A stretch of 64,000 bases of DNA from a bacterium. Its GTDB lineage: Bacteria > Joyebacterota > Joyebacteria > Joyebacterales > Joyebacteraceae. Of this stretch, positions 1-64,000 are shown one piece after another. Location: positions 62,001 through 126,000 of the forward strand of contig JALGZD010000161.1 of the NCBI GenBank assembly GCA_025782395.1, given 5' to 3'. Under the pieces are notes generated by a model. That model worked only from the letters and a program-made list of their open reading frames with translations. It was not told the origin of the DNA and did no database searches. The position numbers and the translations under genes were made by a program. Numbering within the stretch: the first letter of the stretch is position 1; every line of letters begins with the position of its first letter.

Positions 1-1777
1 CGGGGTGCGACGTCAGCCAACTGAGTGCAACCGACGTATCGGTTGTGTCCGAGACCGCCACCGTCGCCACGATCAGCTCCGGAGCAGGTGCGGTAGCGGC
101 GTGGTCCTGTGATACGGCCGCGAAACCGAGATCGTCCATGCTCCAGGCTCTGAAGTGGTATGTTTCGCCGGGCAGCAGTTCCTCGACGGTGATGCTGTGG
201 TCGGTGACAAGTTCCGGGAAGAGCGGCGTCACGCTTCCGTAGCTCTCATCGAGACCATACTCGACACGTGAGTCTGAAAGCCGATTCGTCGTCCAGTTGA
301 GCGTAATGAAGCCCAAACCTGACTCTGAGCGGAGGTCTGTGATCTCAAGCGGCGAGAGGGCGGTAGTGAACGTGCCCTCATCCGAGGCACCTGGTATGCC
401 GGCTTCTGTGACCGATCTCACACGGTAGTAGTACGTGGTTGTCTCGTCCAATCCCTCAAGCAGCATTGCGTGAGCAGTGACGTAGTCGGAGTTCGAAACC
501 TCCGACCCGTACTCGGGGGTTGTGCCGTACTCAACGACCGAGCTTGCCGGGATATTCGTGATCCACCCGATGACCGCGAAGTCCCACCCCACCTGCTTCG
601 GCACCACCTTGAAAAAGACAAGATCATCCGGGTGCCCTTGTGGCTTCGTCTGAAACACCCCATCCGGAGTCATGACCTGGTCTCCCCCGAGGCTCGTGCA
701 GACGATCCGGTAGTGGTAGACGGTCTCCGGTGAGAGTTCGGTGAGAACGGCCAGGTTGTAGGCCTCGAAGTAGTCGCCGAGCTCGACCGAGAGCCCGTAT
801 TCCGGCGTCAGTCCATACTCGATGACGGTCGTTGCCGCGACCGTTGTGTTCCAGGAGAGGGTCGCCGTCAGCGATGTTGTGTCGATGACCGTGACGCCGA
901 AGATCTGGAGGTCTGATGTCTGAGTCGTGGCCGTGCCGTCCGCTGAGACGGCGGTCTGTCCGTTGCCGTCGGTGCTCCACGCCATGAAGTGATACGTCGT
1001 CCCCGGCTGGAGACCATCGACTACGATGGAATGTTCGGTCACGAACTCGGGGTCGAGAGGTGTTGCACTCCCATAGGAATGATCGAGGCCGTACACGACG
1101 CGCGAGTCCGCCGGTTCGTTCGTCGTCCAGTTGATTGTGATGGAGTGCGTCGTCAGATCTGATGCTTCAAAGCTGTCGATTCTCAGGTGAGGAGCATCGG
1201 TGAGGATCGTGCAGTCGCCGGACTTGGTGGTGTTGCCGAAAGCGTCCGTTGAGATTGCGCGGTAGTGATAGATTGTCTCGGGTTCGAGAGGCACGATGCA
1301 GACGGAATGAACTACCGCCATGCCCCCGATTGGGTCCGTGACGCTACCGTAGGCAGCGGTCGCACCGAATTCGACCTGTGACGTCGCCGGGCGGTCCGTG
1401 TTCCAGCAGATAAGCGCGTATGTATCGGACACTGTGGACGCCGCTACATTCGATATCTCCGGGGGAGCCGGTGTCCCGATCCAGATCGTGACCAGAGAAC
1501 CGTCCGGGTCCTCATCCGTGGTGAACGTGAGAATGCCGGACTCGTCTGACTCGACGGGGTCGGAATAAAGCAGCGAATCGTCGCATGTCACGGCGAATTG
1601 CGTGTTGGGGGTCATGCCCACGACGACGTGTGCACGAGCGTCCGGTTGAGTTGCCGGGTCAGCCGAGGCAGTGCCTGTGAATACGGAGCAGGCGGCCAGG
1701 ATCATGAGAACCAGCCACGCTGCCACACGTAGCGTCAGACACCTGCCGCGTGCCGCGCCGCGCGAAAAGACGTACAA
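1..1777 (-). CDS. Secreted fibronectin type III repeat protein (C-terminus outside the window)
   Basis: An open reading frame runs off the left edge of the window. Its best start is a TTG at 1777, preceded by a purine-rich AGGGAGAGA. Residues 1 to about 45 form a signal peptide: a basic start, a hydrophobic core (VAAWLVLMILAAC), then a TASA-like cleavage site. The rest consists of repeated beta-sandwich units of about 90-95 residues. Each carries the pattern S-x-V-x-Y-G ... Y-G-S-x-T ... H-S-I ... L-x-P-x-T-x-Y-H-Y/F-R-A, typical of fibronectin III units in purple-acid-phosphatase-like surface proteins. At least five units are visible. No catalytic domain is seen in this part. It is probably a cell-surface or secreted adhesion or scaffold protein, and the C-terminus that would show a sorting signal is missing. 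Next upstream on this strand is the sugar permease operon, 101 bp away. Confidence 0.75.
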   Translation of the reverse strand, partial: MYVFSRGAARGRCLTLRVAAWLVLMILAACSVFTGTASADPATQPDARAHVVVGMTPNTQFAVTCDDSLLYSDPVESDESGILTFTTDEDPDGSLVTIWIGTPAPPEISNVAASTVSDTYALICWNTDRPATSQVEFGATAAYGSVTDPIGGMAVVHSVCIVPLEPETIYHYRAISTDAFGNTTKSGDCTILTDAPHLRIDSFEASDLTTHSITINWTTNEPADSRVVYGLDHSYGSATPLDPEFVTEHSIVVDGLQPGTTYHFMAWSTDGNGQTAVSADGTATTQTSDLQIFGVTVIDTTSLTATLSWNTTVAATTVIEYGLTPEYGLSVELGDYFEAYNLAVLTELSPETVYHYRIVCTSLGGDQVMTPDGVFQTKPQGHPDDLVFFKVVPKQVGWDFAVIGWITNIPASSVVEYGTTPEYGSEVSNSDYVTAHAMLLEGLDETTTYYYRVRSVTEAGIPGASDEGTFTTALSPLEITDLRSESGLGFITLNWTTNRLSDSRVEYGLDESYGSVTPLFPELVTDHSITVEELLPGETYHFRAWSMDDLGFAAVSQDHAATAPAPELIVATVAVSDTTDTSVALSWLTSHP

Positions 1778-1878
1778 AGGTCTCTCCCTAGCCTGAGTTG
1801 CGCGGAGTATACGAATGAGCAAGAAAGCTGTCAAGCGCTTCTTTCAAGAAGAGTCGGCTTGGAGCCGGGCAGTGGGAA

Positions 1879-2706
1879 CTAGCGAGTTGCGCCGGCCGTC
1901 AGTCCTTCCACGATCTTGCGCTGGAACAGAGCCACGAGAACGAGCACTGGGGCGATGCTCACGACTGTCGCAGCAGCGATCGTGCCCCACGGCAGCTCGT
2001 GCAGTCCGGCGAAGAGGGCGAGTGCCACAGGCACGGTCCTTGACTCGGGTGTTGAGGTCATGATGAGCGCGAAGAGAAACTCGTTCCAGGCGAAAATGAA
2101 GATGAGGGCCGCAGATGTGAAGAGGCCGGGAGCTGAGACCGGCAGGATCACCCGCAGAAAGGCCTGCGCAGGGGAGCAGCCGTCGATGAGTGCCGCGTCC
2201 TCGAGGCTTCTAGGAAGTGTGGAGAAATAATGGGTGAGAATCCACACCGCAAGGGGCAGCGACATCAACGTGTAGGGGAGGACGAGCGCTGGGTAGCGCC
2301 CTATGAGCGAAAGGCGCGCCATAGCAACGTACAGGGGGCCGACCATCCCGATCGCGGGGAAAATAGCAACTCCGAGAAAAACGGCCATGATGAGATCCTT
2401 CCGCCTTACCCTCAGACGGGCGAGTGCGTATGCAGCCGGGGACGCGAGCGCCAGGGTGAGAAGAGTTGTGAGCGATGCCACGACGAAGCTGTTCAGGATG
2501 TTCCTGAGAAACTGCCCCGTCTCGAAGACGGCGCGGAAGTTGTCGATCACCGCCGGGCGCGGCCAGTAGTCCGCCGGCATCTTGTATATGGCAGAAGGGG
2601 TGGAGAGACTGACGTTCAGGAGCCAGTAGAAAGGGATCAGGCACGCTGCGGCGATCGCTCCCCGCGCGATCCACAGCCCGACGCTGTCGAGTCTTTTCCT
2701 TCTCAC
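1879..2706 (-). CDS. Sugar ABC transporter permease, MalG family
   Basis: Inner-membrane permease of a carbohydrate ABC importer (275 residues, normal for MalG/UgpE types). About six transmembrane segments are visible. The ATPase-contacting EAA loop is present as E-D-A-A-L-I-D-G-C-S-P-x-x-A-F-x-x-V-x-L-P in the C-terminal third. The start is a GTG at 2706 whose bases overlap the TGA of the upstream permease (GTGA), indicating translational coupling. A much longer reading of this frame exists upstream but runs through the other permease in a shadow frame. It forms an operon with the binding protein (3667-4920) and the MalF-type permease. No ABC ATPase is present, so a shared MsmX/UgpC-type ATPase encoded elsewhere is inferred. 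Confidence 0.93.
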   Translation of the reverse strand: MRRKRLDSVGLWIARGAIAAACLIPFYWLLNVSLSTPSAIYKMPADYWPRPAVIDNFRAVFETGQFLRNILNSFVVASLTTLLTLALASPAAYALARLRVRRKDLIMAVFLGVAIFPAIGMVGPLYVAMARLSLIGRYPALVLPYTLMSLPLAVWILTHYFSTLPRSLEDAALIDGCSPAQAFLRVILPVSAPGLFTSAALIFIFAWNEFLFALIMTSTPESRTVPVALALFAGLHELPWGTIAAATVVSIAPVLVLVALFQRKIVEGLTAGATR

Positions 2707-3599
2707 TGGAGCGGCTCCCGTGTGACCTTCATGATTTTCAAGAGACCGAGGCTCATGAGGAAAACAATCAGGAAGAGAGCGACCGTCATGGCCGATCCGT
2801 AGCCCAGGTCGGAATAGCGGAACAGCACCCGATAGATGTAGATGGAAAGCGTTTCCGTCTTGGTGGCGCCGCCCGTGAGCACCCATATGATGTCGAAGAT
2901 GCGGAACGCGTCCATCGTTCGAAAGAGCAGTGCGATCGCGATGAAAGGGCGTAACAGCGGCATCGTGACGAATCGGAACAGGTGCCATCTGCCGGCGCCG
3001 TCGAGCGCGGCCGCTTCGTAGTACTGATCGGGGATCGACTTGAGTCCCCCGAGAAGAATGATCGCCACGAACGGCGTGGTCTTCCACACATCGGCGAGTA
3101 TGATCGAGCCCATAGCCAGGCCGGGCCCGAGCCAGACCACAGGCGTGTCTATCGCACCAAGCCTGACCAGAACCGAGTTCAGGAGTCCCATCCTGTCGTT
3201 CAGAATGAGCGACCACATCGTCGCCGCCACGACCGTGGGAAGGGCCCACGGAAGCACGACCGACGTGTTTACGGGGGCACGCCCGCGGCCGATCCGATTG
3301 AGCGCCAGCGCCGCCGCGAGCCCGAACGTGAGCTCAAGACCTACCGACATGACCGTGAAGTAGACAGTTTGCCAGAAGTCCTGCAGGAATGTGGTGTCAG
3401 TCGCCAGCCTGGCGAAATTGGCCAGCCCGGCGAACCCCCGCTCGTCCGCGAACTTCATGTTGTAGTGCGTGAAACTGAGAACGAACTGGCTCAGAACCGG
3501 AAACGCCCCAAGAATCGTTACAAACGCCAGCGATGGTGCAAGCAACCAGACTGCCAGGCGTCCATCGTGTCGTCCTGTTGCTTTCCCTGGCTTGCTCAC
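2703..3599 (-). CDS. Sugar ABC transporter permease, MalF family
   Basis: Inner-membrane permease of a carbohydrate ABC importer (298 residues). The N-terminal segment (LAVWLLAPSLAFVTILGAF) is the usual first transmembrane helix of MalF/UgpA proteins. The EAA loop is seen as E-A-A-A-L-D-G-A-G-R-x-H-x-F-R-x-V-T-x-P around residue 200. It pairs with the MalG-type permease, overlapping it by 4 bp, and lies 67 bp downstream of the binding-protein gene. The substrate is not determined by sequence. A secreted GH13 enzyme elsewhere in the window makes maltodextrin plausible. Confidence 0.93.
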   Translation of the reverse strand: MSKPGKATGRHDGRLAVWLLAPSLAFVTILGAFPVLSQFVLSFTHYNMKFADERGFAGLANFARLATDTTFLQDFWQTVYFTVMSVGLELTFGLAAALALNRIGRGRAPVNTSVVLPWALPTVVAATMWSLILNDRMGLLNSVLVRLGAIDTPVVWLGPGLAMGSIILADVWKTTPFVAIILLGGLKSIPDQYYEAAALDGAGRWHLFRFVTMPLLRPFIAIALLFRTMDAFRIFDIIWVLTGGATKTETLSIYIYRVLFRYSDLGYGSAMTVALFLIVFLMSLGLLKIMKVTREPLQ

Positions 3600-3622
3600 G
3601 CTGCTCTTCTTCCTGTGCCGGA

Positions 3623-3679
3623 GTTGTCCTGGCGTGCCGGGGTTGTCCTGGCGTGCCGGGGTTGTCCTAGCGTGACAGG
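3623..3679. repeat. Three tandem 19-bp units over the stop codon of the sugar-binding protein gene
   Basis: Copies lie at 3623-3641, 3642-3660 and 3661-3679. The first two are identical and the third differs at three positions. The third copy contains the stop codon (3667-3669) of the binding-protein gene on the minus strand, and the other two occupy the gap before the permease. Confidence 0.9.
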
Positions 3680-4920
3680 ATCGCGGCCATCTCGGTCACG
3701 ATGCTCTCAGCCGCCGCGTGCGAGTCGAACTCGCCGGTGAGCGCCCGGTGGACGTTCTCCTGGATGATGTCGGACGCGATCGGGTAGTGCGGTGTCCTCG
3801 GCCGGTTGCGCGTGTTCTGGAAGACGTCGAAAAAGCCGGCGTAGTGCGGATTTGCGGCGAGGACATCCGTGTCGCCGTATGTGCTCTTCCTCGTCGGTAG
3901 ATATCCTCCATCAATCGCCCGGAGGTTGAGTGAGCGCTCCCCCGTGATGAAGGCGAGGAATTCGAGCGCCTCCTCTGGGTACCGGGTGTATGTGGAAACG
4001 GCGATATTCCAGCCGCCGATCGTCGAGTAGCCATTCTCGCCCTCCGCGTGGGGGAGAGGCGCGATTCCTACAGCTCCCGCCACCGATGACTCCTCGTCTT
4101 CGGCGATGCTCCAGACATAGGGCCAGTTTCTCAGAAAGAGGGCCTGACCTTCCGTAAAGAGCCGTCGCGACTCCTCCTCCTTGTAGGTGAGAACGCTTGC
4201 CGGGGAGATTCCCGTCTCGATCAGTTGCAACATGAAATCGATGGTCGACTCAACGTCCCTCACTGCGCGTTCCGGTGAATCGCGAAGGGTCTCCGGGGAA
4301 ATGTCACCTCCTCGGCTCCAGAGAAACTCAAGGAAGTTGCAGACCAGACCTTCGTATTTCGCGCCCTGCCAGATGAACCCCGTGATACCGGCCGGCTCTG
4401 CGACAGTCCTGCAGGCTCGCGTGAACTCGCTCCACGTCTCAGGAACCGTGAGTCCAGCTTTCTCGAGGAGGTCGCTGCGGTAGTAGAGAACTCCCGCGTC
4501 CGTGAACCATGGCACGGCGTAGATCGCACCCTCGTACGTCACGCTCTCGAGAGGACCCGACAGGAACTCCGATTCATCAAAGAGACCATCGGGTATCGGC
4601 CGTATCCAGCCGGCGCGCGCGAACTCGGCGGTCCATATGACGTCGAGGCTGTAGAGGTCGATGCGCGACTCGCGGGCGGAGAAATAGGTAACGTAAGCGT
4701 CGTGCTGGGTGTCTGTGTTGGCCGGCATCACCTGAAACGTGACCTCGATGCCGGGGTGCGATGCATTGTACTCATCGATCAGCGCTGCGGTGGCTCCGGA
4801 GGGGTCCTGCCCCGCGGCGAAGACTATCTTGATGAGACCATCATCTCCCGTCGAGCAACCGGCGAGAAGGCAGATCGACAGAACGGCACCTGCTGCGGCA
4901 GCAGCTATCAGTTTCCTCAT
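3667..4920 (-). CDS. Sugar-binding lipoprotein of an ABC importer
   Basis: Extracytoplasmic solute-binding protein of family 1 (417 residues). It starts at ATG 4920 after a GGGAG/AGGGA ribosome site; an upstream in-frame ATG at 5034 would put 38 non-signal-like residues in front. The signal peptide ends in the lipobox L-L-A-G-C (residues 18-22), so it should be a lipid-anchored periplasmic protein. The body shows the usual fold markers: an N-terminal strand IKIVFAAGQDPSGATAALID, then Y-A-V-P-W-F-T-D-A-G-V-L-Y-Y-R, and late G-G-W-N-I-A-V and G-G-Y-L-P-T-R. It is the first gene of the operon with the two permeases and presumably delivers an oligosaccharide to them. Confidence 0.92.
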   Translation of the reverse strand: MRKLIAAAAAGAVLSICLLAGCSTGDDGLIKIVFAAGQDPSGATAALIDEYNASHPGIEVTFQVMPANTDTQHDAYVTYFSARESRIDLYSLDVIWTAEFARAGWIRPIPDGLFDESEFLSGPLESVTYEGAIYAVPWFTDAGVLYYRSDLLEKAGLTVPETWSEFTRACRTVAEPAGITGFIWQGAKYEGLVCNFLEFLWSRGGDISPETLRDSPERAVRDVESTIDFMLQLIETGISPASVLTYKEEESRRLFTEGQALFLRNWPYVWSIAEDEESSVAGAVGIAPLPHAEGENGYSTIGGWNIAVSTYTRYPEEALEFLAFITGERSLNLRAIDGGYLPTRKSTYGDTDVLAANPHYAGFFDVFQNTRNRPRTPHYPIASDIIQENVHRALTGEFDSHAAAESIVTEMAAILSR

Positions 4921-4979
4921 TCCCTCGTCTCCCTTCGGTCCGGTCGCGAGTCGTCCGGGACGCAGGCAATATGCGTTTT

Positions 4980-5024
4980 CTCCCAGGATGCGGGTTGGCC
5001 CGTGCTCTCTCCCGGGATGCGGGT
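4980..5024. repeat. Two direct 16-bp repeats in the leader of the sugar importer operon
   Basis: A motif CTCCCRGGATGCGGGT occurs at 4980-4995 and 5009-5024, a period of 29 bp. It lies between the promoter and the start codon of the binding-protein gene and could be a duplication or an operator pair. Confidence 0.6.
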
Positions 5025-5045
5025 GGCGTTTCACTGTTCCCGGTC

Positions 5046-5074
5046 ATGCTATAGACCGCACGATACGCTGTCAA
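5046..5074 (-). promoter_or_regulatory. Sigma-70-type promoter for the sugar importer operon
   Basis: On the minus strand a -35 TTGACA (5074-5069) and a -10 TAGCAT (5051-5046) are separated by 17 bp. They point toward the binding-protein start 126 bp downstream. Nothing comparable was found for the divergent gene at 5222. Confidence 0.65.
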
Positions 5075-5221
5075 CGTGAACCGTGGCCAACCAGCAGGTG
5101 CCTCTCAGCCAATGCGAGAGGGCACGACGCGATCTTGAGAAGAATCCGGGCCGCTCGCTCGTCTGTCGGTGTGAGAGCAGGCTACACTCGCCACGCAGGG
5201 AAAAAGGGAGGGAACGAGAAC

Positions 5222-6442
5222 ATGGGAGACAAAGCGAGAGTGACGATAGCGCTCCCCTTCATCATCCTTCTAGCTGGAATCATCATCCCTCTGTTGTCCG
5301 ACGCTGGGTCCGATCTTCCGGACGAAGTGTCCAACGCGGCAGTGGCAAGCTACGCCGGCAGAACGGCTGCGGAATGGGGGATTCTAGCCACAGATGCCAT
5401 AGAGCGCGGCGCCCACGACAGAGCTCTGTCGTGCGCCAAGAGCGCGGAGCGCGTTGAGCCCGGCGAGCAGTTCGGCGGGCTCCTGAAGGAAATCAGGGTG
5501 CTACGGTGGCGGTCACGCGGGATCGCGCGATCGAGAGATCGGTTCTTCGGTGGAGAAGTGGTGGCGGGCGCGTACGGTGATTCAGCCGTGTTCATCCCGG
5601 CTCACAGAGTGACCGTCGCTCTCCCGGGAGAGAGCCTCTGGAAGATCGCAATCTCCATTGTGGCGGCCGACTGCGGAGAGCTTGCGCGTGATACGCGTGC
5701 CGACAGCAGAGACATCTACGCTGTGTGGGACGGTCTCACTGAGCTGAACGGCGTGCGGGAACTCGAGGTCGGGGAGCGGGTGCTTCTGCCGATCCCGGTG
5801 GGGGAGGCGTCCTGGTTCCGAGATCTTGCTCTCGAGGCTGCAAGAGGGCACCGGTTCGCCTTGGCCGACAGCGCGGCGATTGAAGCCGTGCGACGAGGTG
5901 AGCCCAGAGTACTGCTCGGCACAGTCAGCGACAGGAAGCGCGAGTGGGAGGACGAACTCGTGATCGAAGCCCACACAATCGTCGAGCGAGCTCTCGGATT
6001 GTCGCGCGTGTCCGAACACGGGGAATTCATCGACGCGCTCCGAGAGGCGCATCGCGCTCTCGATGAAGCCGAAGGGCTGTCGATGGGCACACAGCACGAG
6101 CAGCTCCTCGTCGTAGTCGAGGCGATGATCGCCGAGGCCGAGAGATTCCGATTCAGAGAGGACGGTGCGGTTCGTGTCATGAGGCCGGCTGGGGAGTCCT
6201 ACACCGAAGCCGCCAGAGAAGCTATCGAATGGCTGCTGGAGAGGAGTCTCGATGCGAGTGGCGCATCCTATCCGCACTCGGCGGACAAGACCGACGATCA
6301 GTTGGCGTGGGCGATGTTCATGAAGGATGCTTACGATCTCGCGCGGAGCGAGGGGGTCGATTTCACTGCACTCCTGGAGAACGTGGTCACGGATTCGGAG
6401 ATGCTGCTTCCGAACCCCGAGCTGTACTTCGCCGCACGGTGA
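5222..6442 (+). CDS. Membrane-anchored protein with a divergent LysM-like domain
   Basis: A 406-residue protein starting at ATG 5222 after GGGAGGG. Residues 6-25 form one hydrophobic segment (VTIALPFIILLAGIIIPLL), a membrane anchor or uncleaved signal. Residues about 35-85 look like a helical repeat segment. Around residues 125-190 there is a LysM-like signature: V-T-V-A-L-P-G-E-S-L-W-K-I-A ... L-T-E-L-N-G ... L-E-V-G-E-R-V-L-L-P-I-P, with an insertion of roughly 20 residues compared with ordinary LysM. The C-terminal half is rich in acidic and helical sequence. A role in binding peptidoglycan is inferred only from the LysM resemblance. It is a single gene, ending at a shared terminator with the convergent hflC. 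Confidence 0.8.
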   Translation: MGDKARVTIALPFIILLAGIIIPLLSDAGSDLPDEVSNAAVASYAGRTAAEWGILATDAIERGAHDRALSCAKSAERVEPGEQFGGLLKEIRVLRWRSRGIARSRDRFFGGEVVAGAYGDSAVFIPAHRVTVALPGESLWKIAISIVAADCGELARDTRADSRDIYAVWDGLTELNGVRELEVGERVLLPIPVGEASWFRDLALEAARGHRFALADSAAIEAVRRGEPRVLLGTVSDRKREWEDELVIEAHTIVERALGLSRVSEHGEFIDALREAHRALDEAEGLSMGTQHEQLLVVVEAMIAEAERFRFREDGAVRVMRPAGESYTEAAREAIEWLLERSLDASGASYPHSADKTDDQLAWAMFMKDAYDLARSEGVDFTALLENVVTDSEMLLPNPELYFAAR

Positions 6443-6478
6443 TGACAGAACGGCATCGCAGGGATCCCGGAAACAGAC

Positions 6479-6508
6479 GAGACCCGAAGGACGCTCCCTC
6501 CGGGTCTC
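6479..6508. terminator. Bidirectional hairpin between convergent genes
   Basis: An inverted repeat GAGACCCG ... CGGGTCTC flanks a 14-base loop between the LysM-like gene (+) and hflC (-). It has no long T tract on either side, but its position between convergent stops fits a shared terminator. Confidence 0.6.
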
Positions 6509-6529
6509 GCACCTGCCTGCTGTTGCTTT

Positions 6530-6611
6530 CCTGACAAGTTCTTCAAGTATGCTATCTGCCTGATACGCTCTTCAGGAATGCTACCTGCCTGACATGCTCT
6601 TCAGGTACTTG
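6530..6611. repeat. About three imperfect 29-bp tandem copies of the 3' end of hflC
   Basis: Copies begin near 6530, 6559 and 6588. The copy at 6559-6587 contains the hflC stop codon (6581-6583, minus strand). The copies beyond the stop preserve a degenerate version of the last coding bases, so the gene tail including the stop was duplicated. Confidence 0.85.
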
Positions 6612-7516
6612 AAGTAGTCGCTGTCGGTCGTCAGGATGATTGTACTCTCTGCGCCCATGGTCTCCTTGTAGCTCTCCAGCGTGCGGAGGAACGAGTAGAA
6701 CTCCGGGTCCCGTCCGTACGCCTCAGCGTAGATCCTCGTCGCTTCAGCATCGGCGTCGCCGCGAACCTCCTCAGCGATGCGGTAGGCCTCGGAGGTGATG
6801 CGCTGGAGTTCCTTCTCCTTCTTACCACGGATCTCAGCGCTCTCTCCTTCGCCCTCTGATCGGTAGCGCTCGGCGATACGCTGACGCTCGGAGATCATGC
6901 GCTCGTAGACCTTCCTTCTCACTTCCTCCACGTAGTTGATGCGCTTGATCTCGACATCGACAAGCTCGATTCCGTAGCGTGGCATCTGGAGGGCGGCGCT
7001 CTCGAATACCTGTCTCGCTATCTCCGCTCTGCCTATCTCGATCGCCACCTGTTCGCTCATCACTTCAGCCGACTCGTCCTCCTCCATCTCGCGATTGGTG
7101 TTTCTCACCACCTCGATGAGATCGTGACTTGTGATGAGGTCTCTCGTCACGGCATCGATCACGTCGTCCAGGCGAGCATGCGCGCCCATCTCACTTGATA
7201 CCGATTGCATGAACTTGAGCGGGTCGATGATTCTCCATCGAGCGAAAGTGTCGACCCATATGTACCTCTTGTCCTTGGTCGGAACCTGACTGGGGGTACC
7301 GTCCCACTCGAGCACGCGCTTGTCGAACACGTTGACGGTCTGTATGAAGGGTACCCTGATCCTCAGCCCCGGCTCGGTGATAGGTTCACCGACCGGTCGG
7401 CCGAACTGGGTTACCACAATCTGTTCTGTCATATCGACGACGTAGAGCGAGCTGCTGAGGATGATGAGGCCGAGGACCGCGAGACCCAGCACGATCGTCA
7501 CTCTGGGTGCGTTCAT
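6581..7516 (-). CDS. hflC: HflC, SPFH-domain membrane protease regulator
   Basis: A 311-residue type II membrane protein. An N-terminal membrane helix (residues 6-26, VTIVLGLAVLGLIILSSSL) is followed by the SPFH/prohibitin domain (V-V-x-Q-F-G-R-P-V-G-E ... E-P-G-L-x-x-R-V-P-F). A coiled coil follows, with the family's M-I-S-E-R-Q-R-I-A-E-R-Y-R-S-E-G-E-G pattern, then S-E-A-Y-R-I-A-E-E-V-R-G-D-A-D-A-E-A-T and the Y-S-F-L-R-T-L-E-S-Y tail seen in HflC. In other bacteria HflC with HflK surrounds and restrains the FtsH protease. The start codon overlaps the hflK stop by 4 bp (ATGA). Confidence 0.95.
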   Translation of the reverse strand: MNAPRVTIVLGLAVLGLIILSSSLYVVDMTEQIVVTQFGRPVGEPITEPGLRIRVPFIQTVNVFDKRVLEWDGTPSQVPTKDKRYIWVDTFARWRIIDPLKFMQSVSSEMGAHARLDDVIDAVTRDLITSHDLIEVVRNTNREMEEDESAEVMSEQVAIEIGRAEIARQVFESAALQMPRYGIELVDVEIKRINYVEEVRRKVYERMISERQRIAERYRSEGEGESAEIRGKKEKELQRITSEAYRIAEEVRGDADAEATRIYAEAYGRDPEFYSFLRTLESYKETMGAESTIILTTDSDYFKYLKSMSGR

Positions 7517-8505
7517 TGCTGGCCCCCTTTCGCTCCAAGCTGCAGAAGTGGGATAAGATTCCTGAGCTCCGGATCGACGATGTACTTGTTCTCAATGCCC
7601 GGGATGACCTCTGTCATGACCTCGAGGTAGAGGCGCCGCTTGGTGACATCGCGAGCTCGCGAGTACTCTTTCCAGACGGCCACGAAACGCTCAGCGTCGC
7701 CCTGTGCCCTGTTGACGCGGGCGAGAGCGTAGCCCTCCGCATCCCTGATCAGCCTCTGCGCCTCGCCCTCAGCGGCGGGGATGGCCCTGTTGTACTCGGA
7801 CCACGCTTCGTTGATGAGACGCTCACGCTCCTGCTTGGCCTGGTTGACCTCGTTGAATGCCGGCTTGACGGCATCGGGTGGGTTGACGTCCTTGAGGTTC
7901 ACGGTCACTATCTCGATGCCTGCTTCGTATCTGTTGAGAAGCTCCTGCATGAGAAGAGCAACTTCATCGGCAACCTCGCGTCTTCCGATCGTGAGCACTT
8001 CCGTGACGCTTCTGTCGCCGACTATCTGTCTCATGGCTGCTTCTGATACGCCCCTCAGTGTCTCCTCGACTCCGCGCACCTTGAACAGATAGAGAACAGG
8101 ATCGCTTATTCTGTACTGAACGATCCACTCGACAACGGCGGAATTGAGATCGCCCGTCAGCATCAGCGATTCCCCGGAGAAGTCACCCCGCCTGTATGTC
8201 GTGCGCACGCCGGCTCGGGCGGTGGCGAATCCGAACTCCTGCTTGAACACATGCTTCACTCGGACCTTGTGGACCTTCTCAAGCGCGAACGGCAGCTTGA
8301 CGTGAAGGCCGCTCGGGACGGTGCGGTTGTAGTTCCCCATCTTCTTGACCACGCCGACCTCGTCTGTGGCGACCGAGTAGAACGTCGTGGTAAGGAAGAT
8401 GATGCCGAACACTCCGAGCGCGATCCAGCGCCACGCTTTGGTGTTGATGGGGGGGAACTTGATCTGGGGCTTGTTGTAGACCCTCATCCCAGGATCGTAC
8501 TCCAT
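7513..8505 (-). CDS. hflK: HflK, SPFH-domain membrane protease regulator
   Basis: A 330-residue partner of HflC, with start ATG 8505 after GGGAG at a 7-base spacing. A cytoplasmic N-terminus (V-Y-N-K-P-Q-I-K-F-P-P-I) precedes one membrane helix (WIALGVFGIIFLTTTFYSVA). The SPFH domain (V-G-V-V-K-K-M-G ... P-S-G-L-H-V-K-L-P-F) follows, and then a coiled coil containing V-N-L-K-D-V-N-P-P-D-A-V-K-P-A-F-N-E-V, a hallmark of HflK. It lacks the long Gly/Pro-rich N-terminus of enterobacterial HflK. Its leader contains two small hairpins (8543-8568 and about 8575-8591), whose role is unknown. Confidence 0.94.
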   Translation of the reverse strand: MEYDPGMRVYNKPQIKFPPINTKAWRWIALGVFGIIFLTTTFYSVATDEVGVVKKMGNYNRTVPSGLHVKLPFALEKVHKVRVKHVFKQEFGFATARAGVRTTYRRGDFSGESLMLTGDLNSAVVEWIVQYRISDPVLYLFKVRGVEETLRGVSEAAMRQIVGDRSVTEVLTIGRREVADEVALLMQELLNRYEAGIEIVTVNLKDVNPPDAVKPAFNEVNQAKQERERLINEAWSEYNRAIPAAEGEAQRLIRDAEGYALARVNRAQGDAERFVAVWKEYSRARDVTKRRLYLEVMTEVIPGIENKYIVDPELRNLIPLLQLGAKGGQQ

Positions 8506-8891
8506 GCGTTGCTCCCTTCGTCCAGTGTGGAGACATTGCCTGCTCCCGGTAGGCCGATGCTCCGGGAGTCACGAGGGCTCGGTTGCGAGCCCATACTAGT
8601 GGGTCGTGCAGTCCGGCGCAACAGCCATCGGCTGAGGCACCGCGACTGGGACGCAGGTGGAACGGGCGCGCAAGATGGCGATGGTACAACCGCCGAAGAC
8701 AAAGGGCGGTTGCGGGATGCTCTCCACAAAGTGAGTAGCAGTCTGATTTTGTTCTTGACGACTAATGGGGCGTGTGGTAATCTTAGGCATAGTGATGAAT
8801 CATCCGCTGAGGTCGAGCGCACGATGTGTGCTGGTCTCGCGGGGGCATTGATATTTGCATTCAGATACATGCACCCTGAAGGAGGATCACC
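8506..8891. other. Intergenic region between hflK and the PEP-CTERM gene
   Basis: A 386-bp divergent gap. It holds two hairpins near the hflK side (8543-8568 and about 8575-8591), a stronger one (CAACCGCC ... GGCGGTTG, 8687-8712) in the middle, and the PEP-CTERM gene promoter at 8755-8783. No reading frame looks genuine. I could not match the hairpins to a known riboswitch or small RNA by eye. Confidence 0.5.
8755..8783 (+). promoter_or_regulatory. Sigma-70-type promoter of the PEP-CTERM gene
   Basis: A -35 TTGACG (8755-8760) and a -10 TAATCT (8778-8783) are separated by 17 bp. The predicted transcript has a leader of about 100 bases before the ATG at 8892. Confidence 0.7.
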
Positions 8892-9548
8892 ATGAGACTA
8901 CTCGCTGTTGCTGCAGCGGCTCTGCTTCTGCTTGCGAGCGCAGTATCTGCCACGGTTTTTCTCTATGAGGACTTCGAAGGTGAGCCGGAAGGGTGGGTGA
9001 CGCAGGGTCAGATCAACTGCCAGTCTGGTTCGCTCTGGCACCTCGAGGATCACCGCGCCTATGAGGGGCAGAGAAGCGCAGCGTACAACACCGGCTTCCC
9101 GGGCTACAACTACGACATCGGTTACAGCTGGGGTGTCCTTGCATCTCCCTGGCTCGACCTGTCTGACGCGACAGACGTCTATCTTGATTTTTACTCCTGG
9201 CTCGATACGGATGACTGCCCGCTGCCGCTGGATCTGACGCTGGTGATGCTCCGAGCGGACGGGCTGCCGTGGATCCCTCTTTTCCCGGATATTCAGGTGT
9301 TCCCGCAGGAACAGTGGAACCATCTGGGAGCCGACATATCGATCCTGGCAGGTCTTGACCAGGCGAGGGTCGGATTCCTGTTCGACAGTATTGGACCGTT
9401 CTTCAACTACGGCGAGGGTTGGTATCTCGACAACGTGAGGGTTTACGACGGTCAGACGCCGCCGGTGCCGGAGCCTTCGACGCTTCTCCTGCTCGGAACC
9501 GGCCTCATGGGGCTCGGGGCCGTCGCAAGGAAGCGCATCCGCAAGTAG
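8892..9548 (+). CDS. Secreted PEP-CTERM protein
   Basis: A 218-residue protein beginning at ATG 8892 behind AAGGAGGA. It has a cleavable signal peptide (residues 1-20, cut after SAVSA) and a lectin-like beta-rich body (E-D-F-E-G-x-P-E-G-W near the start, G-W-Y-L-D-N-V-R-V near the end). The ending is a textbook PEP-CTERM sorting signal: V-P-E-P-S-T, a hydrophobic helix of about 16 residues (LLLLGTGLMGLGAVA), then R-K-R-I-R-K. Such proteins are cut and exported by an exosortase (EpsH/XrtA class). No exosortase is encoded in this window, so it must lie elsewhere. The body resembles jelly-roll domains that cap secreted enzymes, but no catalytic motif is seen. Confidence 0.92.
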   Translation: MRLLAVAAAALLLLASAVSATVFLYEDFEGEPEGWVTQGQINCQSGSLWHLEDHRAYEGQRSAAYNTGFPGYNYDIGYSWGVLASPWLDLSDATDVYLDFYSWLDTDDCPLPLDLTLVMLRADGLPWIPLFPDIQVFPQEQWNHLGADISILAGLDQARVGFLFDSIGPFFNYGEGWYLDNVRVYDGQTPPVPEPSTLLLLGTGLMGLGAVARKRIRK

Positions 9549-9580
9549 CACGTAAGCAAGCTACATCGCGTAGCTTACTG

Positions 9581-9609
9581 AGAGGCAGGGACTTCGCGTC
9601 CCTGCCTCT
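9581..9609 (+). terminator. Intrinsic terminator after the PEP-CTERM gene
   Basis: A near-perfect 12-bp stem (AGAGGCAGGGAC ... GTCCCTGCCTCT) with a short TTCG-type loop lies 33 bp after the stop. It follows a smaller hairpin at 9558-9577. It also faces the end of the convergent plsY. Confidence 0.8.
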
Positions 9610-9679
9610 TTGCATTGGTGCGCGGGTTCAGGAGTCGGTCGGTCGGTGCAACCGTCCTGAGCCGGCTCCCTCCCGTTTC

Positions 9680-10261
9680 TCAGGGGAGGCGTGTTTTCCT
9701 CTCTCGCAGATGGGCGATAGCGTCGGGGATGTGTCTCAAGACGAGAGGAACGACAATGACGAACGGACTCCAGAGATCGACGCCGCGTTTTCCCGTTCCG
9801 TATGCCAGGGCGATTGCAAAAGGGGCCGCAGCGATGCCGCCGAAGTAGTAGCTGCCCGTGACGCGCAGAAGAACCAGGGCCAGGGCGAGAGCGGCTCCGA
9901 TCTCGAACGGCAGGAAGGCGGCGATGGCGCCCGTCATCGGGCCGGCGCCGCGTCCACCCTTCAATCTGTAGTAGATGGGCCAATTGTGCCCGACGACTGT
10001 TGCTGCGCCGCACGCGATCTGGAGGTTGAACGGTGCACCGGACGCACGGGCGAAGAGCACGGGCAGCAGCCCCTTGACCATGTCGAGCGCCAGAACGGTG
10101 ATTCCCACAGGAACGCCCAGTGCGCGTCCCGCGTTGCGGGCCCCGAGGTTGCCGCTGTCGATCGTCCTCAGGTCGATTCCAGAAAGTGCGCGGCAAATGA
10201 CGTAGGCGGGAGAGATGGCACCGAACAGATAGGAGCCCGCGACGAGCAGAAGGCTCTGCAT
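9680..10261 (-). CDS. plsY: Glycerol-3-phosphate acyltransferase PlsY
   Basis: A 193-residue integral inner-membrane enzyme that moves the acyl group of acyl-phosphate to glycerol 3-phosphate, the first step of phospholipid synthesis. It shows the family motifs in order: D-S-G-N-L-G-A-R-N-A-G-R (the S-G-N-x-G-x-x-N motif, residues about 36-47), then G-H-N-W-P-I-Y-Y-R-L-K-G-G-R-G (around 91-105), where the usual F-K-G-G-K-G has conservative changes. Several hydrophobic helices cover the rest. PlsY normally partners with PlsX, which is not in the window. Confidence 0.93.
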   Translation of the reverse strand: MQSLLLVAGSYLFGAISPAYVICRALSGIDLRTIDSGNLGARNAGRALGVPVGITVLALDMVKGLLPVLFARASGAPFNLQIACGAATVVGHNWPIYYRLKGGRGAGPMTGAIAAFLPFEIGAALALALVLLRVTGSYYFGGIAAAPFAIALAYGTGKRGVDLWSPFVIVVPLVLRHIPDAIAHLRERKTRLP

Positions 10262-10511
10262 GGGTTTCTCCTCAAGGGACGTTGTGCCGCGTGGTGCGTG
10301 AGTTATGCTGCGATCGTCCTCGACTGCCGAGCATGAAGGCTAGCACCTGCGGACAAGGGACGCAATGGACAGGGTTCTACGGGCGCTGCCAATTGACGGC
10401 GGCAGGGCTTGGATCGTGCCGGCGCCGTGGCTTGACGCGTGTGTCAGCGGGTGGTAATGTCAATAGCAGCGGCTGGGCCCCCACCCGGGAATCACGTCCC
10501 GAGGAGATTCC

Positions 10512-12044
10512 GTGTCCGCAGACAGCAGGGCTTCAGGCCGCATCGTGCATCTCATCTCTGTCATCGCGTGTACAACCGTCCTCGCAGTTCTCCTTCCTCT
10601 CGAGTTGGAGGCTCGGCCTCGTGTCGATTTCACGATGGTCATTCGGGATGATATCCCATTACCGGGGGAGGTGCTTGCCTCTCCACCCGAATCGGTTGTT
10701 GATCGGATGTTCGAAACGATACTCTCAGACAGTTGGAGAATCGACTACATGTCGCGGGATGAGAGGGGGCGACGCATCTACCGCGAGCGTTTCTGGACAG
10801 CGAACGACCCGACGCCGACGACGCCTGAGAATGAACTGTACGACGAGTACATGTTGCGGCTGACCTATGCGCTCGCCAACTTCTGTCCTCATGATTCTCT
10901 TGATTGGGACGAGAGGGGAGATATCGCGCTCAGGTTCGGCGTTCCTCCTTCCCGCTCGCTGTTCATGGGGGATGTCGCACCGGATATCGACCCTCCTGCT
11001 GAATTCTGGGTCTATCCGAGGATCGGCATGTCGGTGCGCTTCATCGATCCGATTCTCAAGGGCTGGTATCAGGTGGGAACGGACCGCAAGTATCTTACGG
11101 ACGGGAGGGGGCCGGGATCCAACCAGGTCACCGGCCCAATCGAGCACGGCTGGGGCAAGCTCGAGGCGGAGGGGTACCGGGTTCTTCAAGACGTTCCCAC
11201 AGCATACGAATACCAGCAACCGGCAGAGCCGCTCGTGCTCTTCCACGAAGTTGTGACTGCCGCCGGACCCGGTGGAGCTACCGATGTCGCCATCAACTGG
11301 CAGGTGCTCATGAACCAGCTGAGCTTCTCTGAGGCCGAGGATGGTGGACTGCGCGCGTCGATTGTGAAGCGCATCAGGATACTGAGTGCGGACAACAGTG
11401 TTCTCAACAGCCAAGTGAGGCAGTCAACGGTCCACTGTGAATGCCGGGAGGCTCTGGCCAGCGGTCTCCTGATCACGGACGAGTGGCGAGTGGACATGCG
11501 GCCCGGCAAGTACACGATTGCCATCTCGGTGGAAGACTCGTTGAGCGGAAGGCGCGGAATCGGCCGGAGCAGCGTGCACGTGCAGGACTACACAGTACCC
11601 CATCTGCTCATGAGTGACATACAGCTTGCGATCAAGGTAGGTTCAGGAGACAAATTCTTGCGCATGGGGCGGATGGTCGTCCCGAAGCCGGTGCACGCCT
11701 TCCTGCCGTCCGATGAGCTGGTGATCTACTTCGAGCTATACGGTCTGGCCGAGGACAAGAATGGAGGCTCGCGGTTCACGATTACGACGGAGATCGAAGG
11801 ACGTGAGCACCGAGGCCACGAGAACTGGTTTCAGAGGTTGATCGGCATTCCGAAGCGGGCCGTGGCGGTGTCCTCGAAAGTCGTTGCAGTGGGCGACGCA
11901 CCGAACACGCAGCATTGGTATTCTGTCCTGCTCAGCAATCTGAAGACAGATGTCTACGATCTCCTGATCATCATCAAGGATGCGAACTCCAAGCAGGAGG
12001 TCTCAAGAACTGCCTCGTTCACGGTCATGGTTGTGGACGAATGA
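10512..12044 (+). CDS. Secreted GWxTD-domain protein
   Basis: A 510-residue exported protein. It starts at GTG 10512, five bases after GAGGAG, and has an N-terminal hydrophobic signal (residues 11-30). Residues about 65-190 match the GWxTD domain found in Acidobacteria- and FCB-type genomes: E-R-F-W-T-A-N-D-P-T-P-T-T-P-E-N-E-L-Y-D-E-Y, then D-W-D-E-R-G-D-I-A-L-R-F-G-V-P, then A-E-F-W-V-Y-P-R. The name-giving G-W-x-T-D position reads S-L-D-W-D-E here. The remaining 300 residues are beta-rich. The biochemical role of the family is unknown. It appears monocistronic. Confidence 0.8.
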   Translation: MSADSRASGRIVHLISVIACTTVLAVLLPLELEARPRVDFTMVIRDDIPLPGEVLASPPESVVDRMFETILSDSWRIDYMSRDERGRRIYRERFWTANDPTPTTPENELYDEYMLRLTYALANFCPHDSLDWDERGDIALRFGVPPSRSLFMGDVAPDIDPPAEFWVYPRIGMSVRFIDPILKGWYQVGTDRKYLTDGRGPGSNQVTGPIEHGWGKLEAEGYRVLQDVPTAYEYQQPAEPLVLFHEVVTAAGPGGATDVAINWQVLMNQLSFSEAEDGGLRASIVKRIRILSADNSVLNSQVRQSTVHCECREALASGLLITDEWRVDMRPGKYTIAISVEDSLSGRRGIGRSSVHVQDYTVPHLLMSDIQLAIKVGSGDKFLRMGRMVVPKPVHAFLPSDELVIYFELYGLAEDKNGGSRFTITTEIEGREHRGHENWFQRLIGIPKRAVAVSSKVVAVGDAPNTQHWYSVLLSNLKTDVYDLLIIIKDANSKQEVSRTASFTVMVVDE

Positions 12045-12121
12045 TGGCTCCAAGCGAACTCCGCGGCGTGGCTCGATGTGTGGCGCCGTTGGGGGGAGGG
12101 ATCCTGGGGGCTCCAGCGTGC

Positions 12122-12150
12122 TTGACGGTGGCAGGAAAATGTGGTATTCT
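12122..12150 (+). promoter_or_regulatory. Sigma-70-type promoter of a tagged secreted protein
   Basis: A -35 TTGACG (12122-12127) and a -10 TATTCT (12145-12150) are spaced by 17 bp. The leader to ATG 12257 is about 100 bases. Confidence 0.75.
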
Positions 12151-12256
12151 TTAGAATAGGAAGAGAATGAACCGGTAAGGTCGGGTCAGTCTCAACGTGT
12201 GTTGGGACGTTCGATGGTCGATGCTTCACAGTCAACAGACGGAGGTATGGAAAGCG

Positions 12257-13054
12257 ATGAGAAAGAGCTACTCCATCGTCGCGGTCTTCATCGTCATGGC
12301 GCTTGCATCGTCGGCGCTTGGCACCGAATACCAGACGGTCGACGCGTACAAGAACTGTATTGGCGTTCGCTCGCTGAACGCGGCCTACACGTCGAATCTC
12401 ATGCCTGGCGACACCTACACGGTCACCGTGGATGGCAACGCCAGAGCGAGTATGTACGAGGATTCCGACTACGACGGCGTCTTCCTCTACTACTACGACG
12501 GCACGGCTCCGGTTCACCCGAAGATGGTCGTGGTCAACAAGGAAGAGGAGCATACGTTTGTCGCGAGTGGGAGTGATTTCTACGCGTTCCTGGTCGACAA
12601 GTCGATGAAAGACACGGCCGACAATAGCGGTTCGATGACCGTTACCATCACCGGAGAGCCGGGGTTCCGTGAGGAGCTTATAGTTGACGCGCTTTTCAAT
12701 TGTATTGGTCTCTTCGAGTTCGGCGCCGCGAAGAAGTACCTCACAGGGGGAAACACATATTCCACGACCGTAAGCGGAGATGCCGCCACGAACGGTGATC
12801 CGACCGGTTACTTCGATGGCGTCTGCCTCTTCTACAGGCACATCAGCAGACCCTATCATCCCATTCTCGATGTTCTCGAGGTTGGTGACGAGAGGTTGAT
12901 CACCCCGCACAGCACCGGGTGGGTCTTCTGCTTCCTGCTCGACGAGACCGTTGATGCTATGGGCAATAATTCCGGCTCGATGCTTCTGAGCTTCGAGGAA
13001 GAGACGGCCGTAGAGGAGTCGAGCTGGGGCAGTGTGAAGGCGATGTACCGCTAA
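12257..13054 (+). CDS. Secreted protein with the C-terminal WGxIKxxYR tag
   Basis: A 265-residue protein of no recognised family. The start is ATG 12257 (M-R-K-S-Y-S-I-V), 11 bases after GGAGG; a nearer ATG is out of frame. A signal peptide is cut near S-A-L-G|T-E. The body contains two similar halves of about 110 residues, each opening with V-D-A-x-x-N-C-I-G and carrying a Y-x-D-G-V-x-L-F/Y-Y strand and N-N/D-S-G-S-M near its end, so it is an internal duplication of a beta-sandwich. The last residues, V-E-E-S-S-W-G-S-V-K-A-M-Y-R, match the tag on five other exported proteins in the window. It has its own promoter and terminator. Function is unknown; surface display or secretion is inferred. 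Confidence 0.85.
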   Translation: MRKSYSIVAVFIVMALASSALGTEYQTVDAYKNCIGVRSLNAAYTSNLMPGDTYTVTVDGNARASMYEDSDYDGVFLYYYDGTAPVHPKMVVVNKEEEHTFVASGSDFYAFLVDKSMKDTADNSGSMTVTITGEPGFREELIVDALFNCIGLFEFGAAKKYLTGGNTYSTTVSGDAATNGDPTGYFDGVCLFYRHISRPYHPILDVLEVGDERLITPHSTGWVFCFLLDETVDAMGNNSGSMLLSFEEETAVEESSWGSVKAMYR

Positions 13055-13106
13055 TTGCACGCCACACCACGCGTGGCATGCATACGACTGCGCTGATCGA
13101 CACAGC

Positions 13107-13140
13107 AAGAGGGGCCTGCCGGCATGGGCGGGCCCCTCTT
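13107..13140. terminator. Bidirectional terminator hairpin
   Basis: A long inverted repeat, AAGAGGGGCC ... GGGCCCCTCTT, lies between the convergent tagged gene and the C25 peptidase-like gene. Confidence 0.8.
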
Positions 13141-13192
13141 CTTGTTCCTTCCAGTGGATTCAACACCCTCCATCCTGACGAAGACCGCAGGA

Positions 13193-16100
13193 TCAGCGGA
13201 GGAGTACCACCTTGTGGCAGTCCTTCCGCGGACCGGCCTCCAGACGGATGAAGTAAATGCCGCTCGCCACGGTGTGCCCCCGGCTGTCCCTGCCGTCCCA
13301 GGCGAATACGTGGTTGCCTGCCGGGATCTCGCCATCGTGCACTGTTCTCACGAGACGACCCGAGGGGCTGTAGATCCTGAGTTGGACCGGACCCTCTTCC
13401 GGGAGCGCGAGGCGCATCGTCGTCGCTTGGCTGAATGGGTTCGGGAAACATGGACGGAACCGGAAGGCCGAGGGGACCGGATCGTCTTGCACTCCCGTCG
13501 CCGAGAGGTCCACGTGGAGATCGTGGCGAAGCACTGCGTTGTACGAACCCTCACCGGCCGTCACGTCGATCCACAGTGTAAGCATCGTATCATCCACCGC
13601 ATCGGATATCTCGATCGCGAATGGATCGTATGCGCTGCTCTCGGAGTTTCCTACCCCGATATCCGGAGAGCTTCCACCAGCATCGATGATAGTCACGAGC
13701 GCTTCATCCGACGAGAGTGTCAGTGTCACCCCAGTCGCCGCAGCCAGACCGTTGTTCGTCAGCGTCACGGACAAGGTCACGGTTTCCCCGGGGCCTGCGA
13801 GACCGTTTCCATCACCCAAGGCTGCGTCGTCGAGCACCACGTCTGTCAGCACGAGCCAAGGGAGGTTCGGCTCATCCGGTGTTGTTGTTGTGTATAGAAT
13901 CGCCGTGCCGTTGACCAGCGGGGTAGCATGGCCGTCGTAAGCGCCGTCGAAGAGGTACTCGAGCCCGTCGCTCTCATCCGGGTTCTCAATTCCGACCGTA
14001 CACGCTGTCGGATCGGCCACAGTCTCGTACTGGACCAGGATCATGCCGTCGTCGGTGGGCGTCGGGTACTCGGACTCCTTCAGGAAGATGATCTGGAACG
14101 TCTCGGTGTTGGACGTTCCGTAGTGGGGCACCTCGTCGAACTGGATGATGAACCTGTCGTTGGAGGCGTCGTACCACTTGTAGATATCGCCTCCGGCTGA
14201 TGGGTCAAGGTCGTCCCAAAGACCGGCGATCATGTTCTCGGGTCCGTCAACATTGGGAATGCCCGAGTTGTGGCCGAACCGATAGTCCTCGATACCCATC
14301 GAGATGAACCCGTTCGAGCAGACCGACATCCTCAGGTAATGGGTGCCGTAGTGCTGGAAACCGAACGGCATGTTCACGGTTGTTATCACATCGTCCTCAT
14401 CCGTGATCTCTGCGATGAGGCTTCCGGGACCGGGCGGCGCGATGTCGTACCAGTCGAACGACGGCGCCCCACCGTAGGTTAGGTCGCCGGAGTCGAAGGC
14501 GTAGTAGCCGTAGCTGTCAGGGCCGGTTACAAGGGAAGCCGTCGGCCCCGAGATGACTAGATCGAAATCCACGGTCTCGGCGTACGCGTACGAGTGGCCT
14601 TGGCCTGCGATAAGAAGTCTGAGGGCCACGTTGGTGCCGTCGGGCGCCCTCGGAGAAATCTGCAGCACGAAGGGCGTCTCCGAGTTGTCTCGCAATGCTC
14701 CGGCCGCCATGTCTCCAAGAGCCGCTGCGGCCGAAGTGACCGCGATGTACGGATTGAGGGTCGTCATCTCGGCGACGATCGATTCGGCGTCGCACTCACC
14801 GACGTTCTCAAGCGTCACCGTGAGGCCGATCACCTCGCCGGGACTTGCCGTTGCTTCTCCGTCTCCCGCGGGGGCCGCATCGTCTATCCCGACAACAACG
14901 ATGTCGAGGTCGGCGCTGGCCACCGGTATCGGTGGCGGCGAAAGAACGCGCAGAGAACCGCTGTATGTTGTAGCGAGCTCGTACACGACCATCGATCCCA
15001 CTCTGCATGTGGGTGAGATCGATATCTCAAGGGGAGGAGTTCCCCAGCAACTCGCCTGCGCTGCGATATCGCCGAAAGCGGATACGCTGTCGACCACGGC
15101 TACGTACGGCGCGTCACTTCTCAGCACGGTGGACGTCGAGTAGGCGATCGCATCGCCCACATTCTCGAACTCGATCGATATCACCGCTGATTCGCCGGGG
15201 CTCAGAAGCCCGTCGCCATTGCCGCCTGCTGAATCGTCTATTGCGATATCGGCAAAGAGCACGAATGGTCCGCTGTCCAGCACCTGGGTTGTCCCCTCGT
15301 AGGGGACGAATCCCTGCGCCGTCACAGTCACGCTGAGCGCGCCGGACGAAGCGGGGGTAAGCGGGAACGACACCTGCCCGGTTCCGTCAGTGTGCGCCCA
15401 CGCGTATATGTCTCCGTCCTTCAGACAGGCGACGAGCGCTCCCTCGAGTGCTTGGCCCCCTGAGAGCACCGAAACGACGAACGTTCCCTGTCCGGCGTGG
15501 TAGTATCCGTCGTGAAGGACCGTCATCTCTCCCGGATTTTCGAGCCAGAGATTCATCTCCGGGTCTCCCAGAAGGTTCCACGCCTCGTATTCCTGCTGTA
15601 CTTGGTCGAAGTTGTAGATGGACATCTTGGCGGCGACGCATGCCGCTCCCAGCACGCCACCGTCTTCCCCGAAGACGTGTTCGAAGAAGCCCGTTGCGCC
15701 TGCGCCCCTGCGTCTGGAAAGCGGTTGGCTTGCCGCGATGACGGTATTACTCCCGAAAAAGGCGACAGCACCACGTGGATAGGATGCGGTGCCTGCACGG
15801 ACGAATGCTTCACAAATGAATCCATCCTGGTGATATGAGCCTGTTCCGCACGTCGCCGATATGATGATGGGCAGTTTCCATCCGTTCGTCAGGCTGTTCG
15901 GGTCGATGTCGAAAGGATACGGCCATTCGTACCAGGCCTGGCCCCGGAAGTTGAGAAAGCCGCGTCCCGCGTTGACGGAAGCATAGAAATCGTTCCTGGT
16001 AGTGTCGTTTCTGCGGAAGAGCGTGTCTATCGGAGCGAACCCTGCAGCATCCATGAGATCGTAGATGAGCCACGTGTTGGCGTAGTAGATTGCATCGCCG

Positions 16101-17290
16101 GAATCGTAATCCTCGGCGATCATGAGCGTCGCGCTTGCCGGCCAGTCGGCATCCCCCGTGAGCGGCGTGCGCTCGTAGCCGAGGATCTTCGCGACCTGCG
16201 TTGCGCAGTCGGCGGGGGAGTCGGCCGAGATCCGGCCGATCATCACATCGACGAAGTAGTCCGTACCCTCCAGTGTCGCGTAGTAGTCGTCGGTCCAGGT
16301 GAGGCCGTCGTACGCCGGGAGCTGTTCGGTGTCGCCGACCAGCAGCACATACTCCGGGGTGACTTCCCAGGTGTCGTAGGCATTCTGGATGTAGGCTCTG
16401 ATGTCGTCCGCACCGGAACCGACATCGGCGAGTGTCACAACCTTCGTCTGGATACCCTTCTTGTGTTTCCACTCGGCGAGATCATCGATCTCGCTCTCAT
16501 ATGAATCTGCCGTGATGATGAGATATCTTGCACCGTACGGCAGTTCGTCGCGACCCCCGAGGTCTCCGGAGACCGCTGTCCGAGCATCATGCGCCGCGGA
16601 GTGGCCCGGGGCGTAGTTGATGACCCGGTCTCTGTAGACAGCTCGAAACGCCGGTGCTTCAACCCTGTGGATCTCTCGCTTCTCGTTGACTCCGGTACCC
16701 GGCGACGTCTCGATCCTCAGGATGACCGAGCTGTTCGCGCTCTCCTCCGAAGCCGTGGGTGGGCGAGGTTCGTACGTCACGCTGACTATCCTGAGATCGC
16801 GCATGATGCCGGGCTCCGAGACCTCCACGACTCCATCCCGGTCGGCGGTCCAGGTGATGCGACCAGTGTCCGGAACGCGCACGAGAACGGAGAAGCCGGC
16901 GGGAGAAGGCGACCGCGCGCTCCACACTTCCCCTGATCGGGCGGCGGGCAAGGACCCTCCGGTGAGAGAGGATGCGTTCGCTGACGAGCGGTCCGGTCGG
17001 AAGTTGAAGACCGGGTGCAGCTCTTCGCCGGGCTGCGACTCCGAGTCGGCGGAGCTCGCCCGATTCCACGAGACGCCGAAGCGCAAGACGATCGCGTCGT
17101 CGGCGCTCGTGAGGAGCTCGGCCGTTGCCTCGCAAGCGTATTCGTGCGGGTCGCTGATGGGCGCAGCGGCGATCTCACCGCCGGAGATCTCGGTAGCGGA
17201 GAGCAGCGATGCGGGAATGAGCATAAGGCACAGAGCAATGACAGCGAGTATCAGGGAGGCGGTCGCATGCCGCGTAGGAATTGGACGCAA
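13193..17290 (-). CDS. Gingipain-like (peptidase C25) surface protein with FlgD-Ig C-terminus
   Basis: A 1365-residue exported protein. I place the start at TTG 17290, six bases after AGGAGG; the longer ATG reading at 17380 adds 30 non-signal residues. After the signal peptide comes a pro-region (to about 210). A caspase-fold C25 domain follows (about 215-600; A-R-Y-L-I-I-T-A-D, Y-V-L-L-V-G-D, D-V-M-I-G-R-I-S). Next are two acidic CARDB-like beta-sandwiches, a Nidogen-like stretch, a third sandwich, and a final FlgD-Ig-like domain (F-x-P-C-F-P-N-P-F, then A-W-D-G-R-D-S-R-G, ending K-V-V-L-L-R), as in type IX secretion substrates. The catalytic Cys is present (S-A-T-C-G-T-G). The His motif G-H-G seen in gingipains reads R-G-Q-A-W here, so activity is doubtful. 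Confidence 0.88.
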   Translation of the reverse strand: MRPIPTRHATASLILAVIALCLMLIPASLLSATEISGGEIAAAPISDPHEYACEATAELLTSADDAIVLRFGVSWNRASSADSESQPGEELHPVFNFRPDRSSANASSLTGGSLPAARSGEVWSARSPSPAGFSVLVRVPDTGRITWTADRDGVVEVSEPGIMRDLRIVSVTYEPRPPTASEESANSSVILRIETSPGTGVNEKREIHRVEAPAFRAVYRDRVINYAPGHSAAHDARTAVSGDLGGRDELPYGARYLIITADSYESEIDDLAEWKHKKGIQTKVVTLADVGSGADDIRAYIQNAYDTWEVTPEYVLLVGDTEQLPAYDGLTWTDDYYATLEGTDYFVDVMIGRISADSPADCATQVAKILGYERTPLTGDADWPASATLMIAEDYDSGDAIYYANTWLIYDLMDAAGFAPIDTLFRRNDTTRNDFYASVNAGRGFLNFRGQAWYEWPYPFDIDPNSLTNGWKLPIIISATCGTGSYHQDGFICEAFVRAGTASYPRGAVAFFGSNTVIAASQPLSRRRGAGATGFFEHVFGEDGGVLGAACVAAKMSIYNFDQVQQEYEAWNLLGDPEMNLWLENPGEMTVLHDGYYHAGQGTFVVSVLSGGQALEGALVACLKDGDIYAWAHTDGTGQVSFPLTPASSGALSVTVTAQGFVPYEGTTQVLDSGPFVLFADIAIDDSAGGNGDGLLSPGESAVISIEFENVGDAIAYSTSTVLRSDAPYVAVVDSVSAFGDIAAQASCWGTPPLEISISPTCRVGSMVVYELATTYSGSLRVLSPPPIPVASADLDIVVVGIDDAAPAGDGEATASPGEVIGLTVTLENVGECDAESIVAEMTTLNPYIAVTSAAAALGDMAAGALRDNSETPFVLQISPRAPDGTNVALRLLIAGQGHSYAYAETVDFDLVISGPTASLVTGPDSYGYYAFDSGDLTYGGAPSFDWYDIAPPGPGSLIAEITDEDDVITTVNMPFGFQHYGTHYLRMSVCSNGFISMGIEDYRFGHNSGIPNVDGPENMIAGLWDDLDPSAGGDIYKWYDASNDRFIIQFDEVPHYGTSNTETFQIIFLKESEYPTPTDDGMILVQYETVADPTACTVGIENPDESDGLEYLFDGAYDGHATPLVNGTAILYTTTTPDEPNLPWLVLTDVVLDDAALGDGNGLAGPGETVTLSVTLTNNGLAAATGVTLTLSSDEALVTIIDAGGSSPDIGVGNSESSAYDPFAIEISDAVDDTMLTLWIDVTAGEGSYNAVLRHDLHVDLSATGVQDDPVPSAFRFRPCFPNPFSQATTMRLALPEEGPVQLRIYSPSGRLVRTVHDGEIPAGNHVFAWDGRDSRGHTVASGIYFIRLEAGPRKDCHKVVLLR

Positions 17291-17415
17291 GTACTTCCTC
17301 CTGCCGTTTTTGTGACCGAGCCCGCACCGCTGTGCTGAGCCGGTTCGCATCGACTCCGGGTGGCGCTGGGCTACGTTCACACCGACACTGACGATAACGC
17401 CTGATCCTACAACAC

Positions 17416-17444
17416 ATTATCGCACATTTTACAAGGGTCGTCAA
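17416..17444 (-). promoter_or_regulatory. Sigma-70-type promoter of the C25 peptidase-like gene
   Basis: On the minus strand a -35 TTGACG (17444-17439) and a -10 GATAAT (17421-17416) are spaced by 17 bp. They lie about 125 bp before the TTG start, within an AT-rich patch. This placement also supports a start downstream of 17380. Confidence 0.7.
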
Positions 17445-17467
17445 TTGCTGGATTGATGAGGCGCCGC

Positions 17468-17896
17468 TCAGGAACTCGCGAGATCGCTTGGGAGAGGCCC
17501 CATCGAGACGCATCTGGCCTCGCCGGTAGCGATCCTGGTGCCGTCAGGCAGAATCGCTGTGGCCGCCACGCGGAAGGTCCGGCGACGGGCCTCGATGAGG
17601 CCGGCCGTTACGGTCACTGTCTGTCCGACGCTGAGAGGGGAGAGAAACCGCACGGAGAGCTCCGCAGTTACGGCGAGATGCCCCATTCTGTTGAGAAGAG
17701 TAACCATTGTCTCATCCAGAACCGTGCTGATGAGTCCGCCGTGAACGATGTTACCATAGCCTTGGAACTTCTTCGGGAAGGCGACTGTGGTGCGTACGTG
17801 CTTTCCCGTGTAGTCGAATTCAAGGTGCAGACCATCCGCGTTCTTCTTCCCACAGGCGAAACACATTGAGTTGTCCGCAAACTCCACGCTTTTCAT
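17468..17896 (-). CDS. Hotdog-fold thioesterase, PaaI family
   Basis: A 142-residue cytoplasmic protein. It opens with C-F-A-C-G-x-x-N-x-x-G-L-H-L, common in the PaaI/YbgC-like thioesterase subfamily. It continues with the hotdog core Y-G-N-I-V-H-G-G-L-I-S-T-V-L-D-E, where H-G-G and D/E supply the usual catalytic surface, and L-S-V-R-F-L-S-P-L-S-V-G-Q. It probably hydrolyses an acyl-CoA thioester, but the substrate is unknown. Its start overlaps the end of the upstream DUF2007 gene by 4 bp, so the two form an operon. Confidence 0.88.
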   Translation of the reverse strand: MKSVEFADNSMCFACGKKNADGLHLEFDYTGKHVRTTVAFPKKFQGYGNIVHGGLISTVLDETMVTLLNRMGHLAVTAELSVRFLSPLSVGQTVTVTAGLIEARRRTFRVAATAILPDGTRIATGEARCVSMGPLPSDLASS

Positions 17897-18231
17897 GAAC
17901 TGCCCCCGTTGTTCACCGGTCCATCGCCGTCCGATGTCCCGATGTCAGGGTCCTCGATGATCTCCGCGGGCGTATCCACGACCGCGCGTGCTTCATCGAG
18001 TCGATCCGCAGCAACCAGGACCTCAACAGCTCCGAGTCCGTCTATGGTCATGGCAAGTAGCTTCGTCATGGCTTCCATCTTGAGCGTTGTCTCTATGCCG
18101 GCGGCCTCGAGCACGCTCTTCAGGGTCAGCGCCTCCATCTCACCGCTCGCGACGTATGCTACGGCCAGGTCCGCATCGTGGTCTGAGCCCGTCCGATCTT
18201 CATATCGGTCATCTCTATCGTCTTGAGGCAT
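17893..18231 (-). CDS. DUF2007-type small protein
   Basis: A 112-residue cytoplasmic protein. The core, V-A-Y-V-A-S-G-E-M-E-A-L-T-L-K-S-V-L-E-A-A-G-I-E ... V-E-V-L-V-A-A-D-R-L-D-E-A-R-A-V-V, matches the small DUF2007 fold (putative signal-transducing or metal-handling), whose function is unsettled. It has an acidic N-terminal extension and a Gly/Asn/Ser-rich tail. The ATG at 18231 is preferred over that at 18237 because GAGGGAG abuts the latter. It is the first gene of a two-gene operon with the thioesterase. Confidence 0.78.
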   Translation of the reverse strand: MPQDDRDDRYEDRTGSDHDADLAVAYVASGEMEALTLKSVLEAAGIETTLKMEAMTKLLAMTIDGLGAVEVLVAADRLDEARAVVDTPAEIIEDPDIGTSDGDGPVNNGGSS

Positions 18232-18334
18232 CAGCATCTCCCTCTGGAGTTGTCAGGCTGCCTGCTTCTCAAGGCAGTATACTCCCGTGGATGTCCGGAT
18301 ACTACCCGGCATACCCTTTCGTCTTTCGGGCGCA

Positions 18335-18366
18335 GAAAAACGGGCGGGGAAGCACCCCCGCCCGTT
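18335..18366 (-). terminator. Intrinsic terminator of a tagged secreted protein gene
   Basis: On the minus strand AACGGGCGGGG pairs with CCCCGCCCGTT and is followed directly by a run of T, 28 bp past the stop codon of the gene at 18394. Confidence 0.88.
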
Positions 18367-18393
18367 CTCACCATATGCCACACCATGGGGCGT

Positions 18394-19260
18394 CTAGCGG
18401 TAGTCAGCCTTGATGCTTCCCCATGTGGTCTCCTCGACCGGCGTGCTTGAAAGGAACCAGTCGTAGATGGTCTCGATCATGTGGTTGAAGTCCATGTCGG
18501 GTGCGGCCGAGATCTCAATACCGGCCCACACCGTCTTGAACGTCTCTGTCTCGTTGTAGATGGCAACCCCGTCCAGCGCGGCTTCGTCGTAGTAGAGCAG
18601 GTAGTTGGCCGTGGCCGTCGGTGTTGCGACATCCGGGAAGAACGGGTTGTTCAGGAAGACGAGCGTGGAGTCCAGGAAAAAACTCTCGCCGTCGAAAAGG
18701 CCGCCCGTTGAACCGCTGACGTTGGCTGTGTCAGGCGCCCAGATGACGTCCTGGGAACAGACGTTCATACCCAGGTAGTCATAGGGGAACCCCGAGCACG
18801 GTCCCATCTCGGGATGCGATCCCCACATGTAGTCCTGCCCGACGAACAGCAGATTGCCGCCCGTGTCCAGGTAGCTCGCCAGAACCGCCTCATCGGCAGG
18901 GTCGATATTCCCCGGAACGTCCCACCAGTTCTCGCTCGTCAGGACGACGACCACCGGGTAGTTGTCGGCTGTCACGTCCGACGGGAAGTTGATCGTTCCA
19001 TCTTCGATCTCAACGCTCGCGAACGCAAACGTCGTGGCGCCCGCAAACGTGAACGCATCGGCGTAGCGCATACTCAGGTCTGCGAAGCCGGGGTTGGCAT
19101 TGATGTCGATGCAGATGAGGACGTCCGCGACGGCCAACGGCGCACCGTGGTGCTGGAGATCGACCGTGACCTCGTCCTGCTGCAGGCTGACACGCGCACT
19201 GGTTGCGAATGCAGTCGTTGCCATGGCCACAACTGCGAGGATCACTAGCACTGTTCTCAT
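18394..19260 (-). CDS. Secreted protein with the C-terminal WGxIKxxYR tag
   Basis: A 288-residue exported protein starting at ATG 19260 behind AGGAGG at a six-base spacing; a longer frame upstream is not signal-like. The signal peptide (M-R-T-V-L-V-I-L-A-V-V-A-M-A-T-T-A-F-A) is followed by a mixed alpha/beta body. A glutamine-amidotransferase-like segment (V-V-V-L-T-S-E-N-W-W, A-S-Y-L-D-T-G-G-N-L-L-F-V-G-Q-D) resembles folds found at the ends of secreted proteases, but no catalytic set is evident. It ends P-V-E-E-T-T-W-G-S-I-K-A-D-Y-R, matching five other proteins here. It is transcribed divergently from another tagged gene at 19514, with its own consensus promoter and terminator. Confidence 0.85.
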   Translation of the reverse strand: MRTVLVILAVVAMATTAFATSARVSLQQDEVTVDLQHHGAPLAVADVLICIDINANPGFADLSMRYADAFTFAGATTFAFASVEIEDGTINFPSDVTADNYPVVVVLTSENWWDVPGNIDPADEAVLASYLDTGGNLLFVGQDYMWGSHPEMGPCSGFPYDYLGMNVCSQDVIWAPDTANVSGSTGGLFDGESFFLDSTLVFLNNPFFPDVATPTATANYLLYYDEAALDGVAIYNETETFKTVWAGIEISAAPDMDFNHMIETIYDWFLSSTPVEETTWGSIKADYR

Positions 19261-19425
19261 GCTCTTCCTCCTGTCCCAGGAAAACCAAGCCCGTCCACAA
19301 GCGCACTGCGTCATGCGGCCGGAGCTACTATGACCTAACTGCAAGGAGCGACCGCCGGACCCCCCCCGGCCCTCTCCTCCGATTGACCATTCCACCCTTT
19401 TCGATTGCACCCTTTCCCACAACAC

Positions 19426-19454
19426 AGTATACCATAGCGGGTTGAGCGGGTCAA
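19426..19454 (-). promoter_or_regulatory. Strong sigma-70-type promoter of a tagged gene
   Basis: On the minus strand a -35 TTGACC (19454-19449) and a -10 TATACT (19431-19426) are separated by 17 bp, giving a leader of about 160 bases before ATG 19260. Confidence 0.8.
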
Positions 19455-19513
19455 GATTTCGTGATGAACTGAGTGCCTGAGAATTGAAGGCACCAAGGAG
19501 GAGGGCCTCGTCA

Positions 19514-20389
19514 ATGAGGGAGCTGCCTGTTCTTGTGATGATCATGGCTGTCTTCTCGAGCGCTGTCTGCCTTGCCGGCACGTGCAGCCTCAGCAGTATT
19601 CCACGCGCTGAGGTTCCAGCCCCGGTTCTCGACCGGGCTGTGCTGAACTCGTTCCCGTCACCCGACACAGCTCCCATGGGGGTGGACTGGGACGAAGCCG
19701 GTCAGATTCTCTATCACGTTGACGAGGACTCGGGAAAGGTCTACTCCTTTCAGCCTCCGTCGTGGATGCCGGCTCTTCTCTTCGACGTACCGACCCAGAT
19801 CGGGATAGGTGCGACGGACCACGTCGGCAACGGGATCTGCTACATTCCCGATGGCAGAGATGGCTCACTCTATATCACCGACTACGGCGGCTACGACGCC
19901 GATCCCATCAACAGGGTCTATCAGTTCTCACCCGACGGCACGCTGCTTGGTTCGTGGGATGTGGATGCGATATGTACCAACGGTGTGCTGGGCATCTGTT
20001 TCGATGGCGTGAGCTTCTGGCTCTCGGATTTCCGCGGTGATCTGCTGGAGTGCGACGAGTCGTTCAATGTGATCGCCGCCTACGGCGATCCGTCGGGCTC
20101 GGGTGCAGGAGGGGCTCTTGATTTCGATCCGGACAGTGGACTGTTCTATATGACGCACTACTTGCTCGGGACGATCTATGTTCTTGACGGCAGTTTGAAC
20201 CTGCTCGATTCTTTCGCCGGCCCTGCGGTTGCCTCCATTGGCGTGGCTGTCGGACGCCAGGTCACGCGCGACGCCGGGAGCCTGTGGTTTGCGTCGTATG
20301 ACACCGACATCATCTACGAGATAGACGACGAATACGAGAGCCCGGTCGAGCGCTCGAGCTGGGGGAGAATCAAGGCCGTCTATAGGTAG
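19514..20389 (+). CDS. Secreted beta-propeller-like protein with the WGxIKxxYR tag
   Basis: A 291-residue exported protein. ATG 19514 follows an AAGGAGGAGG tract by about ten bases; a TTG at 19484 would place the ribosome site inside the coding region. The signal peptide ends near C-L-A-G-T. The body has repeated strand patterns of a beta-propeller: G-V-D-W-D-E-A-G-Q-I-L-Y-H-V-D, then S-L-Y-I-T-D-Y-G-G-Y, then C-F-D-G-V-S-F-W-L-S-D and F-D-P-D-S-G-L-F-Y-M-T. These are like NHL or SdiA-type lactonase repeats. The ending P-V-E-R-S-S-W-G-R-I-K-A-V-Y-R is the shared tag. It diverges from the tagged gene at 18394. Ligand or enzyme activity is unknown. Confidence 0.84.
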   Translation: MRELPVLVMIMAVFSSAVCLAGTCSLSSIPRAEVPAPVLDRAVLNSFPSPDTAPMGVDWDEAGQILYHVDEDSGKVYSFQPPSWMPALLFDVPTQIGIGATDHVGNGICYIPDGRDGSLYITDYGGYDADPINRVYQFSPDGTLLGSWDVDAICTNGVLGICFDGVSFWLSDFRGDLLECDESFNVIAAYGDPSGSGAGGALDFDPDSGLFYMTHYLLGTIYVLDGSLNLLDSFAGPAVASIGVAVGRQVTRDAGSLWFASYDTDIIYEIDDEYESPVERSSWGRIKAVYR

Positions 20390-20498
20390 AGGTAGCCGGC
20401 AGGGTGGCTTTTGTGTAGCATCATGGTAAAGGTACGTTTTGATGAGTGCAGTGCGCGCGCAAACGCGGGATTCTTTGTCCCAGAAAACAGGATGACAC

Positions 20499-23105
20499 AT
20501 GATCGCGTCCCGGCAGCCGTCCGAGCCGTCCTCTCGACGCGGGCGATTCACCACCCGTGAGATCGCCCTTCTCGGCCTGATGGCCGCGCTTTGGGGTGTC
20601 ACAGAAGTAACGCTCGGTGGTCTGATCAAGGGGTGGCGGGTGCCGTTCAGCGGCGCTGTGCTGGCTACGCTTGGTGTCGTTATCCTCCTGACGGCGAGGT
20701 CGAGCGTCCCGGTTCGCTGGTCATCGCTGCTGATCGGAATCACAGCCGCCGGACTGAGAATGGCGTCAGGGTTCGGTGGCGCCGTCTTCGCGGCAATCGG
20801 CATCGTTGTCGAGGCTCTGATCATCGAGGTGGTTTTGAGCCTCGCTCCGCGGGGCTGGCGGAGCGGGCGATTCGTGGCCGGAGTCCTGGCTCTTTGGTGG
20901 GCCCTTGTTCATCCGTTTGTTGTTCAGGGCTACCTCATGGGGAAGGGACCGGCAACGGTCTACAAGTTCACGGTTGAACTGATCGCGGGGCCGGAGAAGA
21001 TCGGATCCGGTCACGCGCTGGCAGTCCTGGGTTTTCTGATCGTGATTCACACAGCACTGGGGGTGAGCGCAGTCATGTTTGTCGACAAGATCCTGCTGGC
21101 GCCGCTGGCGCGCGCGCTGAGGCATACGACCAGCTCGATCGATGGTGAAAACGGTAGACGGGATGGACGCGGTGGACGCGGTCGACGAGGTCCGGCGATT
21201 ACACCGGCAGTCGTTCTTGCCGCTGTCCTCGTCCTGAGTGCGGCGCCCGCGGCGCGAGCCGATGAGAATGATTCTTCCAGAGACGGGTCACAGGGCGGTT
21301 CAAGAAGCGGCCCTGTCTATTACCTTTCTGAGCTTACGGTTATTGCCACCAGGCTTGTGGGCCCCTATTCCGTAGTTCATGTGGACGCCGAGAAAATCAG
21401 CGAATCCGGTGCCGGCGACCTCGCCGAGGTTCTTGAGATGGTCCCCGGATTCGTGGTCACGATGAACTCCCGAGGGGAGGCCAAACTCAACACCCGCGGT
21501 CTTGGCGAGAGGGAACTCGTTGTGCTCGTGGATGGCGTCCCGATATCCGATCCGTACTCCGGCTCGGTCAATGCGGGCATGATTCTCGCCGGAGCTCTCG
21601 GCGCGGTGCGTGTGACCAGAGGGCCCGCCGCAAGTGTATACGGGGCGAATGCCCTGGGTGGCATAGTAGAGGTGAGCACAGTGGGAGGAGGGCGTTCCGG
21701 TCTGAGCTACAAGCTCGCAACCGGCACGGACGGGCGCTACTCGGGCTTTGTCGCGGGTGGAGGTCTGGTTGGAAGAGTCCACCTCAGCGGAGGTATTGCC
21801 GCCGACGGGGCATCCGACTTCTCGCTTCCAGCGTCGTTTGAATCAACAAGCCTGGAGGACGGCGGTCTCCGGGACTACTCCGGGGCGGAGCAGCTCATGG
21901 CGTGGAGCAGGGCGTCGTGGCGATTGAGCGAGACCGCTCGCGCGTCAGTCGCGTTCAATATCGCCGACGGTCGTCGAGACGCACCGGTGTCCACGGACTC
22001 CGACAGGCCTCGCTACTGGGGCTTCCCGTTTTGGCGGGAGACCAGGACAGTGGCGACGGTCAACTGGCAGCCGATGCCTGCCGCTCACATCGAGGGGCGG
22101 ATGTTCTACTCGACTAACGACAACCAGTTGGCGGCATATTCGGACTTCGACAGGGAGAATCGCCGCTGGCTCTCCAGTGTCTCCAACCATGCACTTGGCG
22201 GCTATGTCTGCGTCGACTACAAGGGTTTTGAGGGACACGGGCTCTGGTCCGGTCTGAATGTGCGTGAGGACGTGGCGAGGCTTCAGAGGGACATCGGCGA
22301 TGAGTGGATAAGATATGAGGCGACGACGGCGTCGCTCTTCGGACAGGACGTCATCGCTCTGGGCGAGAAAGACAGGGTGTCGCTCGCGGTCAACGGCGAC
22401 ATGATGGTCGGGGAAGACAGATCTCTTGCGAGCATCAACCCGCAGGCTGCCTGGACGCACATGTTCCCGAGCGACATCTCGGTTCGTCTCCTCGGCGGGC
22501 TCAAGACGCGATTCCCCACTCTCAAGGAGTGGTTCAGCACGGAGATAGGCAATCCGGACCTGCGCCCGGAGCAGAGCGTATCATTCGAAACAGAGCTGGC
22601 CAGGAGAACATCGACTGGATCACGGCTTTCGCTTCTTCTTTTCGACCAGCACGTGACGGACATGATATCCACAACCGGGTCGGGCGACCCCGCTCGGAAC
22701 ATCGGCCGCGTACACTCCTGGGGCGCCGAGTTCAGTGTGGAACACCCTGTCATGCCCGAATTGAACGTCGGTCTGAGCCTCGCGATGACGTCGGCACGAG
22801 ACGTGGAAGCCGGCGAAGACGTGCCGCTTGTTCCCAAGACGATGGCCGTCGTGACGACGACATATGAGAGGGGGCCGGCCAGCATTTTCGCGAGGATCGC
22901 GCGAGTTGGTCCCCGCAGCTCCGGCAACGGTGGTAGCCTTCCGGCTCATGTCCTCATTGACGCCAGAACCACCGTCGAGACGCGGTGGGGAGATGTGTTT
23001 GTCGGTGCGGAGAACCTCTTCGACGTGCTGTACGAGGATGAAGAAGGCTTTCCCCAGCCCGGGCGCGGTTTCGAGATCGGCATTATGCGGGACCTCTCCC
23101 ACTAG
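20499..23105 (+). CDS. In-frame fusion: ECF S-component-like membrane domain plus TonB-dependent receptor
   Basis: An 868-residue single frame. Residues 20-205 hold about six membrane helices and resemble small substrate-specific permeases of the ECF/ThiW type (R-E-I-A-L-L-G-L-M-A-A-L-W-G-V-T-E-V). Residues 209-232 are an Arg/Gly linker encoded by small repeats. Residues 233-254 form a second, internal signal-peptide-like segment ending S-A-A-P-A-A-R-A. The rest is a TonB-dependent receptor: a plug (A-E-V-L-E-M-V-P-G-F-V-V, L-N-T-R-G-L-G, V-L-V-D-G-V-P-I, R-G-P-A-A-S-V-Y-G-A-N-A-L-G-G) then a barrel with F-x-E-x-G-N-P-D-L-R-P-E and a terminal G-A-E-N-L-F-D region. No stop, and no ATG/GTG/TTG start, lies at the junction. 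It probably makes a precursor cut into an inner- and an outer-membrane protein. Confidence 0.82.
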   Translation: MIASRQPSEPSSRRGRFTTREIALLGLMAALWGVTEVTLGGLIKGWRVPFSGAVLATLGVVILLTARSSVPVRWSSLLIGITAAGLRMASGFGGAVFAAIGIVVEALIIEVVLSLAPRGWRSGRFVAGVLALWWALVHPFVVQGYLMGKGPATVYKFTVELIAGPEKIGSGHALAVLGFLIVIHTALGVSAVMFVDKILLAPLARALRHTTSSIDGENGRRDGRGGRGRRGPAITPAVVLAAVLVLSAAPAARADENDSSRDGSQGGSRSGPVYYLSELTVIATRLVGPYSVVHVDAEKISESGAGDLAEVLEMVPGFVVTMNSRGEAKLNTRGLGERELVVLVDGVPISDPYSGSVNAGMILAGALGAVRVTRGPAASVYGANALGGIVEVSTVGGGRSGLSYKLATGTDGRYSGFVAGGGLVGRVHLSGGIAADGASDFSLPASFESTSLEDGGLRDYSGAEQLMAWSRASWRLSETARASVAFNIADGRRDAPVSTDSDRPRYWGFPFWRETRTVATVNWQPMPAAHIEGRMFYSTNDNQLAAYSDFDRENRRWLSSVSNHALGGYVCVDYKGFEGHGLWSGLNVREDVARLQRDIGDEWIRYEATTASLFGQDVIALGEKDRVSLAVNGDMMVGEDRSLASINPQAAWTHMFPSDISVRLLGGLKTRFPTLKEWFSTEIGNPDLRPEQSVSFETELARRTSTGSRLSLLLFDQHVTDMISTTGSGDPARNIGRVHSWGAEFSVEHPVMPELNVGLSLAMTSARDVEAGEDVPLVPKTMAVVTTTYERGPASIFARIARVGPRSSGNGGSLPAHVLIDARTTVETRWGDVFVGAENLFDVLYEDEEGFPQPGRGFEIGIMRDLSH
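21151..21189. repeat. Short tandem repeats in the fusion linker
   Basis: Units of the form GACGCGGTG/GACGGGATG repeat about four times with a period near 9 bp. They encode the Arg/Gly-rich linker between the permease-like and receptor halves of the fusion gene. Confidence 0.6.
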
Positions 23106-23278
23106 CGGGTCTCCCGCGGAAAAGGGACCGCGACTGCGGTTCTTGCCGGGCCGACCGTTCAGGGCGCGGTCGCTCGCACACTTGGTTGGTGTCCCAGAAA
23201 GGCACTCTACAGACAGACTATCCATGATATACTGCTGGCGGTCAGCGAGTCGGACACGCCCGTGACACAGGAGGAACG

Positions 23279-24442
23279 ATGCGGTACGCGATCCTGATCC
23301 TGGTGTTCGCCGTGCTCGCGTTCGGGACCGCTTGTGCGGACGACACCCGGACGTCGATCGGCGACACCCCACGCACATACTCCCACTATCTCAATTCCCA
23401 GCAGGCTGCCCTCTGCGGCGCGAGTGCCGCCACCGGTGGTGCTTCGGCATGCTTCTACAATCCGGCTGCCGCCTCTCGGCACGAGGGGATCAGCGGTCAG
23501 GCCACACTCCGCTTCAACGTGAAGAGCCGGGACTATTTCCCGGACGGCGACGAGCGCTACGAATCGAGCGACGACGGATTTCTGTTCTCTCACGCTGTTG
23601 CCGTCAAGAGCAACGAGAGTCTCACACTCGGCTTCGGCTACGCGTGTCCTTCGTACAGACGGCTCGAACTCACGGGCATGAGGCCGGTCGTGGAAGACAC
23701 GCTCACGGTTTACAAGCAGTACAAGGGGACCTTCACCGGCTCTCTGCGGTTCTTCGAAGCCGTCATCGCGTCTCGCATCGGTGACTCAGAGCAGGGCGCT
23801 CTCGGGGTTTCGGCTGGAGTCGTTTCGCTCGGGGAGTCGGTGCGTGACGAGTGCGTCGGTGATGTGTTGGAGAAGGCGCGCGTCAGGGGCATGGGGTTCA
23901 CGGCGGCCGCGGGCTTTCTCTTCAACGCCACCGAGTCGCTTACGTTCGGACTCGGCTATCGCTGGGGTTCCGAGATCAAGGTGCAAAGCGACGACTGGTA
24001 CGGCGAAGACCGCCGGGACGAGACGTCGAAGACGCAGGCTACAGCAGTGGCGGGCATGACCTACGGTCCCAGTGATCTCTTCTCGTTTCACGCAAGCTAC
24101 GTGCGGAACGGCTGGGACAAGGTGAACTCAACGCTTTCAGCTTACAAGGAAAATGACGGTGCCAGGAATGAGTATGACGTGCCCCTTTCGACCGCGGCGT
24201 TCGGCGTCGAGAGCACCATTCTCGATGGGAAGCTTACTCTGCGGGCCGGCTACTCCGTCGCCGTGGGTGACGACATCGAACACGGGATCGTCCCCGAGAG
24301 CTCCGTGGGATTCGGTGGGGCGTGGAACTTCGAAGAGTACGTCGTCGAGGCTGCCTTCGTCCGGGAGCAGTTCTCCGAGGGGGGCGAGACCGCCCAGGTG
24401 ACGAATTACGGATTCTACACCTCGGTCGGCTACGTCTTCTGA
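23279..24442 (+). CDS. Outer-membrane beta-barrel, FadL/PorV-like
   Basis: A 387-residue exported protein, ATG 23279 after AGGAGGA. The signal peptide is cut near T-A-C-A|D. The early motif A-A-L-C-G-A-S-A-A-T-G-G-A-S-A-C-F-Y-N-P-A-A-A-S is the N-P-A hairpin shared by OmpP1/FadL and PorV-like barrels. Alternating strands cover the rest, and the protein ends G-F-Y-T-S-V-G-Y-V-F with the terminal aromatic expected of outer-membrane barrels. The following mnmA start overlaps its stop by one base, although the functions look unrelated. Cargo is unknown. Confidence 0.83.
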   Translation: MRYAILILVFAVLAFGTACADDTRTSIGDTPRTYSHYLNSQQAALCGASAATGGASACFYNPAAASRHEGISGQATLRFNVKSRDYFPDGDERYESSDDGFLFSHAVAVKSNESLTLGFGYACPSYRRLELTGMRPVVEDTLTVYKQYKGTFTGSLRFFEAVIASRIGDSEQGALGVSAGVVSLGESVRDECVGDVLEKARVRGMGFTAAAGFLFNATESLTFGLGYRWGSEIKVQSDDWYGEDRRDETSKTQATAVAGMTYGPSDLFSFHASYVRNGWDKVNSTLSAYKENDGARNEYDVPLSTAAFGVESTILDGKLTLRAGYSVAVGDDIEHGIVPESSVGFGGAWNFEEYVVEAAFVREQFSEGGETAQVTNYGFYTSVGYVF

Positions 24443-25581
24443 TGAGAATAGCCGTTGCCATGAGCGGTGGTGTCGACAGTTCGGTCGCCGCCCTCATTCT
24501 TCTTCGTGAAGGCCATGACGTTGTCGGTCTGACGATGACGCTGGGTGCACTGGTAGGAAGCGGCGGCGATGACCTGATCGGCGCCGCCGACTCCGCCGGC
24601 GGCACTGTGGGGAACCGACCGCAGCACGGTTGGGCCAAGAGCGCCGCGCGCGCGGCCATGTTCCTCGGTGTCGAGCATCACGTTGTCGACCTTGCGGCTA
24701 CCTTTGAGCAGAGCGTCGTTTCGTATTTCCTGTCCGAATACTTCTCCGGTCGCACGCCGAATCCCTGTGTCATCTGTAACAGACGCGTCAAGTTCGGACG
24801 TCTCCTTGAAGAAGCCCGCGGACTTGGAGCGGAGTTCCTCGCGACCGGCCATCACGCGCGCGTCATCCGCGATGATGGGGGAGGAGCCCCACGACTCGCG
24901 ATGGGACGGGATCCTTCGAAGGACCAGTCATACTTCCTTCACAAGCTCACCCGTGAGCAGCTCGAAGCCACACTGATGCCGATAGGCGAGTTCATGAAGG
25001 ACGATGTGCGCGCGATCGCGCGCGATGCCGGGCTGCCGGCAGCGGCGGCGCGGGAGAGCGCGGACATCTGCTTCCTGTCGGGTCGCTCTCTATCGGAGTT
25101 CCTCCTGGAGCACGCCCCGAACGGCATGCAAGGAGGTCCCATCGAGGATGTGGAGGGCCGCATCCTGGGTGAGCACAAAGGAATCGCATCCTACACTATC
25201 GGACAGCGTGGAGGACTGGGTCTTTCGCGACCCAGACCGACGTACGTGATTGAGATCGTGCCTCGGCGAAACGCCCTGATCGTTGGTGACGACGAAGATC
25301 TTTACTGCGATACGCTCCAGGCGAGCGAACTCCGCTGGCCGTCGGGCGTTCCCCCTACCCAGCTCCGCTGGCCGTCGGGCGTTTCCCCTACCCGGCTCCG
25401 CGCGCAAGCGAAGATCCGGTATGCGGCTCAGCCAACTGCGTGTGATGTGACTTTGGGAGGCGAAGGAATAACCGTTCACTTCGATGAACCGCAGCGGGCC
25501 ATCACTCCCGGGCAGTTCATCGTGTTGTATGATGGTGATATCGTGCTGGGAGGAGGCGTCATCGACGGCGCCGTCAGATAG
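24442..25581 (+). CDS. mnmA: tRNA-uridine 2-sulfurtransferase MnmA
   Basis: A 379-residue cytoplasmic enzyme that makes 2-thiouridine at position 34 of Lys, Glu and Gln tRNAs. Visible motifs are the PP-loop S-G-G-V-D-S-S (residues 8-14), P-N-P-C-V-I-C-N-R-R-V-K-F with the first catalytic Cys near 109, G-R-D-P-S-K-D-Q-S-Y-F-L, and A-D-I-C-F with the second catalytic Cys near 210. The C-terminal domain contains an 11-residue in-frame tandem duplication (L-R-W-P-S-G-V-x-P-T-x, about residues 297-318) not expected in the family. Residues 36-62 are an unusual Gly-rich insertion. The start ATG 24442 overlaps the upstream stop. Confidence 0.95.
   Translation: MRIAVAMSGGVDSSVAALILLREGHDVVGLTMTLGALVGSGGDDLIGAADSAGGTVGNRPQHGWAKSAARAAMFLGVEHHVVDLAATFEQSVVSYFLSEYFSGRTPNPCVICNRRVKFGRLLEEARGLGAEFLATGHHARVIRDDGGGAPRLAMGRDPSKDQSYFLHKLTREQLEATLMPIGEFMKDDVRAIARDAGLPAAAARESADICFLSGRSLSEFLLEHAPNGMQGGPIEDVEGRILGEHKGIASYTIGQRGGLGLSRPRPTYVIEIVPRRNALIVGDDEDLYCDTLQASELRWPSGVPPTQLRWPSGVSPTRLRAQAKIRYAAQPTACDVTLGGEGITVHFDEPQRAITPGQFIVLYDGDIVLGGGVIDGAVR
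25330..25395. repeat. Two 33-bp tandem repeats inside mnmA
   Basis: Copies at 25330-25362 and 25363-25395 differ at only two or three bases and a third partial copy begins at 25396. Because 33 is divisible by three, the frame is kept and 11 residues are duplicated. Confidence 0.9.
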
Positions 25582-25677
25582 CCTGCGCGGCCGGGTGCTT
25601 GTTACGCCTCGGTTCCGGTGGTACGATTCGGAGCAGAGGCGGACAATGAGGCGAGCGAATCTGAAGCAGGAGGTCAC

Positions 25678-26418
25678 GTGAGAGCCGTCGTTCTGGCAGC
25701 GGGCAAGGGCACTCGCATGTGCGAGATAACAGACGACATTCCCAAGCCGATGGTAGAGGTCGGTGGACGTCCCATGCTCTGGCACGTTCTGCGGGCGCTC
25801 GCTGGAGCCGGTGTCCAGGATGCTGCGGTAATTGTAGGCTATATGGCCGACAGCATCCGCAACTACTTCGGTACCGGTGAGAACGTAGGTCTCAAGCTGA
25901 GCTATTTTACCCAGGAAATCCAGGACGGAACCGGTCGCGCGGCCGAACCGGCACGCGAGTATCTGAGTGGTGGTCCCTTCTTCTTCACGTTCGGCGACAT
26001 CCTGACCAAGGCCAAGGCCTATGTCGAGATGGCCGGCGTGTTCGACCAGAGTCCGACCGATCTTCTTCTTGCCGTAAGGCGCGTAGACGATCCCTACCGC
26101 GGGGGCGCCGTCTACACCGACGGCGACCGCGTGACGGAAATAGTGGAAAAGCCTCCGAAGGGGAGTTCCAGAACGGATCTCATCAGCGCCGGGATCTTCA
26201 TCGCGTCCCCCGTGTTCTTCGATTACACCTCACGGCTCGAGCTTTCCGAGAGAGGCGAGTATGAGTTGCCCGACGCCATCAGGATGATGATTGAAAGCGG
26301 CCTCGATGTCCGGGCGTTCGAACTTGTGTCCTATTGGCGGGATGTCGGCACGCCCGAAGATCTCATCGGAGCGGGCAGGGACGCCCTGGAACTTGATGGA
26401 CTGGTAGAAGAAGAGTAG
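25678..26418 (+). CDS. Sugar-phosphate nucleotidyltransferase
   Basis: A 246-residue NTP-transferase, GlmU/RfbA/HddC-like. GTG 25678 sits behind AGGAGGT. The N-terminus has the nucleotide-binding signature A-V-V-L-A-A-G-K-G-T-R-M followed by P-K-P-M-V-E-V-G-G-R-P-M. F-F-F-T-F-G-D-I-L carries the metal-binding Asp, and V-E-K-P-P-K is the conserved Lys loop. The C-terminal S-Y-W-R-D-V-G-T-P-E-D-L is typical of sugar nucleotidyltransferases lacking an acyltransferase extension. The substrate is unknown; it may supply an activated sugar for surface polysaccharide. Confidence 0.9.
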   Translation: MRAVVLAAGKGTRMCEITDDIPKPMVEVGGRPMLWHVLRALAGAGVQDAAVIVGYMADSIRNYFGTGENVGLKLSYFTQEIQDGTGRAAEPAREYLSGGPFFFTFGDILTKAKAYVEMAGVFDQSPTDLLLAVRRVDDPYRGGAVYTDGDRVTEIVEKPPKGSSRTDLISAGIFIASPVFFDYTSRLELSERGEYELPDAIRMMIESGLDVRAFELVSYWRDVGTPEDLIGAGRDALELDGLVEEE

Positions 26419-26448
26419 CTCGGTGGATTGTGCCCCGGACTCCCGGAC

Positions 26449-26478
26449 AGCTGGGGAACGCTGAAGGTTCTCTACCGC
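26449..26478 (+). other. Orphan match to the WGxIKxxYR tag after the nucleotidyltransferase stop
   Basis: Ten codons here read S-W-G-T-L-K-V-L-Y-R. They are in frame with, and 30 bases beyond, the nucleotidyltransferase stop codon, but no stop follows the Arg codon. It may be a remnant of a lost tagged gene or a coincidence. Confidence 0.35.
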
Positions 26479-26536
26479 CAACGTACGGTACCACCTGAGG
26501 CCGGCTGTTCCACATGGTCTGACTCGACGCGCATTC

Positions 26537-27247
26537 CTAGATCAGGCGCTCCGCAGTGAAGCGGTAGCCCACACCTCGGACCGTGGAAATCAGCTCACTC
26601 CCTGAGGCAGCGACGAGCTTCGATCGGAGCCTGCTCACCAGCACATCGACTGTCCGCCCGATGACCTCCAGATCCTTACCCCATACGAGACGCTTGAGTT
26701 CCTCGCGCGTACAGGTCCGCTCGCCGTTGACCGCGATCACATGCAGGAATCTGAACTCCTTGTCGGTCAGCTCAATCGGTTCGCCGTTCACCGTTACCGT
26801 CGCGGTGGAAGGGATGATGGTAACGCCGTCGAAGCGGAGCGTTCTCGAGAACATCTTGGGATCGTCCTCCTCCGACGTTTCGAAGAACCGGTTGACGAGC
26901 GTAACGACTTCATCCGGACTCGACCATCGCTCGATCGGCTGCTCCGGTGCGCCTCCGGCAACCAGGATGTCGTCGTGGTGGGTCCCGGGTGCTACGACGA
27001 CCAGAGTCGGCACGGGAGTGGAATCTCCGTTCGACGCCAGGATTCTTGCCAGATCCCTGCCGCCGATGTCTGTGAGAACCAGACCTACGAGCGCCAGATC
27101 GGGAGTGTCCAACTGAACAGACCTCAACGCCTCGCGGCCGGATTCGGCCTCGCAGACTGCATACCCCGCCGCGGATAGCGCGTGCGACATCTGCCCGAGC
27201 GTCTTTGGGTCCTTCTCCGCGATGAGGATTTTCTTCGGAACACCCAT
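26537..27247 (-). CDS. OmpR-family response regulator with a degenerate receiver
   Basis: A 236-residue protein, start ATG 27247 after GGAGG; an ATG at 27262 overlaps that site. Residues 1-115 fold like a receiver domain (K-K-I-L-I-A-E-K-D-P with the acidic pair). The phosphoacceptor position, normally D-L in L-L-D-L-x-x-P, reads L-V-G-L, so the Asp is replaced by Gly. The conserved Lys near the end is also not evident. Residues about 135-230 are a winged-helix DNA-binding domain (E-L-T-D-K-E-F-R-F-L, R-T-V-D-V-L-V-S-R-L-R-S-K-L, T-V-R-G-V-G-Y-R-F). It should bind DNA, but phosphorylation control is unlikely. No histidine kinase is nearby. Confidence 0.9.
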   Translation of the reverse strand: MGVPKKILIAEKDPKTLGQMSHALSAAGYAVCEAESGREALRSVQLDTPDLALVGLVLTDIGGRDLARILASNGDSTPVPTLVVVAPGTHHDDILVAGGAPEQPIERWSSPDEVVTLVNRFFETSEEDDPKMFSRTLRFDGVTIIPSTATVTVNGEPIELTDKEFRFLHVIAVNGERTCTREELKRLVWGKDLEVIGRTVDVLVSRLRSKLVAASGSELISTVRGVGYRFTAERLI

Positions 27248-27843
27248 TCTCAGGGCCTCCATGGAGAAGCTTCATGTGTCGACGTTCCGTAAGGAACAGG
27301 TCATTCTGTTGTTACAAAGAAGCAAGTAGCGTGCCGAACGAGGGTGGGTTGGAACGGCTAGCCAGTGGCCTTTTCGCGGATTCCAGCGACCTGCCGGCCC
27401 GCAAGAGGAGCGATTCGCAAAGCCTCAGCGGTGTTCCAGTGGCTCGATCACATTCTGCCTGCGCTTGTGGGGATTCCGGGCGGAAACTGGTTCGCTGACA
27501 CGGGTGAGGCCGGTCTTGTGGCCGGTCTCATGAAAAGACCTTGACCACTGGAGACCCGTCCTGCACAATAGGTGTTGTAGTCACCTCGATTCTCGAATGT
27601 CCGGACTCGCATCGGGCATCCCCGTGAGCAACCTGGGGATCGGAAGAGGCATCACGCGCATGGAGTCTATCGCACGATCCGTCGCTTTTCTGCTTAACGC
27701 GCACGACTGCACCACCGGGCGCCATCCTGCGCAGCGGTGTGGAACGCTCCTGTGTGTCTCGTACCCTCGATGCTACTTCGTGTTGCCCAAAAATGTGAGA
27801 GCGCCGTCCGGAACGATTGTTGAGACGCTCTTGTGATTCTACC

Positions 27844-27872
27844 GCGGCCGTGGGACTTAGTCCCACGGCCGC
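27844..27872 (+). terminator. Strong intrinsic terminator with no assigned upstream gene
   Basis: GCGGCCGTGGGAC pairs perfectly with GTCCCACGGCCGC around a three-base loop and is followed by TTT. It ends a transcript that carries no convincing coding sequence. Confidence 0.78.
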
Positions 27873-28031
27873 TTTCGGATTCTCTGGAGGTACGTCGATA
27901 GGAAGACGGGCAAAATTCTAGGTGCCAGGAATGCGTCAGCCGCAGCCCAGTCTTACCTTGGCGACCGTGCCTCCGGAGTCATATTCAATTGAGTGAGCGT
28001 GAACTCGTCTGCGACGCGGGCCTTCAGGGTC

Positions 28032-28083
28032 CGCGTCGCCACGTCCGGCACCACGCCCGCGTCGCCACGTTCCGACACCACGT
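28032..28083. repeat. Two imperfect 26-bp tandem repeats
   Basis: Copies at 28032-28057 and 28058-28083 share the core CGCGTCGCCACGT and the CACCACG end. They lie in the non-coding stretch upstream of the first ferritin-like gene. Confidence 0.8.
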
Positions 28084-28237
28084 TGACCGCGCGATGCCGG
28101 CACGGGATTCTGATTGCGCGTCTCAGCCGGTCTGGCTATTCTTGCCGTGGACTCAGGACAGTATCGGCGGATTTGCCTTTCACGCAACCGCTCACCTTGG
28201 CTGTTTGATGGTGTCGCCGCATGCAGAGGAGAGACTG

Positions 28238-28690
28238 ATGAAGAAGGAGATCTTTCAGGAGATCGTGGCATTCGCCATTGAGAAGGAGCAGGAGGCGATC
28301 GACACGTACACCGCAGCGGCAGGCGCAGTCAAACGCGCGAACGTGCGAGACATGCTTCTCGGTCTCGCCAAGCAGGAAGAGGGGCACAAGCAGAAGCTCA
28401 TGAACATCGATTTCGAGAGCCTTCCAGAGACGAGCGTGAAGGAGATACCGGATCTCAAGATCTCCGACTACTCCGACGGTGTTCAAATTGAGGCAGACAT
28501 GGACTATCAGGATCTGCTCACGATCTCTATGAAGCGTGAGGAAGCTGCGCACAACCTCTACACCCGGCTCGCATCTATAAGTGACGAGCCTGATATCAGA
28601 CAGCTTTTCGAGTTCCTGGCTCAGGAAGAGGCCAAGCACAAGCTTGCCCTTGAGAAAGAATATGACGAGCACATTCTGACAGATAACTAG
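28238..28690 (+). CDS. Rubrerythrin-like ferritin-fold protein
   Basis: A 150-residue four-helix protein, ATG 28238 after AGAGGAGAG. Metal ligands of a di-iron site are visible: E-K-E-Q-E-A-I-D-T-Y, E-E-G-H (around residue 48), K-R-E-E-A-A-H-N-L-Y, and E-E-A-K-H near the end. There is no rubredoxin Cys-x2-Cys domain, so it is a ferritin-like diiron protein rather than a full rubrerythrin. Peroxide or iron handling is inferred from the family. A second, related protein follows 41 bp downstream, probably in the same transcript. Confidence 0.9.
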   Translation: MKKEIFQEIVAFAIEKEQEAIDTYTAAAGAVKRANVRDMLLGLAKQEEGHKQKLMNIDFESLPETSVKEIPDLKISDYSDGVQIEADMDYQDLLTISMKREEAAHNLYTRLASISDEPDIRQLFEFLAQEEAKHKLALEKEYDEHILTDN

Positions 28691-28731
28691 GTGGCGCTGG
28701 GTGATGCCTGATGTGTCCATGGAGGTTCCTG

Positions 28732-29247
28732 ATGATCGGGTACCTGAACGAAGATGAGATCTACCGCGTTGGCATAGCCATCGAAGAGACTGGGTTGGAT
28801 TTCTACACGAAGATGGCTGAGAAGGCCGATGACGCGGCCACGAAACGCATTTTCAGAAGGCTCGCGCGTGACGAGAAGCGACATCTGGCCTTCTTCGAGA
28901 CTCTTGAGCTCAAGACCACTGGAGGAATGGGCAAGCAGACTGCCGAGCAGGATGCGGACACATCTGCCTACGTCAGCTCGCTCGTAGATGGCGGGATCTT
29001 CAGGAATATCGCCAGAATGGCGAAGCTCGCCAAGAGGAAATACAATCCTGAGGCCGCGCTCGAACTCGCTCTGGCAGTCGAGAAGGACACCGTCTTGTAC
29101 TACACAGAAGCCTACCGGGTGAACCGGAACGCCGGAGCAAAGAAAGCTCTCCAGCGTCTGATCGATGAAGAGAAGACGCACGTCGTTCAGATCACAGAGC
29201 GCCTGGACAAGGTTCTCAAGAGGAAAGAGAACGCCAGGAAGAAGTAG
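28732..29247 (+). CDS. Second ferritin-like diiron protein
   Basis: A 171-residue helical protein, ATG 28732 seven bases after GGAGG. It has I-E-E-T-G-L-D-F-Y-T-K-M-A, D-E-K-R-H-L-A-F-F, V-E-K-D-T-V-L-Y-Y and D-E-E-K-T-H-V-V-Q, which place Glu and His ligands as in rubrerythrin-type folds, again without rubredoxin. The C-terminus is Lys/Arg-rich. It is a paralogue of the gene just upstream, and the pair suggests an oxidative-stress or iron-storage unit in an organism meeting low oxygen. Confidence 0.88.
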   Translation: MIGYLNEDEIYRVGIAIEETGLDFYTKMAEKADDAATKRIFRRLARDEKRHLAFFETLELKTTGGMGKQTAEQDADTSAYVSSLVDGGIFRNIARMAKLAKRKYNPEAALELALAVEKDTVLYYTEAYRVNRNAGAKKALQRLIDEEKTHVVQITERLDKVLKRKENARKK

Positions 29248-29293
29248 TTGCGTGGCGGAGCAAGAGAGTAGCAGTGGGATCTGCCGACGATGC

Positions 29294-29331
29294 GCGCCCT
29301 CCGGCCAGTAGGGCCGGGGGGCGCTTCTTTT
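29294..29331 (+). terminator. Intrinsic terminator after the ferritin-like pair
   Basis: GCGCCCTCCGGCC pairs with GGCCGGGGGGCGC around a short loop and is followed by TTCTTTT. Confidence 0.85.
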
Positions 29332-29334
29332 GCG

Positions 29335-29364
29335 TTGCTGTCCCATCGCACCGTTCGGTAGAAT
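29335..29364 (+). promoter_or_regulatory. Possible promoter of the GH13 gene
   Basis: TTGCTG (29335-29340) and TAGAAT (29359-29364) are spaced by 18 bp, directly after the preceding terminator and 49 bp before the ATG. Confidence 0.5.
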
Positions 29365-29412
29365 CTCTCAAGCGCACTGTCTGGTCGGCGCAAGGCCAAC
29401 GGGAGGACTATC

Positions 29413-31818
29413 ATGCTATCGTCACGCGCAGCGAAGGGCACGATCTTTCTTATCATCGCAACAGCAGCTCTTTTTGTGTCGGCCCCTGCAGGCTTGGCCG
29501 AAGTCCTTCACGATTCGGCACAAGAGAGCCTGCTCAAGAAGGTCCGGTTCACCTTCGAGCCGCAAGAGACCTATCGACAGGTTTTTCTTGCCGGAACGTT
29601 CAATGACTGGAGTACTGATGCTACCCCGATGCGATCCGCAGACGGTCGCTTTGAGGTGGTGCTTCCGCTTCCCGCCGGGGAGTACCAGTACAAGTTCGTG
29701 GCGGACGGTGAGTGGATAACCGACATGACCGCGAAGGGCTTTCACCCGGACGGGTTTGGCGGGCAGAACTCGGTCATCATCGTCGACAGCGGATCTGAAC
29801 CGGTAGTCCTCATTCGCGGAGACGGTCGGGTACTGACCGAAGGACTCGAGCACGGCACGGATGCATGGAGTCGAGCGCTTCATTCTGATGGCACGGTCAC
29901 GCTGAGACTGAAGACCTGGGCAGGCGATGTTGAGCGCGTCTCCGTCTGGTTCGTCTCCGGAGCCTCGTCTGGCTTCCGGATGGAGCGGACCGGCAGCGAT
30001 GGACACTACGACTATTACTCGCGCAGACTCGAAGTCGATGAGCGCATCGAGTATCGGTTCGCGCTGGTCGACGGCGAGACTGTCGTTTGGCTTGGACCGG
30101 ACGGGGTCACCGAGGCCGCTTCGGAGGAGAAGGTTGGGCTCTACGAGTTCACAGTCGACGAGCACGTCGTCTTCGAGACGCCCGAGTGGGTCAAAGAAGC
30201 GGTCTTCTACCAGATATTCCCCGAACGCTTCGCCAACGGGAACCCGGGCAACGATCCGGACTTCTCCGAGGTGTACTACGAAGGGCTCACGCATCTGCCG
30301 GAGTCGGGCAAGTTCGACGGCGAGTACTTCCATCTCGTCGACGACTGGTACGATGTGGCTGGACTCTCCGCGAGCCCGTATCGCACGGACGGCAAGCCGG
30401 ACTGGTATTCGTTCTACGGCGGCGACTTGGCAGGTGTGAGAGACAATCTCGACTACCTCGTGGATCTCGGCGTGACGGCCATCTACTTCAACCCGATATT
30501 CGAATCCAAGAGCAGCCACAAGTATGACGCCGCCACCTACGAGCGTGTGGATCCCCATCTCGGCTCCAACGAGCAGTTCAGCGATTTCGTAGACGAGTGT
30601 CATTCGCGAGGGATTCGCGTCGTTCTGGACCTGGCGATTAACCATACGGGTGAAACGCACTGGGCTTTCGTGGACACCCGTGAGAAGGGCGACGCGTCGG
30701 ATTACTGGGAGTGGTACGAGTGGACGAAGTGGCCGCTTCCAGACGGCTGGTGGAGTGGAAATGCGGAGTACTACGACTGCTGGTGGGGATTCGGCCAGAT
30801 GCCGAACCTGAACTTCGATCTCTCTCGCCCGAATCAGGAAGAGCATTCGATCACGGAGATCGCCGAGGCAAAGCCGAATCGACCGTTGGTCGACCACCTC
30901 CTCGACGTAGCCGAGTACTGGCTTGTCGACATCGGCGTCGACGGCTACCGCCTCGATGTCGCGGGCGAGGTGCCGTTCTGGTTCTGGGAGCTCTTCCGCG
31001 AGCGCGTGAAGAGCGCCAAGCCGGACGCCTACATCGTGGGAGAGCTCTGGGGCGCCTCTCCCGACTACGTGAACGGGCGTTGCTTCGACGCCCTCATGAA
31101 CTACAAGTTCTTCCGCGATCCCGTGACGAAGTTCATTGCTGAGGGAAGCATGAAGGCCCCGGAGTTTGACCGGGCGCTCGCCCCGGGCAGGCTCATCTAC
31201 ACGGACGAGGGCGCCCAGGCGATGATGAACCTGGTCGGCAGCCACGACACCGAGCGCTTCCTGCGGGTCTGTGGAGGCGATGCCGAGAGGGTCCGTCTGG
31301 CGTTTCTCTTCGCCGCGACGTACGTTGGAGCTCCTTACATCTATTACGGAGACGAAATACTGATGGATGGAGGAGGCGATCCGGACTGCCGCAGGCCGTT
31401 CAATTGGAGGTGGGCCGAGGACCCCTCGCGAGTTGCACTCCACGACGACTTCCGCAGGCTACTGGCAATCCGGAAGGAGCACGATTGCCTCACTCGAGGC
31501 TCATTTGAGACGCTTCTCACCGATGACGGGGTCTACGCATTCGTGAGGAGCACCGACGAAGAGATGGTGGTCGTGGTCATGAACGCGCGTGGTCGTGAAG
31601 TGACTGCGCACGTCCCCGTCGGGGCCACGAGTGCCGCTTTCTTCTCGGGAACGGAGGGCTCACCGCGCTGGATGCACAACCTTCTGAATGGTGAGCAGTT
31701 CTCTGTCGAGAAAGCGGGAGACGGAGTCGTCGTTACTATTGGTCTCGGTCCTTTCGAGGGAGCCATCCTGGTGCCCCGGGCCGCCATTCGGGATGGCGGG
31801 CTTCCGGAGGCCGAGTAG
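29413..31818 (+). CDS. Secreted GH13 alpha-glucan hydrolase with N-terminal glycogen-binding-like domain
   Basis: An 801-residue exported enzyme, ATG 29413 after GGGAGGA. The signal peptide is cut near P-A-G-L-A|E. Residues about 42-125 form a CBM48/AMPK-type E-set domain (V-F-L-A-G-T-F-N-D-W-S, Y-Q-Y-K-F-V-A-D-G-E-W), and a second E-set follows to about 250. The catalytic barrel has the four GH13 regions: D-L-A-I-N-H, D-G-Y-R-L-D-V-A (nucleophile Asp), Y-I-V-G-E-L-W (acid Glu) and V-G-S-H-D-T-E-R. It is most like cyclomaltodextrinase/neopullulanase enzymes that open maltodextrins and cyclodextrins. It ends with a small beta domain and has no surface tag, so a periplasmic location is likely, consistent with feeding a sugar importer. 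Confidence 0.93.
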   Translation: MLSSRAAKGTIFLIIATAALFVSAPAGLAEVLHDSAQESLLKKVRFTFEPQETYRQVFLAGTFNDWSTDATPMRSADGRFEVVLPLPAGEYQYKFVADGEWITDMTAKGFHPDGFGGQNSVIIVDSGSEPVVLIRGDGRVLTEGLEHGTDAWSRALHSDGTVTLRLKTWAGDVERVSVWFVSGASSGFRMERTGSDGHYDYYSRRLEVDERIEYRFALVDGETVVWLGPDGVTEAASEEKVGLYEFTVDEHVVFETPEWVKEAVFYQIFPERFANGNPGNDPDFSEVYYEGLTHLPESGKFDGEYFHLVDDWYDVAGLSASPYRTDGKPDWYSFYGGDLAGVRDNLDYLVDLGVTAIYFNPIFESKSSHKYDAATYERVDPHLGSNEQFSDFVDECHSRGIRVVLDLAINHTGETHWAFVDTREKGDASDYWEWYEWTKWPLPDGWWSGNAEYYDCWWGFGQMPNLNFDLSRPNQEEHSITEIAEAKPNRPLVDHLLDVAEYWLVDIGVDGYRLDVAGEVPFWFWELFRERVKSAKPDAYIVGELWGASPDYVNGRCFDALMNYKFFRDPVTKFIAEGSMKAPEFDRALAPGRLIYTDEGAQAMMNLVGSHDTERFLRVCGGDAERVRLAFLFAATYVGAPYIYYGDEILMDGGGDPDCRRPFNWRWAEDPSRVALHDDFRRLLAIRKEHDCLTRGSFETLLTDDGVYAFVRSTDEEMVVVVMNARGREVTAHVPVGATSAAFFSGTEGSPRWMHNLLNGEQFSVEKAGDGVVVTIGLGPFEGAILVPRAAIRDGGLPEAE

Positions 31819-31896
31819 AGAAGACACACGTACCGACTGGCCGGACGAGGTGGTGGGTGTCCGGGCCGATGACTGCTGGAAGTGGGGGAGTGGAAG

Positions 31897-33285
31897 ATGC
31901 GGGATGTGCTCAAGACGCTGGTGGCGGACGCAAAGCAGTGGACGGAACTCCGGGTACACGACCGCCGCTCGCTTCAAATCGTCGTTCGCAAGGGAGAACT
32001 TGAGGCAGCTGCCTACAGGAAGATCTGCGGTGTCGGCGTCAGAGTCCTCGTGAATGGAACGTGGGGGTTTTCGAGTACGTCGAGCATGAACGTGTCGAGC
32101 ATCAAGGCGGCCGTTCGGGATGCGACGATAGCCGCAGAGCAGTCGTCCGGAGGCAGGAGCGAGAGAATCGAGCGGCTGGCCGACTGTGAACTGGCCGTAG
32201 GCGATTTCAGAAGCGGAGACGCCGAGGACGTTGCTTCGCACTCGACCGAAGAGAAAACGTCCCTCGTTGTGGAGACCGAAAAGCGCACTCGCGAGTCATC
32301 TTCCCGAATCCGCTCTGCCATGTGCCGATACACCGAGCTCGTGGATGAGAAGTGGATCGTCTCGACCGACGGTGCGGACGCTCATATCGAGGATACGAAG
32401 CTGGAATTCGTCACAAGTGCCGTCGCCGCACAGGACGGTGAGATGACCTTCAGCTATCATGGTGACGGCGTCACCGGAGGATGGTCGGATCTCTTCGCGC
32501 GATGGTCGCCCGAGGCTCTCTCCGACCACGTGGGCAGGGTGGCGGTAGACCTTCTCTCAGCGCCGTATGCTCCGGGAGGGGCGACTACGGTTATTCTGGC
32601 CCCCGATCTCGTCGGTCTGCTTGCGCATGAGGCGATAGGCCACACCGTGGAGGCCGATTTCGTGCTCTCAGGTTCTGCTGCTGCGGACAAGCTGGGGAAA
32701 AAGGTCGCAAGCGAACTCGTGACACTGGTCGACAGCGGACGAGTGTACATAGGGGCGGAGTGCGCGGGCGGCGTGGTCCTCGTCGACGACGAAGGAGTGC
32801 CCGCCCGGAAGACCGTCATCATCGACAGCGGTATCCTGACGTCGTATCTGCACGATCGCGAGTCGGCTGCGAGGTTCGGAGTCGCGCCGACCGGGAACGC
32901 ACGGGCCTGGCTCTACCGAGACGAGCCGATCATCCGGATGCGGAATACCTACCTCGAGCCGGGAGAGGGTTCCTTCGACGAAATGGTCGCGGGAGTGGCG
33001 AACGGATTCCTGATGCGGGGCGCGGGAAGCGGCCAGGCCGATTCGAACGCCGAGTTCATGTTCGGGGTACAGGAGGCCTACGAGATCAGGGATGGGAAGG
33101 TGGGGCAGCTCCTGCGTGGCGCCTCGATCTCCGGCGACGCGTTCGATGTGCTCAGGAGTGTGGACAGCGTGAGTTGCGATTTCGAGTGGGCGACAGGGAT
33201 GGGTCACTGCGGCAAGGGGCAGCCGGCAAAGGTGGACGCCGGCGGGCCCTATGTTCGGTGCAAGGTTGTCGTCGGCGGGCGCTAG
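31897..33285 (+). CDS. tldD: TldD-family metallopeptidase
   Basis: A 462-residue cytoplasmic protein, start ATG 31897 behind GGGGGAG. It carries the zinc motif H-E-A-I-G-H-T-V-E-A-D near residue 250, followed by family sequences V-L-V-D-D-E-G, I-I-D-S-G-I-L-T-S-Y-L-H-D and N-A-R-A-W-L-Y-R. In other bacteria TldD with TldE/PmbA forms a heterodimeric protease that degrades unfolded peptides and matures some ribosomal peptides. The partner gene follows 102 bp downstream. Confidence 0.94.
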   Translation: MRDVLKTLVADAKQWTELRVHDRRSLQIVVRKGELEAAAYRKICGVGVRVLVNGTWGFSSTSSMNVSSIKAAVRDATIAAEQSSGGRSERIERLADCELAVGDFRSGDAEDVASHSTEEKTSLVVETEKRTRESSSRIRSAMCRYTELVDEKWIVSTDGADAHIEDTKLEFVTSAVAAQDGEMTFSYHGDGVTGGWSDLFARWSPEALSDHVGRVAVDLLSAPYAPGGATTVILAPDLVGLLAHEAIGHTVEADFVLSGSAAADKLGKKVASELVTLVDSGRVYIGAECAGGVVLVDDEGVPARKTVIIDSGILTSYLHDRESAARFGVAPTGNARAWLYRDEPIIRMRNTYLEPGEGSFDEMVAGVANGFLMRGAGSGQADSNAEFMFGVQEAYEIRDGKVGQLLRGASISGDAFDVLRSVDSVSCDFEWATGMGHCGKGQPAKVDAGGPYVRCKVVVGGR

Positions 33286-33387
33286 CACGACTGCGTCCCT
33301 GACCTGATGTTCTCGCGCCCGGATACGGCAGCCATGACCGTGGGCGACCAGAGCGGGCGAAATCAAGAACTGTGGGAGGAGAAGCGG

Positions 33388-34725
33388 ATGAGCGATCTTC
33401 TGGCAATCTGCGATGCGGCTGTGGAGATGGCCGTCAGCGCCGGTGCGGATGAGGCCGAGGCGTACGCCGTGACCGGCAGACAGATCGATGCCGATCTGCA
33501 GAAGAACGACATCCAGATCGCGAAGAGCATGGGAACAGACGGGTTGGGCATAAGGGTCTTCAGGCGTGGGAGCATGGGGTTCGCCTACGTCAACGGTCTC
33601 AAGGAGGAGGACGCGCGGGATTTGGTGGAACTCGCACTGGGCATAGCGGCTGCGGCTCCTCCCGACAGCTACAACGGCCTTCCGGATCCGGCACCTATTT
33701 CGAAGAGGGACGGGATCTTCGATTCAGCAATGGAGTCCTACGGTGTGGAGCACGCAGTCGAGGACGCCCTGGCGATGCTCCGCGCTGCGAGGGAATACGA
33801 CGAGCGTGTGACGATCGACGGCGGCGGAGTGGCCGCGGAGTTCGGAGCGAAGGCGATCGTGAATTCAAAGGGAGTGCGCGCCATCGAGGCGCAGAGCAGC
33901 ATCTACTGCTACATCATGGGCATGGCGAAGGACGGCGAAGTGATCTCGTCGTTCGACTATCAGTTCGACAGTGCCCGCTCTGCCTCCAGAATCGACCCAG
34001 CCGCCGTAGCGAGGGTATTTGCGGCGAAGGTGGTGGATTCGCTGGGCGCCGTCAAGGGCGAGAGCTTCAGCGGAACCGTCATACTTGCCCCCAAGGCTGC
34101 GGCCGACATCGTCGTCTATCCGATCGAACACTCCGTGAGCGCTTCTGCAATTCAGAAGGGTACGAGCAGATTCTGCGATTCGCTGGGGGAGAGCGTCGCC
34201 GGTGAGATCCTGACCGTCACGGATGATGCGGCTCTTCCGGATGGGTTCGCGACTACATCATTCGACCGCGAGGGCATGGCTCCCAGGATCATGCCGTTGG
34301 TCGAGAACGGAGTGCTGAAGAACTACATCTACGATTCCTACACGGGACGCAAGGATGGCAGGGCGAGCAACGGTCACGCCGGCGGAGGAGCCTCATCGGT
34401 TCCGTCCGTTTCTACGACCAACGTCGTCGTCAAGGCGGGAGAGAGTGCGTTCGACGACATGATTGCTGGAACGGATCGGGGCGTTCTCGTGACGAGGTTT
34501 TCGGGGAACGTCGATCCGGTCAGCGGGGACTTCTCCGGTGTCGTCAAGGGAGGCCGCATGATTCGCGGCGGCAAGCTGGCCGAGCCGCTCTCCGGAACCA
34601 TGATTGCGGGCGACATATTCGAACTCCTGCCGAATATCGTGGCTGTCTCGCGAGAGACCGAGCGTCTGTTCAGCGTGGTCGTTCCGTACATGTCGTTCGA
34701 TGGGGTGGCCGTCACGTGCGGGTAG
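33388..34725 (+). CDS. pmbA: TldE/PmbA-family protein
   Basis: A 445-residue partner of TldD, start ATG 33388 behind GGGAGGAG. It has the family features R-Q-I-D-A-D-L-Q-K-N, G-L-G-I-R-V-F-R-R-G-S-M-G-F-A-Y, a central I-L-A-P-K-A-A-A-D-I-V and late N-Y-I-Y-D-S-Y-T-G-R-K-D-G-R-A-S-N-G. It lacks the HExxxH zinc site, as expected for the non-catalytic half. No precursor peptide or maturation gene for a natural product lies next to the pair. Confidence 0.94.
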   Translation: MSDLLAICDAAVEMAVSAGADEAEAYAVTGRQIDADLQKNDIQIAKSMGTDGLGIRVFRRGSMGFAYVNGLKEEDARDLVELALGIAAAAPPDSYNGLPDPAPISKRDGIFDSAMESYGVEHAVEDALAMLRAAREYDERVTIDGGGVAAEFGAKAIVNSKGVRAIEAQSSIYCYIMGMAKDGEVISSFDYQFDSARSASRIDPAAVARVFAAKVVDSLGAVKGESFSGTVILAPKAAADIVVYPIEHSVSASAIQKGTSRFCDSLGESVAGEILTVTDDAALPDGFATTSFDREGMAPRIMPLVENGVLKNYIYDSYTGRKDGRASNGHAGGGASSVPSVSTTNVVVKAGESAFDDMIAGTDRGVLVTRFSGNVDPVSGDFSGVVKGGRMIRGGKLAEPLSGTMIAGDIFELLPNIVAVSRETERLFSVVVPYMSFDGVAVTCG

Positions 34726-34755
34726 TCCGCTTCCTCGATATCCGCGATATGTGCC

Positions 34756-34784
34756 TTGACAATGCCACGCTGATTGTCTAGTCT
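34756..34784 (+). promoter_or_regulatory. Sigma-70-type promoter of the ParA-CBM operon
   Basis: A consensus -35 TTGACA (34756-34761) and a -10 TAGTCT (34779-34784) are spaced by 17 bp. The leader to ATG 34958 is about 165 bases and GC-rich, with room for structure. Confidence 0.75.
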
Positions 34785-34957
34785 ATGTTCAGCCAATTCC
34801 TCAAGGGTGCATAAGTTAGGTACAGGCGGACGACCGCCGGCGCTTGCACGTCGGAGAGGTGCCCGTGTGTGTCCGGCATCAGAGAGGCGACAGTTCGCTC
34901 GGGGTATCCGGGGCGTTGCTCTATTCGGTGATGCTCTCTCTACGAAGGAGGCCTGGA

Positions 34958-36079
34958 ATGCGGTCGATAGCGGTCGTCAACCAGAAGGGTGGTTGCGGCA
35001 AAACGACCACCGCTGTAAACCTCGCATCGTATCTTGCTGATTTCGGGAAGAGAGTCCTGCTCGTGGACTGTGATCCCCAGTCCCATGCTTCGATCGGCCT
35101 TGGTGTCGACACAGACAACCTCACCACGTCTACCTACGATGTTCTGATGAATCCCCGGACGTCGATCGATGAGGTGTCCATAGAGGTTACTGAGAACCTG
35201 TACGTCGTTCCCTCAAACGTCGTGCTGTCGGCCGTTGAGCAGCAGCTGTCAGGCAAGACGGACAGGGAGAATCGTCTCAGATGGAAGCTCGACGCCGTCC
35301 AGGACGACTTCGACTATGCAATCGTTGACTGTCCGCCGAGCGTGGGGCTTCTGACCTTCAACGCCATCGTTGCCTGCAACGAGGCAATGGTGGTGATGGA
35401 GCCGTCGTACTACTCGTTGCACGGCGCCCTCAAGGTCACGGATTCGATCAACCTCGTACGAGAGCAGCTCGGTCTCAGGAAGCGCATCCGCGTGCTTCTC
35501 ACAATGTTCGACAAACGGACTCGCTTCTCGCAGGAGTTCCTTCGCGAGGCCCAGATACGCTTCGGGCGTGAGATGTTTGACACCGTTGTCAGACGGACCG
35601 TTCGCTTCCGAGAGGCGGCGAACTGGGGCGTCGCGATCTCGCATTACGCGCGGACGTGCACGGGCGCGCGCGACTACAAGGCGCTGGCCCAGGAGGTGAT
35701 CGCGGACGAGGAACGTCTCACGAGCAAGGATTTCGAGCCCGTGAGGGAGGTTGAAGCGTCCGGACTGGAACGTGGGATGGAGGACTGGATCCTGTCTCAG
35801 CCTGGTCCGCATTTCGTGGAGGGGGGGATCCTTTTCTCGCTGGTGGCTCCGGAGGCTAACGGGGTGGAGCTGATCGGGAGTTTCAACAACTGGGATCGCG
35901 AGCACAGTGTTGTGCTCAAGCGCGAACCGAACGGCGTGTGGCACACGACGGTGGATCTAGGGCCGGGCCGCCATCTCTACAAGTTTGTTGTGGACGGAGC
36001 GTGGAGAGTGGATCCTGCGAACGAGAACAGAACAGAGCCCAATGAGGATTGCATCGTAGAAGTGTACAGGCAAAGCTAG
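34958..36079 (+). CDS. ParA-type ATPase fused to a C-terminal AMPK-like glycogen-binding domain
   Basis: A 373-residue protein, ATG 34958 behind GAAGGAGG. Residues 1-250 form a complete ParA/Soj ATPase: deviant Walker A K-G-G-C-G-K-T-T (10-17), V-D-C-D-P-Q-S-H (36-43), and Walker B D-Y-A-I-V-D-C-P-P-S (119-128). After a linker (250-284), residues 286-370 match the AMPK beta/CBM48 domain: F-S-L-V-A-P-E-A-N-G-V-E-L-I-G-S-F-N-N-W (Trp 312), then H-L-Y-K-F-V-V-D-G-A-W-R-V-D-P (Trp 349). These are the two Trp that hold glucan in AMPK-type domains. It heads an operon-like set with a second ATPase and a nuclease-fold protein. Positioning a glucan particle or coupling partition to glycogen is inference. 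Confidence 0.9.
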   Translation: MRSIAVVNQKGGCGKTTTAVNLASYLADFGKRVLLVDCDPQSHASIGLGVDTDNLTTSTYDVLMNPRTSIDEVSIEVTENLYVVPSNVVLSAVEQQLSGKTDRENRLRWKLDAVQDDFDYAIVDCPPSVGLLTFNAIVACNEAMVVMEPSYYSLHGALKVTDSINLVREQLGLRKRIRVLLTMFDKRTRFSQEFLREAQIRFGREMFDTVVRRTVRFREAANWGVAISHYARTCTGARDYKALAQEVIADEERLTSKDFEPVREVEASGLERGMEDWILSQPGPHFVEGGILFSLVAPEANGVELIGSFNNWDREHSVVLKREPNGVWHTTVDLGPGRHLYKFVVDGAWRVDPANENRTEPNEDCIVEVYRQS

Positions 36080-36144
36080 CAGCCTGACCGTCCCATACCA
36101 GGCATCGTGCAACAGGACCACTGAGATCTTCGGACTGGATCAAG

Positions 36145-37143
36145 ATGAGCAGCAGCGCGAGCAACAGGACTCCGAAGAGCCTCGCTGACGTATCCCACCT
36201 TTTCTTCTCAAGCACAGAAGAAGAGCCACTGAGGGAAGCGGCGGAGCTAACTGACACGCCTCTTGCCTCAGCCGTTGAGCCTGCGGCTCCGGAAGCCCAC
36301 GATAGTCCCCCTGATGCGGAGGCCGACCTGGTGGGGCGATGGGAGCGCACAAAGCTCTTTGTTGTCACAGGTGGTGACAGCGGCCCCGGGAAATCCACCG
36401 TCGCCGTAAATCTGGCTTATGCGTTCACGAGCACAGGAAGCGTTGGTGTCTTTGACGCAGACCCGAAGATTCCCAATGCCAGGTTCTACATGGGCGCACC
36501 TTCATGGAACTACCTTTCGCCGCTGGTCGGTGAGGGGCGGGCCGCGCCGACCGTGCGGGTCGATTCCGGAATCGTGGCCGTCGACTGTACCGGGGGGGGC
36601 GGTCGCGCGGATGAGTTCCTCGGACGGGGCGAGTCGGTCTACGTCGACGTTGATGGGGACGGGGACGGGAACGGGAACGGTAGGGAGCGGCTCTCCTGTG
36701 CCGTCATCGATCTTGCCATCGGGAGGGCCGCCTGGTTGGCGCCCGTCCTGGATCGAATCGGTCTCTTCGTAGTTGTGGCAAGGCCGGGATGGTCCGGCTT
36801 CAGCGAGGCGTTCGCCGTGCTGGCGCGTCTGAGGCGGGATCTGGGCGTGAGGGAAGTGGGTCTGACGGTCAACATGTCGCCCGACAACGACTACGCTGCC
36901 AGATTTTTCTCGAAGACGAGAGTAGCCGCGGAGCGTCTGTTGTCTATGGATGTACACTTCCTCGGTGGAATGGTCTACGAGGACAATCTCGGGAGAGAGC
37001 AGAGAGAGCGAGGGTCGATCGTTCGTTCCAGACCCGATGCGGTTTTCGCTCTCATGCTCAGAGAAGCGGCATCGAAAGCGCTCGGGTCGGAATGGTCGCG
37101 TGTCGCTCCTCTTGAGCGATGGAAGCCCGGAACGGAGATCTGA
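36145..37143 (+). CDS. MinD/ParA-like P-loop ATPase
   Basis: A 332-residue protein. It begins with P-K-S-L-A-D-V-S-H-L-F-F-S, a short N-terminal motif I associate with a group of MinD-like proteins, then a Pro/Ala/Glu-rich linker. The P-loop T-G-G-D-S-G-P-G-K-S-T (about residues 75-85) lacks the first Lys of the classic deviant Walker A. G-V-F-D-A-D-P-K-I-P-N-A-R-F follows. Residues about 168-183 contain an acidic Gly/Asp/Asn insertion (V-D-V-D-G-D-G-D-G-N-G-N-G-R-E-R) just before the Walker-B-like C-A-V-I-D-L-A strand. ATG 36145 has no strong ribosome site. It lies between the ParA-CBM gene (65 bp) and a nuclease-fold gene (36 bp). Confidence 0.82.
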   Translation: MSSSASNRTPKSLADVSHLFFSSTEEEPLREAAELTDTPLASAVEPAAPEAHDSPPDAEADLVGRWERTKLFVVTGGDSGPGKSTVAVNLAYAFTSTGSVGVFDADPKIPNARFYMGAPSWNYLSPLVGEGRAAPTVRVDSGIVAVDCTGGGGRADEFLGRGESVYVDVDGDGDGNGNGRERLSCAVIDLAIGRAAWLAPVLDRIGLFVVVARPGWSGFSEAFAVLARLRRDLGVREVGLTVNMSPDNDYAARFFSKTRVAAERLLSMDVHFLGGMVYEDNLGREQRERGSIVRSRPDAVFALMLREAASKALGSEWSRVAPLERWKPGTEI

Positions 37144-37175
37144 TTGAGCGATGGAAGCCCGGAACGGAGATCTGA
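37112..37175. repeat. Perfect 32-bp tandem duplication across a stop codon
   Basis: Copies at 37112-37143 and 37144-37175 are identical. The first ends with the TGA of the MinD-like gene. The second sits just before the next gene and includes its ribosome-binding GGAG. Confidence 0.93.
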
Positions 37176-37179
37176 GAGA

Positions 37180-38085
37180 ATGAGACGAATCGAGAGAGTA
37201 CCCCTGCCCGAACCGGCCCAGCTCAGAAGCCTTATCTGCTCGGCGGCAGATCAAATCCATGTAGGGGCGAGGGTTGTGGATGCTGATGCTCAAGGACTGT
37301 CCGGGGTCGACATCATCATGACCGACGAAAGTGGGAGCGCGGTTCTCGTCGACATCATCTCCGATGGCATCAGGACGATTCCCACACGCATCTACGAGCA
37401 TCTCAACTGGCTCGCTGAGAACCGGCGGCTATTCCTGAGGGCCTACTCGGGAGACGGTCTGGTCGGCGCCGATGCGCCGCTTTTTGTCTTCGTGGCGCCT
37501 GCGTTTCCTTCGAGCGTTGTCCGCGCGGTGTCGTGGATGCCGGACGTGTGCGTTCAGCTGGTGCGCGCCGAGCAGCTTCTCGTGGACGGAGATCCGGAAC
37601 TCCTGCTCGAGAAGATAGAACCGAAGCGGACAGATTCCGTCAGCACTGCAGTCGCGCGCCGTGCGCCTGAGCTGAACGGGGGAGCGGAATCACGGCTTGA
37701 AGGGAGAATCGAGTCGGAAGCAGTCCGCACGCTGTTCACGCTCTTCCGATCCGGCGTGGACGGACTCGACGGCAGGATATCTGCCGATGAGGCCAACGGT
37801 GGTTTTCAGTTCGTGCTGGATGGGACACGACTCGCGACCGTGGCCGTTTCTCCGGGCAGCTTCACTGTGTCGACGGGGGACCCTGTCACGAATCCAATTG
37901 TGGTCTCGGACCGCGTCTCGCTTGAGCGGGCGCTCAATGCCGTGATCTCATTCTTCGTGAGAGAGGGGCGGGTATGCCCGGCCGATCATGACGGAGATAG
38001 CGGAGCAAGCGAGCTGACACGCGACGAACAGGCCGAGCTCAGGCGGATATGGGACGAGGGGATCTCGGGTGAGGCAGGCAGCTAG
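37180..38085 (+). CDS. Degenerate PD-(D/E)XK nuclease-like protein
   Basis: A 301-residue protein, start ATG 37180 after GGAGATCTGAGA. A TTG at 37144 would extend into the duplicated sequence and looks less likely. Residues 25-75 follow the strand pattern of DUF91/NucS-like nucleases (V-G-A-R-V-V-D-A-D, G-V-D-I-I-M-T-D-E-S-G-S-A-V-L-V-D-I-I). The second acidic-Lys motif, usually (E)-I-K, reads D-I-I-S, so the catalytic Lys is missing. The C-terminal half is a separate alpha/beta region. It is third in the ParA-CBM set, possibly a DNA-binding adaptor for the ATPases. Confidence in the fold is moderate. Confidence 0.65.
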   Translation: MRRIERVPLPEPAQLRSLICSAADQIHVGARVVDADAQGLSGVDIIMTDESGSAVLVDIISDGIRTIPTRIYEHLNWLAENRRLFLRAYSGDGLVGADAPLFVFVAPAFPSSVVRAVSWMPDVCVQLVRAEQLLVDGDPELLLEKIEPKRTDSVSTAVARRAPELNGGAESRLEGRIESEAVRTLFTLFRSGVDGLDGRISADEANGGFQFVLDGTRLATVAVSPGSFTVSTGDPVTNPIVVSDRVSLERALNAVISFFVREGRVCPADHDGDSGASELTRDEQAELRRIWDEGISGEAGS

Positions 38086-38131
38086 GTCTTACCACAGCGC
38101 AGAAAGCCCGATCCGCAGGGACCGGGCATAC

Positions 38132-38153
38132 AAAAAGGGCCTCATGGCCCTTC
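38132..38153 (-). terminator. Terminator of the sigma-like gene
   Basis: On the minus strand AAGGGCC ... GGCCCTT is followed by TTTTTG. A second hairpin (38106-38127, GCCCG ... CGGGC) serves the convergent plus-strand operon. Confidence 0.75.
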
Positions 38154-38289
38154 ATAATATACAAACCGGTTTGCGCTACGGATTGTGCAGGTCTTTTTCG
38201 CGGAATGCGTCGTTTTTCTGAAAAGCCCTGTGAGTGTGGGGTTTTCCGGCCATCTGAGGAGCGTCGAACCGATCCTGAGGCTACGCTCC

Positions 38290-38832
38290 TCACACCGTCG
38301 TCATGGGTGTATCCTTCCTGAACTCGCGAAAAGCCGCCCTTATCCGGGTCAATTCGCTGGCAACCGTTCTTCGCGACACGTTCAGCGTCTTCGCCACTTC
38401 CTCCTGGGTGAACCCCTCTGCAATGCCGTACAGCACCTGCTGCTGCCTGGCCGTCAACTGGTCGACGGTATCGTGCATCTCGACCGATAGCGCGAAGGCC
38501 TCCGGGACCGCTTCAAGCGGTGCCTGCATAAGGAGCTTCTGCCATTCGCTCGGGATGAATCGGATGGTTTCGGGATCTATGTCGCCGAGCACTCCGTAGA
38601 GGATCACTTGACGGTCGAGATCACCGTCCGGGCAGTCAATCGCCGTCCGCGTCATGAACTTGAGGGCGCGCCAGCGGGCACTGGAGAGATACCAACTCCT
38701 GGTCTTTCCCTCAGGGGAGCGCCAGATATGGATCCTCATCTCCTGCGTGAGGTCATCCCGAAGCATCTCATCAGGCGTGAGTCCTGTCGCGATCCTCGCT
38801 ATGTCCGGCTCCAACTCCTGCCATTTCTCCAT
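38290..38832 (-). CDS. Sigma-70-like factor
   Basis: A 180-residue protein. The N-terminal part (L-R-D-D-L-T-Q-E-M-R-I-H-I-W) resembles sigma region 2, where D-D-L-x-Q-E-x contacts core RNA polymerase. Residues about 122-170 are a clear region 4 helix-turn-helix: L-T-A-R-Q-Q-Q-V-L-Y-G-I-A-E-G-F-T-Q-E-E-V-A-K-T-L-N-V-S-R-R-T-V. It may be an atypical ECF-type sigma factor or a LuxR-like regulator built from sigma parts. No anti-sigma gene adjoins it, and target promoters cannot be told from this window. Confidence 0.8.
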   Translation of the reverse strand: MEKWQELEPDIARIATGLTPDEMLRDDLTQEMRIHIWRSPEGKTRSWYLSSARWRALKFMTRTAIDCPDGDLDRQVILYGVLGDIDPETIRFIPSEWQKLLMQAPLEAVPEAFALSVEMHDTVDQLTARQQQVLYGIAEGFTQEEVAKTLNVSRRTVASELTRIRAAFREFRKDTPMTTV

Positions 38833-38963
38833 CGTCTATCATCCGTTTTGGCACTCTCAAATCGCGAAATGCGCGTCGACCGACCAGCTCAATTCTCTCA
38901 CGATGCAAGGCCGGTGTCAAGATTCCGGCGAATGGCGCCTCGGTCTCTGCGTCGAAACCACTG

Positions 38964-38992
38964 TTGACATCGTTTCGAACTGCCCATATAGA
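38964..38992 (+). promoter_or_regulatory. Consensus sigma-70-type promoter of the coiled-coil lipoprotein gene
   Basis: TTGACA (38964-38969) and TATAGA (38987-38992) are spaced by 17 bp. The leader to ATG 39116 is about 115 bases. Confidence 0.8.
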
Positions 38993-39115
38993 ATGGAATA
39001 ACAAGTTCCGTGCCTGACGCGACACCGGCGTCGGCGGCTTGTGGATTTGCCCCTGTGTCGAACCGCGCCCGATCATTCCGGGTGCCGGGACTCGTGCACC
39101 ACACCGGGAGGCCCA

Positions 39116-39442
39116 ATGAGACAGAAGAGAAGGATCGTAGCATTCGTGTTCGTGTCCCTGATGGGACTGGCTATGTTTGCCGGATGCGCCGCTCAGACTG
39201 CGGGAACAGATGGGTTTCCGGACAACCCCAAGCTTCTCCAGGACGAACTCGAGGAGGTGACGATGGACCTCGAGAACGTGCAGGAGATGCTGGTTGCGAA
39301 CAGGGTTGAGCAGCAGATGGAAGACGGCGATGAAATCAGGAAGACCATACGCGGACTCGAGATGGATCTCTATAACTTGAGAGGCCGCAAGTCCGCCCTT
39401 GAGGAGAGGATCGCCGAGCTGAAGGCAGCCGGCAAGTTGTAG
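39116..39442 (+). CDS. Small coiled-coil lipoprotein
   Basis: A 108-residue protein, ATG 39116 behind GGGAGG. The signal peptide ends in the lipobox M-F-A-G-C. From residue 40 on it is a continuous helix rich in Glu, Leu and Arg (D-E-L-E-E-V-T-M-D-L-E-N-V-Q-E-M-L), predicted to form a coiled coil, ending A-E-L-K-A-A-G-K-L. It resembles small periplasmic lipoprotein tethers or spacers, without a specific family. The transglutaminase-like gene follows 97 bp downstream. Confidence 0.8.
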   Translation: MRQKRRIVAFVFVSLMGLAMFAGCAAQTAGTDGFPDNPKLLQDELEEVTMDLENVQEMLVANRVEQQMEDGDEIRKTIRGLEMDLYNLRGRKSALEERIAELKAAGKL

Positions 39443-39539
39443 ACAACGCCGTTGGCAGTGGACTGGATCTCGCACGGCGCGACGCGGTCTTGAAGAAGGG
39501 TCCGGCGCGTCCATTGAGAATCGCATTGGAGGTGGAGGC

Positions 39540-41039
39540 TTGAGCCTGTACAGGTTGCTCGCAATCTTGCACGTCCTGGCCATTGTTGCACTGATCACGG
39601 TTCCCGCCGAAGCCGCGCCGGAGGAGTACTGGTACGAGACCACGATTGACGGAGCGTCGACCGGTTATGTGAGGGAGTGGATGGAGGAAGACGCGGACGC
39701 CGATGGGAATATCGTCAGCGGTTCCTACACGAGGATGGTGGCCAAACGCGGTCGCCAGCTCGTTCGCGTGGAATTGAGTGAGCGCTGGGTGGAGACACTG
39801 GATGGAACTCCTGTCAGCTATCATCTGACGAGCCGGTTGTCCTCGGAGGAACGCGAGCTGGATCTCACCGTCACGCCCGGGAACGCCAGGCTTCGCATCT
39901 CTCTCATGGACGAGGCCGTAGTGTCGGATGTGTCGCTCGCGGATAATTTCCTCTTCCCGAAAGGGGTTCGGAGGCTACATGTAGAGAGGGGGTTCGTTCC
40001 CGGGGACAGTTATGCGTTCTCCGCGTTTGCCCCTGACTTCTCTGAGGTGGCTTCGTTCGGGGTTTCCATCGTGGGCGCGGAGCAGCTCGAGATCATGGAT
40101 GCGACAGTCGATGTCCACAAGCTCGTGATCGTCTCGCCGCTCTACGGCGGTCTGGAGCTGCATGAATGGCGCGATGAGAAAGGGCTACTGTGGATGTCGG
40201 AAATCGCGGGCACGGGAATCGCGAAGGAGCGGACAACCCGTGAGAAGGCGCTTGCTGAGAAGGAAGCTCTCGACATCCTCTCCTCCGGCGCCGTCCCGAC
40301 GAACGTCTCGATTCGCGCGCCTTTCCGCGTTGACGGCGCCCTCTATGAGGTCTGGATGGACGACGCTGATGTCGCCGAGTTCATAGTTGAGGACAAGAGA
40401 CAATCGATCGAGGGGCGGACCGAACGGGGTGTTCTGGTGAGGATCCGGCGAGTCGAACCCACAAGTGACGCCGTCGTCAGATTCCCGATTCGCAGCACGC
40501 CGATGAAGGACTATCTGGACGGCAATCCCCTCATGCAGACCTGGCATCCGCGAATCCTGGGCGTGGCATCGAGACAGGCCTGGGGAACAGATCAGAACAG
40601 CTGGGAGACTGCGAAGAACATCGAGCACTGGGTATTTCAGGAGGTGGAGAACAAGGGGTTCGGCACGGTCTTTGGCTCCGCCCTCGAAGTGCTGGATGCC
40701 GGGGTGGGCGATTGCAGCGAGCACGCGGTGCTCGCAACCGCTATGGCGCGTTCGATCGGGATCCCGACGAGACTGGTTTCCGGACTCACGTACTATCAGG
40801 AGCAGTTCCTCTACCATATGTGGATCGAGGTGTGGACCGGAGACGATTGGTACGCTCTCGACCCGACTCTCGGCGATGGCAGTGTCGATGCGATGCACTT
40901 CAAGTTCGGAGAAAGCTCGGCGGCACGCGGCAGTGTTGCGGATTTATCGGTCGGCATCCTTCGGGTTTTCAACAGACTGCACGTCGTTGTTAAGGAATAC
41001 GCGATCGAAGGCAAGACCATCGCTCCACAGACGAAGTAG
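39540..41039 (+). CDS. Secreted transglutaminase-like protein
   Basis: A 499-residue exported protein starting at TTG 39540, directly after GGAGGTGGAGG. The signal peptide is residues 1-25 (cut after A-E-A). A beta-rich region of about 270 residues precedes the transglutaminase core: G-D-C-S-E-H-A-V-L-A-T-A-M-A-R (catalytic Cys), then Y-H-M-W-I-E-V (His) and W-Y-A-L-D-P-T (Asp). The complete Cys-His-Asp triad suggests an active protease or cross-linking enzyme of the periplasm or surface. Similar proteins in FCB-group bacteria are unassigned. Its tail and stop codon are duplicated just downstream. Confidence 0.88.
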   Translation: MSLYRLLAILHVLAIVALITVPAEAAPEEYWYETTIDGASTGYVREWMEEDADADGNIVSGSYTRMVAKRGRQLVRVELSERWVETLDGTPVSYHLTSRLSSEERELDLTVTPGNARLRISLMDEAVVSDVSLADNFLFPKGVRRLHVERGFVPGDSYAFSAFAPDFSEVASFGVSIVGAEQLEIMDATVDVHKLVIVSPLYGGLELHEWRDEKGLLWMSEIAGTGIAKERTTREKALAEKEALDILSSGAVPTNVSIRAPFRVDGALYEVWMDDADVAEFIVEDKRQSIEGRTERGVLVRIRRVEPTSDAVVRFPIRSTPMKDYLDGNPLMQTWHPRILGVASRQAWGTDQNSWETAKNIEHWVFQEVENKGFGTVFGSALEVLDAGVGDCSEHAVLATAMARSIGIPTRLVSGLTYYQEQFLYHMWIEVWTGDDWYALDPTLGDGSVDAMHFKFGESSAARGSVADLSVGILRVFNRLHVVVKEYAIEGKTIAPQTK

Positions 41040-41091
41040 CTCAGCACGTTGATCAAGCTCCACAGACGAAGTAGCTCAGCACGTTGACCAA
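41022..41091. repeat. Two 35-bp tandem copies across the stop codon of the transglutaminase-like gene
   Basis: Copies at 41022-41056 and 41057-41091 differ at one base. The first holds the TAG stop (41037-41039). The second supplies the TTGACC -35 box of the next gene's likely promoter, where the first copy reads TTGATC. Confidence 0.93.
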
Positions 41092-41112
41092 CAGGTCGTG
41101 TTGTTGTAGCAG
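41084..41112 (+). promoter_or_regulatory. Possible promoter arising inside a tandem duplication
   Basis: TTGACC (41084-41089) and TAGCAG (41107-41112) are spaced by 17 bp, ahead of the lipoprotein start at 41159. Confidence 0.5.
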
Positions 41113-41158
41113 AGTGACAGAAGAGCGACCACGACCGGGGCTTAATAGGAGACACACG

Positions 41159-41791
41159 ATGATTTGCCTACGTTTCATTCTGATGCTGCTGTTCGCGGTT
41201 CTTCTTGCCGTGGCTACCGGGGGCTGTTCCACCTCTGGGGACGATGCCGCCACAGGGTCCGCCGAGATGGAGACCGAAAACCGGGTTCATGAACCGGGAG
41301 AAGGCGGATCGTCGAGAGCAGCGCTCGCGCGCGGCGTGAGCACGGACGACGAGGGGGAAGACGCCGAGCTGGCTCCGGAGATACGCCTGGTCGAGTTCAC
41401 CTACGAGTGGCGCGTGTCTCCAAAGAAGGGGCTTCAGATCGATCTCAGCTTCGAGAATCCGCACGATACGTATGAGCGTGCGCGCGGTTATGTCATTGTC
41501 GTGGCAGGCTACACGAGTTCTGGTGGTGCGGTGAGAGGGGTCTATCCCTGGAACGTGGAACTCAAGGATGGCCTGCCGGACGACTACTCCAACGGCTCGC
41601 ATCTTCTCTTTCGCCGCGAACAGGAAATCAGTGCTTTTATTCCGTACGGGAATTCGGAGGGGTATTATGACAACCTCAGACTTCTCATCTATACAGAAGA
41701 AGGCGAGCTGCTCAACGATCAGCGTTACGAACTGGATGTGACGGGCGCGCCCACAGAAGTCCGGAAGCCGAAGATCCAGTTCAGTCTGTAG
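41159..41791 (+). CDS. Putative lipoprotein
   Basis: A 210-residue exported protein, ATG 41159 eight bases after AGGAG. The signal ends V-A-T-G-G-C-S, a near-lipobox with a less usual residue at -3. After a low-complexity acidic linker (to about residue 75), a beta-sandwich domain covers the rest (Y-E-W-R-V-S-P-K-K-G-L-Q-I-D-L-S-F-E-N, then S-A-F-I-P-Y-G-N-S-E-G-Y-Y). I know no specific family. The next frame is a tiny Lys-rich gene 20 bp downstream. Confidence 0.75.
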   Translation: MICLRFILMLLFAVLLAVATGGCSTSGDDAATGSAEMETENRVHEPGEGGSSRAALARGVSTDDEGEDAELAPEIRLVEFTYEWRVSPKKGLQIDLSFENPHDTYERARGYVIVVAGYTSSGGAVRGVYPWNVELKDGLPDDYSNGSHLLFRREQEISAFIPYGNSEGYYDNLRLLIYTEEGELLNDQRYELDVTGAPTEVRKPKIQFSL

Positions 41792-41811
41792 ATGCGCCAC
41801 GGGGGGAAATC

Positions 41812-41925
41812 ATGGGCAAGGACAAGGTGGGACACGTCGACAAGAAGAAGGCGCAACTGACCAAGAAGGAGAAGCGCCAGAAGAAGAGGGAGAAGAAGCA
41901 GACCAAGAAGACGGGGCTGATATAG
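41812..41925 (+). CDS. Tiny Lys-rich basic protein (37 residues)
   Basis: ATG 41812 follows GGGGGGAAATC, a good ribosome site, and the frame ends at TAG 41925. The product, M-G-K-D-K-V-G-H-V-D-K-K-K then K/R/E/Q-rich sequence to K-T-G-L-I, has about 16 Lys or Arg in 37 residues and no hydrophobic segment. It may bind nucleic acid or the ribosome. It is probably co-transcribed with the lipoprotein upstream. Support is the ribosome site, position and composition only. Confidence 0.55.
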   Translation: MGKDKVGHVDKKKAQLTKKEKRQKKREKKQTKKTGLI

Positions 41926-41964
41926 CCCTGTCTTCCTGGTCTGCCGCACGATACCGCCAGGCTG

Positions 41965-42038
41965 GGTCTGAGCTCCTGGTCCCGACGACATCGTCAGGCC
42001 AGGTCTGAGCTCCTAATCCCACGACACCGTCAGATCCT
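41965..42038. repeat. Two 37-bp tandem repeats at the end of a lipoprotein gene
   Basis: Copies start at 41965 and 42002 (period 37) with several mismatches, and a fainter third copy lies before them. The second contains the stop codon (42013-42015, minus strand) of the lipoprotein gene. Confidence 0.75.
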
Positions 42039-42648
42039 CATCGGGGAAGAAATCGGTGTAGCGCTTGTAGTGGACGACAGTATCGCCATGCGATTCGGTG
42101 CGGTCCGGGATGAAGGACAGTTCGACTCCCTCGAACGAGACCGGAATGCGAAACTCGAACTCCGCGATCTCGATCGGCTGCTCCCAGAGCTTCGTGGTCG
42201 TGACGATGTAGATGGCGCGGTGTTTGCGTATCTCCTGAACATATCTGACCTTGATGAGCTTCTCCTCTCGTGGGGTGAAGCTCATCGTCCATTTGACATC
42301 GGTCTCTGCGCGCACGAAGCCGATCGGCTCGAAACAACCATGTCTCTCTTCCCACACCTTGGTCTGGAACGGGTAGAGGTGATTCCTGTCGATGGGGAAC
42401 GGGTAGAGGATCCCAACGGTAGTGCTCTCATCTGAGTCGTTCCGGAAGTAGTAGAGGGCCGTCACGGTCGTGCGCGTCGCAGACGGTTCGACCGTCACGT
42501 ACTCGCGATAGAACCGGACCCGATTCTGACGGGTCGCCGCGAGGTCGCTGTTCTCCGCGGAAGGGGCGCCGGAGTCGTGCTCGCATCCGCAGACGAGTAG
42601 AAGGAACGCAGCTGCCACGATGATCAGTCCACCGGCCGGGCGCTTCAC
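42013..42648 (-). CDS. Putative lipoprotein with a beta-sandwich domain
   Basis: A 211-residue exported protein. The signal peptide ends in lipobox L-V-C-G-C (about residue 22). The body (Y-V-T-V-E-P-S-A-T-R-T-T-V-T-A-L-Y-Y-F-R-N, S-F-T-P-R-E-E-K-L-I-K-V-R-Y) looks like a single beta-sandwich as in DUF4424-type proteins, but I do not claim that family. It is convergent to the Lys-rich gene and lies downstream of a small barrel gene on the same strand. Confidence 0.75.
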   Translation of the reverse strand: MKRPAGGLIIVAAAFLLLVCGCEHDSGAPSAENSDLAATRQNRVRFYREYVTVEPSATRTTVTALYYFRNDSDESTTVGILYPFPIDRNHLYPFQTKVWEERHGCFEPIGFVRAETDVKWTMSFTPREEKLIKVRYVQEIRKHRAIYIVTTTKLWEQPIEIAEFEFRIPVSFEGVELSFIPDRTESHGDTVVHYKRYTDFFPDEDLTVSWD

Positions 42649-42671
42649 TTGTGTGCCTCCCGAATGTGTGT

Positions 42672-42721
42672 CGCCCTCCCGGTTTCCGTCTGGAACAGAT
42701 CAAGGCGGAATCGGGAGGGCG
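42672..42721. terminator. Hairpin between two minus-strand genes
   Basis: CGCCCTCCCGGTTTCCG pairs with CGGAATCGGGAGGGCG. It probably terminates the barrel gene (42781-43326); the T run is poor, so the call is tentative. Confidence 0.5.
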
Positions 42722-42759
42722 ATCTCAGACTGCCCGTAGATCTTGAGGACAGTCACCTA

Positions 42760-42786
42760 CGCGTCTACAGATCTGCGCGTCTACAG
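42760..42786. repeat. Two 16-bp-period repeats across the stop codon of the small barrel gene
   Basis: CGCGTCTACAG occurs at 42760-42770 and 42776-42786. The second includes the stop codon (42781-42783, minus strand). Confidence 0.7.
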
Positions 42787-43326
42787 GTAGATGAAACCGG
42801 CGAGGGTTGTCTCCGTCGCAAGGGAGAACGACCCGAAGTACATACCGAGGCCTACCTCACCCTCGAGGCTCAGGCGCTTGGTTATGAAGTACTCTGCGCC
42901 GAAGACACCGCTGATACCGAATGTCGTATGGCTGTCATCGCCGCCGTCGTCGTTTCGCTCATCCCCGCTTCTCCAATCCGCCGGATCGAAACCGCCGTCG
43001 CCCATACCTCCGGAGGTGTGGCCGATGCTCAACCTGCCTCCCCAGTAGGGCTGGAACTGGCTCTCGGTGCCGCTAAGGAGGAGCACACCCGCACCGAAGC
43101 CGATGTCGGAGCTTGAGTTGCCGCTGTCCGACCACGTGGCGAGTGAGAGCGCAACCTCTATAGCCATGTTGTCGCCGAGCCGGGTCTTGCCGATGACCGT
43201 GCCGGAGCCACTGGGCAGGAGAATGCCTCCCACGGCAAAACCATCACCGTAGCTTCCCGCAGCGGCCAAGAGAGGAAACAGGAGCAGGCTGATAACTACG
43301 AGTGCCGTCAGGGTGCGAAGCGACAT
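42781..43326 (-). CDS. Small outer-membrane barrel-like protein
   Basis: A 181-residue exported protein. The signal peptide is cut near L-A-A-A|G. The body has alternating strands (M-A-I-E-V-A-L-S-L-A-T-W, I-G-F-G-A-G-V-L-L-L, L-S-L-E-G-E-V-G-L-G-M-Y-F-G) and a Gly/Asp-rich loop, as in OmpA/OmpX-size barrels. It ends F-I-Y-L, without the usual terminal Phe. Its start lies about 250 bp from the divergent XRE-cupin gene. Function is unknown. Confidence 0.72.
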   Translation of the reverse strand: MSLRTLTALVVISLLLFPLLAAAGSYGDGFAVGGILLPSGSGTVIGKTRLGDNMAIEVALSLATWSDSGNSSSDIGFGAGVLLLSGTESQFQPYWGGRLSIGHTSGGMGDGGFDPADWRSGDERNDDGGDDSHTTFGISGVFGAEYFITKRLSLEGEVGLGMYFGSFSLATETTLAGFIYL

Positions 43327-43577
43327 GAGTGCTCTCCCTTCTGGGCGAATGGTCGCCGCAGTGTGTACGATCCGTTAGCTACGGCCGTGTGCCGATTGGC
43401 CGAGATGGTAGCACCGGGCGCGGGGGACTGTCAAGCCGCCGGCCAACGGCGCCATTCCTGTTGACGCGGGCATTCGCCCGTGTTACGTTTTGTTGGAGAA
43501 TCTGCAGGCCGTCGCGGTGCAGCTCCTGTATCCAGGCGACCACGACAAGGACCGATCCGACCTGAAAGGAGCAACAG

Positions 43578-44147
43578 ATGCCCAGCGCACAGGAAGTAGG
43601 CGAGCGGCTGAAAGCCGTCCGCAAGGAGAGGGAGATGACCCTGAAGCAGGTCGCTGAGGGGGCGGGAATGTCTCCAACGCACATCTCGGAGATAGAGAGA
43701 GGCAAGACCTCTCCGACTGTGGGTGCTCTTCGCAGGATTGCCGCTGCTCTCGACAAGGACACGGCCTACTTCGTCGAGGAAAGACCTCTTCCAAAAATCT
43801 CGGTTGTGAAAAAGGAAGACCGTGAAGCGGTGCTGCTGCCCGGAGTGGGTGACACGTTCATCACCGCGAAGGCGCTGACTCAGGGTATTCCCGCCGGGCG
43901 CATCAGCGTCGTTCTGATCGAGCAGGACGAGGGTGGGATCATGAAGCTTGAGAAACACCCCGGCGAGGAAGCGCTCCTGATGATCAATGGCGAAGCCAAG
44001 GCGAAAGTGGGGGACGACGAGTTCATCGTCAAGAACGGCGACTGCCTGCAGTACTCGGCGCGCCTCGACCGTTCGATCACATTCACCGGCAAGGGCAGGA
44101 ACAAGGCCATGTGGATGAAAGTCGTGCCTGGCGCCATCAAGTGGTAG
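43578..44147 (+). CDS. XRE-family regulator with cupin domain
   Basis: A 189-residue cytoplasmic transcription factor, ATG 43578 after AAAGGAGC. Residues 6-65 are a Cro/CI helix-turn-helix (V-G-E-R-L-K-A-V-R-K-E-R-E-M-T-L-K-Q-V-A-E-G-A-G-M-S-P-T-H-I-S-E-I-E-R-G). Residues 110-185 are a cupin (H-P-G-E-E-A-L-L-M-I-N-G-E-A ... N-G-D-C-L-Q-Y) that probably senses a small molecule. Such proteins often control amino-acid, polyamine or capsule genes; no target operon lies directly next to it. Confidence 0.92.
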   Translation: MPSAQEVGERLKAVRKEREMTLKQVAEGAGMSPTHISEIERGKTSPTVGALRRIAAALDKDTAYFVEERPLPKISVVKKEDREAVLLPGVGDTFITAKALTQGIPAGRISVVLIEQDEGGIMKLEKHPGEEALLMINGEAKAKVGDDEFIVKNGDCLQYSARLDRSITFTGKGRNKAMWMKVVPGAIKW

Positions 44148-44174
44148 TTAGGGAAAGACACTGAAGGAAGAACG

Positions 44175-44199
44175 CCGGACGTCCGAAGTGGGCGTCCGG
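44175..44199. terminator. Bidirectional hairpin between convergent genes
   Basis: CCGGACG pairs with CGTCCGG around an 11-base loop, between the XRE-cupin gene and the PorV-like barrel gene. Confidence 0.6.
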
Positions 44200-44207
44200 T
44201 TGTCACG

Positions 44208-45179
44208 TTATGGTTGTCGGGACGCGACGCGGAGAGAGAAGCGCATCGTGTTCTCCAGATGACCGAATATGTAAGCGAAGTCTACCGAGAACGTCGTGCT
44301 TCCGACCGGGATGTCCGTCCCGGCGCCGAGCGTGTACTCCTCCAGCTCGCCCGGTGGGAGAGCCCTCAGATAGCCGCCTCTCAGTGAAGCAACCTCGAGG
44401 ATTTCCACTTCCGCACCGACCATGAGGCGATCGGGATTGTCTTGCCTGAGCGACTTGTCCAGATCCAGCTCCAGCGAGACAGCCTCGCGCGGAGCTACCA
44501 TGAATCCGAGCGTCAGTGCGGTCGGCACGTTCTCCTCGTAGGACCCGCAGGCGGACGAGTTCCACGTCAGCGAGCCCACAAGATCGCGCGCCCGAGCTGC
44601 CGCCGTCACCGACTCGGTGAGTGGAACGAGAAAGCCGGCATCGAATGAGACACCGAATGCGCTGCCGCTGACCTGTTCTTCCGTGCTCTCGTTGTTGCCG
44701 AACGATGCCCACCTGGTGCGCGCCGATGCGCCTGCCACTATGCGCGTTGAGGAAAGCCACGGCGTTGTCACGATCGCGCGTGAGATGCCGACGAGTAACG
44801 TGGTCTCGGTGAGAACCTCGTCCCCGGAGTGGATGAGTCCGACGCCAAGTGTGTAGTCACTCCCTACGTGAATGGCTCCGCTCAAGGCAGAGTAGGGGAT
44901 GAGTCCCATCTGGTTACCATACGTGACCGCGAACTCCTTCGGCGTTCCGGCGCCGGTAAGTCCCGCCGGATTCCAGAAGATCGACTCAGCACCCATGGAT
45001 CGCGCCGTGACCGCTCCACCCATTCCCATCGGTCTTGCTCCTATGCCTATCTCGACGAACGCCGCGGGGATGTCCGAGATCTCCTGCGCACGCGCGTCCG
45101 TGCCACCAAGACAGATCGCCAGGGAGATCACGGCGACGAGACTCGTCAGAAGATATCTGATTCTGCTTGTGCAACCCAT
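44208..45179 (-). CDS. PorV/PorQ-family outer-membrane barrel
   Basis: A 323-residue exported protein starting at ATG 45179 after AGGCGGTG; a long upstream extension is not signal-like. The signal peptide is cut near A-R-A-Q|E. The N-terminus after cleavage, D-I-P-A-A-F-V-E-I-G-I-G-A-R-P-M-G-M-G-G-A, followed by F-W-N-P-A-G-L, is characteristic of the PorV/PorQ group. PorV is the shuttle of type IX secretion in Bacteroidetes. The gene starts 11 bp after the giant repeat protein, which has a FlgD-Ig-like C-terminus, so a transport relation between the two is plausible but unproven. Confidence 0.87.
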   Translation of the reverse strand: MGCTSRIRYLLTSLVAVISLAICLGGTDARAQEISDIPAAFVEIGIGARPMGMGGAVTARSMGAESIFWNPAGLTGAGTPKEFAVTYGNQMGLIPYSALSGAIHVGSDYTLGVGLIHSGDEVLTETTLLVGISRAIVTTPWLSSTRIVAGASARTRWASFGNNESTEEQVSGSAFGVSFDAGFLVPLTESVTAAARARDLVGSLTWNSSACGSYEENVPTALTLGFMVAPREAVSLELDLDKSLRQDNPDRLMVGAEVEILEVASLRGGYLRALPPGELEEYTLGAGTDIPVGSTTFSVDFAYIFGHLENTMRFSLRVASRQP

Positions 45180-45190
45180 CGCTACACCGC

Positions 45191-48100
45191 CTACTTCACA
45201 AGCACGAGCGTAGCCAGTGCCCGCACCGTGCCCGTCGGATCCTTCGCCGATATCTCGACCACGTAGCGGCCGTTCCTCGCCTTTTCTCCTGCGTCGGTGA
45301 GGCCGTCCCACTCGGCGCATGCCCGCCCCTTACCCTGTGGTTCATTGGTCACCAGTTGTCTGACCAGCTGCGATGCCATGTTGAACACCCTGATGGTCAC
45401 GAACGGCATCCTCGCTTCGTTCGACGAGAGGATGTAGGAGATCGTGACCGGCCCGTTCTCGGGAGAGAAGGGATTCGGCTCGGCAGAGACATCCGAGATG
45501 CCGAGCGCTACAGACCTCGATGCGGTTGCATACTCCGCCAGAGATTCCATGGGTGCTTCGATGTCGTTGCCGACACGGTTTGCATCGACGAAGTCCCACT
45601 CTAGCAAGGCCTTGTTCCAGCGGACCATTCTCGCGTCGTCGGTCGGTGACGGCAGTGTCAGAAGCGGAAAATGGTTTTCCTCGAACGAGAGGCCGCGCGG
45701 CTTGAGCCGGTAGCCGGGTAGGCTGACCTCGTACTCGCGCGCGTAGCGCTTCGCGTTCGGGAGCACCTCATGTGAAAGGTAGATGCTCTTTGCCTCGGTC
45801 ACAGAGCCTTCCGGGATATCGATGGACATCCCGAGCGAGTCTGTGAAGACTCCGTGGGTCGACGGGTCTATCCTGACGTAGACGGTGGCGGCCAGAGAAC
45901 CCGTTGCTCCGGATTCGATCTCTCTGGCTCCCACCATGAACTCGCCGAAGTAGCCGGGGCTTGCCGTGAACTGTCCCGTGCCGCGCGCCATCACTCCCGC
46001 TTCTTCGGGCGAGATCCACCACCCCAGGTTAGTCTCAACAAGCTCGCCGCCATCAGCGACAGCGCTCGCTGAGAACGAAACCGTGGTCCCCGCCTCGACC
46101 TGCGTGTCGCCACTCAGCTCGACGCGGTCGATGGTTGCCCGCTCTATGTGGAAGTCGTGCCCTGTTGCCGTCTCGCCCTCACCCAGGTTCAGTGTCATCT
46201 GTGGTGGGTTTGCTATGCATCCCAGACTCGACGTCGACAGCACGTAGCTGCCGGGTCGGAGTTCGATGATCTCGTAGACTCCCGACTCGCTCGGCGTAGT
46301 GACCTTCATTTCCCCGGCGTACGCTGTGTTCGTGGCGACGACCTCGATCTCCTGAATGTTCACCTCTTCGCCGTCCGGGTAGATCGTTCCGAGCACGCGG
46401 GCAAAGTTCCGCGGCATCTCGATCTCAAGATCTTCACCGTTCACGTCAACCGAGTCGATCACGACCTCCCGATAGCCATACAGTGAGGCGACGACAGTGT
46501 AGCTCTCAAGAGGAACAAGGCTATCGAAGACGAAGGAACCATCGGATTCGGACATCGTTGCTCCGAAGTGGCCCGCTCCGTCGTCGGCCGTCAGCGTGAC
46601 ACCGGATAGGTGTTCGGCGGACGTGCCGTCCGAGATCATTCCGGAGATGATTCCATCGCTGGGCAGCATCGTGAAATCCAGACCGGTCGTCCCCGGATCT
46701 ACTCCTGTGACCGGGTTCTGAGACGCTGGGTAGTACCCGGTTTTCGACGCATGGATGTCGTACAGCTCTTCCGGGTCGAGATGGACAAGCGCATAAAAAC
46801 CTTCCTCATTGGTCGTTGCTGAGGAGATGAGGAGATCGCCGACCTTTGCGTGCAGCGACACCCGAGAGACCGGCGTCGAGCCGTCGGACTCCACTACCCT
46901 TCCTGCTATCGTGCCGCTCAGGCGAAAGAGGCTCTGGTCGAACTCGACGGACTCGTGTTCCGCGAAGAGCATTGTGATCGACCGACTGCGGTACCCCGTC
47001 CTTCCGAAGTTCACCACGTTCTCGCCGGGGACGAGCGAATTCAGACTGTACCACCCTGTGGCGTCGGTGACGTCTGAGGCCGAGCCACTAGAGCATCTGC
47101 TTGTCACAACTACATTGGCGATGGGATTGCCCGAAAGCGAGTCGCTGATGGTGCCCTCAAGAGTCGCGAAGACCGGCTGGAGCCGGGCATCCAGTTCTGT
47201 CGGCTCTCCGCTCACGACCTCCACGCCGGTGAAAAACGCATTCGCGTAGCCGGCGCGGCCTACCCGCACCGAGTAGAGGCCATCGTTCACCCACAGCCTG
47301 TAGTTACCCCTATGATCCGTCACTGCCGACGCACTGTCGCCCCATGAAGCCACCACTTCGACACCGTCGAGCGGACTTCCCGTGGGGTTCTCGATCGTTC
47401 CGCTGATGGATCCGTCGTACGCCGGAAGGGCCAGATTTTGGATCGCTACTTCACCGGGGTCGAGTTCTGCCACGCTCAACGATGCGCTGCCGTGTTCCTG
47501 CGCTCGAACCACGAGCTCGTAGGCGTGTCCAGGCAACACACGCACGGTGTACATCCCGTTCCAGCTCGTGGATGTCCGCCATGTCGGCGCGCTGCCTCCG
47601 ACGCTGTTCACGAACACGCTCGCGCGCCTGACTGCGCCGCGTGTGTCTGTGATCGATCCCTTGATGGTTGCATATCTCGCGGTCAAGCTGAGCGCTATGC
47701 CGGATGCCGACTGCCCCGGCGCAACGCTCACGGTCTGGAGAGCGGAAGGTTCGAAGCCGTCCCTGGTCGCCCGGATCTCCCAGTCGCCGGCTTCGACAAA
47801 GAGGTTGAACTGTCCGGCATGATCCGAGAGCGTCTCGCTCGTGATTCCTCCCTTTGTGCAGACAACGGTCGCGCGCGGAACGGCCGACCCTTCGTGCAGA
47901 ACGCGGCCACTCAGCGTGCTTGCCCCGTGCGCCAGCTGGATATCGAGATCGGTCAGAACCTGTCCCGGAGAGGTTGCCACGAAGAGGGGGCGAGCAGATA
48001 CATAGCCCTCCATGATAGCCCGCACGGTGTGGCCGCCGCTCGGCAGCTCGAGTCTGAAGAAACCATCACTCCCTGTCTCGGTCTCGAGATACCCGTCGGT

Positions 48101-50224
48101 GACGAGTGCGCCACTCACGGGCTCGCCATCGGCTGTGACGAAGCCCTCGATCGATGAGTTGAGGGGTGCCATTGCGAGCTCGATTCCGGTGAAGGCCTCG
48201 CCGGCTTCAACGCTGACCTGATACGGATCGGACGGGCCGTAGCCGTCGTAGCGAGCCTCCAGCTCGTACGTCGAGCTGGGTGGAATGAGGAGGAACTCGC
48301 CGAAAGCGTTGGTTGTTGTAACGGCGACGTCACCTGAGGGTGGGATGGCGATAACCGTGGCTCCCGCCAGATCCATGGAACCGTCGGTGACTCGTCCCAT
48401 GATGGATGAGCCGACCGGCAGGAGCATGAGCGGGGGATCGATGGACTGGTTCTCCCCGGCGTGGACGATCACTTCCCTGGGAGTGCTCGTCTGGAAGCCG
48501 CTCTTCTCGGCCCAGACGCTCCACGTTGTCGGAGCCAGTTCGGACGCGAAGTGCCCGTTGGTGTCGGTGAACTCACGGAATGTTCCGAGCGAAGATTGGG
48601 CCAACACCATGGCGCCGACGATTGCACGGCCATCCGCATTCAAGACGCTGCCGGTCACGATACCGGGTGTCCCGATGAGCACGAGCGGATCTTCCAGCTC
48701 GAAGTACTCACCGGCCGAGAGGTCGAATGCCTGAGCGTCGGACGGGGCGTACCCCGCTTTCTCCGCGCGCACCGTCCAGCTTCCGCTTGTGGCCTGTATG
48801 ACAAAGCGGCCTGACGCGTCCGTCCACGCCTCTACGCTCTGTTCGTCTGATTCCGCCACGACCCTCGCGTTGGCAACCGTGGCATCGGATTCATCCAGCA
48901 CCACGCCACGCACCCTGGCCGGGGCGCGTCTCATGTAGATGGAAACGTAGCGGTCGCTGTCGGGGTAGATGACCGTATAGGCCATCGTGTCGACGTAGTC
49001 TTCCTTTGACGCCAGGAACACGTACTCACCCGGGATGAGTTCCTTGTCAAGACAGCCGCTCTCATTGGTGATGGCCGGGATGATGTTCACACCGCCGGCC
49101 GCGAACTCGATATCCACCATCACTCGCGGCAGTCTCTCTCCGCTTTCCTGATAGGTTCTTATGAGCGCGGTGCCCGTGAGCGTCGAGTAGTCGAATCGTC
49201 TCATCGGTGACGCTGCGCCTCTTCCCCTGCTGTCGAGCGCAATGACGCGCCACGAGTACTCGCCGGAGACGAGGAAGCTTCCGACGCGGACCTCTATGAA
49301 GTTCCCCGTGGTTCCGCCGTCCCAGACCGGGTAGCTCGCCTCGCCCTCGCCCAGCGCGCGTTTTTCGTATATGTAGACGTGGTAGCTGGACGCGCCGTCC
49401 ACGGGGGTCCAGCTGAGATCGAGGATGTCGTCGGTGATGATCACCATGTCGGGTGGCAAGAGCAGCTCCGGCCCTGTCATCCCGGTCGTGACATCAACCG
49501 TGAAACCGGCTAGTCCGGCCCCGGCGACGGAGGTCAGGAGTGGATCGTTGCCGTAGCAGTTGAAGATGAGCCAGTTGTACGAGAATCCACTCATCAGCGG
49601 AGGGCTAGTGCCGTTGGTTTCCACGAAGTATCCGGACGGATCGACAGAGCCATACTGGATCGATGTCTCGTTAGTCAGCGCCTGCCAGATCAGATTCGCC
49701 CCCGTCAGAGTGAGTTCGCCACCCACCTCTTCGATAACGATCTCCTGATCGGAGAGCGCGACGTGGTAGTAGGGGACACCGTCCACCGGGTCCCACTCGA
49801 AGAGCGTACTGGTTTCCTCGATGGTCGACCCATTTCGTGGAGAGGTGGGAGTCGCGAAGACGGGCGACTCGACAATAAGCCGGAACTCCTCTGAGATGTC
49901 ACTGGATGAGACATCATCGAGGACGCAGTACCAGATGCCCGGTGCTACGTACTCCTCAAACGGGATGAACGAGAGACTCCGTATGCCGGTCGCCGCGGTG
50001 GAGAATGTGTAGCTGCCGGGCACGCGCCCGTATACAAGCTTGCAGGTCACGACTTCATCCCACGTGACGGTTACTACGTCGTCCAGTGCCACGAGAGTGT
50101 GTGGGTAGTCGGTGAGGGTTATGGCGCAAGATGCCACGGTCGGCCATGCCGGCACGATGACGGCGACGATCAGCAAGGCCGCCGCCGCTCGCACCACCGT
50201 CCGTGCAACCGGAGTGTCTGTCAT
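45191..50224 (-). CDS. Giant secreted protein of carboxypeptidase-regulatory-like repeats with FlgD-Ig C-terminus
   Basis: A 1677-residue exported protein. ATG 50224 (M-T-D-T-P-V-A-R-T) is followed by a hydrophobic signal (V-V-R-A-A-A-A-L-L-I-V-A-V-I-V-P-A-W). The first 400 residues hold fibronectin/Ig-like units (A-Y-T-V-I-Y-P, F-x-W-D-P-V-D-G-V-P-Y-Y-H-V). About twelve repeats of roughly 75-95 residues follow, each with G-x-V/I-x-x ... A-T/V-V ... T-D-x-x-G-x-F/Y ... L-x-P-G-x-Y-x-V-x-A-x-x-x-G-Y. These are carboxypeptidase-D regulatory-like folds, typical of long surface stalks. A further sandwich precedes the last 90 residues, a FlgD-Ig-like domain (S-A-E-P-N-P-F-S-P to A-T-L-V-L-V-K). 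It sits between two PorV/FadL-like barrel genes in one direction and probably forms a stalk or adhesin. Confidence 0.88.
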   Translation of the reverse strand: MTDTPVARTVVRAAAALLIVAVIVPAWPTVASCAITLTDYPHTLVALDDVVTVTWDEVVTCKLVYGRVPGSYTFSTAATGIRSLSFIPFEEYVAPGIWYCVLDDVSSSDISEEFRLIVESPVFATPTSPRNGSTIEETSTLFEWDPVDGVPYYHVALSDQEIVIEEVGGELTLTGANLIWQALTNETSIQYGSVDPSGYFVETNGTSPPLMSGFSYNWLIFNCYGNDPLLTSVAGAGLAGFTVDVTTGMTGPELLLPPDMVIITDDILDLSWTPVDGASSYHVYIYEKRALGEGEASYPVWDGGTTGNFIEVRVGSFLVSGEYSWRVIALDSRGRGAASPMRRFDYSTLTGTALIRTYQESGERLPRVMVDIEFAAGGVNIIPAITNESGCLDKELIPGEYVFLASKEDYVDTMAYTVIYPDSDRYVSIYMRRAPARVRGVVLDESDATVANARVVAESDEQSVEAWTDASGRFVIQATSGSWTVRAEKAGYAPSDAQAFDLSAGEYFELEDPLVLIGTPGIVTGSVLNADGRAIVGAMVLAQSSLGTFREFTDTNGHFASELAPTTWSVWAEKSGFQTSTPREVIVHAGENQSIDPPLMLLPVGSSIMGRVTDGSMDLAGATVIAIPPSGDVAVTTTNAFGEFLLIPPSSTYELEARYDGYGPSDPYQVSVEAGEAFTGIELAMAPLNSSIEGFVTADGEPVSGALVTDGYLETETGSDGFFRLELPSGGHTVRAIMEGYVSARPLFVATSPGQVLTDLDIQLAHGASTLSGRVLHEGSAVPRATVVCTKGGITSETLSDHAGQFNLFVEAGDWEIRATRDGFEPSALQTVSVAPGQSASGIALSLTARYATIKGSITDTRGAVRRASVFVNSVGGSAPTWRTSTSWNGMYTVRVLPGHAYELVVRAQEHGSASLSVAELDPGEVAIQNLALPAYDGSISGTIENPTGSPLDGVEVVASWGDSASAVTDHRGNYRLWVNDGLYSVRVGRAGYANAFFTGVEVVSGEPTELDARLQPVFATLEGTISDSLSGNPIANVVVTSRCSSGSASDVTDATGWYSLNSLVPGENVVNFGRTGYRSRSITMLFAEHESVEFDQSLFRLSGTIAGRVVESDGSTPVSRVSLHAKVGDLLISSATTNEEGFYALVHLDPEELYDIHASKTGYYPASQNPVTGVDPGTTGLDFTMLPSDGIISGMISDGTSAEHLSGVTLTADDGAGHFGATMSESDGSFVFDSLVPLESYTVVASLYGYREVVIDSVDVNGEDLEIEMPRNFARVLGTIYPDGEEVNIQEIEVVATNTAYAGEMKVTTPSESGVYEIIELRPGSYVLSTSSLGCIANPPQMTLNLGEGETATGHDFHIERATIDRVELSGDTQVEAGTTVSFSASAVADGGELVETNLGWWISPEEAGVMARGTGQFTASPGYFGEFMVGAREIESGATGSLAATVYVRIDPSTHGVFTDSLGMSIDIPEGSVTEAKSIYLSHEVLPNAKRYAREYEVSLPGYRLKPRGLSFEENHFPLLTLPSPTDDARMVRWNKALLEWDFVDANRVGNDIEAPMESLAEYATASRSVALGISDVSAEPNPFSPENGPVTISYILSSNEARMPFVTIRVFNMASQLVRQLVTNEPQGKGRACAEWDGLTDAGEKARNGRYVVEISAKDPTGTVRALATLVLVK

Positions 50225-50325
50225 GGTCACTGGTGTCCTCTTCTGTATGGCTACGCTACCCATCACGCTCACTCGTGCCCTTTTCTCTACGGTTGCGCTG
50301 CGCGTCGGGTACACTTGCTTCGTCC

Positions 50326-50360
50326 GCAGACCCACAGCATTGCAGCAGACCCACAGCGTT
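50326..50360. repeat. Two 19-bp-period repeats just after the stop codon of an outer-membrane protein gene
   Basis: GCAGACCCACAGC(A/G)TT occurs at 50326-50341 and 50345-50360. The repeats begin 13 bp past the stop (50374-50376, minus strand) of the barrel gene and precede the giant gene. A looser duplication of about 47 bp follows at 50230-50320. Confidence 0.75.
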
Positions 50361-50373
50361 GCTGCTGTGGCTA

Positions 50374-51801
50374 TCAGAACTGGTAGCTCAGCGACACCCT
50401 CAGCACCTGGAGTGGAAGTGCGAGGAACATCGTGTCCGCACGCATTCCGCCACCGAGTTCGAAGCCCATCCCGACGTTTGCCAGTGGGATGAGGATCGCA
50501 TTCGAGCCATTGTCGTTTGCCGATTTTCCCTGGAGCTCGGCCGTGATCACACCTCCCCCCAGCCTCAGACGGCCGATCTCGAGTTCCATGCCGATACCGT
50601 CTCCGAGCAAGACTCCTTCAGAGTAATCCTGGTATGCGAAGCCGATCATGCCGTCGTAGTGCCTGTATTCGAGTGTCGTCAGGACGATGCCCGTTCTCAG
50701 CGATACGGCCGCGCCCATGTGCGACGGGAGATGGAGGTGAAGTGGATCGTCCTCGATCGTCTCGCTGTATTCGGTGAGTGTCGGCTGTGATGCGGATATC
50801 TCATTTGCGTCGAATCCGTCGTCTGAGATGGCAGCGAGCATGTTCTCGATGATTGTGACACTACCTTCCATCACGACGTCCGGAACGGTCGTGTAGTTGA
50901 CATCGAACGTGAGCGAACGCGTGATCCGCCAGGAGGCGCCTGCGCTCCATCCCAGGGCCGCTCCCTCGAAGGAGCCGGACGCGCTCTGGTCGAGGCGGTT
51001 GTTCCACGGGTCGTCGGGGTTGTTGAAGGCGTATTCCGTTCCACCGTAGTCCATGATCCCGTCGCCGACAGCGATCGATGTGAGACCGGCTGATGCGTGG
51101 TAGCTGTTGAGTGCGAATCCGACACCGATCTTGGGGGAGAGCTGCGTCGCGGCGGCAAGGGTCGAGCGTCTCACGCTCACCGAGAGATCCGCGGCAGCGT
51201 CAAGAGTGGCACGAACCGCGATGTCGACATCGCCGCCCTCTTCGTCTTTCACCGTTTCGCCGAAGGCCTCGATTCCGGTATCCACAATCTCGAACCCGAC
51301 CGACAGCGGTTCCTCGATGGCTCCGCCGATGACCACGCGACCGATGCGCGCAGCGAAGACACCAGACACAATTCCGGCCTGCTGCCCAGCCGTCGCGTCG
51401 ACCTCGGGGTATGTGAGTTCAAGCTCAGGATTGTCAGCCGACTCGAGTGCATCGTCCAGCATCGATGCGGCCCTGGTGTTGAGGTCCGCCAGATCCGAGA
51501 CCGAAGCTCCGAGGGGAGGGAGAACGTCTATAAGAACACCGCTCGATTCAAGGAATGCGAGACCGGCGGGATTGCCGCAGACCGACACGAGCTCCCCACG
51601 AACAGTGCTCACGGGGTTCCCGAGTCCATCAGGTCGACAGCCCGCGCCGTACAGGAAACCGAGCGAAATGCGCACGTCGGTTGAGAGGGAGCCGCCATCA
51701 AGGAAAGACAGCATCTCCGAGTCCGTGTCGGCAGACGCAGTTGTGTAACATGCGGCGAAGAGTACTATGCCCGTCGCAATGATGACCGTCAGCCAGCGCA
51801 T
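50374..51801 (-). CDS. FadL/PorV-like outer-membrane barrel
   Basis: A 475-residue exported protein, ATG 51801 behind AGGGGGT. The signal peptide is cut near T-T-A-S-A|D. A V-C-G-N-P-A-G-L-A-F hairpin early in the mature protein fits the FadL/PorV-like barrel group, and the body shows long alternating strands. It ends R-V-S-L-S-Y-Q-F with a C-terminal Phe recognised by the barrel assembly machinery. It is the first gene in the direction of the giant repeat protein and the PorV-family barrel, and all three may be one transcript. Confidence 0.82.
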   Translation of the reverse strand: MRWLTVIIATGIVLFAACYTTASADTDSEMLSFLDGGSLSTDVRISLGFLYGAGCRPDGLGNPVSTVRGELVSVCGNPAGLAFLESSGVLIDVLPPLGASVSDLADLNTRAASMLDDALESADNPELELTYPEVDATAGQQAGIVSGVFAARIGRVVIGGAIEEPLSVGFEIVDTGIEAFGETVKDEEGGDVDIAVRATLDAAADLSVSVRRSTLAAATQLSPKIGVGFALNSYHASAGLTSIAVGDGIMDYGGTEYAFNNPDDPWNNRLDQSASGSFEGAALGWSAGASWRITRSLTFDVNYTTVPDVVMEGSVTIIENMLAAISDDGFDANEISASQPTLTEYSETIEDDPLHLHLPSHMGAAVSLRTGIVLTTLEYRHYDGMIGFAYQDYSEGVLLGDGIGMELEIGRLRLGGGVITAELQGKSANDNGSNAILIPLANVGMGFELGGGMRADTMFLALPLQVLRVSLSYQF

Positions 51802-52003
51802 CTGACCCCCTACTGGCGCTAGTCCATGGCTCTGTCGTGCAATGCGGGTCTGATTGCCCCGCTCCGTACCCGAAAGCCCAAGTTGTGTTGTTTGGCATGC
51901 ATGGAGTATGCCACTTGTCAATAACGAGCCGACAGGAGCCGTAGTCGTGTGGGAGGAAAGACCGCGGACGGGTTGGTACCAACAGAGCTGAAGCAGGGGC
52001 AGG

Positions 52004-52033
52004 TTGACACTGTTTGCGGGAAGCTGCTAGTCT
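52004..52033 (+). promoter_or_regulatory. Sigma-70-type promoter of murJ
   Basis: TTGACA (52004-52009) and TAGTCT (52028-52033) are spaced by 18 bp, giving a leader of about 70 bases before ATG 52109. The intergenic region 51802-52108 shows nothing else convincing. Confidence 0.65.
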
Positions 52034-52108
52034 CCGCGTTCGGCGCGAAGGCTTGTTCGGTACGGATGCTCCATTCAGCGCGAAAGCCCAGAGACTGGGG
52101 TGCAAGCG

Positions 52109-53719
52109 ATGACGGACAGGACATACGGCGGCAGGCGCGTCACCCTTCGGGGATTCGCCCACATCGGAGCGGGCACGATGGTCTCCCGGATCACGGGTTT
52201 CGTGAGGGAGATCGTGACCGCCGCCATCTTCGGGGCCGGTACGTCGATGGACATCTTCGTGGCGGCGTTCACGATCCCGAACCTGCTCTGTCGGATCCTG
52301 GGGGAGACCGCGGTCGAGTCCGCCTTCATGCCGCTGTTCAAGGGGCTCCACGCGAAGGGGGAGAAGGCCCGGGCGTGGGTGCTGGCACGGGGGATATTCC
52401 GTCGCCTCATGATCGTTCTGTCAGTCGTCGTGGTGGTCGGCATTATCATAGCTCCGCTGCTTGTGCGAGTCGTCGCGAGCGGATTCACCGGGGACGTTGC
52501 CGATGAGACCGTGAAGATGACGCGCGTGATGTTCCCGTTCGGGCTGTTCATAGGGATGGCCGCTCTGATGGGCGCCATCCTGCTCGCCTTCAGGCGTTAC
52601 CGCGCCTACAGCCTGGCGCCGGTGCTTCTGAACGTCGGCATCGTAGTCTCCGTGCTGGTCCTCCACAGTCGGATCGGCTACTACAGTCTGGCTGTCGGGG
52701 TCCTCGTGGGAGCTGCGCTCCAGTTCCTTGTCCAGGTGCCTCTCGTGCGGAAGCTGCTGCAGGCCGACAGAAGGGGTGCTCCCGGGGCCGTGTCGCAGGC
52801 GGATACGCACGAGGATCTCAAGTGCGTGTCCGGTCTCTCCGGACCCGTCATCTTTGCTGCTGCGGTTCAGCGTGTTGGTGTTGTCGTTGACAGAACGATC
52901 GCCTCGTTCCTCGTGCCAGGGAGCATCTCGTCGCTCTACTACTCGTTCCGCCTGGTTCACCTGCCGTACGCGGTTCTCGCTCTCGCGGCCGGCAGATCGG
53001 TCGCCCCCGTACTTGCGGAGCAGCATGCGCTCGGTCAAGTGCGTGAATTCAAGGAGACCCTTCTCTCCGGGATTCGGATGAATGTCATTTACCTCGTCCC
53101 CGTTACACTCCTCTCAGTCTGGTTCGCGAGGCCCGTGGTCGGCATGGTCTACCAGAGAGGAGCCTTCGACGAGACGGATCTGGCGATGACGGCATCTGCA
53201 CTCGCCATGTATGCGGCCGGGCTTCTCAGCATGGGCTGTGTTTTTCTCCTGACGAGGGCTTTCGCCGCGCGTCTCAACACGAAAACACCTGTGAAGGTGT
53301 CGCTCATTGCATTCGCGCTGAATGTCATACTCAATCTTCTGCTTGTGCGCACTCCGCTCGAGCACGCCGGTCTCGCGCTGGCGAGTTCAATCGCGTTCAC
53401 GGCGCACGCCGTCATGCTCTATATCATCCTGAATCGAACGATGACCGGCAACGGAGCAGGCATAGTGCCCCGCGAGATCGTCTCACCAGCCGTGGCTGCG
53501 CTCACGGCTGGAGTGGTGCTGATTGTGGTTGCATGGGGGCTCGAGAGAGCCATTGGCATGCGCTTTGCTGAAGAAACCATGTCGGGGCGGCTTGTCAGAG
53601 TCGTTGTGGCGGGGGGTGGGGGCCTGGTGGCCTATCTTCTGACCGCATGGGCTCAGGGGCTGCCTGAGATCCGCGGTCTCTTCGCCGGTCGAGCTGGGAA
53701 CCGGTCCGATTCTGGGTAA
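52109..53719 (+). CDS. murJ: Lipid II flippase MurJ (MviN family)
   Basis: A 536-residue inner-membrane protein with about 14 hydrophobic segments, the MurJ length. I chose ATG 52109 over GTG 52100 because GGGGTG lies before it. It shows G-T-M-V-S-R-I-T-G-F-V-R-E near the start and G-A-G-T-S-M-D-I-F-V-A-A-F-T-I-P-N-L-L-C-R, with the conserved Arg and Asp used by MurJ to move lipid II. Late sequences such as M-V-Y-Q-R-G-A-F-D-E-T-D agree. It ends Q-G-L-P-E-I-R-G-L-F-A-G-R-A-G-N-R-S-D-S-G in a repeated DNA tract. galE lies 66 bp downstream. Confidence 0.93.
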   Translation: MTDRTYGGRRVTLRGFAHIGAGTMVSRITGFVREIVTAAIFGAGTSMDIFVAAFTIPNLLCRILGETAVESAFMPLFKGLHAKGEKARAWVLARGIFRRLMIVLSVVVVVGIIIAPLLVRVVASGFTGDVADETVKMTRVMFPFGLFIGMAALMGAILLAFRRYRAYSLAPVLLNVGIVVSVLVLHSRIGYYSLAVGVLVGAALQFLVQVPLVRKLLQADRRGAPGAVSQADTHEDLKCVSGLSGPVIFAAAVQRVGVVVDRTIASFLVPGSISSLYYSFRLVHLPYAVLALAAGRSVAPVLAEQHALGQVREFKETLLSGIRMNVIYLVPVTLLSVWFARPVVGMVYQRGAFDETDLAMTASALAMYAAGLLSMGCVFLLTRAFAARLNTKTPVKVSLIAFALNVILNLLLVRTPLEHAGLALASSIAFTAHAVMLYIILNRTMTGNGAGIVPREIVSPAVAALTAGVVLIVVAWGLERAIGMRFAEETMSGRLVRVVVAGGGGLVAYLLTAWAQGLPEIRGLFAGRAGNRSDSG

Positions 53720-53774
53720 CCGGTCCGATCTTGGGTAACCGGTCCGATTTCGGATAACCGGTCCGGCCCTGCGT
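53699..53774. repeat. Four 19-bp tandem copies over the murJ stop codon
   Basis: Copies at 53699-53717, 53718-53736, 53737-53755 and 53756-53774 begin AACCGGTCCG and end GGGT or a variant. The TAA stop (53717-53719) is formed at the junction of the first two copies. The tract runs almost up to the galE ribosome site. Confidence 0.93.
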
Positions 53775-53785
53775 AAGGAGAACGG

Positions 53786-54772
53786 ATGAAACCGAACATT
53801 CTTGTGACAGGAGGAGCAGGTTACATCGGGAGCGTGACCGTTGAGCGGCTGCTCGAGGCCGGCTACGGCGTAGTCATACTCGACGATCTGTCGAAAGGAC
53901 ACAAGTCGGCCATTCCCGATGGATGCCGATTCGTCGAAGGCAACATCGGGGATACCAAGCTTGTCGAGGAGGCTCTTAGAAAGAACAGCATCGACTCCGT
54001 CATCCACTTCGCCGCGATGAGCCTTGTTGGTGAGTCGATGGAACGGTCGGGTGACTACTACAGCAACAACGTCGTCGCCGGCATCCGTCTCCTGGAAGCA
54101 ATGGACGCTACGGGCGTCCGCAAGATCGTCTTCTCTTCATCCGCTGGAGTGTACGGTGAACCCGAGACGATTCCGATCAGCGAGACGAACCGGACTGAGC
54201 CGGTCAATGTCTACGGAGATACGAAGCTCATATTCGAGCGTGTGCTCTCTTGGCAATCGGAACGCACTGCTCTTGGACACATCTCGCTCAGGTACTTCAA
54301 TGCAGCCGGAGCTTCGGAGCGCTACGGTGAGGACCACAGACCGGAGTCGCACCTGATCCCGATCGCGCTTCAGGCCGCTGCTGGAAAGCGTCCCGAACTG
54401 ACGGTGTTCGGAGGCGACTACGAGACGCCGGATGGAACATGCATCAGGGACTACATCGACGTGCGCGATCTTGCCGACGCCCATATCGCCGCGCTCGCCG
54501 CGCTCGATGCCGGACGCTCTGGGGTCTACAATCTCGGCAACGGTGAAGGCTGGAGTGTTCTCAACGTCATTGAGTTTGCAGAGGAAGTGACCGGGTTGAC
54601 CATTCCCAGAAAGATGGGTGCTCGGCGCGCCGGTGACCCTGCGAGACTCGTCGCCAGCTCGTCGTTGGCTGAGAGCGAACTTGGCTGGACGCCGCGGCAT
54701 CCGGAACTCAGGGACATGATCGAGGCAGCCTGGAAGTGGTTGAAGAACTACCCGGACGGCTATCCGGATTGA
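53786..54772 (+). CDS. galE: UDP-glucose 4-epimerase GalE
   Basis: A 328-residue cytoplasmic short-chain dehydrogenase-fold enzyme. It binds NAD through T-G-G-A-G-Y-I-G-S (residues 8-16). The catalytic Tyr143-x3-Lys147 motif (N-V-Y-G-D-T-K) and the Ser pair before it (F-S-S-S-A, about 116-120) are intact, and R-Y-F-N-A-A-G-A and D-Y-I-D-V-R-D-L-A-D-A-H are typical of GalE. It interconverts UDP-glucose and UDP-galactose (or the N-acetyl forms) for surface polysaccharide. AAGGAG lies upstream of ATG 53786. It may be co-transcribed with murJ. Confidence 0.95.
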   Translation: MKPNILVTGGAGYIGSVTVERLLEAGYGVVILDDLSKGHKSAIPDGCRFVEGNIGDTKLVEEALRKNSIDSVIHFAAMSLVGESMERSGDYYSNNVVAGIRLLEAMDATGVRKIVFSSSAGVYGEPETIPISETNRTEPVNVYGDTKLIFERVLSWQSERTALGHISLRYFNAAGASERYGEDHRPESHLIPIALQAAAGKRPELTVFGGDYETPDGTCIRDYIDVRDLADAHIAALAALDAGRSGVYNLGNGEGWSVLNVIEFAEEVTGLTIPRKMGARRAGDPARLVASSSLAESELGWTPRHPELRDMIEAAWKWLKNYPDGYPD

Positions 54773-54909
54773 GCGGAGAGGGCGGAGGCGCTGCGGGGCT
54801 GGACCACGTGTTCCCGGAGCCTGCGCGGAGCCACACCGGCTGATCTCCAGGATCTATGAAGCTTGACTTGTCGCGGGGACGTTGCTAGTATTCTTCCTGT
54901 TGGATTTGT

Positions 54910-54985
54910 GGCGCCCTAGCTCAGTTGGTAGAGCAGCGGACTGAAAATCCGTGTGTCCGCAGTTCAATTCTGCGGGGCGCCACCA
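54910..54985 (+). tRNA. tRNA-Phe (anticodon GAA)
   Basis: A complete cloverleaf of 76 bases. The acceptor GGCGCCC pairs perfectly with GGGCGCC, the D arm is GCTC ... GAGC, the anticodon loop CTGAAAA carries GAA, and the T arm is CGCAG-TTCAATT-CTGCG. The CCA end is encoded. Confidence 0.97.
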
Positions 54986-55014
54986 CTATGTATGACAGAT
55001 CGACCAGGACGCGA

Positions 55015-55090
55015 GCTGGTGTAGCTCAGCTGGTAGAGCAACGCACTCGTAATGCGTAGGTCAGCGGTTCGAGTCCGCTCACCAGCTCCA
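55015..55090 (+). tRNA. tRNA-Thr (anticodon CGT)
   Basis: A complete cloverleaf of 76 bases, 29 bp after tRNA-Phe. The acceptor GCTGGTG pairs with CACCAGC, the anticodon loop CTCGTAA carries CGT, the T arm is AGCGG-TTCGAGT-CCGCT, and CCA is encoded. Confidence 0.97.
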
Positions 55091-55119
55091 CGGATTCACG
55101 ATCTGATGAGGAACAAGAG

Positions 55120-55155
55120 GGCCGGCGGGTGCCGATGGGTGTCTGCCGGCCTTTT
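55120..55155 (+). terminator. Terminator after the tRNA pair
   Basis: GGCCGGCGG pairs with CTGCCGGCC (one mismatch) and is followed by TTTT, 30 bp after tRNA-Thr. Confidence 0.8.
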
Positions 55156-55248
55156 CTCGTGGTCGGCAGGAATGCAGAGAAGCGTTTTCCTGCTGTTTCT
55201 CATCGGGGACGAGTGCGAAGACGAATCTGGTTGAACTCCGTTCTGCAA

Positions 55249-55277
55249 TTGACATATGATACTATTTGTGATATTAT
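55249..55277 (+). promoter_or_regulatory. Near-perfect sigma-70 promoter of a tagged starch-binding-like gene
   Basis: TTGACA (55249-55254) and TATTAT (55272-55277) are spaced by 17 bp in an AT-rich patch unlike its surroundings. A leader hairpin (GGGTCCGC ... GCGGACCC, 55297-55319) follows. The leader to ATG 55396 is about 110 bases. The match suggests strong expression. Confidence 0.85.
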
Positions 55278-55395
55278 TGTTGTGTAGATGAAAGGTGGGT
55301 CCGCGCCGTGAGCGGACCCCGTGGTGTTACTATGGGACGTCGTTTCCGTGTCGAAGATCGGCCCGGGTTGTGACGTCCGGAAAGAGGAGGGAAGG

Positions 55396-56220
55396 ATGAG
55401 GAAGTCTGTGACAATGCTGTTGGCAGGCGCGATGCTTCTTGCGATTGCCTCGACCGCGATGGGTGCTGTTGGCTGGTGTGGGAACATCTGGCCGAACAAC
55501 GGCACGCCCTACACATCTGTCGACGATATCGACGTGTATGTCCAGGTCTGGAAGGAAGGCGTTACGGATCAGGCCGGTCAGGGTGCAGATATCGCGGCCT
55601 ATCTGTACTACCGTTGCACAGGTGACCCCGACTTTATCGAAGTCCCGATGGACTACTGGGGCGATGTCGGCAACAACGACGAGTACCATGGTGTTATCCC
55701 GGCCGGCCACGGCTGCGCCGAGGTCGAGTTCTACGTGAAGATCGTCGACCTGACCGACATGGCCGAGTGCTATGGTCAGGATCAGGCTGGCAACGATCCG
55801 AACTTCTTCCTGCCGATCACCGAGGTGACCGCGCAGGATGTGACGGTGACGTTCCATCTCTGTCTGACGGAGGGTGTCGAGACCGTCGGTGATGTCTGCG
55901 TCACAGGCGGCGGCGATCCGCTCACCAACTGGGGCGACGGTGTGCCGATGGTCTTCAGTTGCGAGGCAATCAGCCCGAAGCTTTATCAGGTGGACATTCT
56001 CTTCCCGGTCGGCAGCAACCCCTACGTCGAGTACAAGTACAAGAAGGACGACTGCGTGACGTGGGAAGGCACCGGCAACCACAGCTTCACGATCGACGAC
56101 TCCGTGCCGACAATGGATCTCGCGGTCGATGGTTGGGAGTGGAACACGCCTGACTGTCCGGACTGCTCGAGCCCGGTCGAAGAGTCGACGTGGGGCACGA
56201 TCAAGGCCATCTACAGGTAG
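55396..56220 (+). CDS. Secreted starch-binding-like protein with the WGxIKxxYR tag
   Basis: A 274-residue exported protein, ATG 55396 behind AGGAGGGAAGG. The signal peptide is cut near S-T-A-M-G|A. The first half is a beta domain. The second (about 150-250) resembles a CBM20/CBM48 starch-binding fold: V-T-F-H-L-C-L, V-C-V-T-G-G-G-D-P-L-T-N-W-G-D-G-V-P-M, Y-V-E-Y-K-Y-K-K-D-D-C-V-T-W-E-G-T-G-N-H-S-F. It ends P-V-E-E-S-T-W-G-T-I-K-A-I-Y-R, the shared tag. The next gene is a related, larger tagged protein. Binding of starch or glycogen at the cell surface is inferred. Confidence 0.85.
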   Translation: MRKSVTMLLAGAMLLAIASTAMGAVGWCGNIWPNNGTPYTSVDDIDVYVQVWKEGVTDQAGQGADIAAYLYYRCTGDPDFIEVPMDYWGDVGNNDEYHGVIPAGHGCAEVEFYVKIVDLTDMAECYGQDQAGNDPNFFLPITEVTAQDVTVTFHLCLTEGVETVGDVCVTGGGDPLTNWGDGVPMVFSCEAISPKLYQVDILFPVGSNPYVEYKYKKDDCVTWEGTGNHSFTIDDSVPTMDLAVDGWEWNTPDCPDCSSPVEESTWGTIKAIYR

Positions 56221-56257
56221 TCCGGGTCTGACACGTCTGAATCAGTAGCAGTATTGC

Positions 56258-56290
56258 GCGGGCCCTGGCGAGTTGAACGTCAGGGCCCGC
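56258..56290 (+). terminator. Intrinsic terminator between two tagged genes
   Basis: GCGGGCCCTG pairs with CAGGGCCCGC around a 13-base loop and is followed by AGTTT. Confidence 0.75.
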
Positions 56291-56396
56291 AGTTTCCCAG
56301 TACAGGACAACACAGGCGAGCAAGGCACGAGCGGGCCTACTTGAGACTGCAGCACGATGAGCGCCAGGCCTTTCGCCACGAGAGAAGGAGGATGAA

Positions 56397-58100
56397 ATGA
56401 GGACACTTGCGACGGCCATTCTGGTGGTGCTGCTGGCCGCGCCCGTCGCGCTATCCGCTCCGAGCATTGTTGGGAGCTTCCAGGAATGGGATCCAGCTGA
56501 TCCTGCGAGCGAACTCACGCTCCAGGCGAACGGGGTCTGGACGTTCACGACGACCGTCTTGGCTGGTGAGACCCAGTACAAGGCCGTCGACGGCGATGCA
56601 TGGGGTCTGGATTTCCCAGGCGCGAACCAGATATTCAACCTTGCCTCAGACGATGATGTCACGTGGCACGTCAATCTCGGCGCTACGGTCGGGATCAAAG
56701 AGGGTGACGAGTATGTTTTCCACCACATGAATCCGCCCATCGTCTGCGGTAGCTTCATGAGTGAACTCGGCGGTACCGATTGGGACCAGACCGACACCAG
56801 CACGACGGTCATGGCGGACGGAGACGACGACGGCGTCTGGGTGTTTCAGTCCATTATTCCGGCCGGCAGCTACGCCTTCAAGATCGTTCTGAACAACAAC
56901 TGGGACCAGAACACGTCGCCATCCGGTGACATCTTCTTCGTGTCCGATGGCACGACGCCCGTCACGTTCAGCTACGACATGGCGACAAACACGACCGAGG
57001 TCGTATCGAGCGCTCCCCCGGCAGTGATAGATGCAAGGATTGACGGAGACGGCACCGATGCGAGCCTCTATGCTGTCCAGTTCTCGGATGACATGGATCA
57101 GACGACGGCTGAGACCGAGGGGAACTACGCAGTGACGGGCGGACCCGGCGCAATCACGGTGACGGACGCGACTCTGGACGGCACCGATGCCAGCATTGTC
57201 CACCTGACCTTGAGCCCGGCGCTCACGGAGGGCTACGACTACCAGTTCGTAGTCACCGGCGTTACCGACGAAGGCGGGACGCCGGTCGATCCGAGCAACA
57301 ACGATGACTGTTTCTACCTGCATATGGTCACGTTCGAGGTGAACATGCACCTCTACGTCGACATCAACGGTGTGCCGATGAGCGTGCACATCCAGGGTGA
57401 CACGCATCCGCTCACGTGGGATCAGTGTGGTGGGGCCGAGCTCTCAGACGGTGATGTCGATACGACCTATGTCGTCGACGAATACTTTTCCATGGGCTAT
57501 GTCTGCGGCGCAGCCGCTGAGTCGACCCAGGTCAAGTACAAGTACGTCGTCGACTGTGCAACGTGGGAAGGCGACTACGACTTCGGTCACTATGTGACGC
57601 TCGATCCGAACGCCGCGAGCCAGACGGTCAACGTGTGGTGGGAGGATATGGCGCCTTCCGACAACATCACGTGCGATGTTGGCGTCAGATTCCAGGTTAC
57701 CCTGCTGCCGGGCGATTTCGACGCGCTGACCGATACGCTTGCCGTACGCGGCTCGATCGCCCCGCTCGATTGGGTGATCGACACCGAGATGGTCGACGAC
57801 GGAACGAACGGGGATCTGGCCGCAGATGACGACATCTACTCGGCTCTGGTCACGTTCCCGACCGGTAGCTACCGGTACCTCGAGTACAAGTACGCGATCA
57901 ACGGTGCCTTCGAGTGCGACACGTATCCGAACAGGATGCTGACTCTCGACGATATCGACGGTTGCATGGCGATGCGAGATGGCCCGATGGAAATCCTTGA
58001 TATCTGGGACTGGTGTGAACCAGCGACGAGCGTGCCGGATGATCCTCCGGGAACGACCGTCATCAAATCGTGGGGCCAGATCAAGGCGCAGTACAGATAG
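56397..58100 (+). CDS. Secreted multi-domain glucan-binding-like protein with the WGxIKxxYR tag
   Basis: A 567-residue exported protein, ATG 56397 behind GAAGGAGG. The signal peptide is cut near A-L-S-A|P. Residues 21-205 are two E-set domains like those of pullulanase or SusE/F (S-I-V-G-S-F-Q-E-W-D-P, then Y-A-F-K-I-V-L-N-N-N-W-D-Q-N). A bacterial Ig-like domain follows (205-310), then two CBM20-like domains, each with the pattern Y-x-x-E-Y-K-Y or Q-V-K-Y-K-Y, then W-E-G or F-E-C-D. The ending T-V-I-K-S-W-G-Q-I-K-A-Q-Y-R is a slightly divergent form of the shared tag. It probably binds alpha-glucan outside the cell; no catalytic domain is present. Confidence 0.85.
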   Translation: MRTLATAILVVLLAAPVALSAPSIVGSFQEWDPADPASELTLQANGVWTFTTTVLAGETQYKAVDGDAWGLDFPGANQIFNLASDDDVTWHVNLGATVGIKEGDEYVFHHMNPPIVCGSFMSELGGTDWDQTDTSTTVMADGDDDGVWVFQSIIPAGSYAFKIVLNNNWDQNTSPSGDIFFVSDGTTPVTFSYDMATNTTEVVSSAPPAVIDARIDGDGTDASLYAVQFSDDMDQTTAETEGNYAVTGGPGAITVTDATLDGTDASIVHLTLSPALTEGYDYQFVVTGVTDEGGTPVDPSNNDDCFYLHMVTFEVNMHLYVDINGVPMSVHIQGDTHPLTWDQCGGAELSDGDVDTTYVVDEYFSMGYVCGAAAESTQVKYKYVVDCATWEGDYDFGHYVTLDPNAASQTVNVWWEDMAPSDNITCDVGVRFQVTLLPGDFDALTDTLAVRGSIAPLDWVIDTEMVDDGTNGDLAADDDIYSALVTFPTGSYRYLEYKYAINGAFECDTYPNRMLTLDDIDGCMAMRDGPMEILDIWDWCEPATSVPDDPPGTTVIKSWGQIKAQYR

Positions 58101-58409
58101 GGCGGCTGCGTCTGGCGATTCCGGCTTGGCATGAGCGCCGGCGCTCGCGAGTGTGCATCATGAGCAACACCAAGAGCGCCGCGCTCAGGCCGGTGATGGG
58201 AGCCGGGGGGGGCATGAGACCTTCCCGGCTTCCGCACGTCCTGGGTCGGCGTGCCGGCCTGCGCCCAAAGCAGAAGAGAGAGGTATGAACCGACAGTTGA
58301 CACTACGGGTCCGGTGTCATAGCTTGGGCGAGCTTGCCCGCCCGAACGCCGGGGACAAGGGGGCGATGTGGCCGGCGCGCGCATACACTAAACCACCGGA
58401 CAAGGGCAC
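58101..58409. other. Intergenic region before the ECF sigma gene
   Basis: A 309-bp gap. It contains a palindrome GAGCGCCGGCGCTC (58131-58144) that may end the preceding transcript, and the sigma gene promoter at 58297-58325. No coding frame was found convincing. Confidence 0.5.
58297..58325 (+). promoter_or_regulatory. Sigma-70-type promoter of the ECF sigma gene
   Basis: TTGACA (58297-58302) and TAGCTT (58320-58325) are spaced by 17 bp, about 85 bp before the start. Confidence 0.65.
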
Positions 58410-58991
58410 GTGTCAGATATGGTGACCAGGAAGGCCGACTTGTCGCCGGACGACAGCTCAAAGGGACTGATTGAGCGCCTCAAGGCCGGGGATGAGCGGG
58501 CCTTCGAGGAATTCGTAACCGAATACAGGGAGCGCGTCTATCGCGTCGCCTGGCGTGTTGTCCGGGACGATGAGACCGCCGAGGATGTGGCGCAGGAAGC
58601 CTTCATAAAGGTCTTTCGCCACATCGGTGGATTCGAGTGCAGATCGAGCCTCTATACGTGGCTCTACCGCATCACCGTCAATATCGCTCTCAACAGACTG
58701 AAGCGGGACAAGTTCAGGAACATGCTACCGTTGGGGGATCTGCCGAGGCCGGACAGAAAGGCCGCGAGCGATCCGGCGAGGGCGGCACTGAGCGGCGAGA
58801 TCGCCGAGAGGATCAATGAGGCCGTTCGCGCGCTACCAGACAAACAGAGAGCCGTATTCGTCCTCAAGTTCTTCGAAGGTCTGACCCACAAGGAGGTATC
58901 CGATATCGTGGGTTGCTCTGAGGGGACGTCGAAGGCCAACTACTTCCATGCCATTCGAAAGCTCAGAACGAAGCTGGAGGATCTGAGATAG
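58410..58991 (+). CDS. ECF-family RNA polymerase sigma factor
   Basis: A 193-residue protein. GTG 58410 or ATG 58419 could be the start, and neither has a strong ribosome site. Region 2 (F-E-E-F-V-T-E-Y-R-E-R-V-Y-R-V-A-W-R-V-V-R-D, D-V-A-Q-E-A-F-I-K-V-F, Y-T-W-L-Y-R-I-T-V-N) and region 4 (L-P-D-K-Q-R-A-V-F-V-L-K-F-F-E-G-L-T-H-K-E-V-S-D-I-V-G-C-S) are complete. It directs RNA polymerase to a stress or envelope regulon. The anti-sigma gene begins one base after its stop, so they are coupled. Confidence 0.95.
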   Translation: MSDMVTRKADLSPDDSSKGLIERLKAGDERAFEEFVTEYRERVYRVAWRVVRDDETAEDVAQEAFIKVFRHIGGFECRSSLYTWLYRITVNIALNRLKRDKFRNMLPLGDLPRPDRKAASDPARAALSGEIAERINEAVRALPDKQRAVFVLKFFEGLTHKEVSDIVGCSEGTSKANYFHAIRKLRTKLEDLR

Positions 58992-58992
58992 C

Positions 58993-59583
58993 ATGAGATG
59001 TGACGCCGTCAGAGATCTGTTGATCGAGTACCTGGAGGGTGACCTCGGTCACGCTGAATGGGAGGAGATCGAACGCCATCTGGCGGAGTGCATTGAATGC
59101 GCTCGCGAGAAGGAATCGCTCAAGCAGGTCATGGGGCTTCTTCGCGACGACGGATATGTAGAGCCTTCGTCGTTCTACTGGACGCGGTTCACGGCCCGTC
59201 TCATGCAGCGCGTTCACCGCGAATCCCCTGTGCGCAGATTAATCTCCTCGCACGGTTCTGTTCCGAAGCTCGCTTCGGTCGCGACGGCCTTGGTTCTCTT
59301 CGCAGTCGGATTCTGGGTAGGCAAGGGGCCCGGCCTCGGCGTGCGGGGTTCGGGAGATCTCGAGATCGCGGGCGCAAGCACGTCCACATCCGTCATCTCA
59401 TCGGCGAGCAAGTTGCGTGTAGTGAGTGGCAGCGAACCTGTCGTCTTCGCAGACTACGCCGATACGCTCAGGCCGGACAGCTTCTCGAGCCCGACAGACG
59501 GGCCACAGCTGATTCTGGCGAAGTCGCTTGAGCCGCAGGCCCGCGTGGACAGGATGCTCTCCGAGAAGCAGATACGGGACTAG
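58993..59583 (+). CDS. Membrane anti-sigma factor with zinc-finger (zf-HC2) domain
   Basis: A 196-residue protein. The N-terminal zf-HC2/ASD motif has Cys3, His29, Cys33 and Cys36 (R-H-L-A-E-C-I-E-C), which binds the sigma factor. Residues about 92-112 are a transmembrane helix (S-V-A-T-A-L-V-L-F-A-V-G-F-W-V-G). A periplasmic tail of about 85 residues rich in Ser and Asp follows. It should hold the sigma factor at the membrane until an envelope signal arrives, and is coupled to the sigma gene. Confidence 0.92.
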   Translation: MRCDAVRDLLIEYLEGDLGHAEWEEIERHLAECIECAREKESLKQVMGLLRDDGYVEPSSFYWTRFTARLMQRVHRESPVRRLISSHGSVPKLASVATALVLFAVGFWVGKGPGLGVRGSGDLEIAGASTSTSVISSASKLRVVSGSEPVVFADYADTLRPDSFSSPTDGPQLILAKSLEPQARVDRMLSEKQIRD

Positions 59584-59615
59584 TACGCATTCCTGGCGTA
59601 CGATTGAAGCTGTGA

Positions 59616-59642
59616 GGGCCGGCCGCCGAGCGACCGGCCCTT
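59616..59642 (+). terminator. Terminator after the sigma/anti-sigma pair
   Basis: GGGCCGG pairs with CCGGCCC around an 11-base loop and is followed by TT. The T tract is short. Confidence 0.6.
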
Positions 59643-59845
59643 GCCGCTGATATCGACGTGGCACGTCGCTGGTCAGTGCGCGCCGCGCCGATTGTCCCGC
59701 GTTTTCCGACGTTCTGCGCTCCCCATGGTTTCTCCTTGTCAGTTTCCCCATCGGTATGCTACTAGTTCCATTGAGACAACCAGTTGCGCCGGGACGCCAG
59801 CGGAGAGGCGGCAGTTGCCCGGCGAGGCGCTTGAAGGGAGGTCTC

Positions 59846-61078
59846 ATGAAGGGGACAATCATAGCGATGGTGGTTCTGATCGCTCTTTTCGCGGGGACGG
59901 CCTGCGCGCAGAAGAGCGTTCAGGAGCTCACTGCGGCCAGAATGCCGGACTCAGCGCGCGAGGCCCAGGAGCCGGTTCTGCGGTCAGTGGCCATCGGAGA
60001 AGCCGGCAGCTCTGTCCGGGAGCGGAACCGCCTGACGACGAACGTCGCGTATCCCGGCGCTCCGAGTGCCGACGATCTCGGTTTCCGTGATCCACCGTGC
60101 GAGCTCGAGTGTGATCCCTGTGCCTACACTGAGGGCGAGGAACCCTGCTACGATGGCTACGTCGACGTTTTCAACAGTGGATGCAACAATCCCGCCGAAT
60201 CCTTCTCTCATATCGACCCGGCCTACGGCAGGATCACGATGTGTGGTCTGAGCGGCACATATGTGTCGGGCGGGAACTCCTACCGCGACACCGACTGGTA
60301 CGAGATCGTGCTGACCGAGTCGCGTGAGATAGAGTTCTGCTGCACGGCTGAGTTCCCGCTCCAGATGTTCATCATCGATGGGATCCTGGGCTGCAGCGAC
60401 TACGACGTCCTCGAGAACCTGCCGGTAGACGAGTGTACCGAGGGCTGTATCACGATAACCATCGGTCCGGGGACGTTCTGGCTGTGGGTCGGGCCGCAGG
60501 TCTTCGAGGGGCTCGCTTGCGATCTCGACTACATCATGACGATCGACGGCTACTACGCCGATGACTGCGTTCTGGACTGTCCGGGAGGCGCCGAGATTGA
60601 GGGTGAACCGGAGTGCGGACCCGGCTATGTGGACCACTTCAACGGCGGCTGCAATTCGCATCCGGAGGTCTTCTCGTCTCTGGTGCCAAGCGCATCTACC
60701 ATATGGGTGTGTGGAAAGAGCGGTGTCCACTCCAGTCCTGGAGGGTTGTGTTACAGGGACACGGACTGGTACGAGATCGTCCTCGACGAGCCGCGCGAGA
60801 TCGAGTTCTGTGCGGCGGCCGAGTTTCCCGTTCAGACGTTTCTGATCGTACCCGACCCGGATTGCACCAATCCCGTGATCATCGACGAGCAGTTCGGAGG
60901 CTCCTGCGAAGATATCTGCATGACCCAAGTGCTCGATCCAGGTACATACTGGCTCTGGATCGGACCATCGTACTGGTTGCCGACCGACTGTGATCGCAGG
61001 TACATCATGACCGTCAGCGGCTACACGACGCCGGTCGAACGCACGAGCTGGGGGATGATCAAGGGGCTCTACCGGTAG
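59846..61078 (+). CDS. Cys-rich secreted duplicated-domain protein with the WGxIKxxYR tag
   Basis: A 410-residue exported protein, ATG 59846 behind GGGAGG. The signal peptide is cut near G-T-A-C-A|Q. After a linker, two homologous halves (about residues 90-240 and 250-395) each carry G-Y-V-D-x-F-N-x-G-C-N, then S-Y/C-Y-R-D-T-D-W-Y-E-I-V-L, R-E-I-E-F-C, and G-T-F/Y-W-L-W-I/V-G-P, with many paired Cys suggesting disulfides. They resemble pre-peptidase C-terminal beta-sandwiches of secreted proteases, but no protease is attached. It ends P-V-E-R-T-S-W-G-M-I-K-G-L-Y-R, the shared tag. Confidence 0.87.
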   Translation: MKGTIIAMVVLIALFAGTACAQKSVQELTAARMPDSAREAQEPVLRSVAIGEAGSSVRERNRLTTNVAYPGAPSADDLGFRDPPCELECDPCAYTEGEEPCYDGYVDVFNSGCNNPAESFSHIDPAYGRITMCGLSGTYVSGGNSYRDTDWYEIVLTESREIEFCCTAEFPLQMFIIDGILGCSDYDVLENLPVDECTEGCITITIGPGTFWLWVGPQVFEGLACDLDYIMTIDGYYADDCVLDCPGGAEIEGEPECGPGYVDHFNGGCNSHPEVFSSLVPSASTIWVCGKSGVHSSPGGLCYRDTDWYEIVLDEPREIEFCAAAEFPVQTFLIVPDPDCTNPVIIDEQFGGSCEDICMTQVLDPGTYWLWIGPSYWLPTDCDRRYIMTVSGYTTPVERTSWGMIKGLYR

Positions 61079-61160
61079 CTGGCGACGGCCACGACTGCCA
61101 GCCGCGCTTCCTTGGCCGAACGCGTGACACCGGCCGTTCGTACGACTGTCCGTCCCGTAT

Positions 61161-61190
61161 CGGGGCCGATCCCGCATGGGGTCGGCCCCG
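61161..61190 (+). terminator. Intrinsic terminator after the duplicated-domain tagged gene
   Basis: CGGGGCCGATCCC pairs with GGGGTCGGCCCCG around GCAT. It lies about 80 bp after the stop and 30 bp before purD. Confidence 0.75.
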
Positions 61191-61221
61191 TTCGACTGGC
61201 GCTTCCCTGGAAGGCAGAGAA

Positions 61222-62532
61222 ATGAAGATTCTCGTAGTAGGTGGAGGAGGCCGCGAGCACGCGCTGGTCTGGAAGCTCGCACAGAGCCCGACGGTGACCG
61301 ACATCATTGCAGCGCCCGGCAACGCCGGGATCGCAGAGCTCGCGCGGTGTCTACCGGTGCCGGCCGATGATATCGAAGGGCTTGTTCGCCTGGCATCGGA
61401 GGAGCGTTGCGATCTCACCGTTGTCGGGCCTGAGATCCCGCTGACAATGGGAATCGCCGACAGGTTCGCCGATGAGAGACTTGCCGTCTTCGGTCCGTCG
61501 AAGTCAGCCGCCCGCCTTGAAGGAAGCAAGTGGTTTGCGAAGGAACTCATGCTGCGTGCCGGCATCCCGACTGCACGCGCCTGGGCGACCACGAGCCGGG
61601 GCGAGGCGGTTTCCCACGTTCGCGAACTCGGAGCCCCCGTCGTGATCAAGGCCGATGGGCTGGCCGCCGGCAAAGGCGTCATGATAGCCGCGAGCGAGGA
61701 CGAAGCTCTTGCAGCGATAGATGCCGTGCTTACCGAAGGGCGGTTCGGCGGGGCCGGTTCCCGCGTCCTGGTTGAGGAGCACCTTGAGGGAGAGGAGGCG
61801 TCGATACTGGCCTTCACTGACGGGCGCAGCATCGCATCGGTCGTTCCCTCGCAGGACCACAAGCGGGCGCTTGATGGAGACGGGGGACCGAACACGGGAG
61901 GGATGGGCGCGTACGCGCCGGCACCTGTCGTGGACAAACGCATGTTGGCCGAGATCGAGCGCGACGTTGTCACTGCAGCAGTCCGCACCCTCGCCGAGGA
62001 GTATGACACGGAGTACCGCGGCGTCCTCTATGCGGGACTCATGATCACCGAGGATGGGCCCAAGGTGCTCGAGTTCAACTGCCGCTTCGGCGACCCGGAA
62101 ACGCAAGTAGTCCTCCCGCTTCTCGACGGTGATCTGGCCGAGATTATGATGTCGGTCGCCACGGGCGAACTTGATCCATCCTGCGTTGGGGCGACGGGTG
62201 AGTCCGCTGCCTGTGTCGTCATGGCCTCCGGTGGGTATCCCGGTGCGTACGGGAAAGGGAAACCGATCAGTGGTCTGGCAGTCGCCGGCGCCATGGAGGG
62301 TGTCGTCGTATTCCATGCAGGAACTGCCGACAGTGATGGTGCGACGGTGACGGCGGGCGGTCGTGTGCTGGGCATCACCGGCACCGGCCCGACTCTGCCC
62401 GCTGCGCTCAACCGCGCGTATACAGGTGTCACTGCAATCAGCTTTGATGATGCGCACTACAGGACTGACATAGGGTACCGCGCACTCGAGAAGGTAGGGG
62501 ATGCAAAGGTTGGTGGGAGGGACGACGCGTGA
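61222..62532 (+). CDS. purD: Phosphoribosylamine-glycine ligase PurD
   Basis: A 436-residue ATP-grasp enzyme that joins glycine to phosphoribosylamine in purine synthesis. It shows V-V-G-G-G-G-R-E-H-A-L (residues 4-14), G-P-E-I-P-L, P-S-K-S-A-A-R-L-E-G-S-K, K-A-D-G-L-A-A-G-K-G-V (ATP loop), Q-D-H-K-R-A-L-D-G-D-G-G-P-N-T-G-G-M-G-A-Y, and F-N-C-R-F-G-D-P-E-T-Q, the metal- and ATP-binding motif. The GTG start of the next gene overlaps its stop by 4 bp. Confidence 0.97.
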   Translation: MKILVVGGGGREHALVWKLAQSPTVTDIIAAPGNAGIAELARCLPVPADDIEGLVRLASEERCDLTVVGPEIPLTMGIADRFADERLAVFGPSKSAARLEGSKWFAKELMLRAGIPTARAWATTSRGEAVSHVRELGAPVVIKADGLAAGKGVMIAASEDEALAAIDAVLTEGRFGGAGSRVLVEEHLEGEEASILAFTDGRSIASVVPSQDHKRALDGDGGPNTGGMGAYAPAPVVDKRMLAEIERDVVTAAVRTLAEEYDTEYRGVLYAGLMITEDGPKVLEFNCRFGDPETQVVLPLLDGDLAEIMMSVATGELDPSCVGATGESAACVVMASGGYPGAYGKGKPISGLAVAGAMEGVVVFHAGTADSDGATVTAGGRVLGITGTGPTLPAALNRAYTGVTAISFDDAHYRTDIGYRALEKVGDAKVGGRDDA

Positions 62533-63167
62533 AGGAGATTGACCTTACTCAAGGAAGTGATGAGACGACCAGGGACCTCCTCAGGCCGGCCGCGCTCGCG
62601 ATCAAGGACGGGGCACTGGTAGTGCTACCCACGATGACGTACTACGCTCTCTGCGCCGATGCGCTCAATCCGGATGCAGTCCGGAGGGTGTTCCGGGCAA
62701 AGGAGAGAGATGCCTCCAAGCCACTCATCGCCCTTGTGGATTCCTTTGAGATGGCGAAGCCGCTCGTCAACGACATACCTCCGTCCGTCAGAGAACTGGA
62801 GTGGAAGCTGGGGAGCAGGGGAATCACCTACGTGCTTCAAGCGTCGGACAAACTTCCGGAGGAACTGACCGCCGGCACCGGCACGGTCGCCGTCAGGTTT
62901 GAACGCAACGAGGTGGTTCAGGAAGTCCTGGCTCTGATCGGTCAGCCGATCACGGCTCCGAGCGCGAATATCGAGGGACGTGAACCCCCACGGAATGTGG
63001 ACGAAGCCGTGGCACAGCTCCGCGACTGGATCGAAGTTGCTGTAAGGTGGTACCCATCGGGGGCAGTGGCGCCGACCACCGTTGTAGACCTCACGACCTC
63101 ATCGCCGACCGTGCTCAGGGAGGGCACTGTGTCGGTGGCCGATGTACGGGCTGTGCTCGGCTCGTAG
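62529..63167 (+). CDS. Threonylcarbamoyl-AMP synthase (Sua5/YciO/YrdC family)
   Basis: A 212-residue protein starting at GTG 62529, inside the purD stop. It has the YrdC fold: G-A-L-V-V-L-P-T-M-T-Y-Y-A-L-C-A-D, then F-R-A-K-E-R-D-A-S-K-P-L, V-A-V-R-F (in place of V-G-V-R), and S-A-N-I-E-G. It forms the carbamoyl donor for t6A37 in tRNAs. The usual strict P-T-x-T-x-Y-G-L reads P-T-M-T-Y-Y-A-L here, so it may belong to the YciO branch. It is followed by a phosphatase and rpiB, an order also seen in Firmicutes (ywlC-ywlE-ywlF). Confidence 0.88.
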   Translation: MKEIDLTQGSDETTRDLLRPAALAIKDGALVVLPTMTYYALCADALNPDAVRRVFRAKERDASKPLIALVDSFEMAKPLVNDIPPSVRELEWKLGSRGITYVLQASDKLPEELTAGTGTVAVRFERNEVVQEVLALIGQPITAPSANIEGREPPRNVDEAVAQLRDWIEVAVRWYPSGAVAPTTVVDLTTSSPTVLREGTVSVADVRAVLGS

Positions 63168-63262
63168 AGGCGTACCCGTGGGCGTACCCGCGGGACTCGG
63201 CGGGCGTACCCGCGGGACTCGGCGGGCGTACCCGCGGGACTCGGCGGGCGTACCCGCGGGCG
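63168..63262. repeat. Four-plus 22-bp tandem repeats directly after the Sua5-family stop codon
   Basis: GGCGTACCCGCGGGACTCGG units start at 63181, 63203, 63225 and 63247, with partial copies just before and at the end. The array begins one base past the TAG (63165-63167). Confidence 0.95.
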
Positions 63263-63289
63263 GCCGCTTCCCTTTTCGGCTCTCAGCGG

Positions 63290-63318
63290 TTGACTAGCTG
63301 CTTTCTCCTGCCTAGACT
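63290..63318 (+). promoter_or_regulatory. Sigma-70-type promoter of the phosphatase gene
   Basis: TTGACT (63290-63295) and TAGACT (63313-63318) are spaced by 17 bp, about 30 bp before ATG 63349. Confidence 0.7.
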
Positions 63319-63348
63319 CTAAGCCTATCCTTGCATTGAGAGGAATTG

Positions 63349-63819
63349 ATGGCTCTGTCCGTTCTACTCGTTTGCACGGGCAACTCGTGCCGGAGCGCGA
63401 TGGCCGAGGGGATGCTGCGTGAGATGCTCCCCGGGGATCATCTGGACGATGTTGAGGTGCGCTCCGTCGGGACAGCCAATCTGGAAGGCATGCCGCCGAC
63501 GGACCATGCAATCTCGGTGACGCTCCATCACGGCGTGGACATCTCGGCGCACCGCTCGAGCGGTCTCACGCGTCTCGCGCTGGAGCAGGCGGACCTTGTT
63601 CTGGTCATGACCGCGATCCATCGGGAACTCATCATCGAGCTGGATCCGACGGCGGCCGATCGTACGTTCCTGCTCTCGGACTACGCTGATGGTTCGGACA
63701 TCGATGTTCCTGATCCTATCGGCGGCTCGGTAGAGGAATATGAGGTGGTGTTCGACATGCTCGATGGCTACCTGCGAAGCTCACTTCCGAAACTGCTGGA
63801 ACTCGCCGGGAAGACGTAG
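63349..63819 (+). CDS. Low-molecular-weight protein phosphatase
   Basis: A 156-residue enzyme, ATG 63349 after GAGAGGA. The P-loop C-T-G-N-S-C-R-S (residues 8-15) has the C-x5-R-S signature, and D-V-P-D-P-I-G-G near residue 123 carries the general-acid Asp. The family includes protein tyrosine and arginine phosphatases (YwlE) and arsenate reductases. The adjacent Sua5-family gene and rpiB, as in the ywlC-ywlE-ywlF order, favour a YwlE-like protein phosphatase; the second Thr-for-Ile residue that sets arginine specificity was not judged. Confidence 0.9.
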   Translation: MALSVLLVCTGNSCRSAMAEGMLREMLPGDHLDDVEVRSVGTANLEGMPPTDHAISVTLHHGVDISAHRSSGLTRLALEQADLVLVMTAIHRELIIELDPTAADRTFLLSDYADGSDIDVPDPIGGSVEEYEVVFDMLDGYLRSSLPKLLELAGKT

Positions 63820-63839
63820 AGAGCTACGGGGAGGGGGAC

Positions 63840-64000
63840 GTGCACGCTATGACAATCGCGATGGGATCCGATCACGCGGGGTTCAGCATCAAGACGGTCG
63901 TGAAGAACCATCTGACGTCGCTCGGTATGGATGTGAGAGATCACGGCACCGACAGCGAGGAAGCCGTTGACTACGCAGACTACGGCGTCCCCGCCGCGCG
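63840..64000 (+). CDS. rpiB: Ribose-5-phosphate isomerase B (5' part, cut by the window edge)
   Basis: The first 53 residues of a RpiB protein. I start at GTG 63840, five bases after GGAGG; an in-frame ATG at 63849 is the alternative. I-A-M-G-S-D-H-A-G-F (DHAGF being the RpiB/LacA hallmark), K-N-H-L, D-V-R-D-H-G-T-D-S and V-D-Y-A-D-Y-G are all present. It interconverts ribose 5-phosphate and ribulose 5-phosphate in the cytoplasm. It is 20 bp downstream of the phosphatase gene, in the same direction. Confidence 0.9.
   Translation, partial: MHAMTIAMGSDHAGFSIKTVVKNHLTSLGMDVRDHGTDSEEAVDYADYGVPAA

Follow-up and report, generated by a model that had tools for sequence, protein, structure and literature searches.

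A short tag on otherwise unrelated secreted proteins changes places with type IX sorting domains in Candidatus Effluviviacota

What is the purpose of an ending that is shared by secreted proteins with different bodies, and which machinery may read it? The window, by which we mean the whole 64-kb stretch of DNA that was analysed, is taken to come from Candidatus Effluviviacota (the name used here for the host phylum), a lineage of seep sediments (PMC11323493). Six of its proteins share a tag of 16 positions, with the short form PVExxSWGxIKALYR and the core VExxSWGxIKAL. The reading frames of all six are open over the coordinates listed below, as the original prediction had it, and each ends in the tag and then directly in a stop codon; the signal-peptide-like start that had been claimed for them was found in six of six by a home-made heuristic. 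The claim that their bodies are unrelated needs a correction: the six proteins form five BLAST clusters, but starch-binding-like modules connect proteins 4 and 5 (at 55396 and 56397), which are thus related and not fully independent. Protein 2 is encoded on the minus strand, a point that the original prediction did not give. The features are given with the scores of the tags against profile A1, an HMM built from 27 tags over 16 positions.

12257..13054, + strand: tagged secreted protein 1, duplicated beta-sandwich body; open reading frame, signal-peptide-like start, ends in TAVEESSWGSVKAMYR and the stop
13004..13054, + strand: tag 1 and stop, TAVEESSWGSVKAMYR; HMM A1 38.2 bits
13193..17380, - strand: C25 (gingipain/PorU-like) peptidase with a T9SS type A sorting domain at its end; PF01364 E 4e-53, TIGR04183 25.7 bits (cut-off 23)
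18394..19260, - strand: tagged secreted protein 2, amidotransferase-like in the original prediction, no Pfam match
18394..18444, - strand: tag 2 and stop, TPVEETTWGSIKADYR; HMM A1 37.2 bits
19514..20389, + strand: tagged secreted protein 3, propeller-like; weak SGL match
20339..20389, + strand: tag 3 and stop, SPVERSSWGRIKAVYR; HMM A1 38.2 bits
45191..50335, - strand: carboxypeptidase-regulatory-repeat protein of 1714 aa with a C-terminal FlgD_ig domain (T9SS type A-like CTD); PF13860 32.7 bits (cut-off 27)
55396..56220, + strand: tagged secreted protein 4, CBM_20-like domain; PF00686 22.6 bits, slightly below the cut-off
56170..56220, + strand: tag 4 and stop, SPVEESTWGTIKAIYR; HMM A1 38.6 bits
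56397..58100, + strand: tagged secreted protein 5, pullulanase X25 domains; PF22058 104.6 bits, in one BLAST cluster with protein 4
58053..58100, + strand: tag 5 and stop, divergent, TTVIKSWGQIKAQYR; HMM A1 27.9 bits
59846..61078, + strand: tagged secreted protein 6, duplicated domain; open reading frame and BLAST clustering
61028..61078, + strand: tag 6 and stop, TPVERTSWGMIKGLYR; HMM A1 38.9 bits

The DNA pattern WGxxKxx[YF]R-stop occurs at six sites in the 64-kb window, which are exactly the six tagged reading frames, and the same pattern gave 0.00 matches in 100 dinucleotide-preserving shuffles of the window. A narrower tag pattern was found at 26 sites in the 2.91-Mb host genome, and the reversed-pattern control at 0. 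Profile A1 gave 62 matches in the host genome, approximately 57 of which were judged genuine by position and context, with 0 expected randomly. The genome-scale consensus of 55 tags is [ST]-P-V-E-x-[ST]-S-W-G-x-I-K-A-[LM]-Y-R. Five residues, W, G, K, Y, and the final R, had been called invariant; across the 55 tags of the host genome (G000), this holds for W (55/55) and nearly for K (54/55), but not for G (46 G, 6 T, and 3 S) or for the last residue (48 R and 4 K). The W is preceded by S or T in 52 of the 55 tags, and the E is kept in 48. Glycine is encoded by 4, arginine by 6, and alanine by 4 different codons in the tags, and all three stops are used. This variation of synonymous codons within the tag indicates selection at the peptide level.

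The original prediction proposed a profile search and named full-length homology of the bearers as one of the findings that would speak against a signal. The search returned tens of signal-peptide proteins with the tag, and the SprA/PorV transporter family of type IX secretion (T9SS) is also present. By a simple heuristic rule, 39 of the 49 complete proteins with a tag begin with a signal peptide, as do 66 of the 317 genes that served as background, from 464 kb of the host genome (Fisher p 1.5e-15). Among the ten proteins without a call, several show a signal-like segment if another start codon is used, and others are incomplete or disrupted at their 5' end. The tagged proteins are 63–621 aa long. 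With the tags removed, their 55 bodies form 26 BLAST clusters, the largest with 16 members, and they include beta-helices, propellers, starch-binding modules, repeat proteins, and many singletons, so homology over the full length does not account for the shared ending. These results support the tag as a signal common to secreted, otherwise unrelated proteins, at far beyond random frequency. The idea that the tag is a functionless remnant, left by a shared domain or by an inserted repeat, gains something from the paralogy of some bearers (the cluster of 16), but it is hardly credible, since the bodies form 26 unrelated clusters, the synonymous codons vary freely, and the tag is lost where another element is gained. 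An origin from mobile or repeated DNA was ruled out by the codon diversity, and shared ancestry of the bearers by the body clustering.

Is the tag a signal that is already known? Scans with NCBIfam 20.0 and Pfam gave no model matching it, and no earlier description was found in the open-licence literature, which is in line with the view that no described signal has this form. The tags PEP-CTERM, GlyGly-CTERM, LPXTG, and MYXO-CTERM are likewise short and C-terminal on unrelated secreted proteins. They carry a hydrophobic helix and a basic end, and are read by exosortase, rhombosortase, or sortase. The present tag is without the hydrophobic helix; no hydrophobic stretch was found inside or immediately upstream of the tags, and with no NCBIfam match either, the distinction from PEP-CTERM, LPXTG, and GlyGly-CTERM that had been drawn at the outset stands. 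Microcompartment and encapsulin cargo-loading peptides are short terminal ligands, possibly helical, on cytosolic cargo, whereas the bearers of the present tag are Sec-exported. An amphipathic-helix reading of the tag was dropped, because its helical hydrophobic moment is not above that of shuffled peptides (approximately 25% of the shuffles equal it). In the AlphaFold model of window protein 1, the pLDDT of the body is mostly 70–95 and that of the tag is below 50, with a short helix predicted at residues 257–263; in this model, the tail resembles a flexible peptide more than a part of the body. Foldseek with this protein found no reliable relative (TM approximately 0.2). The window also encodes a PEP-CTERM protein at 8892-9548 (+) (TIGR02595 27.4 bits, cut-off 16), which suggests that an exosortase is probably present as a third sorting system, coexisting with T9SS domains and the tag.

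The place of the tag is the next point. Exactly eight residues follow the tag W in 45 of 57 host-genome tags, and up to twelve more follow in the others; the stop comes directly after the tag in about three quarters of the host-genome cases, with 1–12 extra residues otherwise, and the terminal residue varies among R, K, and Q. At other loci, 221 of 222 distinct tags lie at most 15 residues from the end, a figure to be read with the fact that part of these loci were collected by a pattern requiring the stop. Two host-genome proteins carry the tag 328–330 residues ahead of the C-terminus. The exceptions with an internal tag all belong to one body family, the 'WWCGDDADTSLIPP' family, and a body-only search of the host phylum with this family gave many matches that are split at one place, at body position ~80. 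There, the internal tag (e.g., TTVENISWGAIKALYR) and a hydrophilic linker are inserted between ...LPPI and PVLTF... in 22 proteins from at least 12 genomes. In these proteins, 293–335 residues follow the tag, the W and K are kept, and the terminal tag is present in 0 of 22. Several of them stop exactly at the site where others have the terminal tag (INLDDIWIEGWPGP and stop vs INLDDTWFEGVHESAVEQSSWGRIKAFYR and stop). Beyond the 22, the protein L131:6556-7929 (+) has an internal tag together with a decayed terminal tag, RRRSSSWQLIKEIAR (SSWQLIKEIAR), and judging from its sequence it was apparently caught after relocation of the tag; the AlphaFold model of this protein has a mean pLDDT of only 49. 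The fixed position that had been noted is therefore true of the six window proteins and not of the genome as a whole, where extra residues and internal tags occur. Proteins with an internal tag from the genus and from G011 (L057, L340-L343) have another recurring motif at their C-termini, SPY[RASG][RK][FL].

These positions bear on a processing or ligation signal, in which a dedicated protease or a sortase-like enzyme would cut the tag or join it to a sugar or lipid. Most copies of the tag lie at the extreme C-terminus, as this reading would have it, and the C25 peptidase of the window matches the PorU model, with a score of 82 that is far below the cut-off of 420. However, cleavage at the 22 internal tags would remove most of the protein, and the terminal residue varies, with R, K, or Q, 1–12 extra residues, or the endings KAL or KALY in Coatesbacteria. 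PorU cleaves type A CTDs, and cleavage of this type at an internal tag would cut the protein, which argues against removal by PorU. We consider such processing quite improbable, and the cleavage or ligase reading of the original prediction is unsupported because the tag is conserved inside proteins, where cutting or ligation would break them.

The 'WWCGDDADTSLIPP' family has approximately 61 complete proteins, of which 35 carry a C-terminal tag, 22 an internal tag, and 4 a type A-like CTD; the numbers of members with two elements and with none are both 0. For this count, an automatic label of 'none' was amended by inspection for L354, L356, and L359. Terminal versus internal tag gave a Fisher value of 7e-13 with relatedness ignored. 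The four CTD members without the tag end in FlgD_ig-type domains (L353, L354, L355, and L356), and the three of these that were scanned all pass TIGR04183 (27.5, 33.8, and 33.1 bits vs the cut-off of 23). A maximum-likelihood tree of the family, from which most of the insert was left out, requires three or more changes on well-supported branches to account for the internal state, and it nests the CTD forms at two separate places among the tag forms. The move of the tag to the internal loop took place in at least two separate clades, all within this one body family. A second swapping family consists of beta-helix proteins encoded by tandem neighbours on contig C117 of the host genome: a type A CTD (24.7 bits) closes L060:7858-9501, the tag closes the adjoining L060:6625-7851 (37% identical), and the two diverge at one shared body boundary, GALGAGGCG. 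TIGR04183 did not match the six tagged proteins of the window or L060:6625-7851, whereas the scanned untagged homologues match. Within the window, the gene for the C25 peptidase (13193..17380) lies amid tagged genes, as a case of the alternative sorting signal in the same genome. The tag had been described as different from type IX domains; this holds for sequence and size, but the two interchange on related bodies, which indicates a closer link to type IX secretion than had been supposed.

In the T9SS, a type A domain acts as an export signal, and PorV reads it (PMC10202324, PMC12618676, PMC11969387). The type A CTD (TIGR04183/PF18962; FlgD_ig-like in the host phylum) resembles the tag in its C-terminal place, its Sec-exported bearers, and its tens of copies per genome, and the two replace each other in two of the body families. 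It differs in having approximately 70–100 residues, an Ig-like fold, and motifs A–E (PMC10202324), whereas the tag has approximately 16 residues, no such fold, and sometimes an internal place. The 'short' type A CTDs of Prevotella intermedia are likewise a reduced T9SS signal with predicted PorV binding (PMC11969387); they have 40–55 residues, three beta-strands, and motifs B, D, and E, and the tag has no sequence resemblance to them. The CTDs of type B (TIGR04131) and type C, which use PorP/SprF shuttles, are unrelated families of T9SS signals with dedicated shuttles (PMC12618676, PMC10202324). By their published descriptions, type B CTDs have 100–235 residues, and types B and C are always C-terminal, unlike the tag. 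The described T9SS signals in general are folded, C-terminal, and 40–235 residues long, and none has 16 residues or lies internally (PMC11969387, PMC10202324, PMC12618676). The tag behaves as a sorting signal and fails the tested features of a type A CTD.

Because each 'WWCGDDADTSLIPP' protein has only one element and the type A domain is a signal read by PorV, the most economical explanation is that the tag conveys the same kind of information in approximately 16 residues. We believe, with slightly more confidence than doubt, that the tag is a minimal sorting or docking motif linked to the T9SS that does the job of a type A CTD. We infer export or retention by the T9SS, with a PorV paralogue or SprA as the reader and a tag that is not cleaved. 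The bearers would first be exported by Sec, in T9SS-bearing phyla of the FCB kind. Once the protein has folded in the periplasm, the tag would designate it as a substrate that the type IX machinery of the outer membrane exports or retains. Most likely the tag would dock into SprA or into one of the numerous barrels of the PorV family, and it would probably be read as a peptide ligand and not cut off at the end. Docking seems likelier than cutting because the tag is kept at W and K in an exposed internal loop, where cleavage would be destructive. With more doubt than confidence, we also speculate that there may be a linear export motif of 12–16 residues in several uncultured phyla, without a folded domain, usable at any position and with a dedicated PorV-family reader, in parallel to type A domains. 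An export signal of another outer-membrane pathway, such as type II secretion, would make the T9SS coincident by lineage. The PEP-CTERM protein is in the host phylum too, and several sorting routes coexist there, but T9SS type A domains replace the tag on the same bodies, and we give this pathway little credence. We know of no short linear tag on type II cargo.

If the T9SS-linked sorting role of the tag is true, a 16-residue motif that replaces a folded domain and can move to a loop would show the minimal recognition need of the machinery. Cargo recognition would become testable with one short peptide, and the motif would make a very small export tag for harmless laboratory hosts.

SprA accompanies the tag in all the tag-bearing genomes searched but three incomplete ones. 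Within the host phylum, SprA_N has a match in 17 of the 20 genomes and in 13 of the 13 good ones; the SprA match is absent in three incomplete genomes (57%, 73%, and 78% complete). The SprA of the host is L286:6443-12766 (TIGR04189 541 bits). Outside the host phylum, a first search detected SprA in 12 of 13 genomes with the tag. The thirteenth, a Coatesbacteria chromosome, yielded SprA at E 6e-75 with a profile made from its tag-carrying relatives, and Coatesbacteria was dismissed as an SprA-free exception. The PorV family has 18 copies in G000 and 7–27 in the tag-bearing genomes checked; over 29 genomes, tag-free Coatesbacteria included, it has 6–27 per genome, with 27 in Zixibacteria G022. 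The FlgD_ig domains of G000 number 84. SprA is widespread across FCB bacteria. Both SprA and PorV were also found in the tag-free Coatesbacteria G043-G046 and G048, so their co-occurrence with the tag is not specific and by itself does not identify the reader. Linkage gave no gene for a tag reader. A PorV-family gene was considered as an operon partner and rejected: it adjoins a single tagged gene, in G014 (L099), and the tagged gene is missing from the corresponding place of G000 (L360). At that place, the PorV-family gene L360:1754-2686(-) directly follows the gene for a protein of 2500 aa whose end is type A-like, L360:2753-10252(-), and the same pair in L099 suggests cargo-shuttle pairs.

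A docking tag independent of the T9SS should be weighed here, in which a dedicated envelope receptor, such as a scaffold or a protein bound to peptidoglycan or to the outer membrane, would tether the protein, and export across the outer membrane would take another route, if it happens at all. The tag and the type A CTD would both then serve retention in the envelope and not export. The absence of the tag from some SprA-positive Coatesbacteria fits this reading, as do the internal placement, which suits a binding motif, and the small size of the bearers (63–621 aa), as tethered partners might be. However, a mere anchor needs another export signal and none was seen, the untagged members use the exporter domain TIGR04183, and the bodies are of extracellular types (beta-helix, propeller, and starch-binding). 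We consider tethering of this kind unlikely, though less so than processing or another export pathway.

How far does the tag extend? In the host phylum, 24–79 tags per genome were found at E <= 0.001 in 20 of 20 genomes from 8 genera. When 84,980 species genomes were scanned for the exact pattern, at least 114 stretches matched, and the named hits among the matches listed are Effluviviaceae, 'Eisenbacteria', Krumholzibacteriia, Coatesbacteria, Zixibacteria, and 'Gemmatimonadota DHS20C21'. Genomes beyond the host phylum have 1–26 tags each, with variants in Eisenbacteria, Krumholzibacteria, Zixibacteria, and Coatesbacteria. The Coatesbacteria version has a shortened or altered end (VEETTWGQIKAL, SAVEPSSWGRVKALYQ, and VQETSWGQIKAMDF, each followed by the stop) and finishes at KAL or KALY; at least one match was found in 9 of 14 genomes, and most tag-bearing genomes have the shorter-ended variant. 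This indicates that the essential part is VExxSWGxIKA[LM] and that the final two or three residues are dispensable there. Within Coatesbacteria, G043-G046 and G048 are tag-free and G049-G055 are tag-rich, with SprA and PorV in both groups, and the two groups are a natural contrast for locating the reader of the tag. If the sorting role holds, the tag would reveal hundreds of surface proteins missed by current models in uncultured phyla, namely Effluviviacota, Eisenbacteria, Krumholzibacteria, and Coatesbacteria. Among 2.9 million viral contigs, 2 match the tag pattern (L382:3152-3181 and L383:214-243), and these are possibly host DNA within virus bins.

The best tags of G017 and G034 have the same contig, place, and score, and the two are apparently one genome (family f1). 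Several MAGs titled 'Candidatus Eisenbacteria' (L094, L103, L131, L142 (JAUXGN01), and other CSMAG records) belong to the same family as the host genome, and CSMAG_2930, with the same title, belongs to the same genus. Because these MAGs fall inside the host family, their names look wrong.
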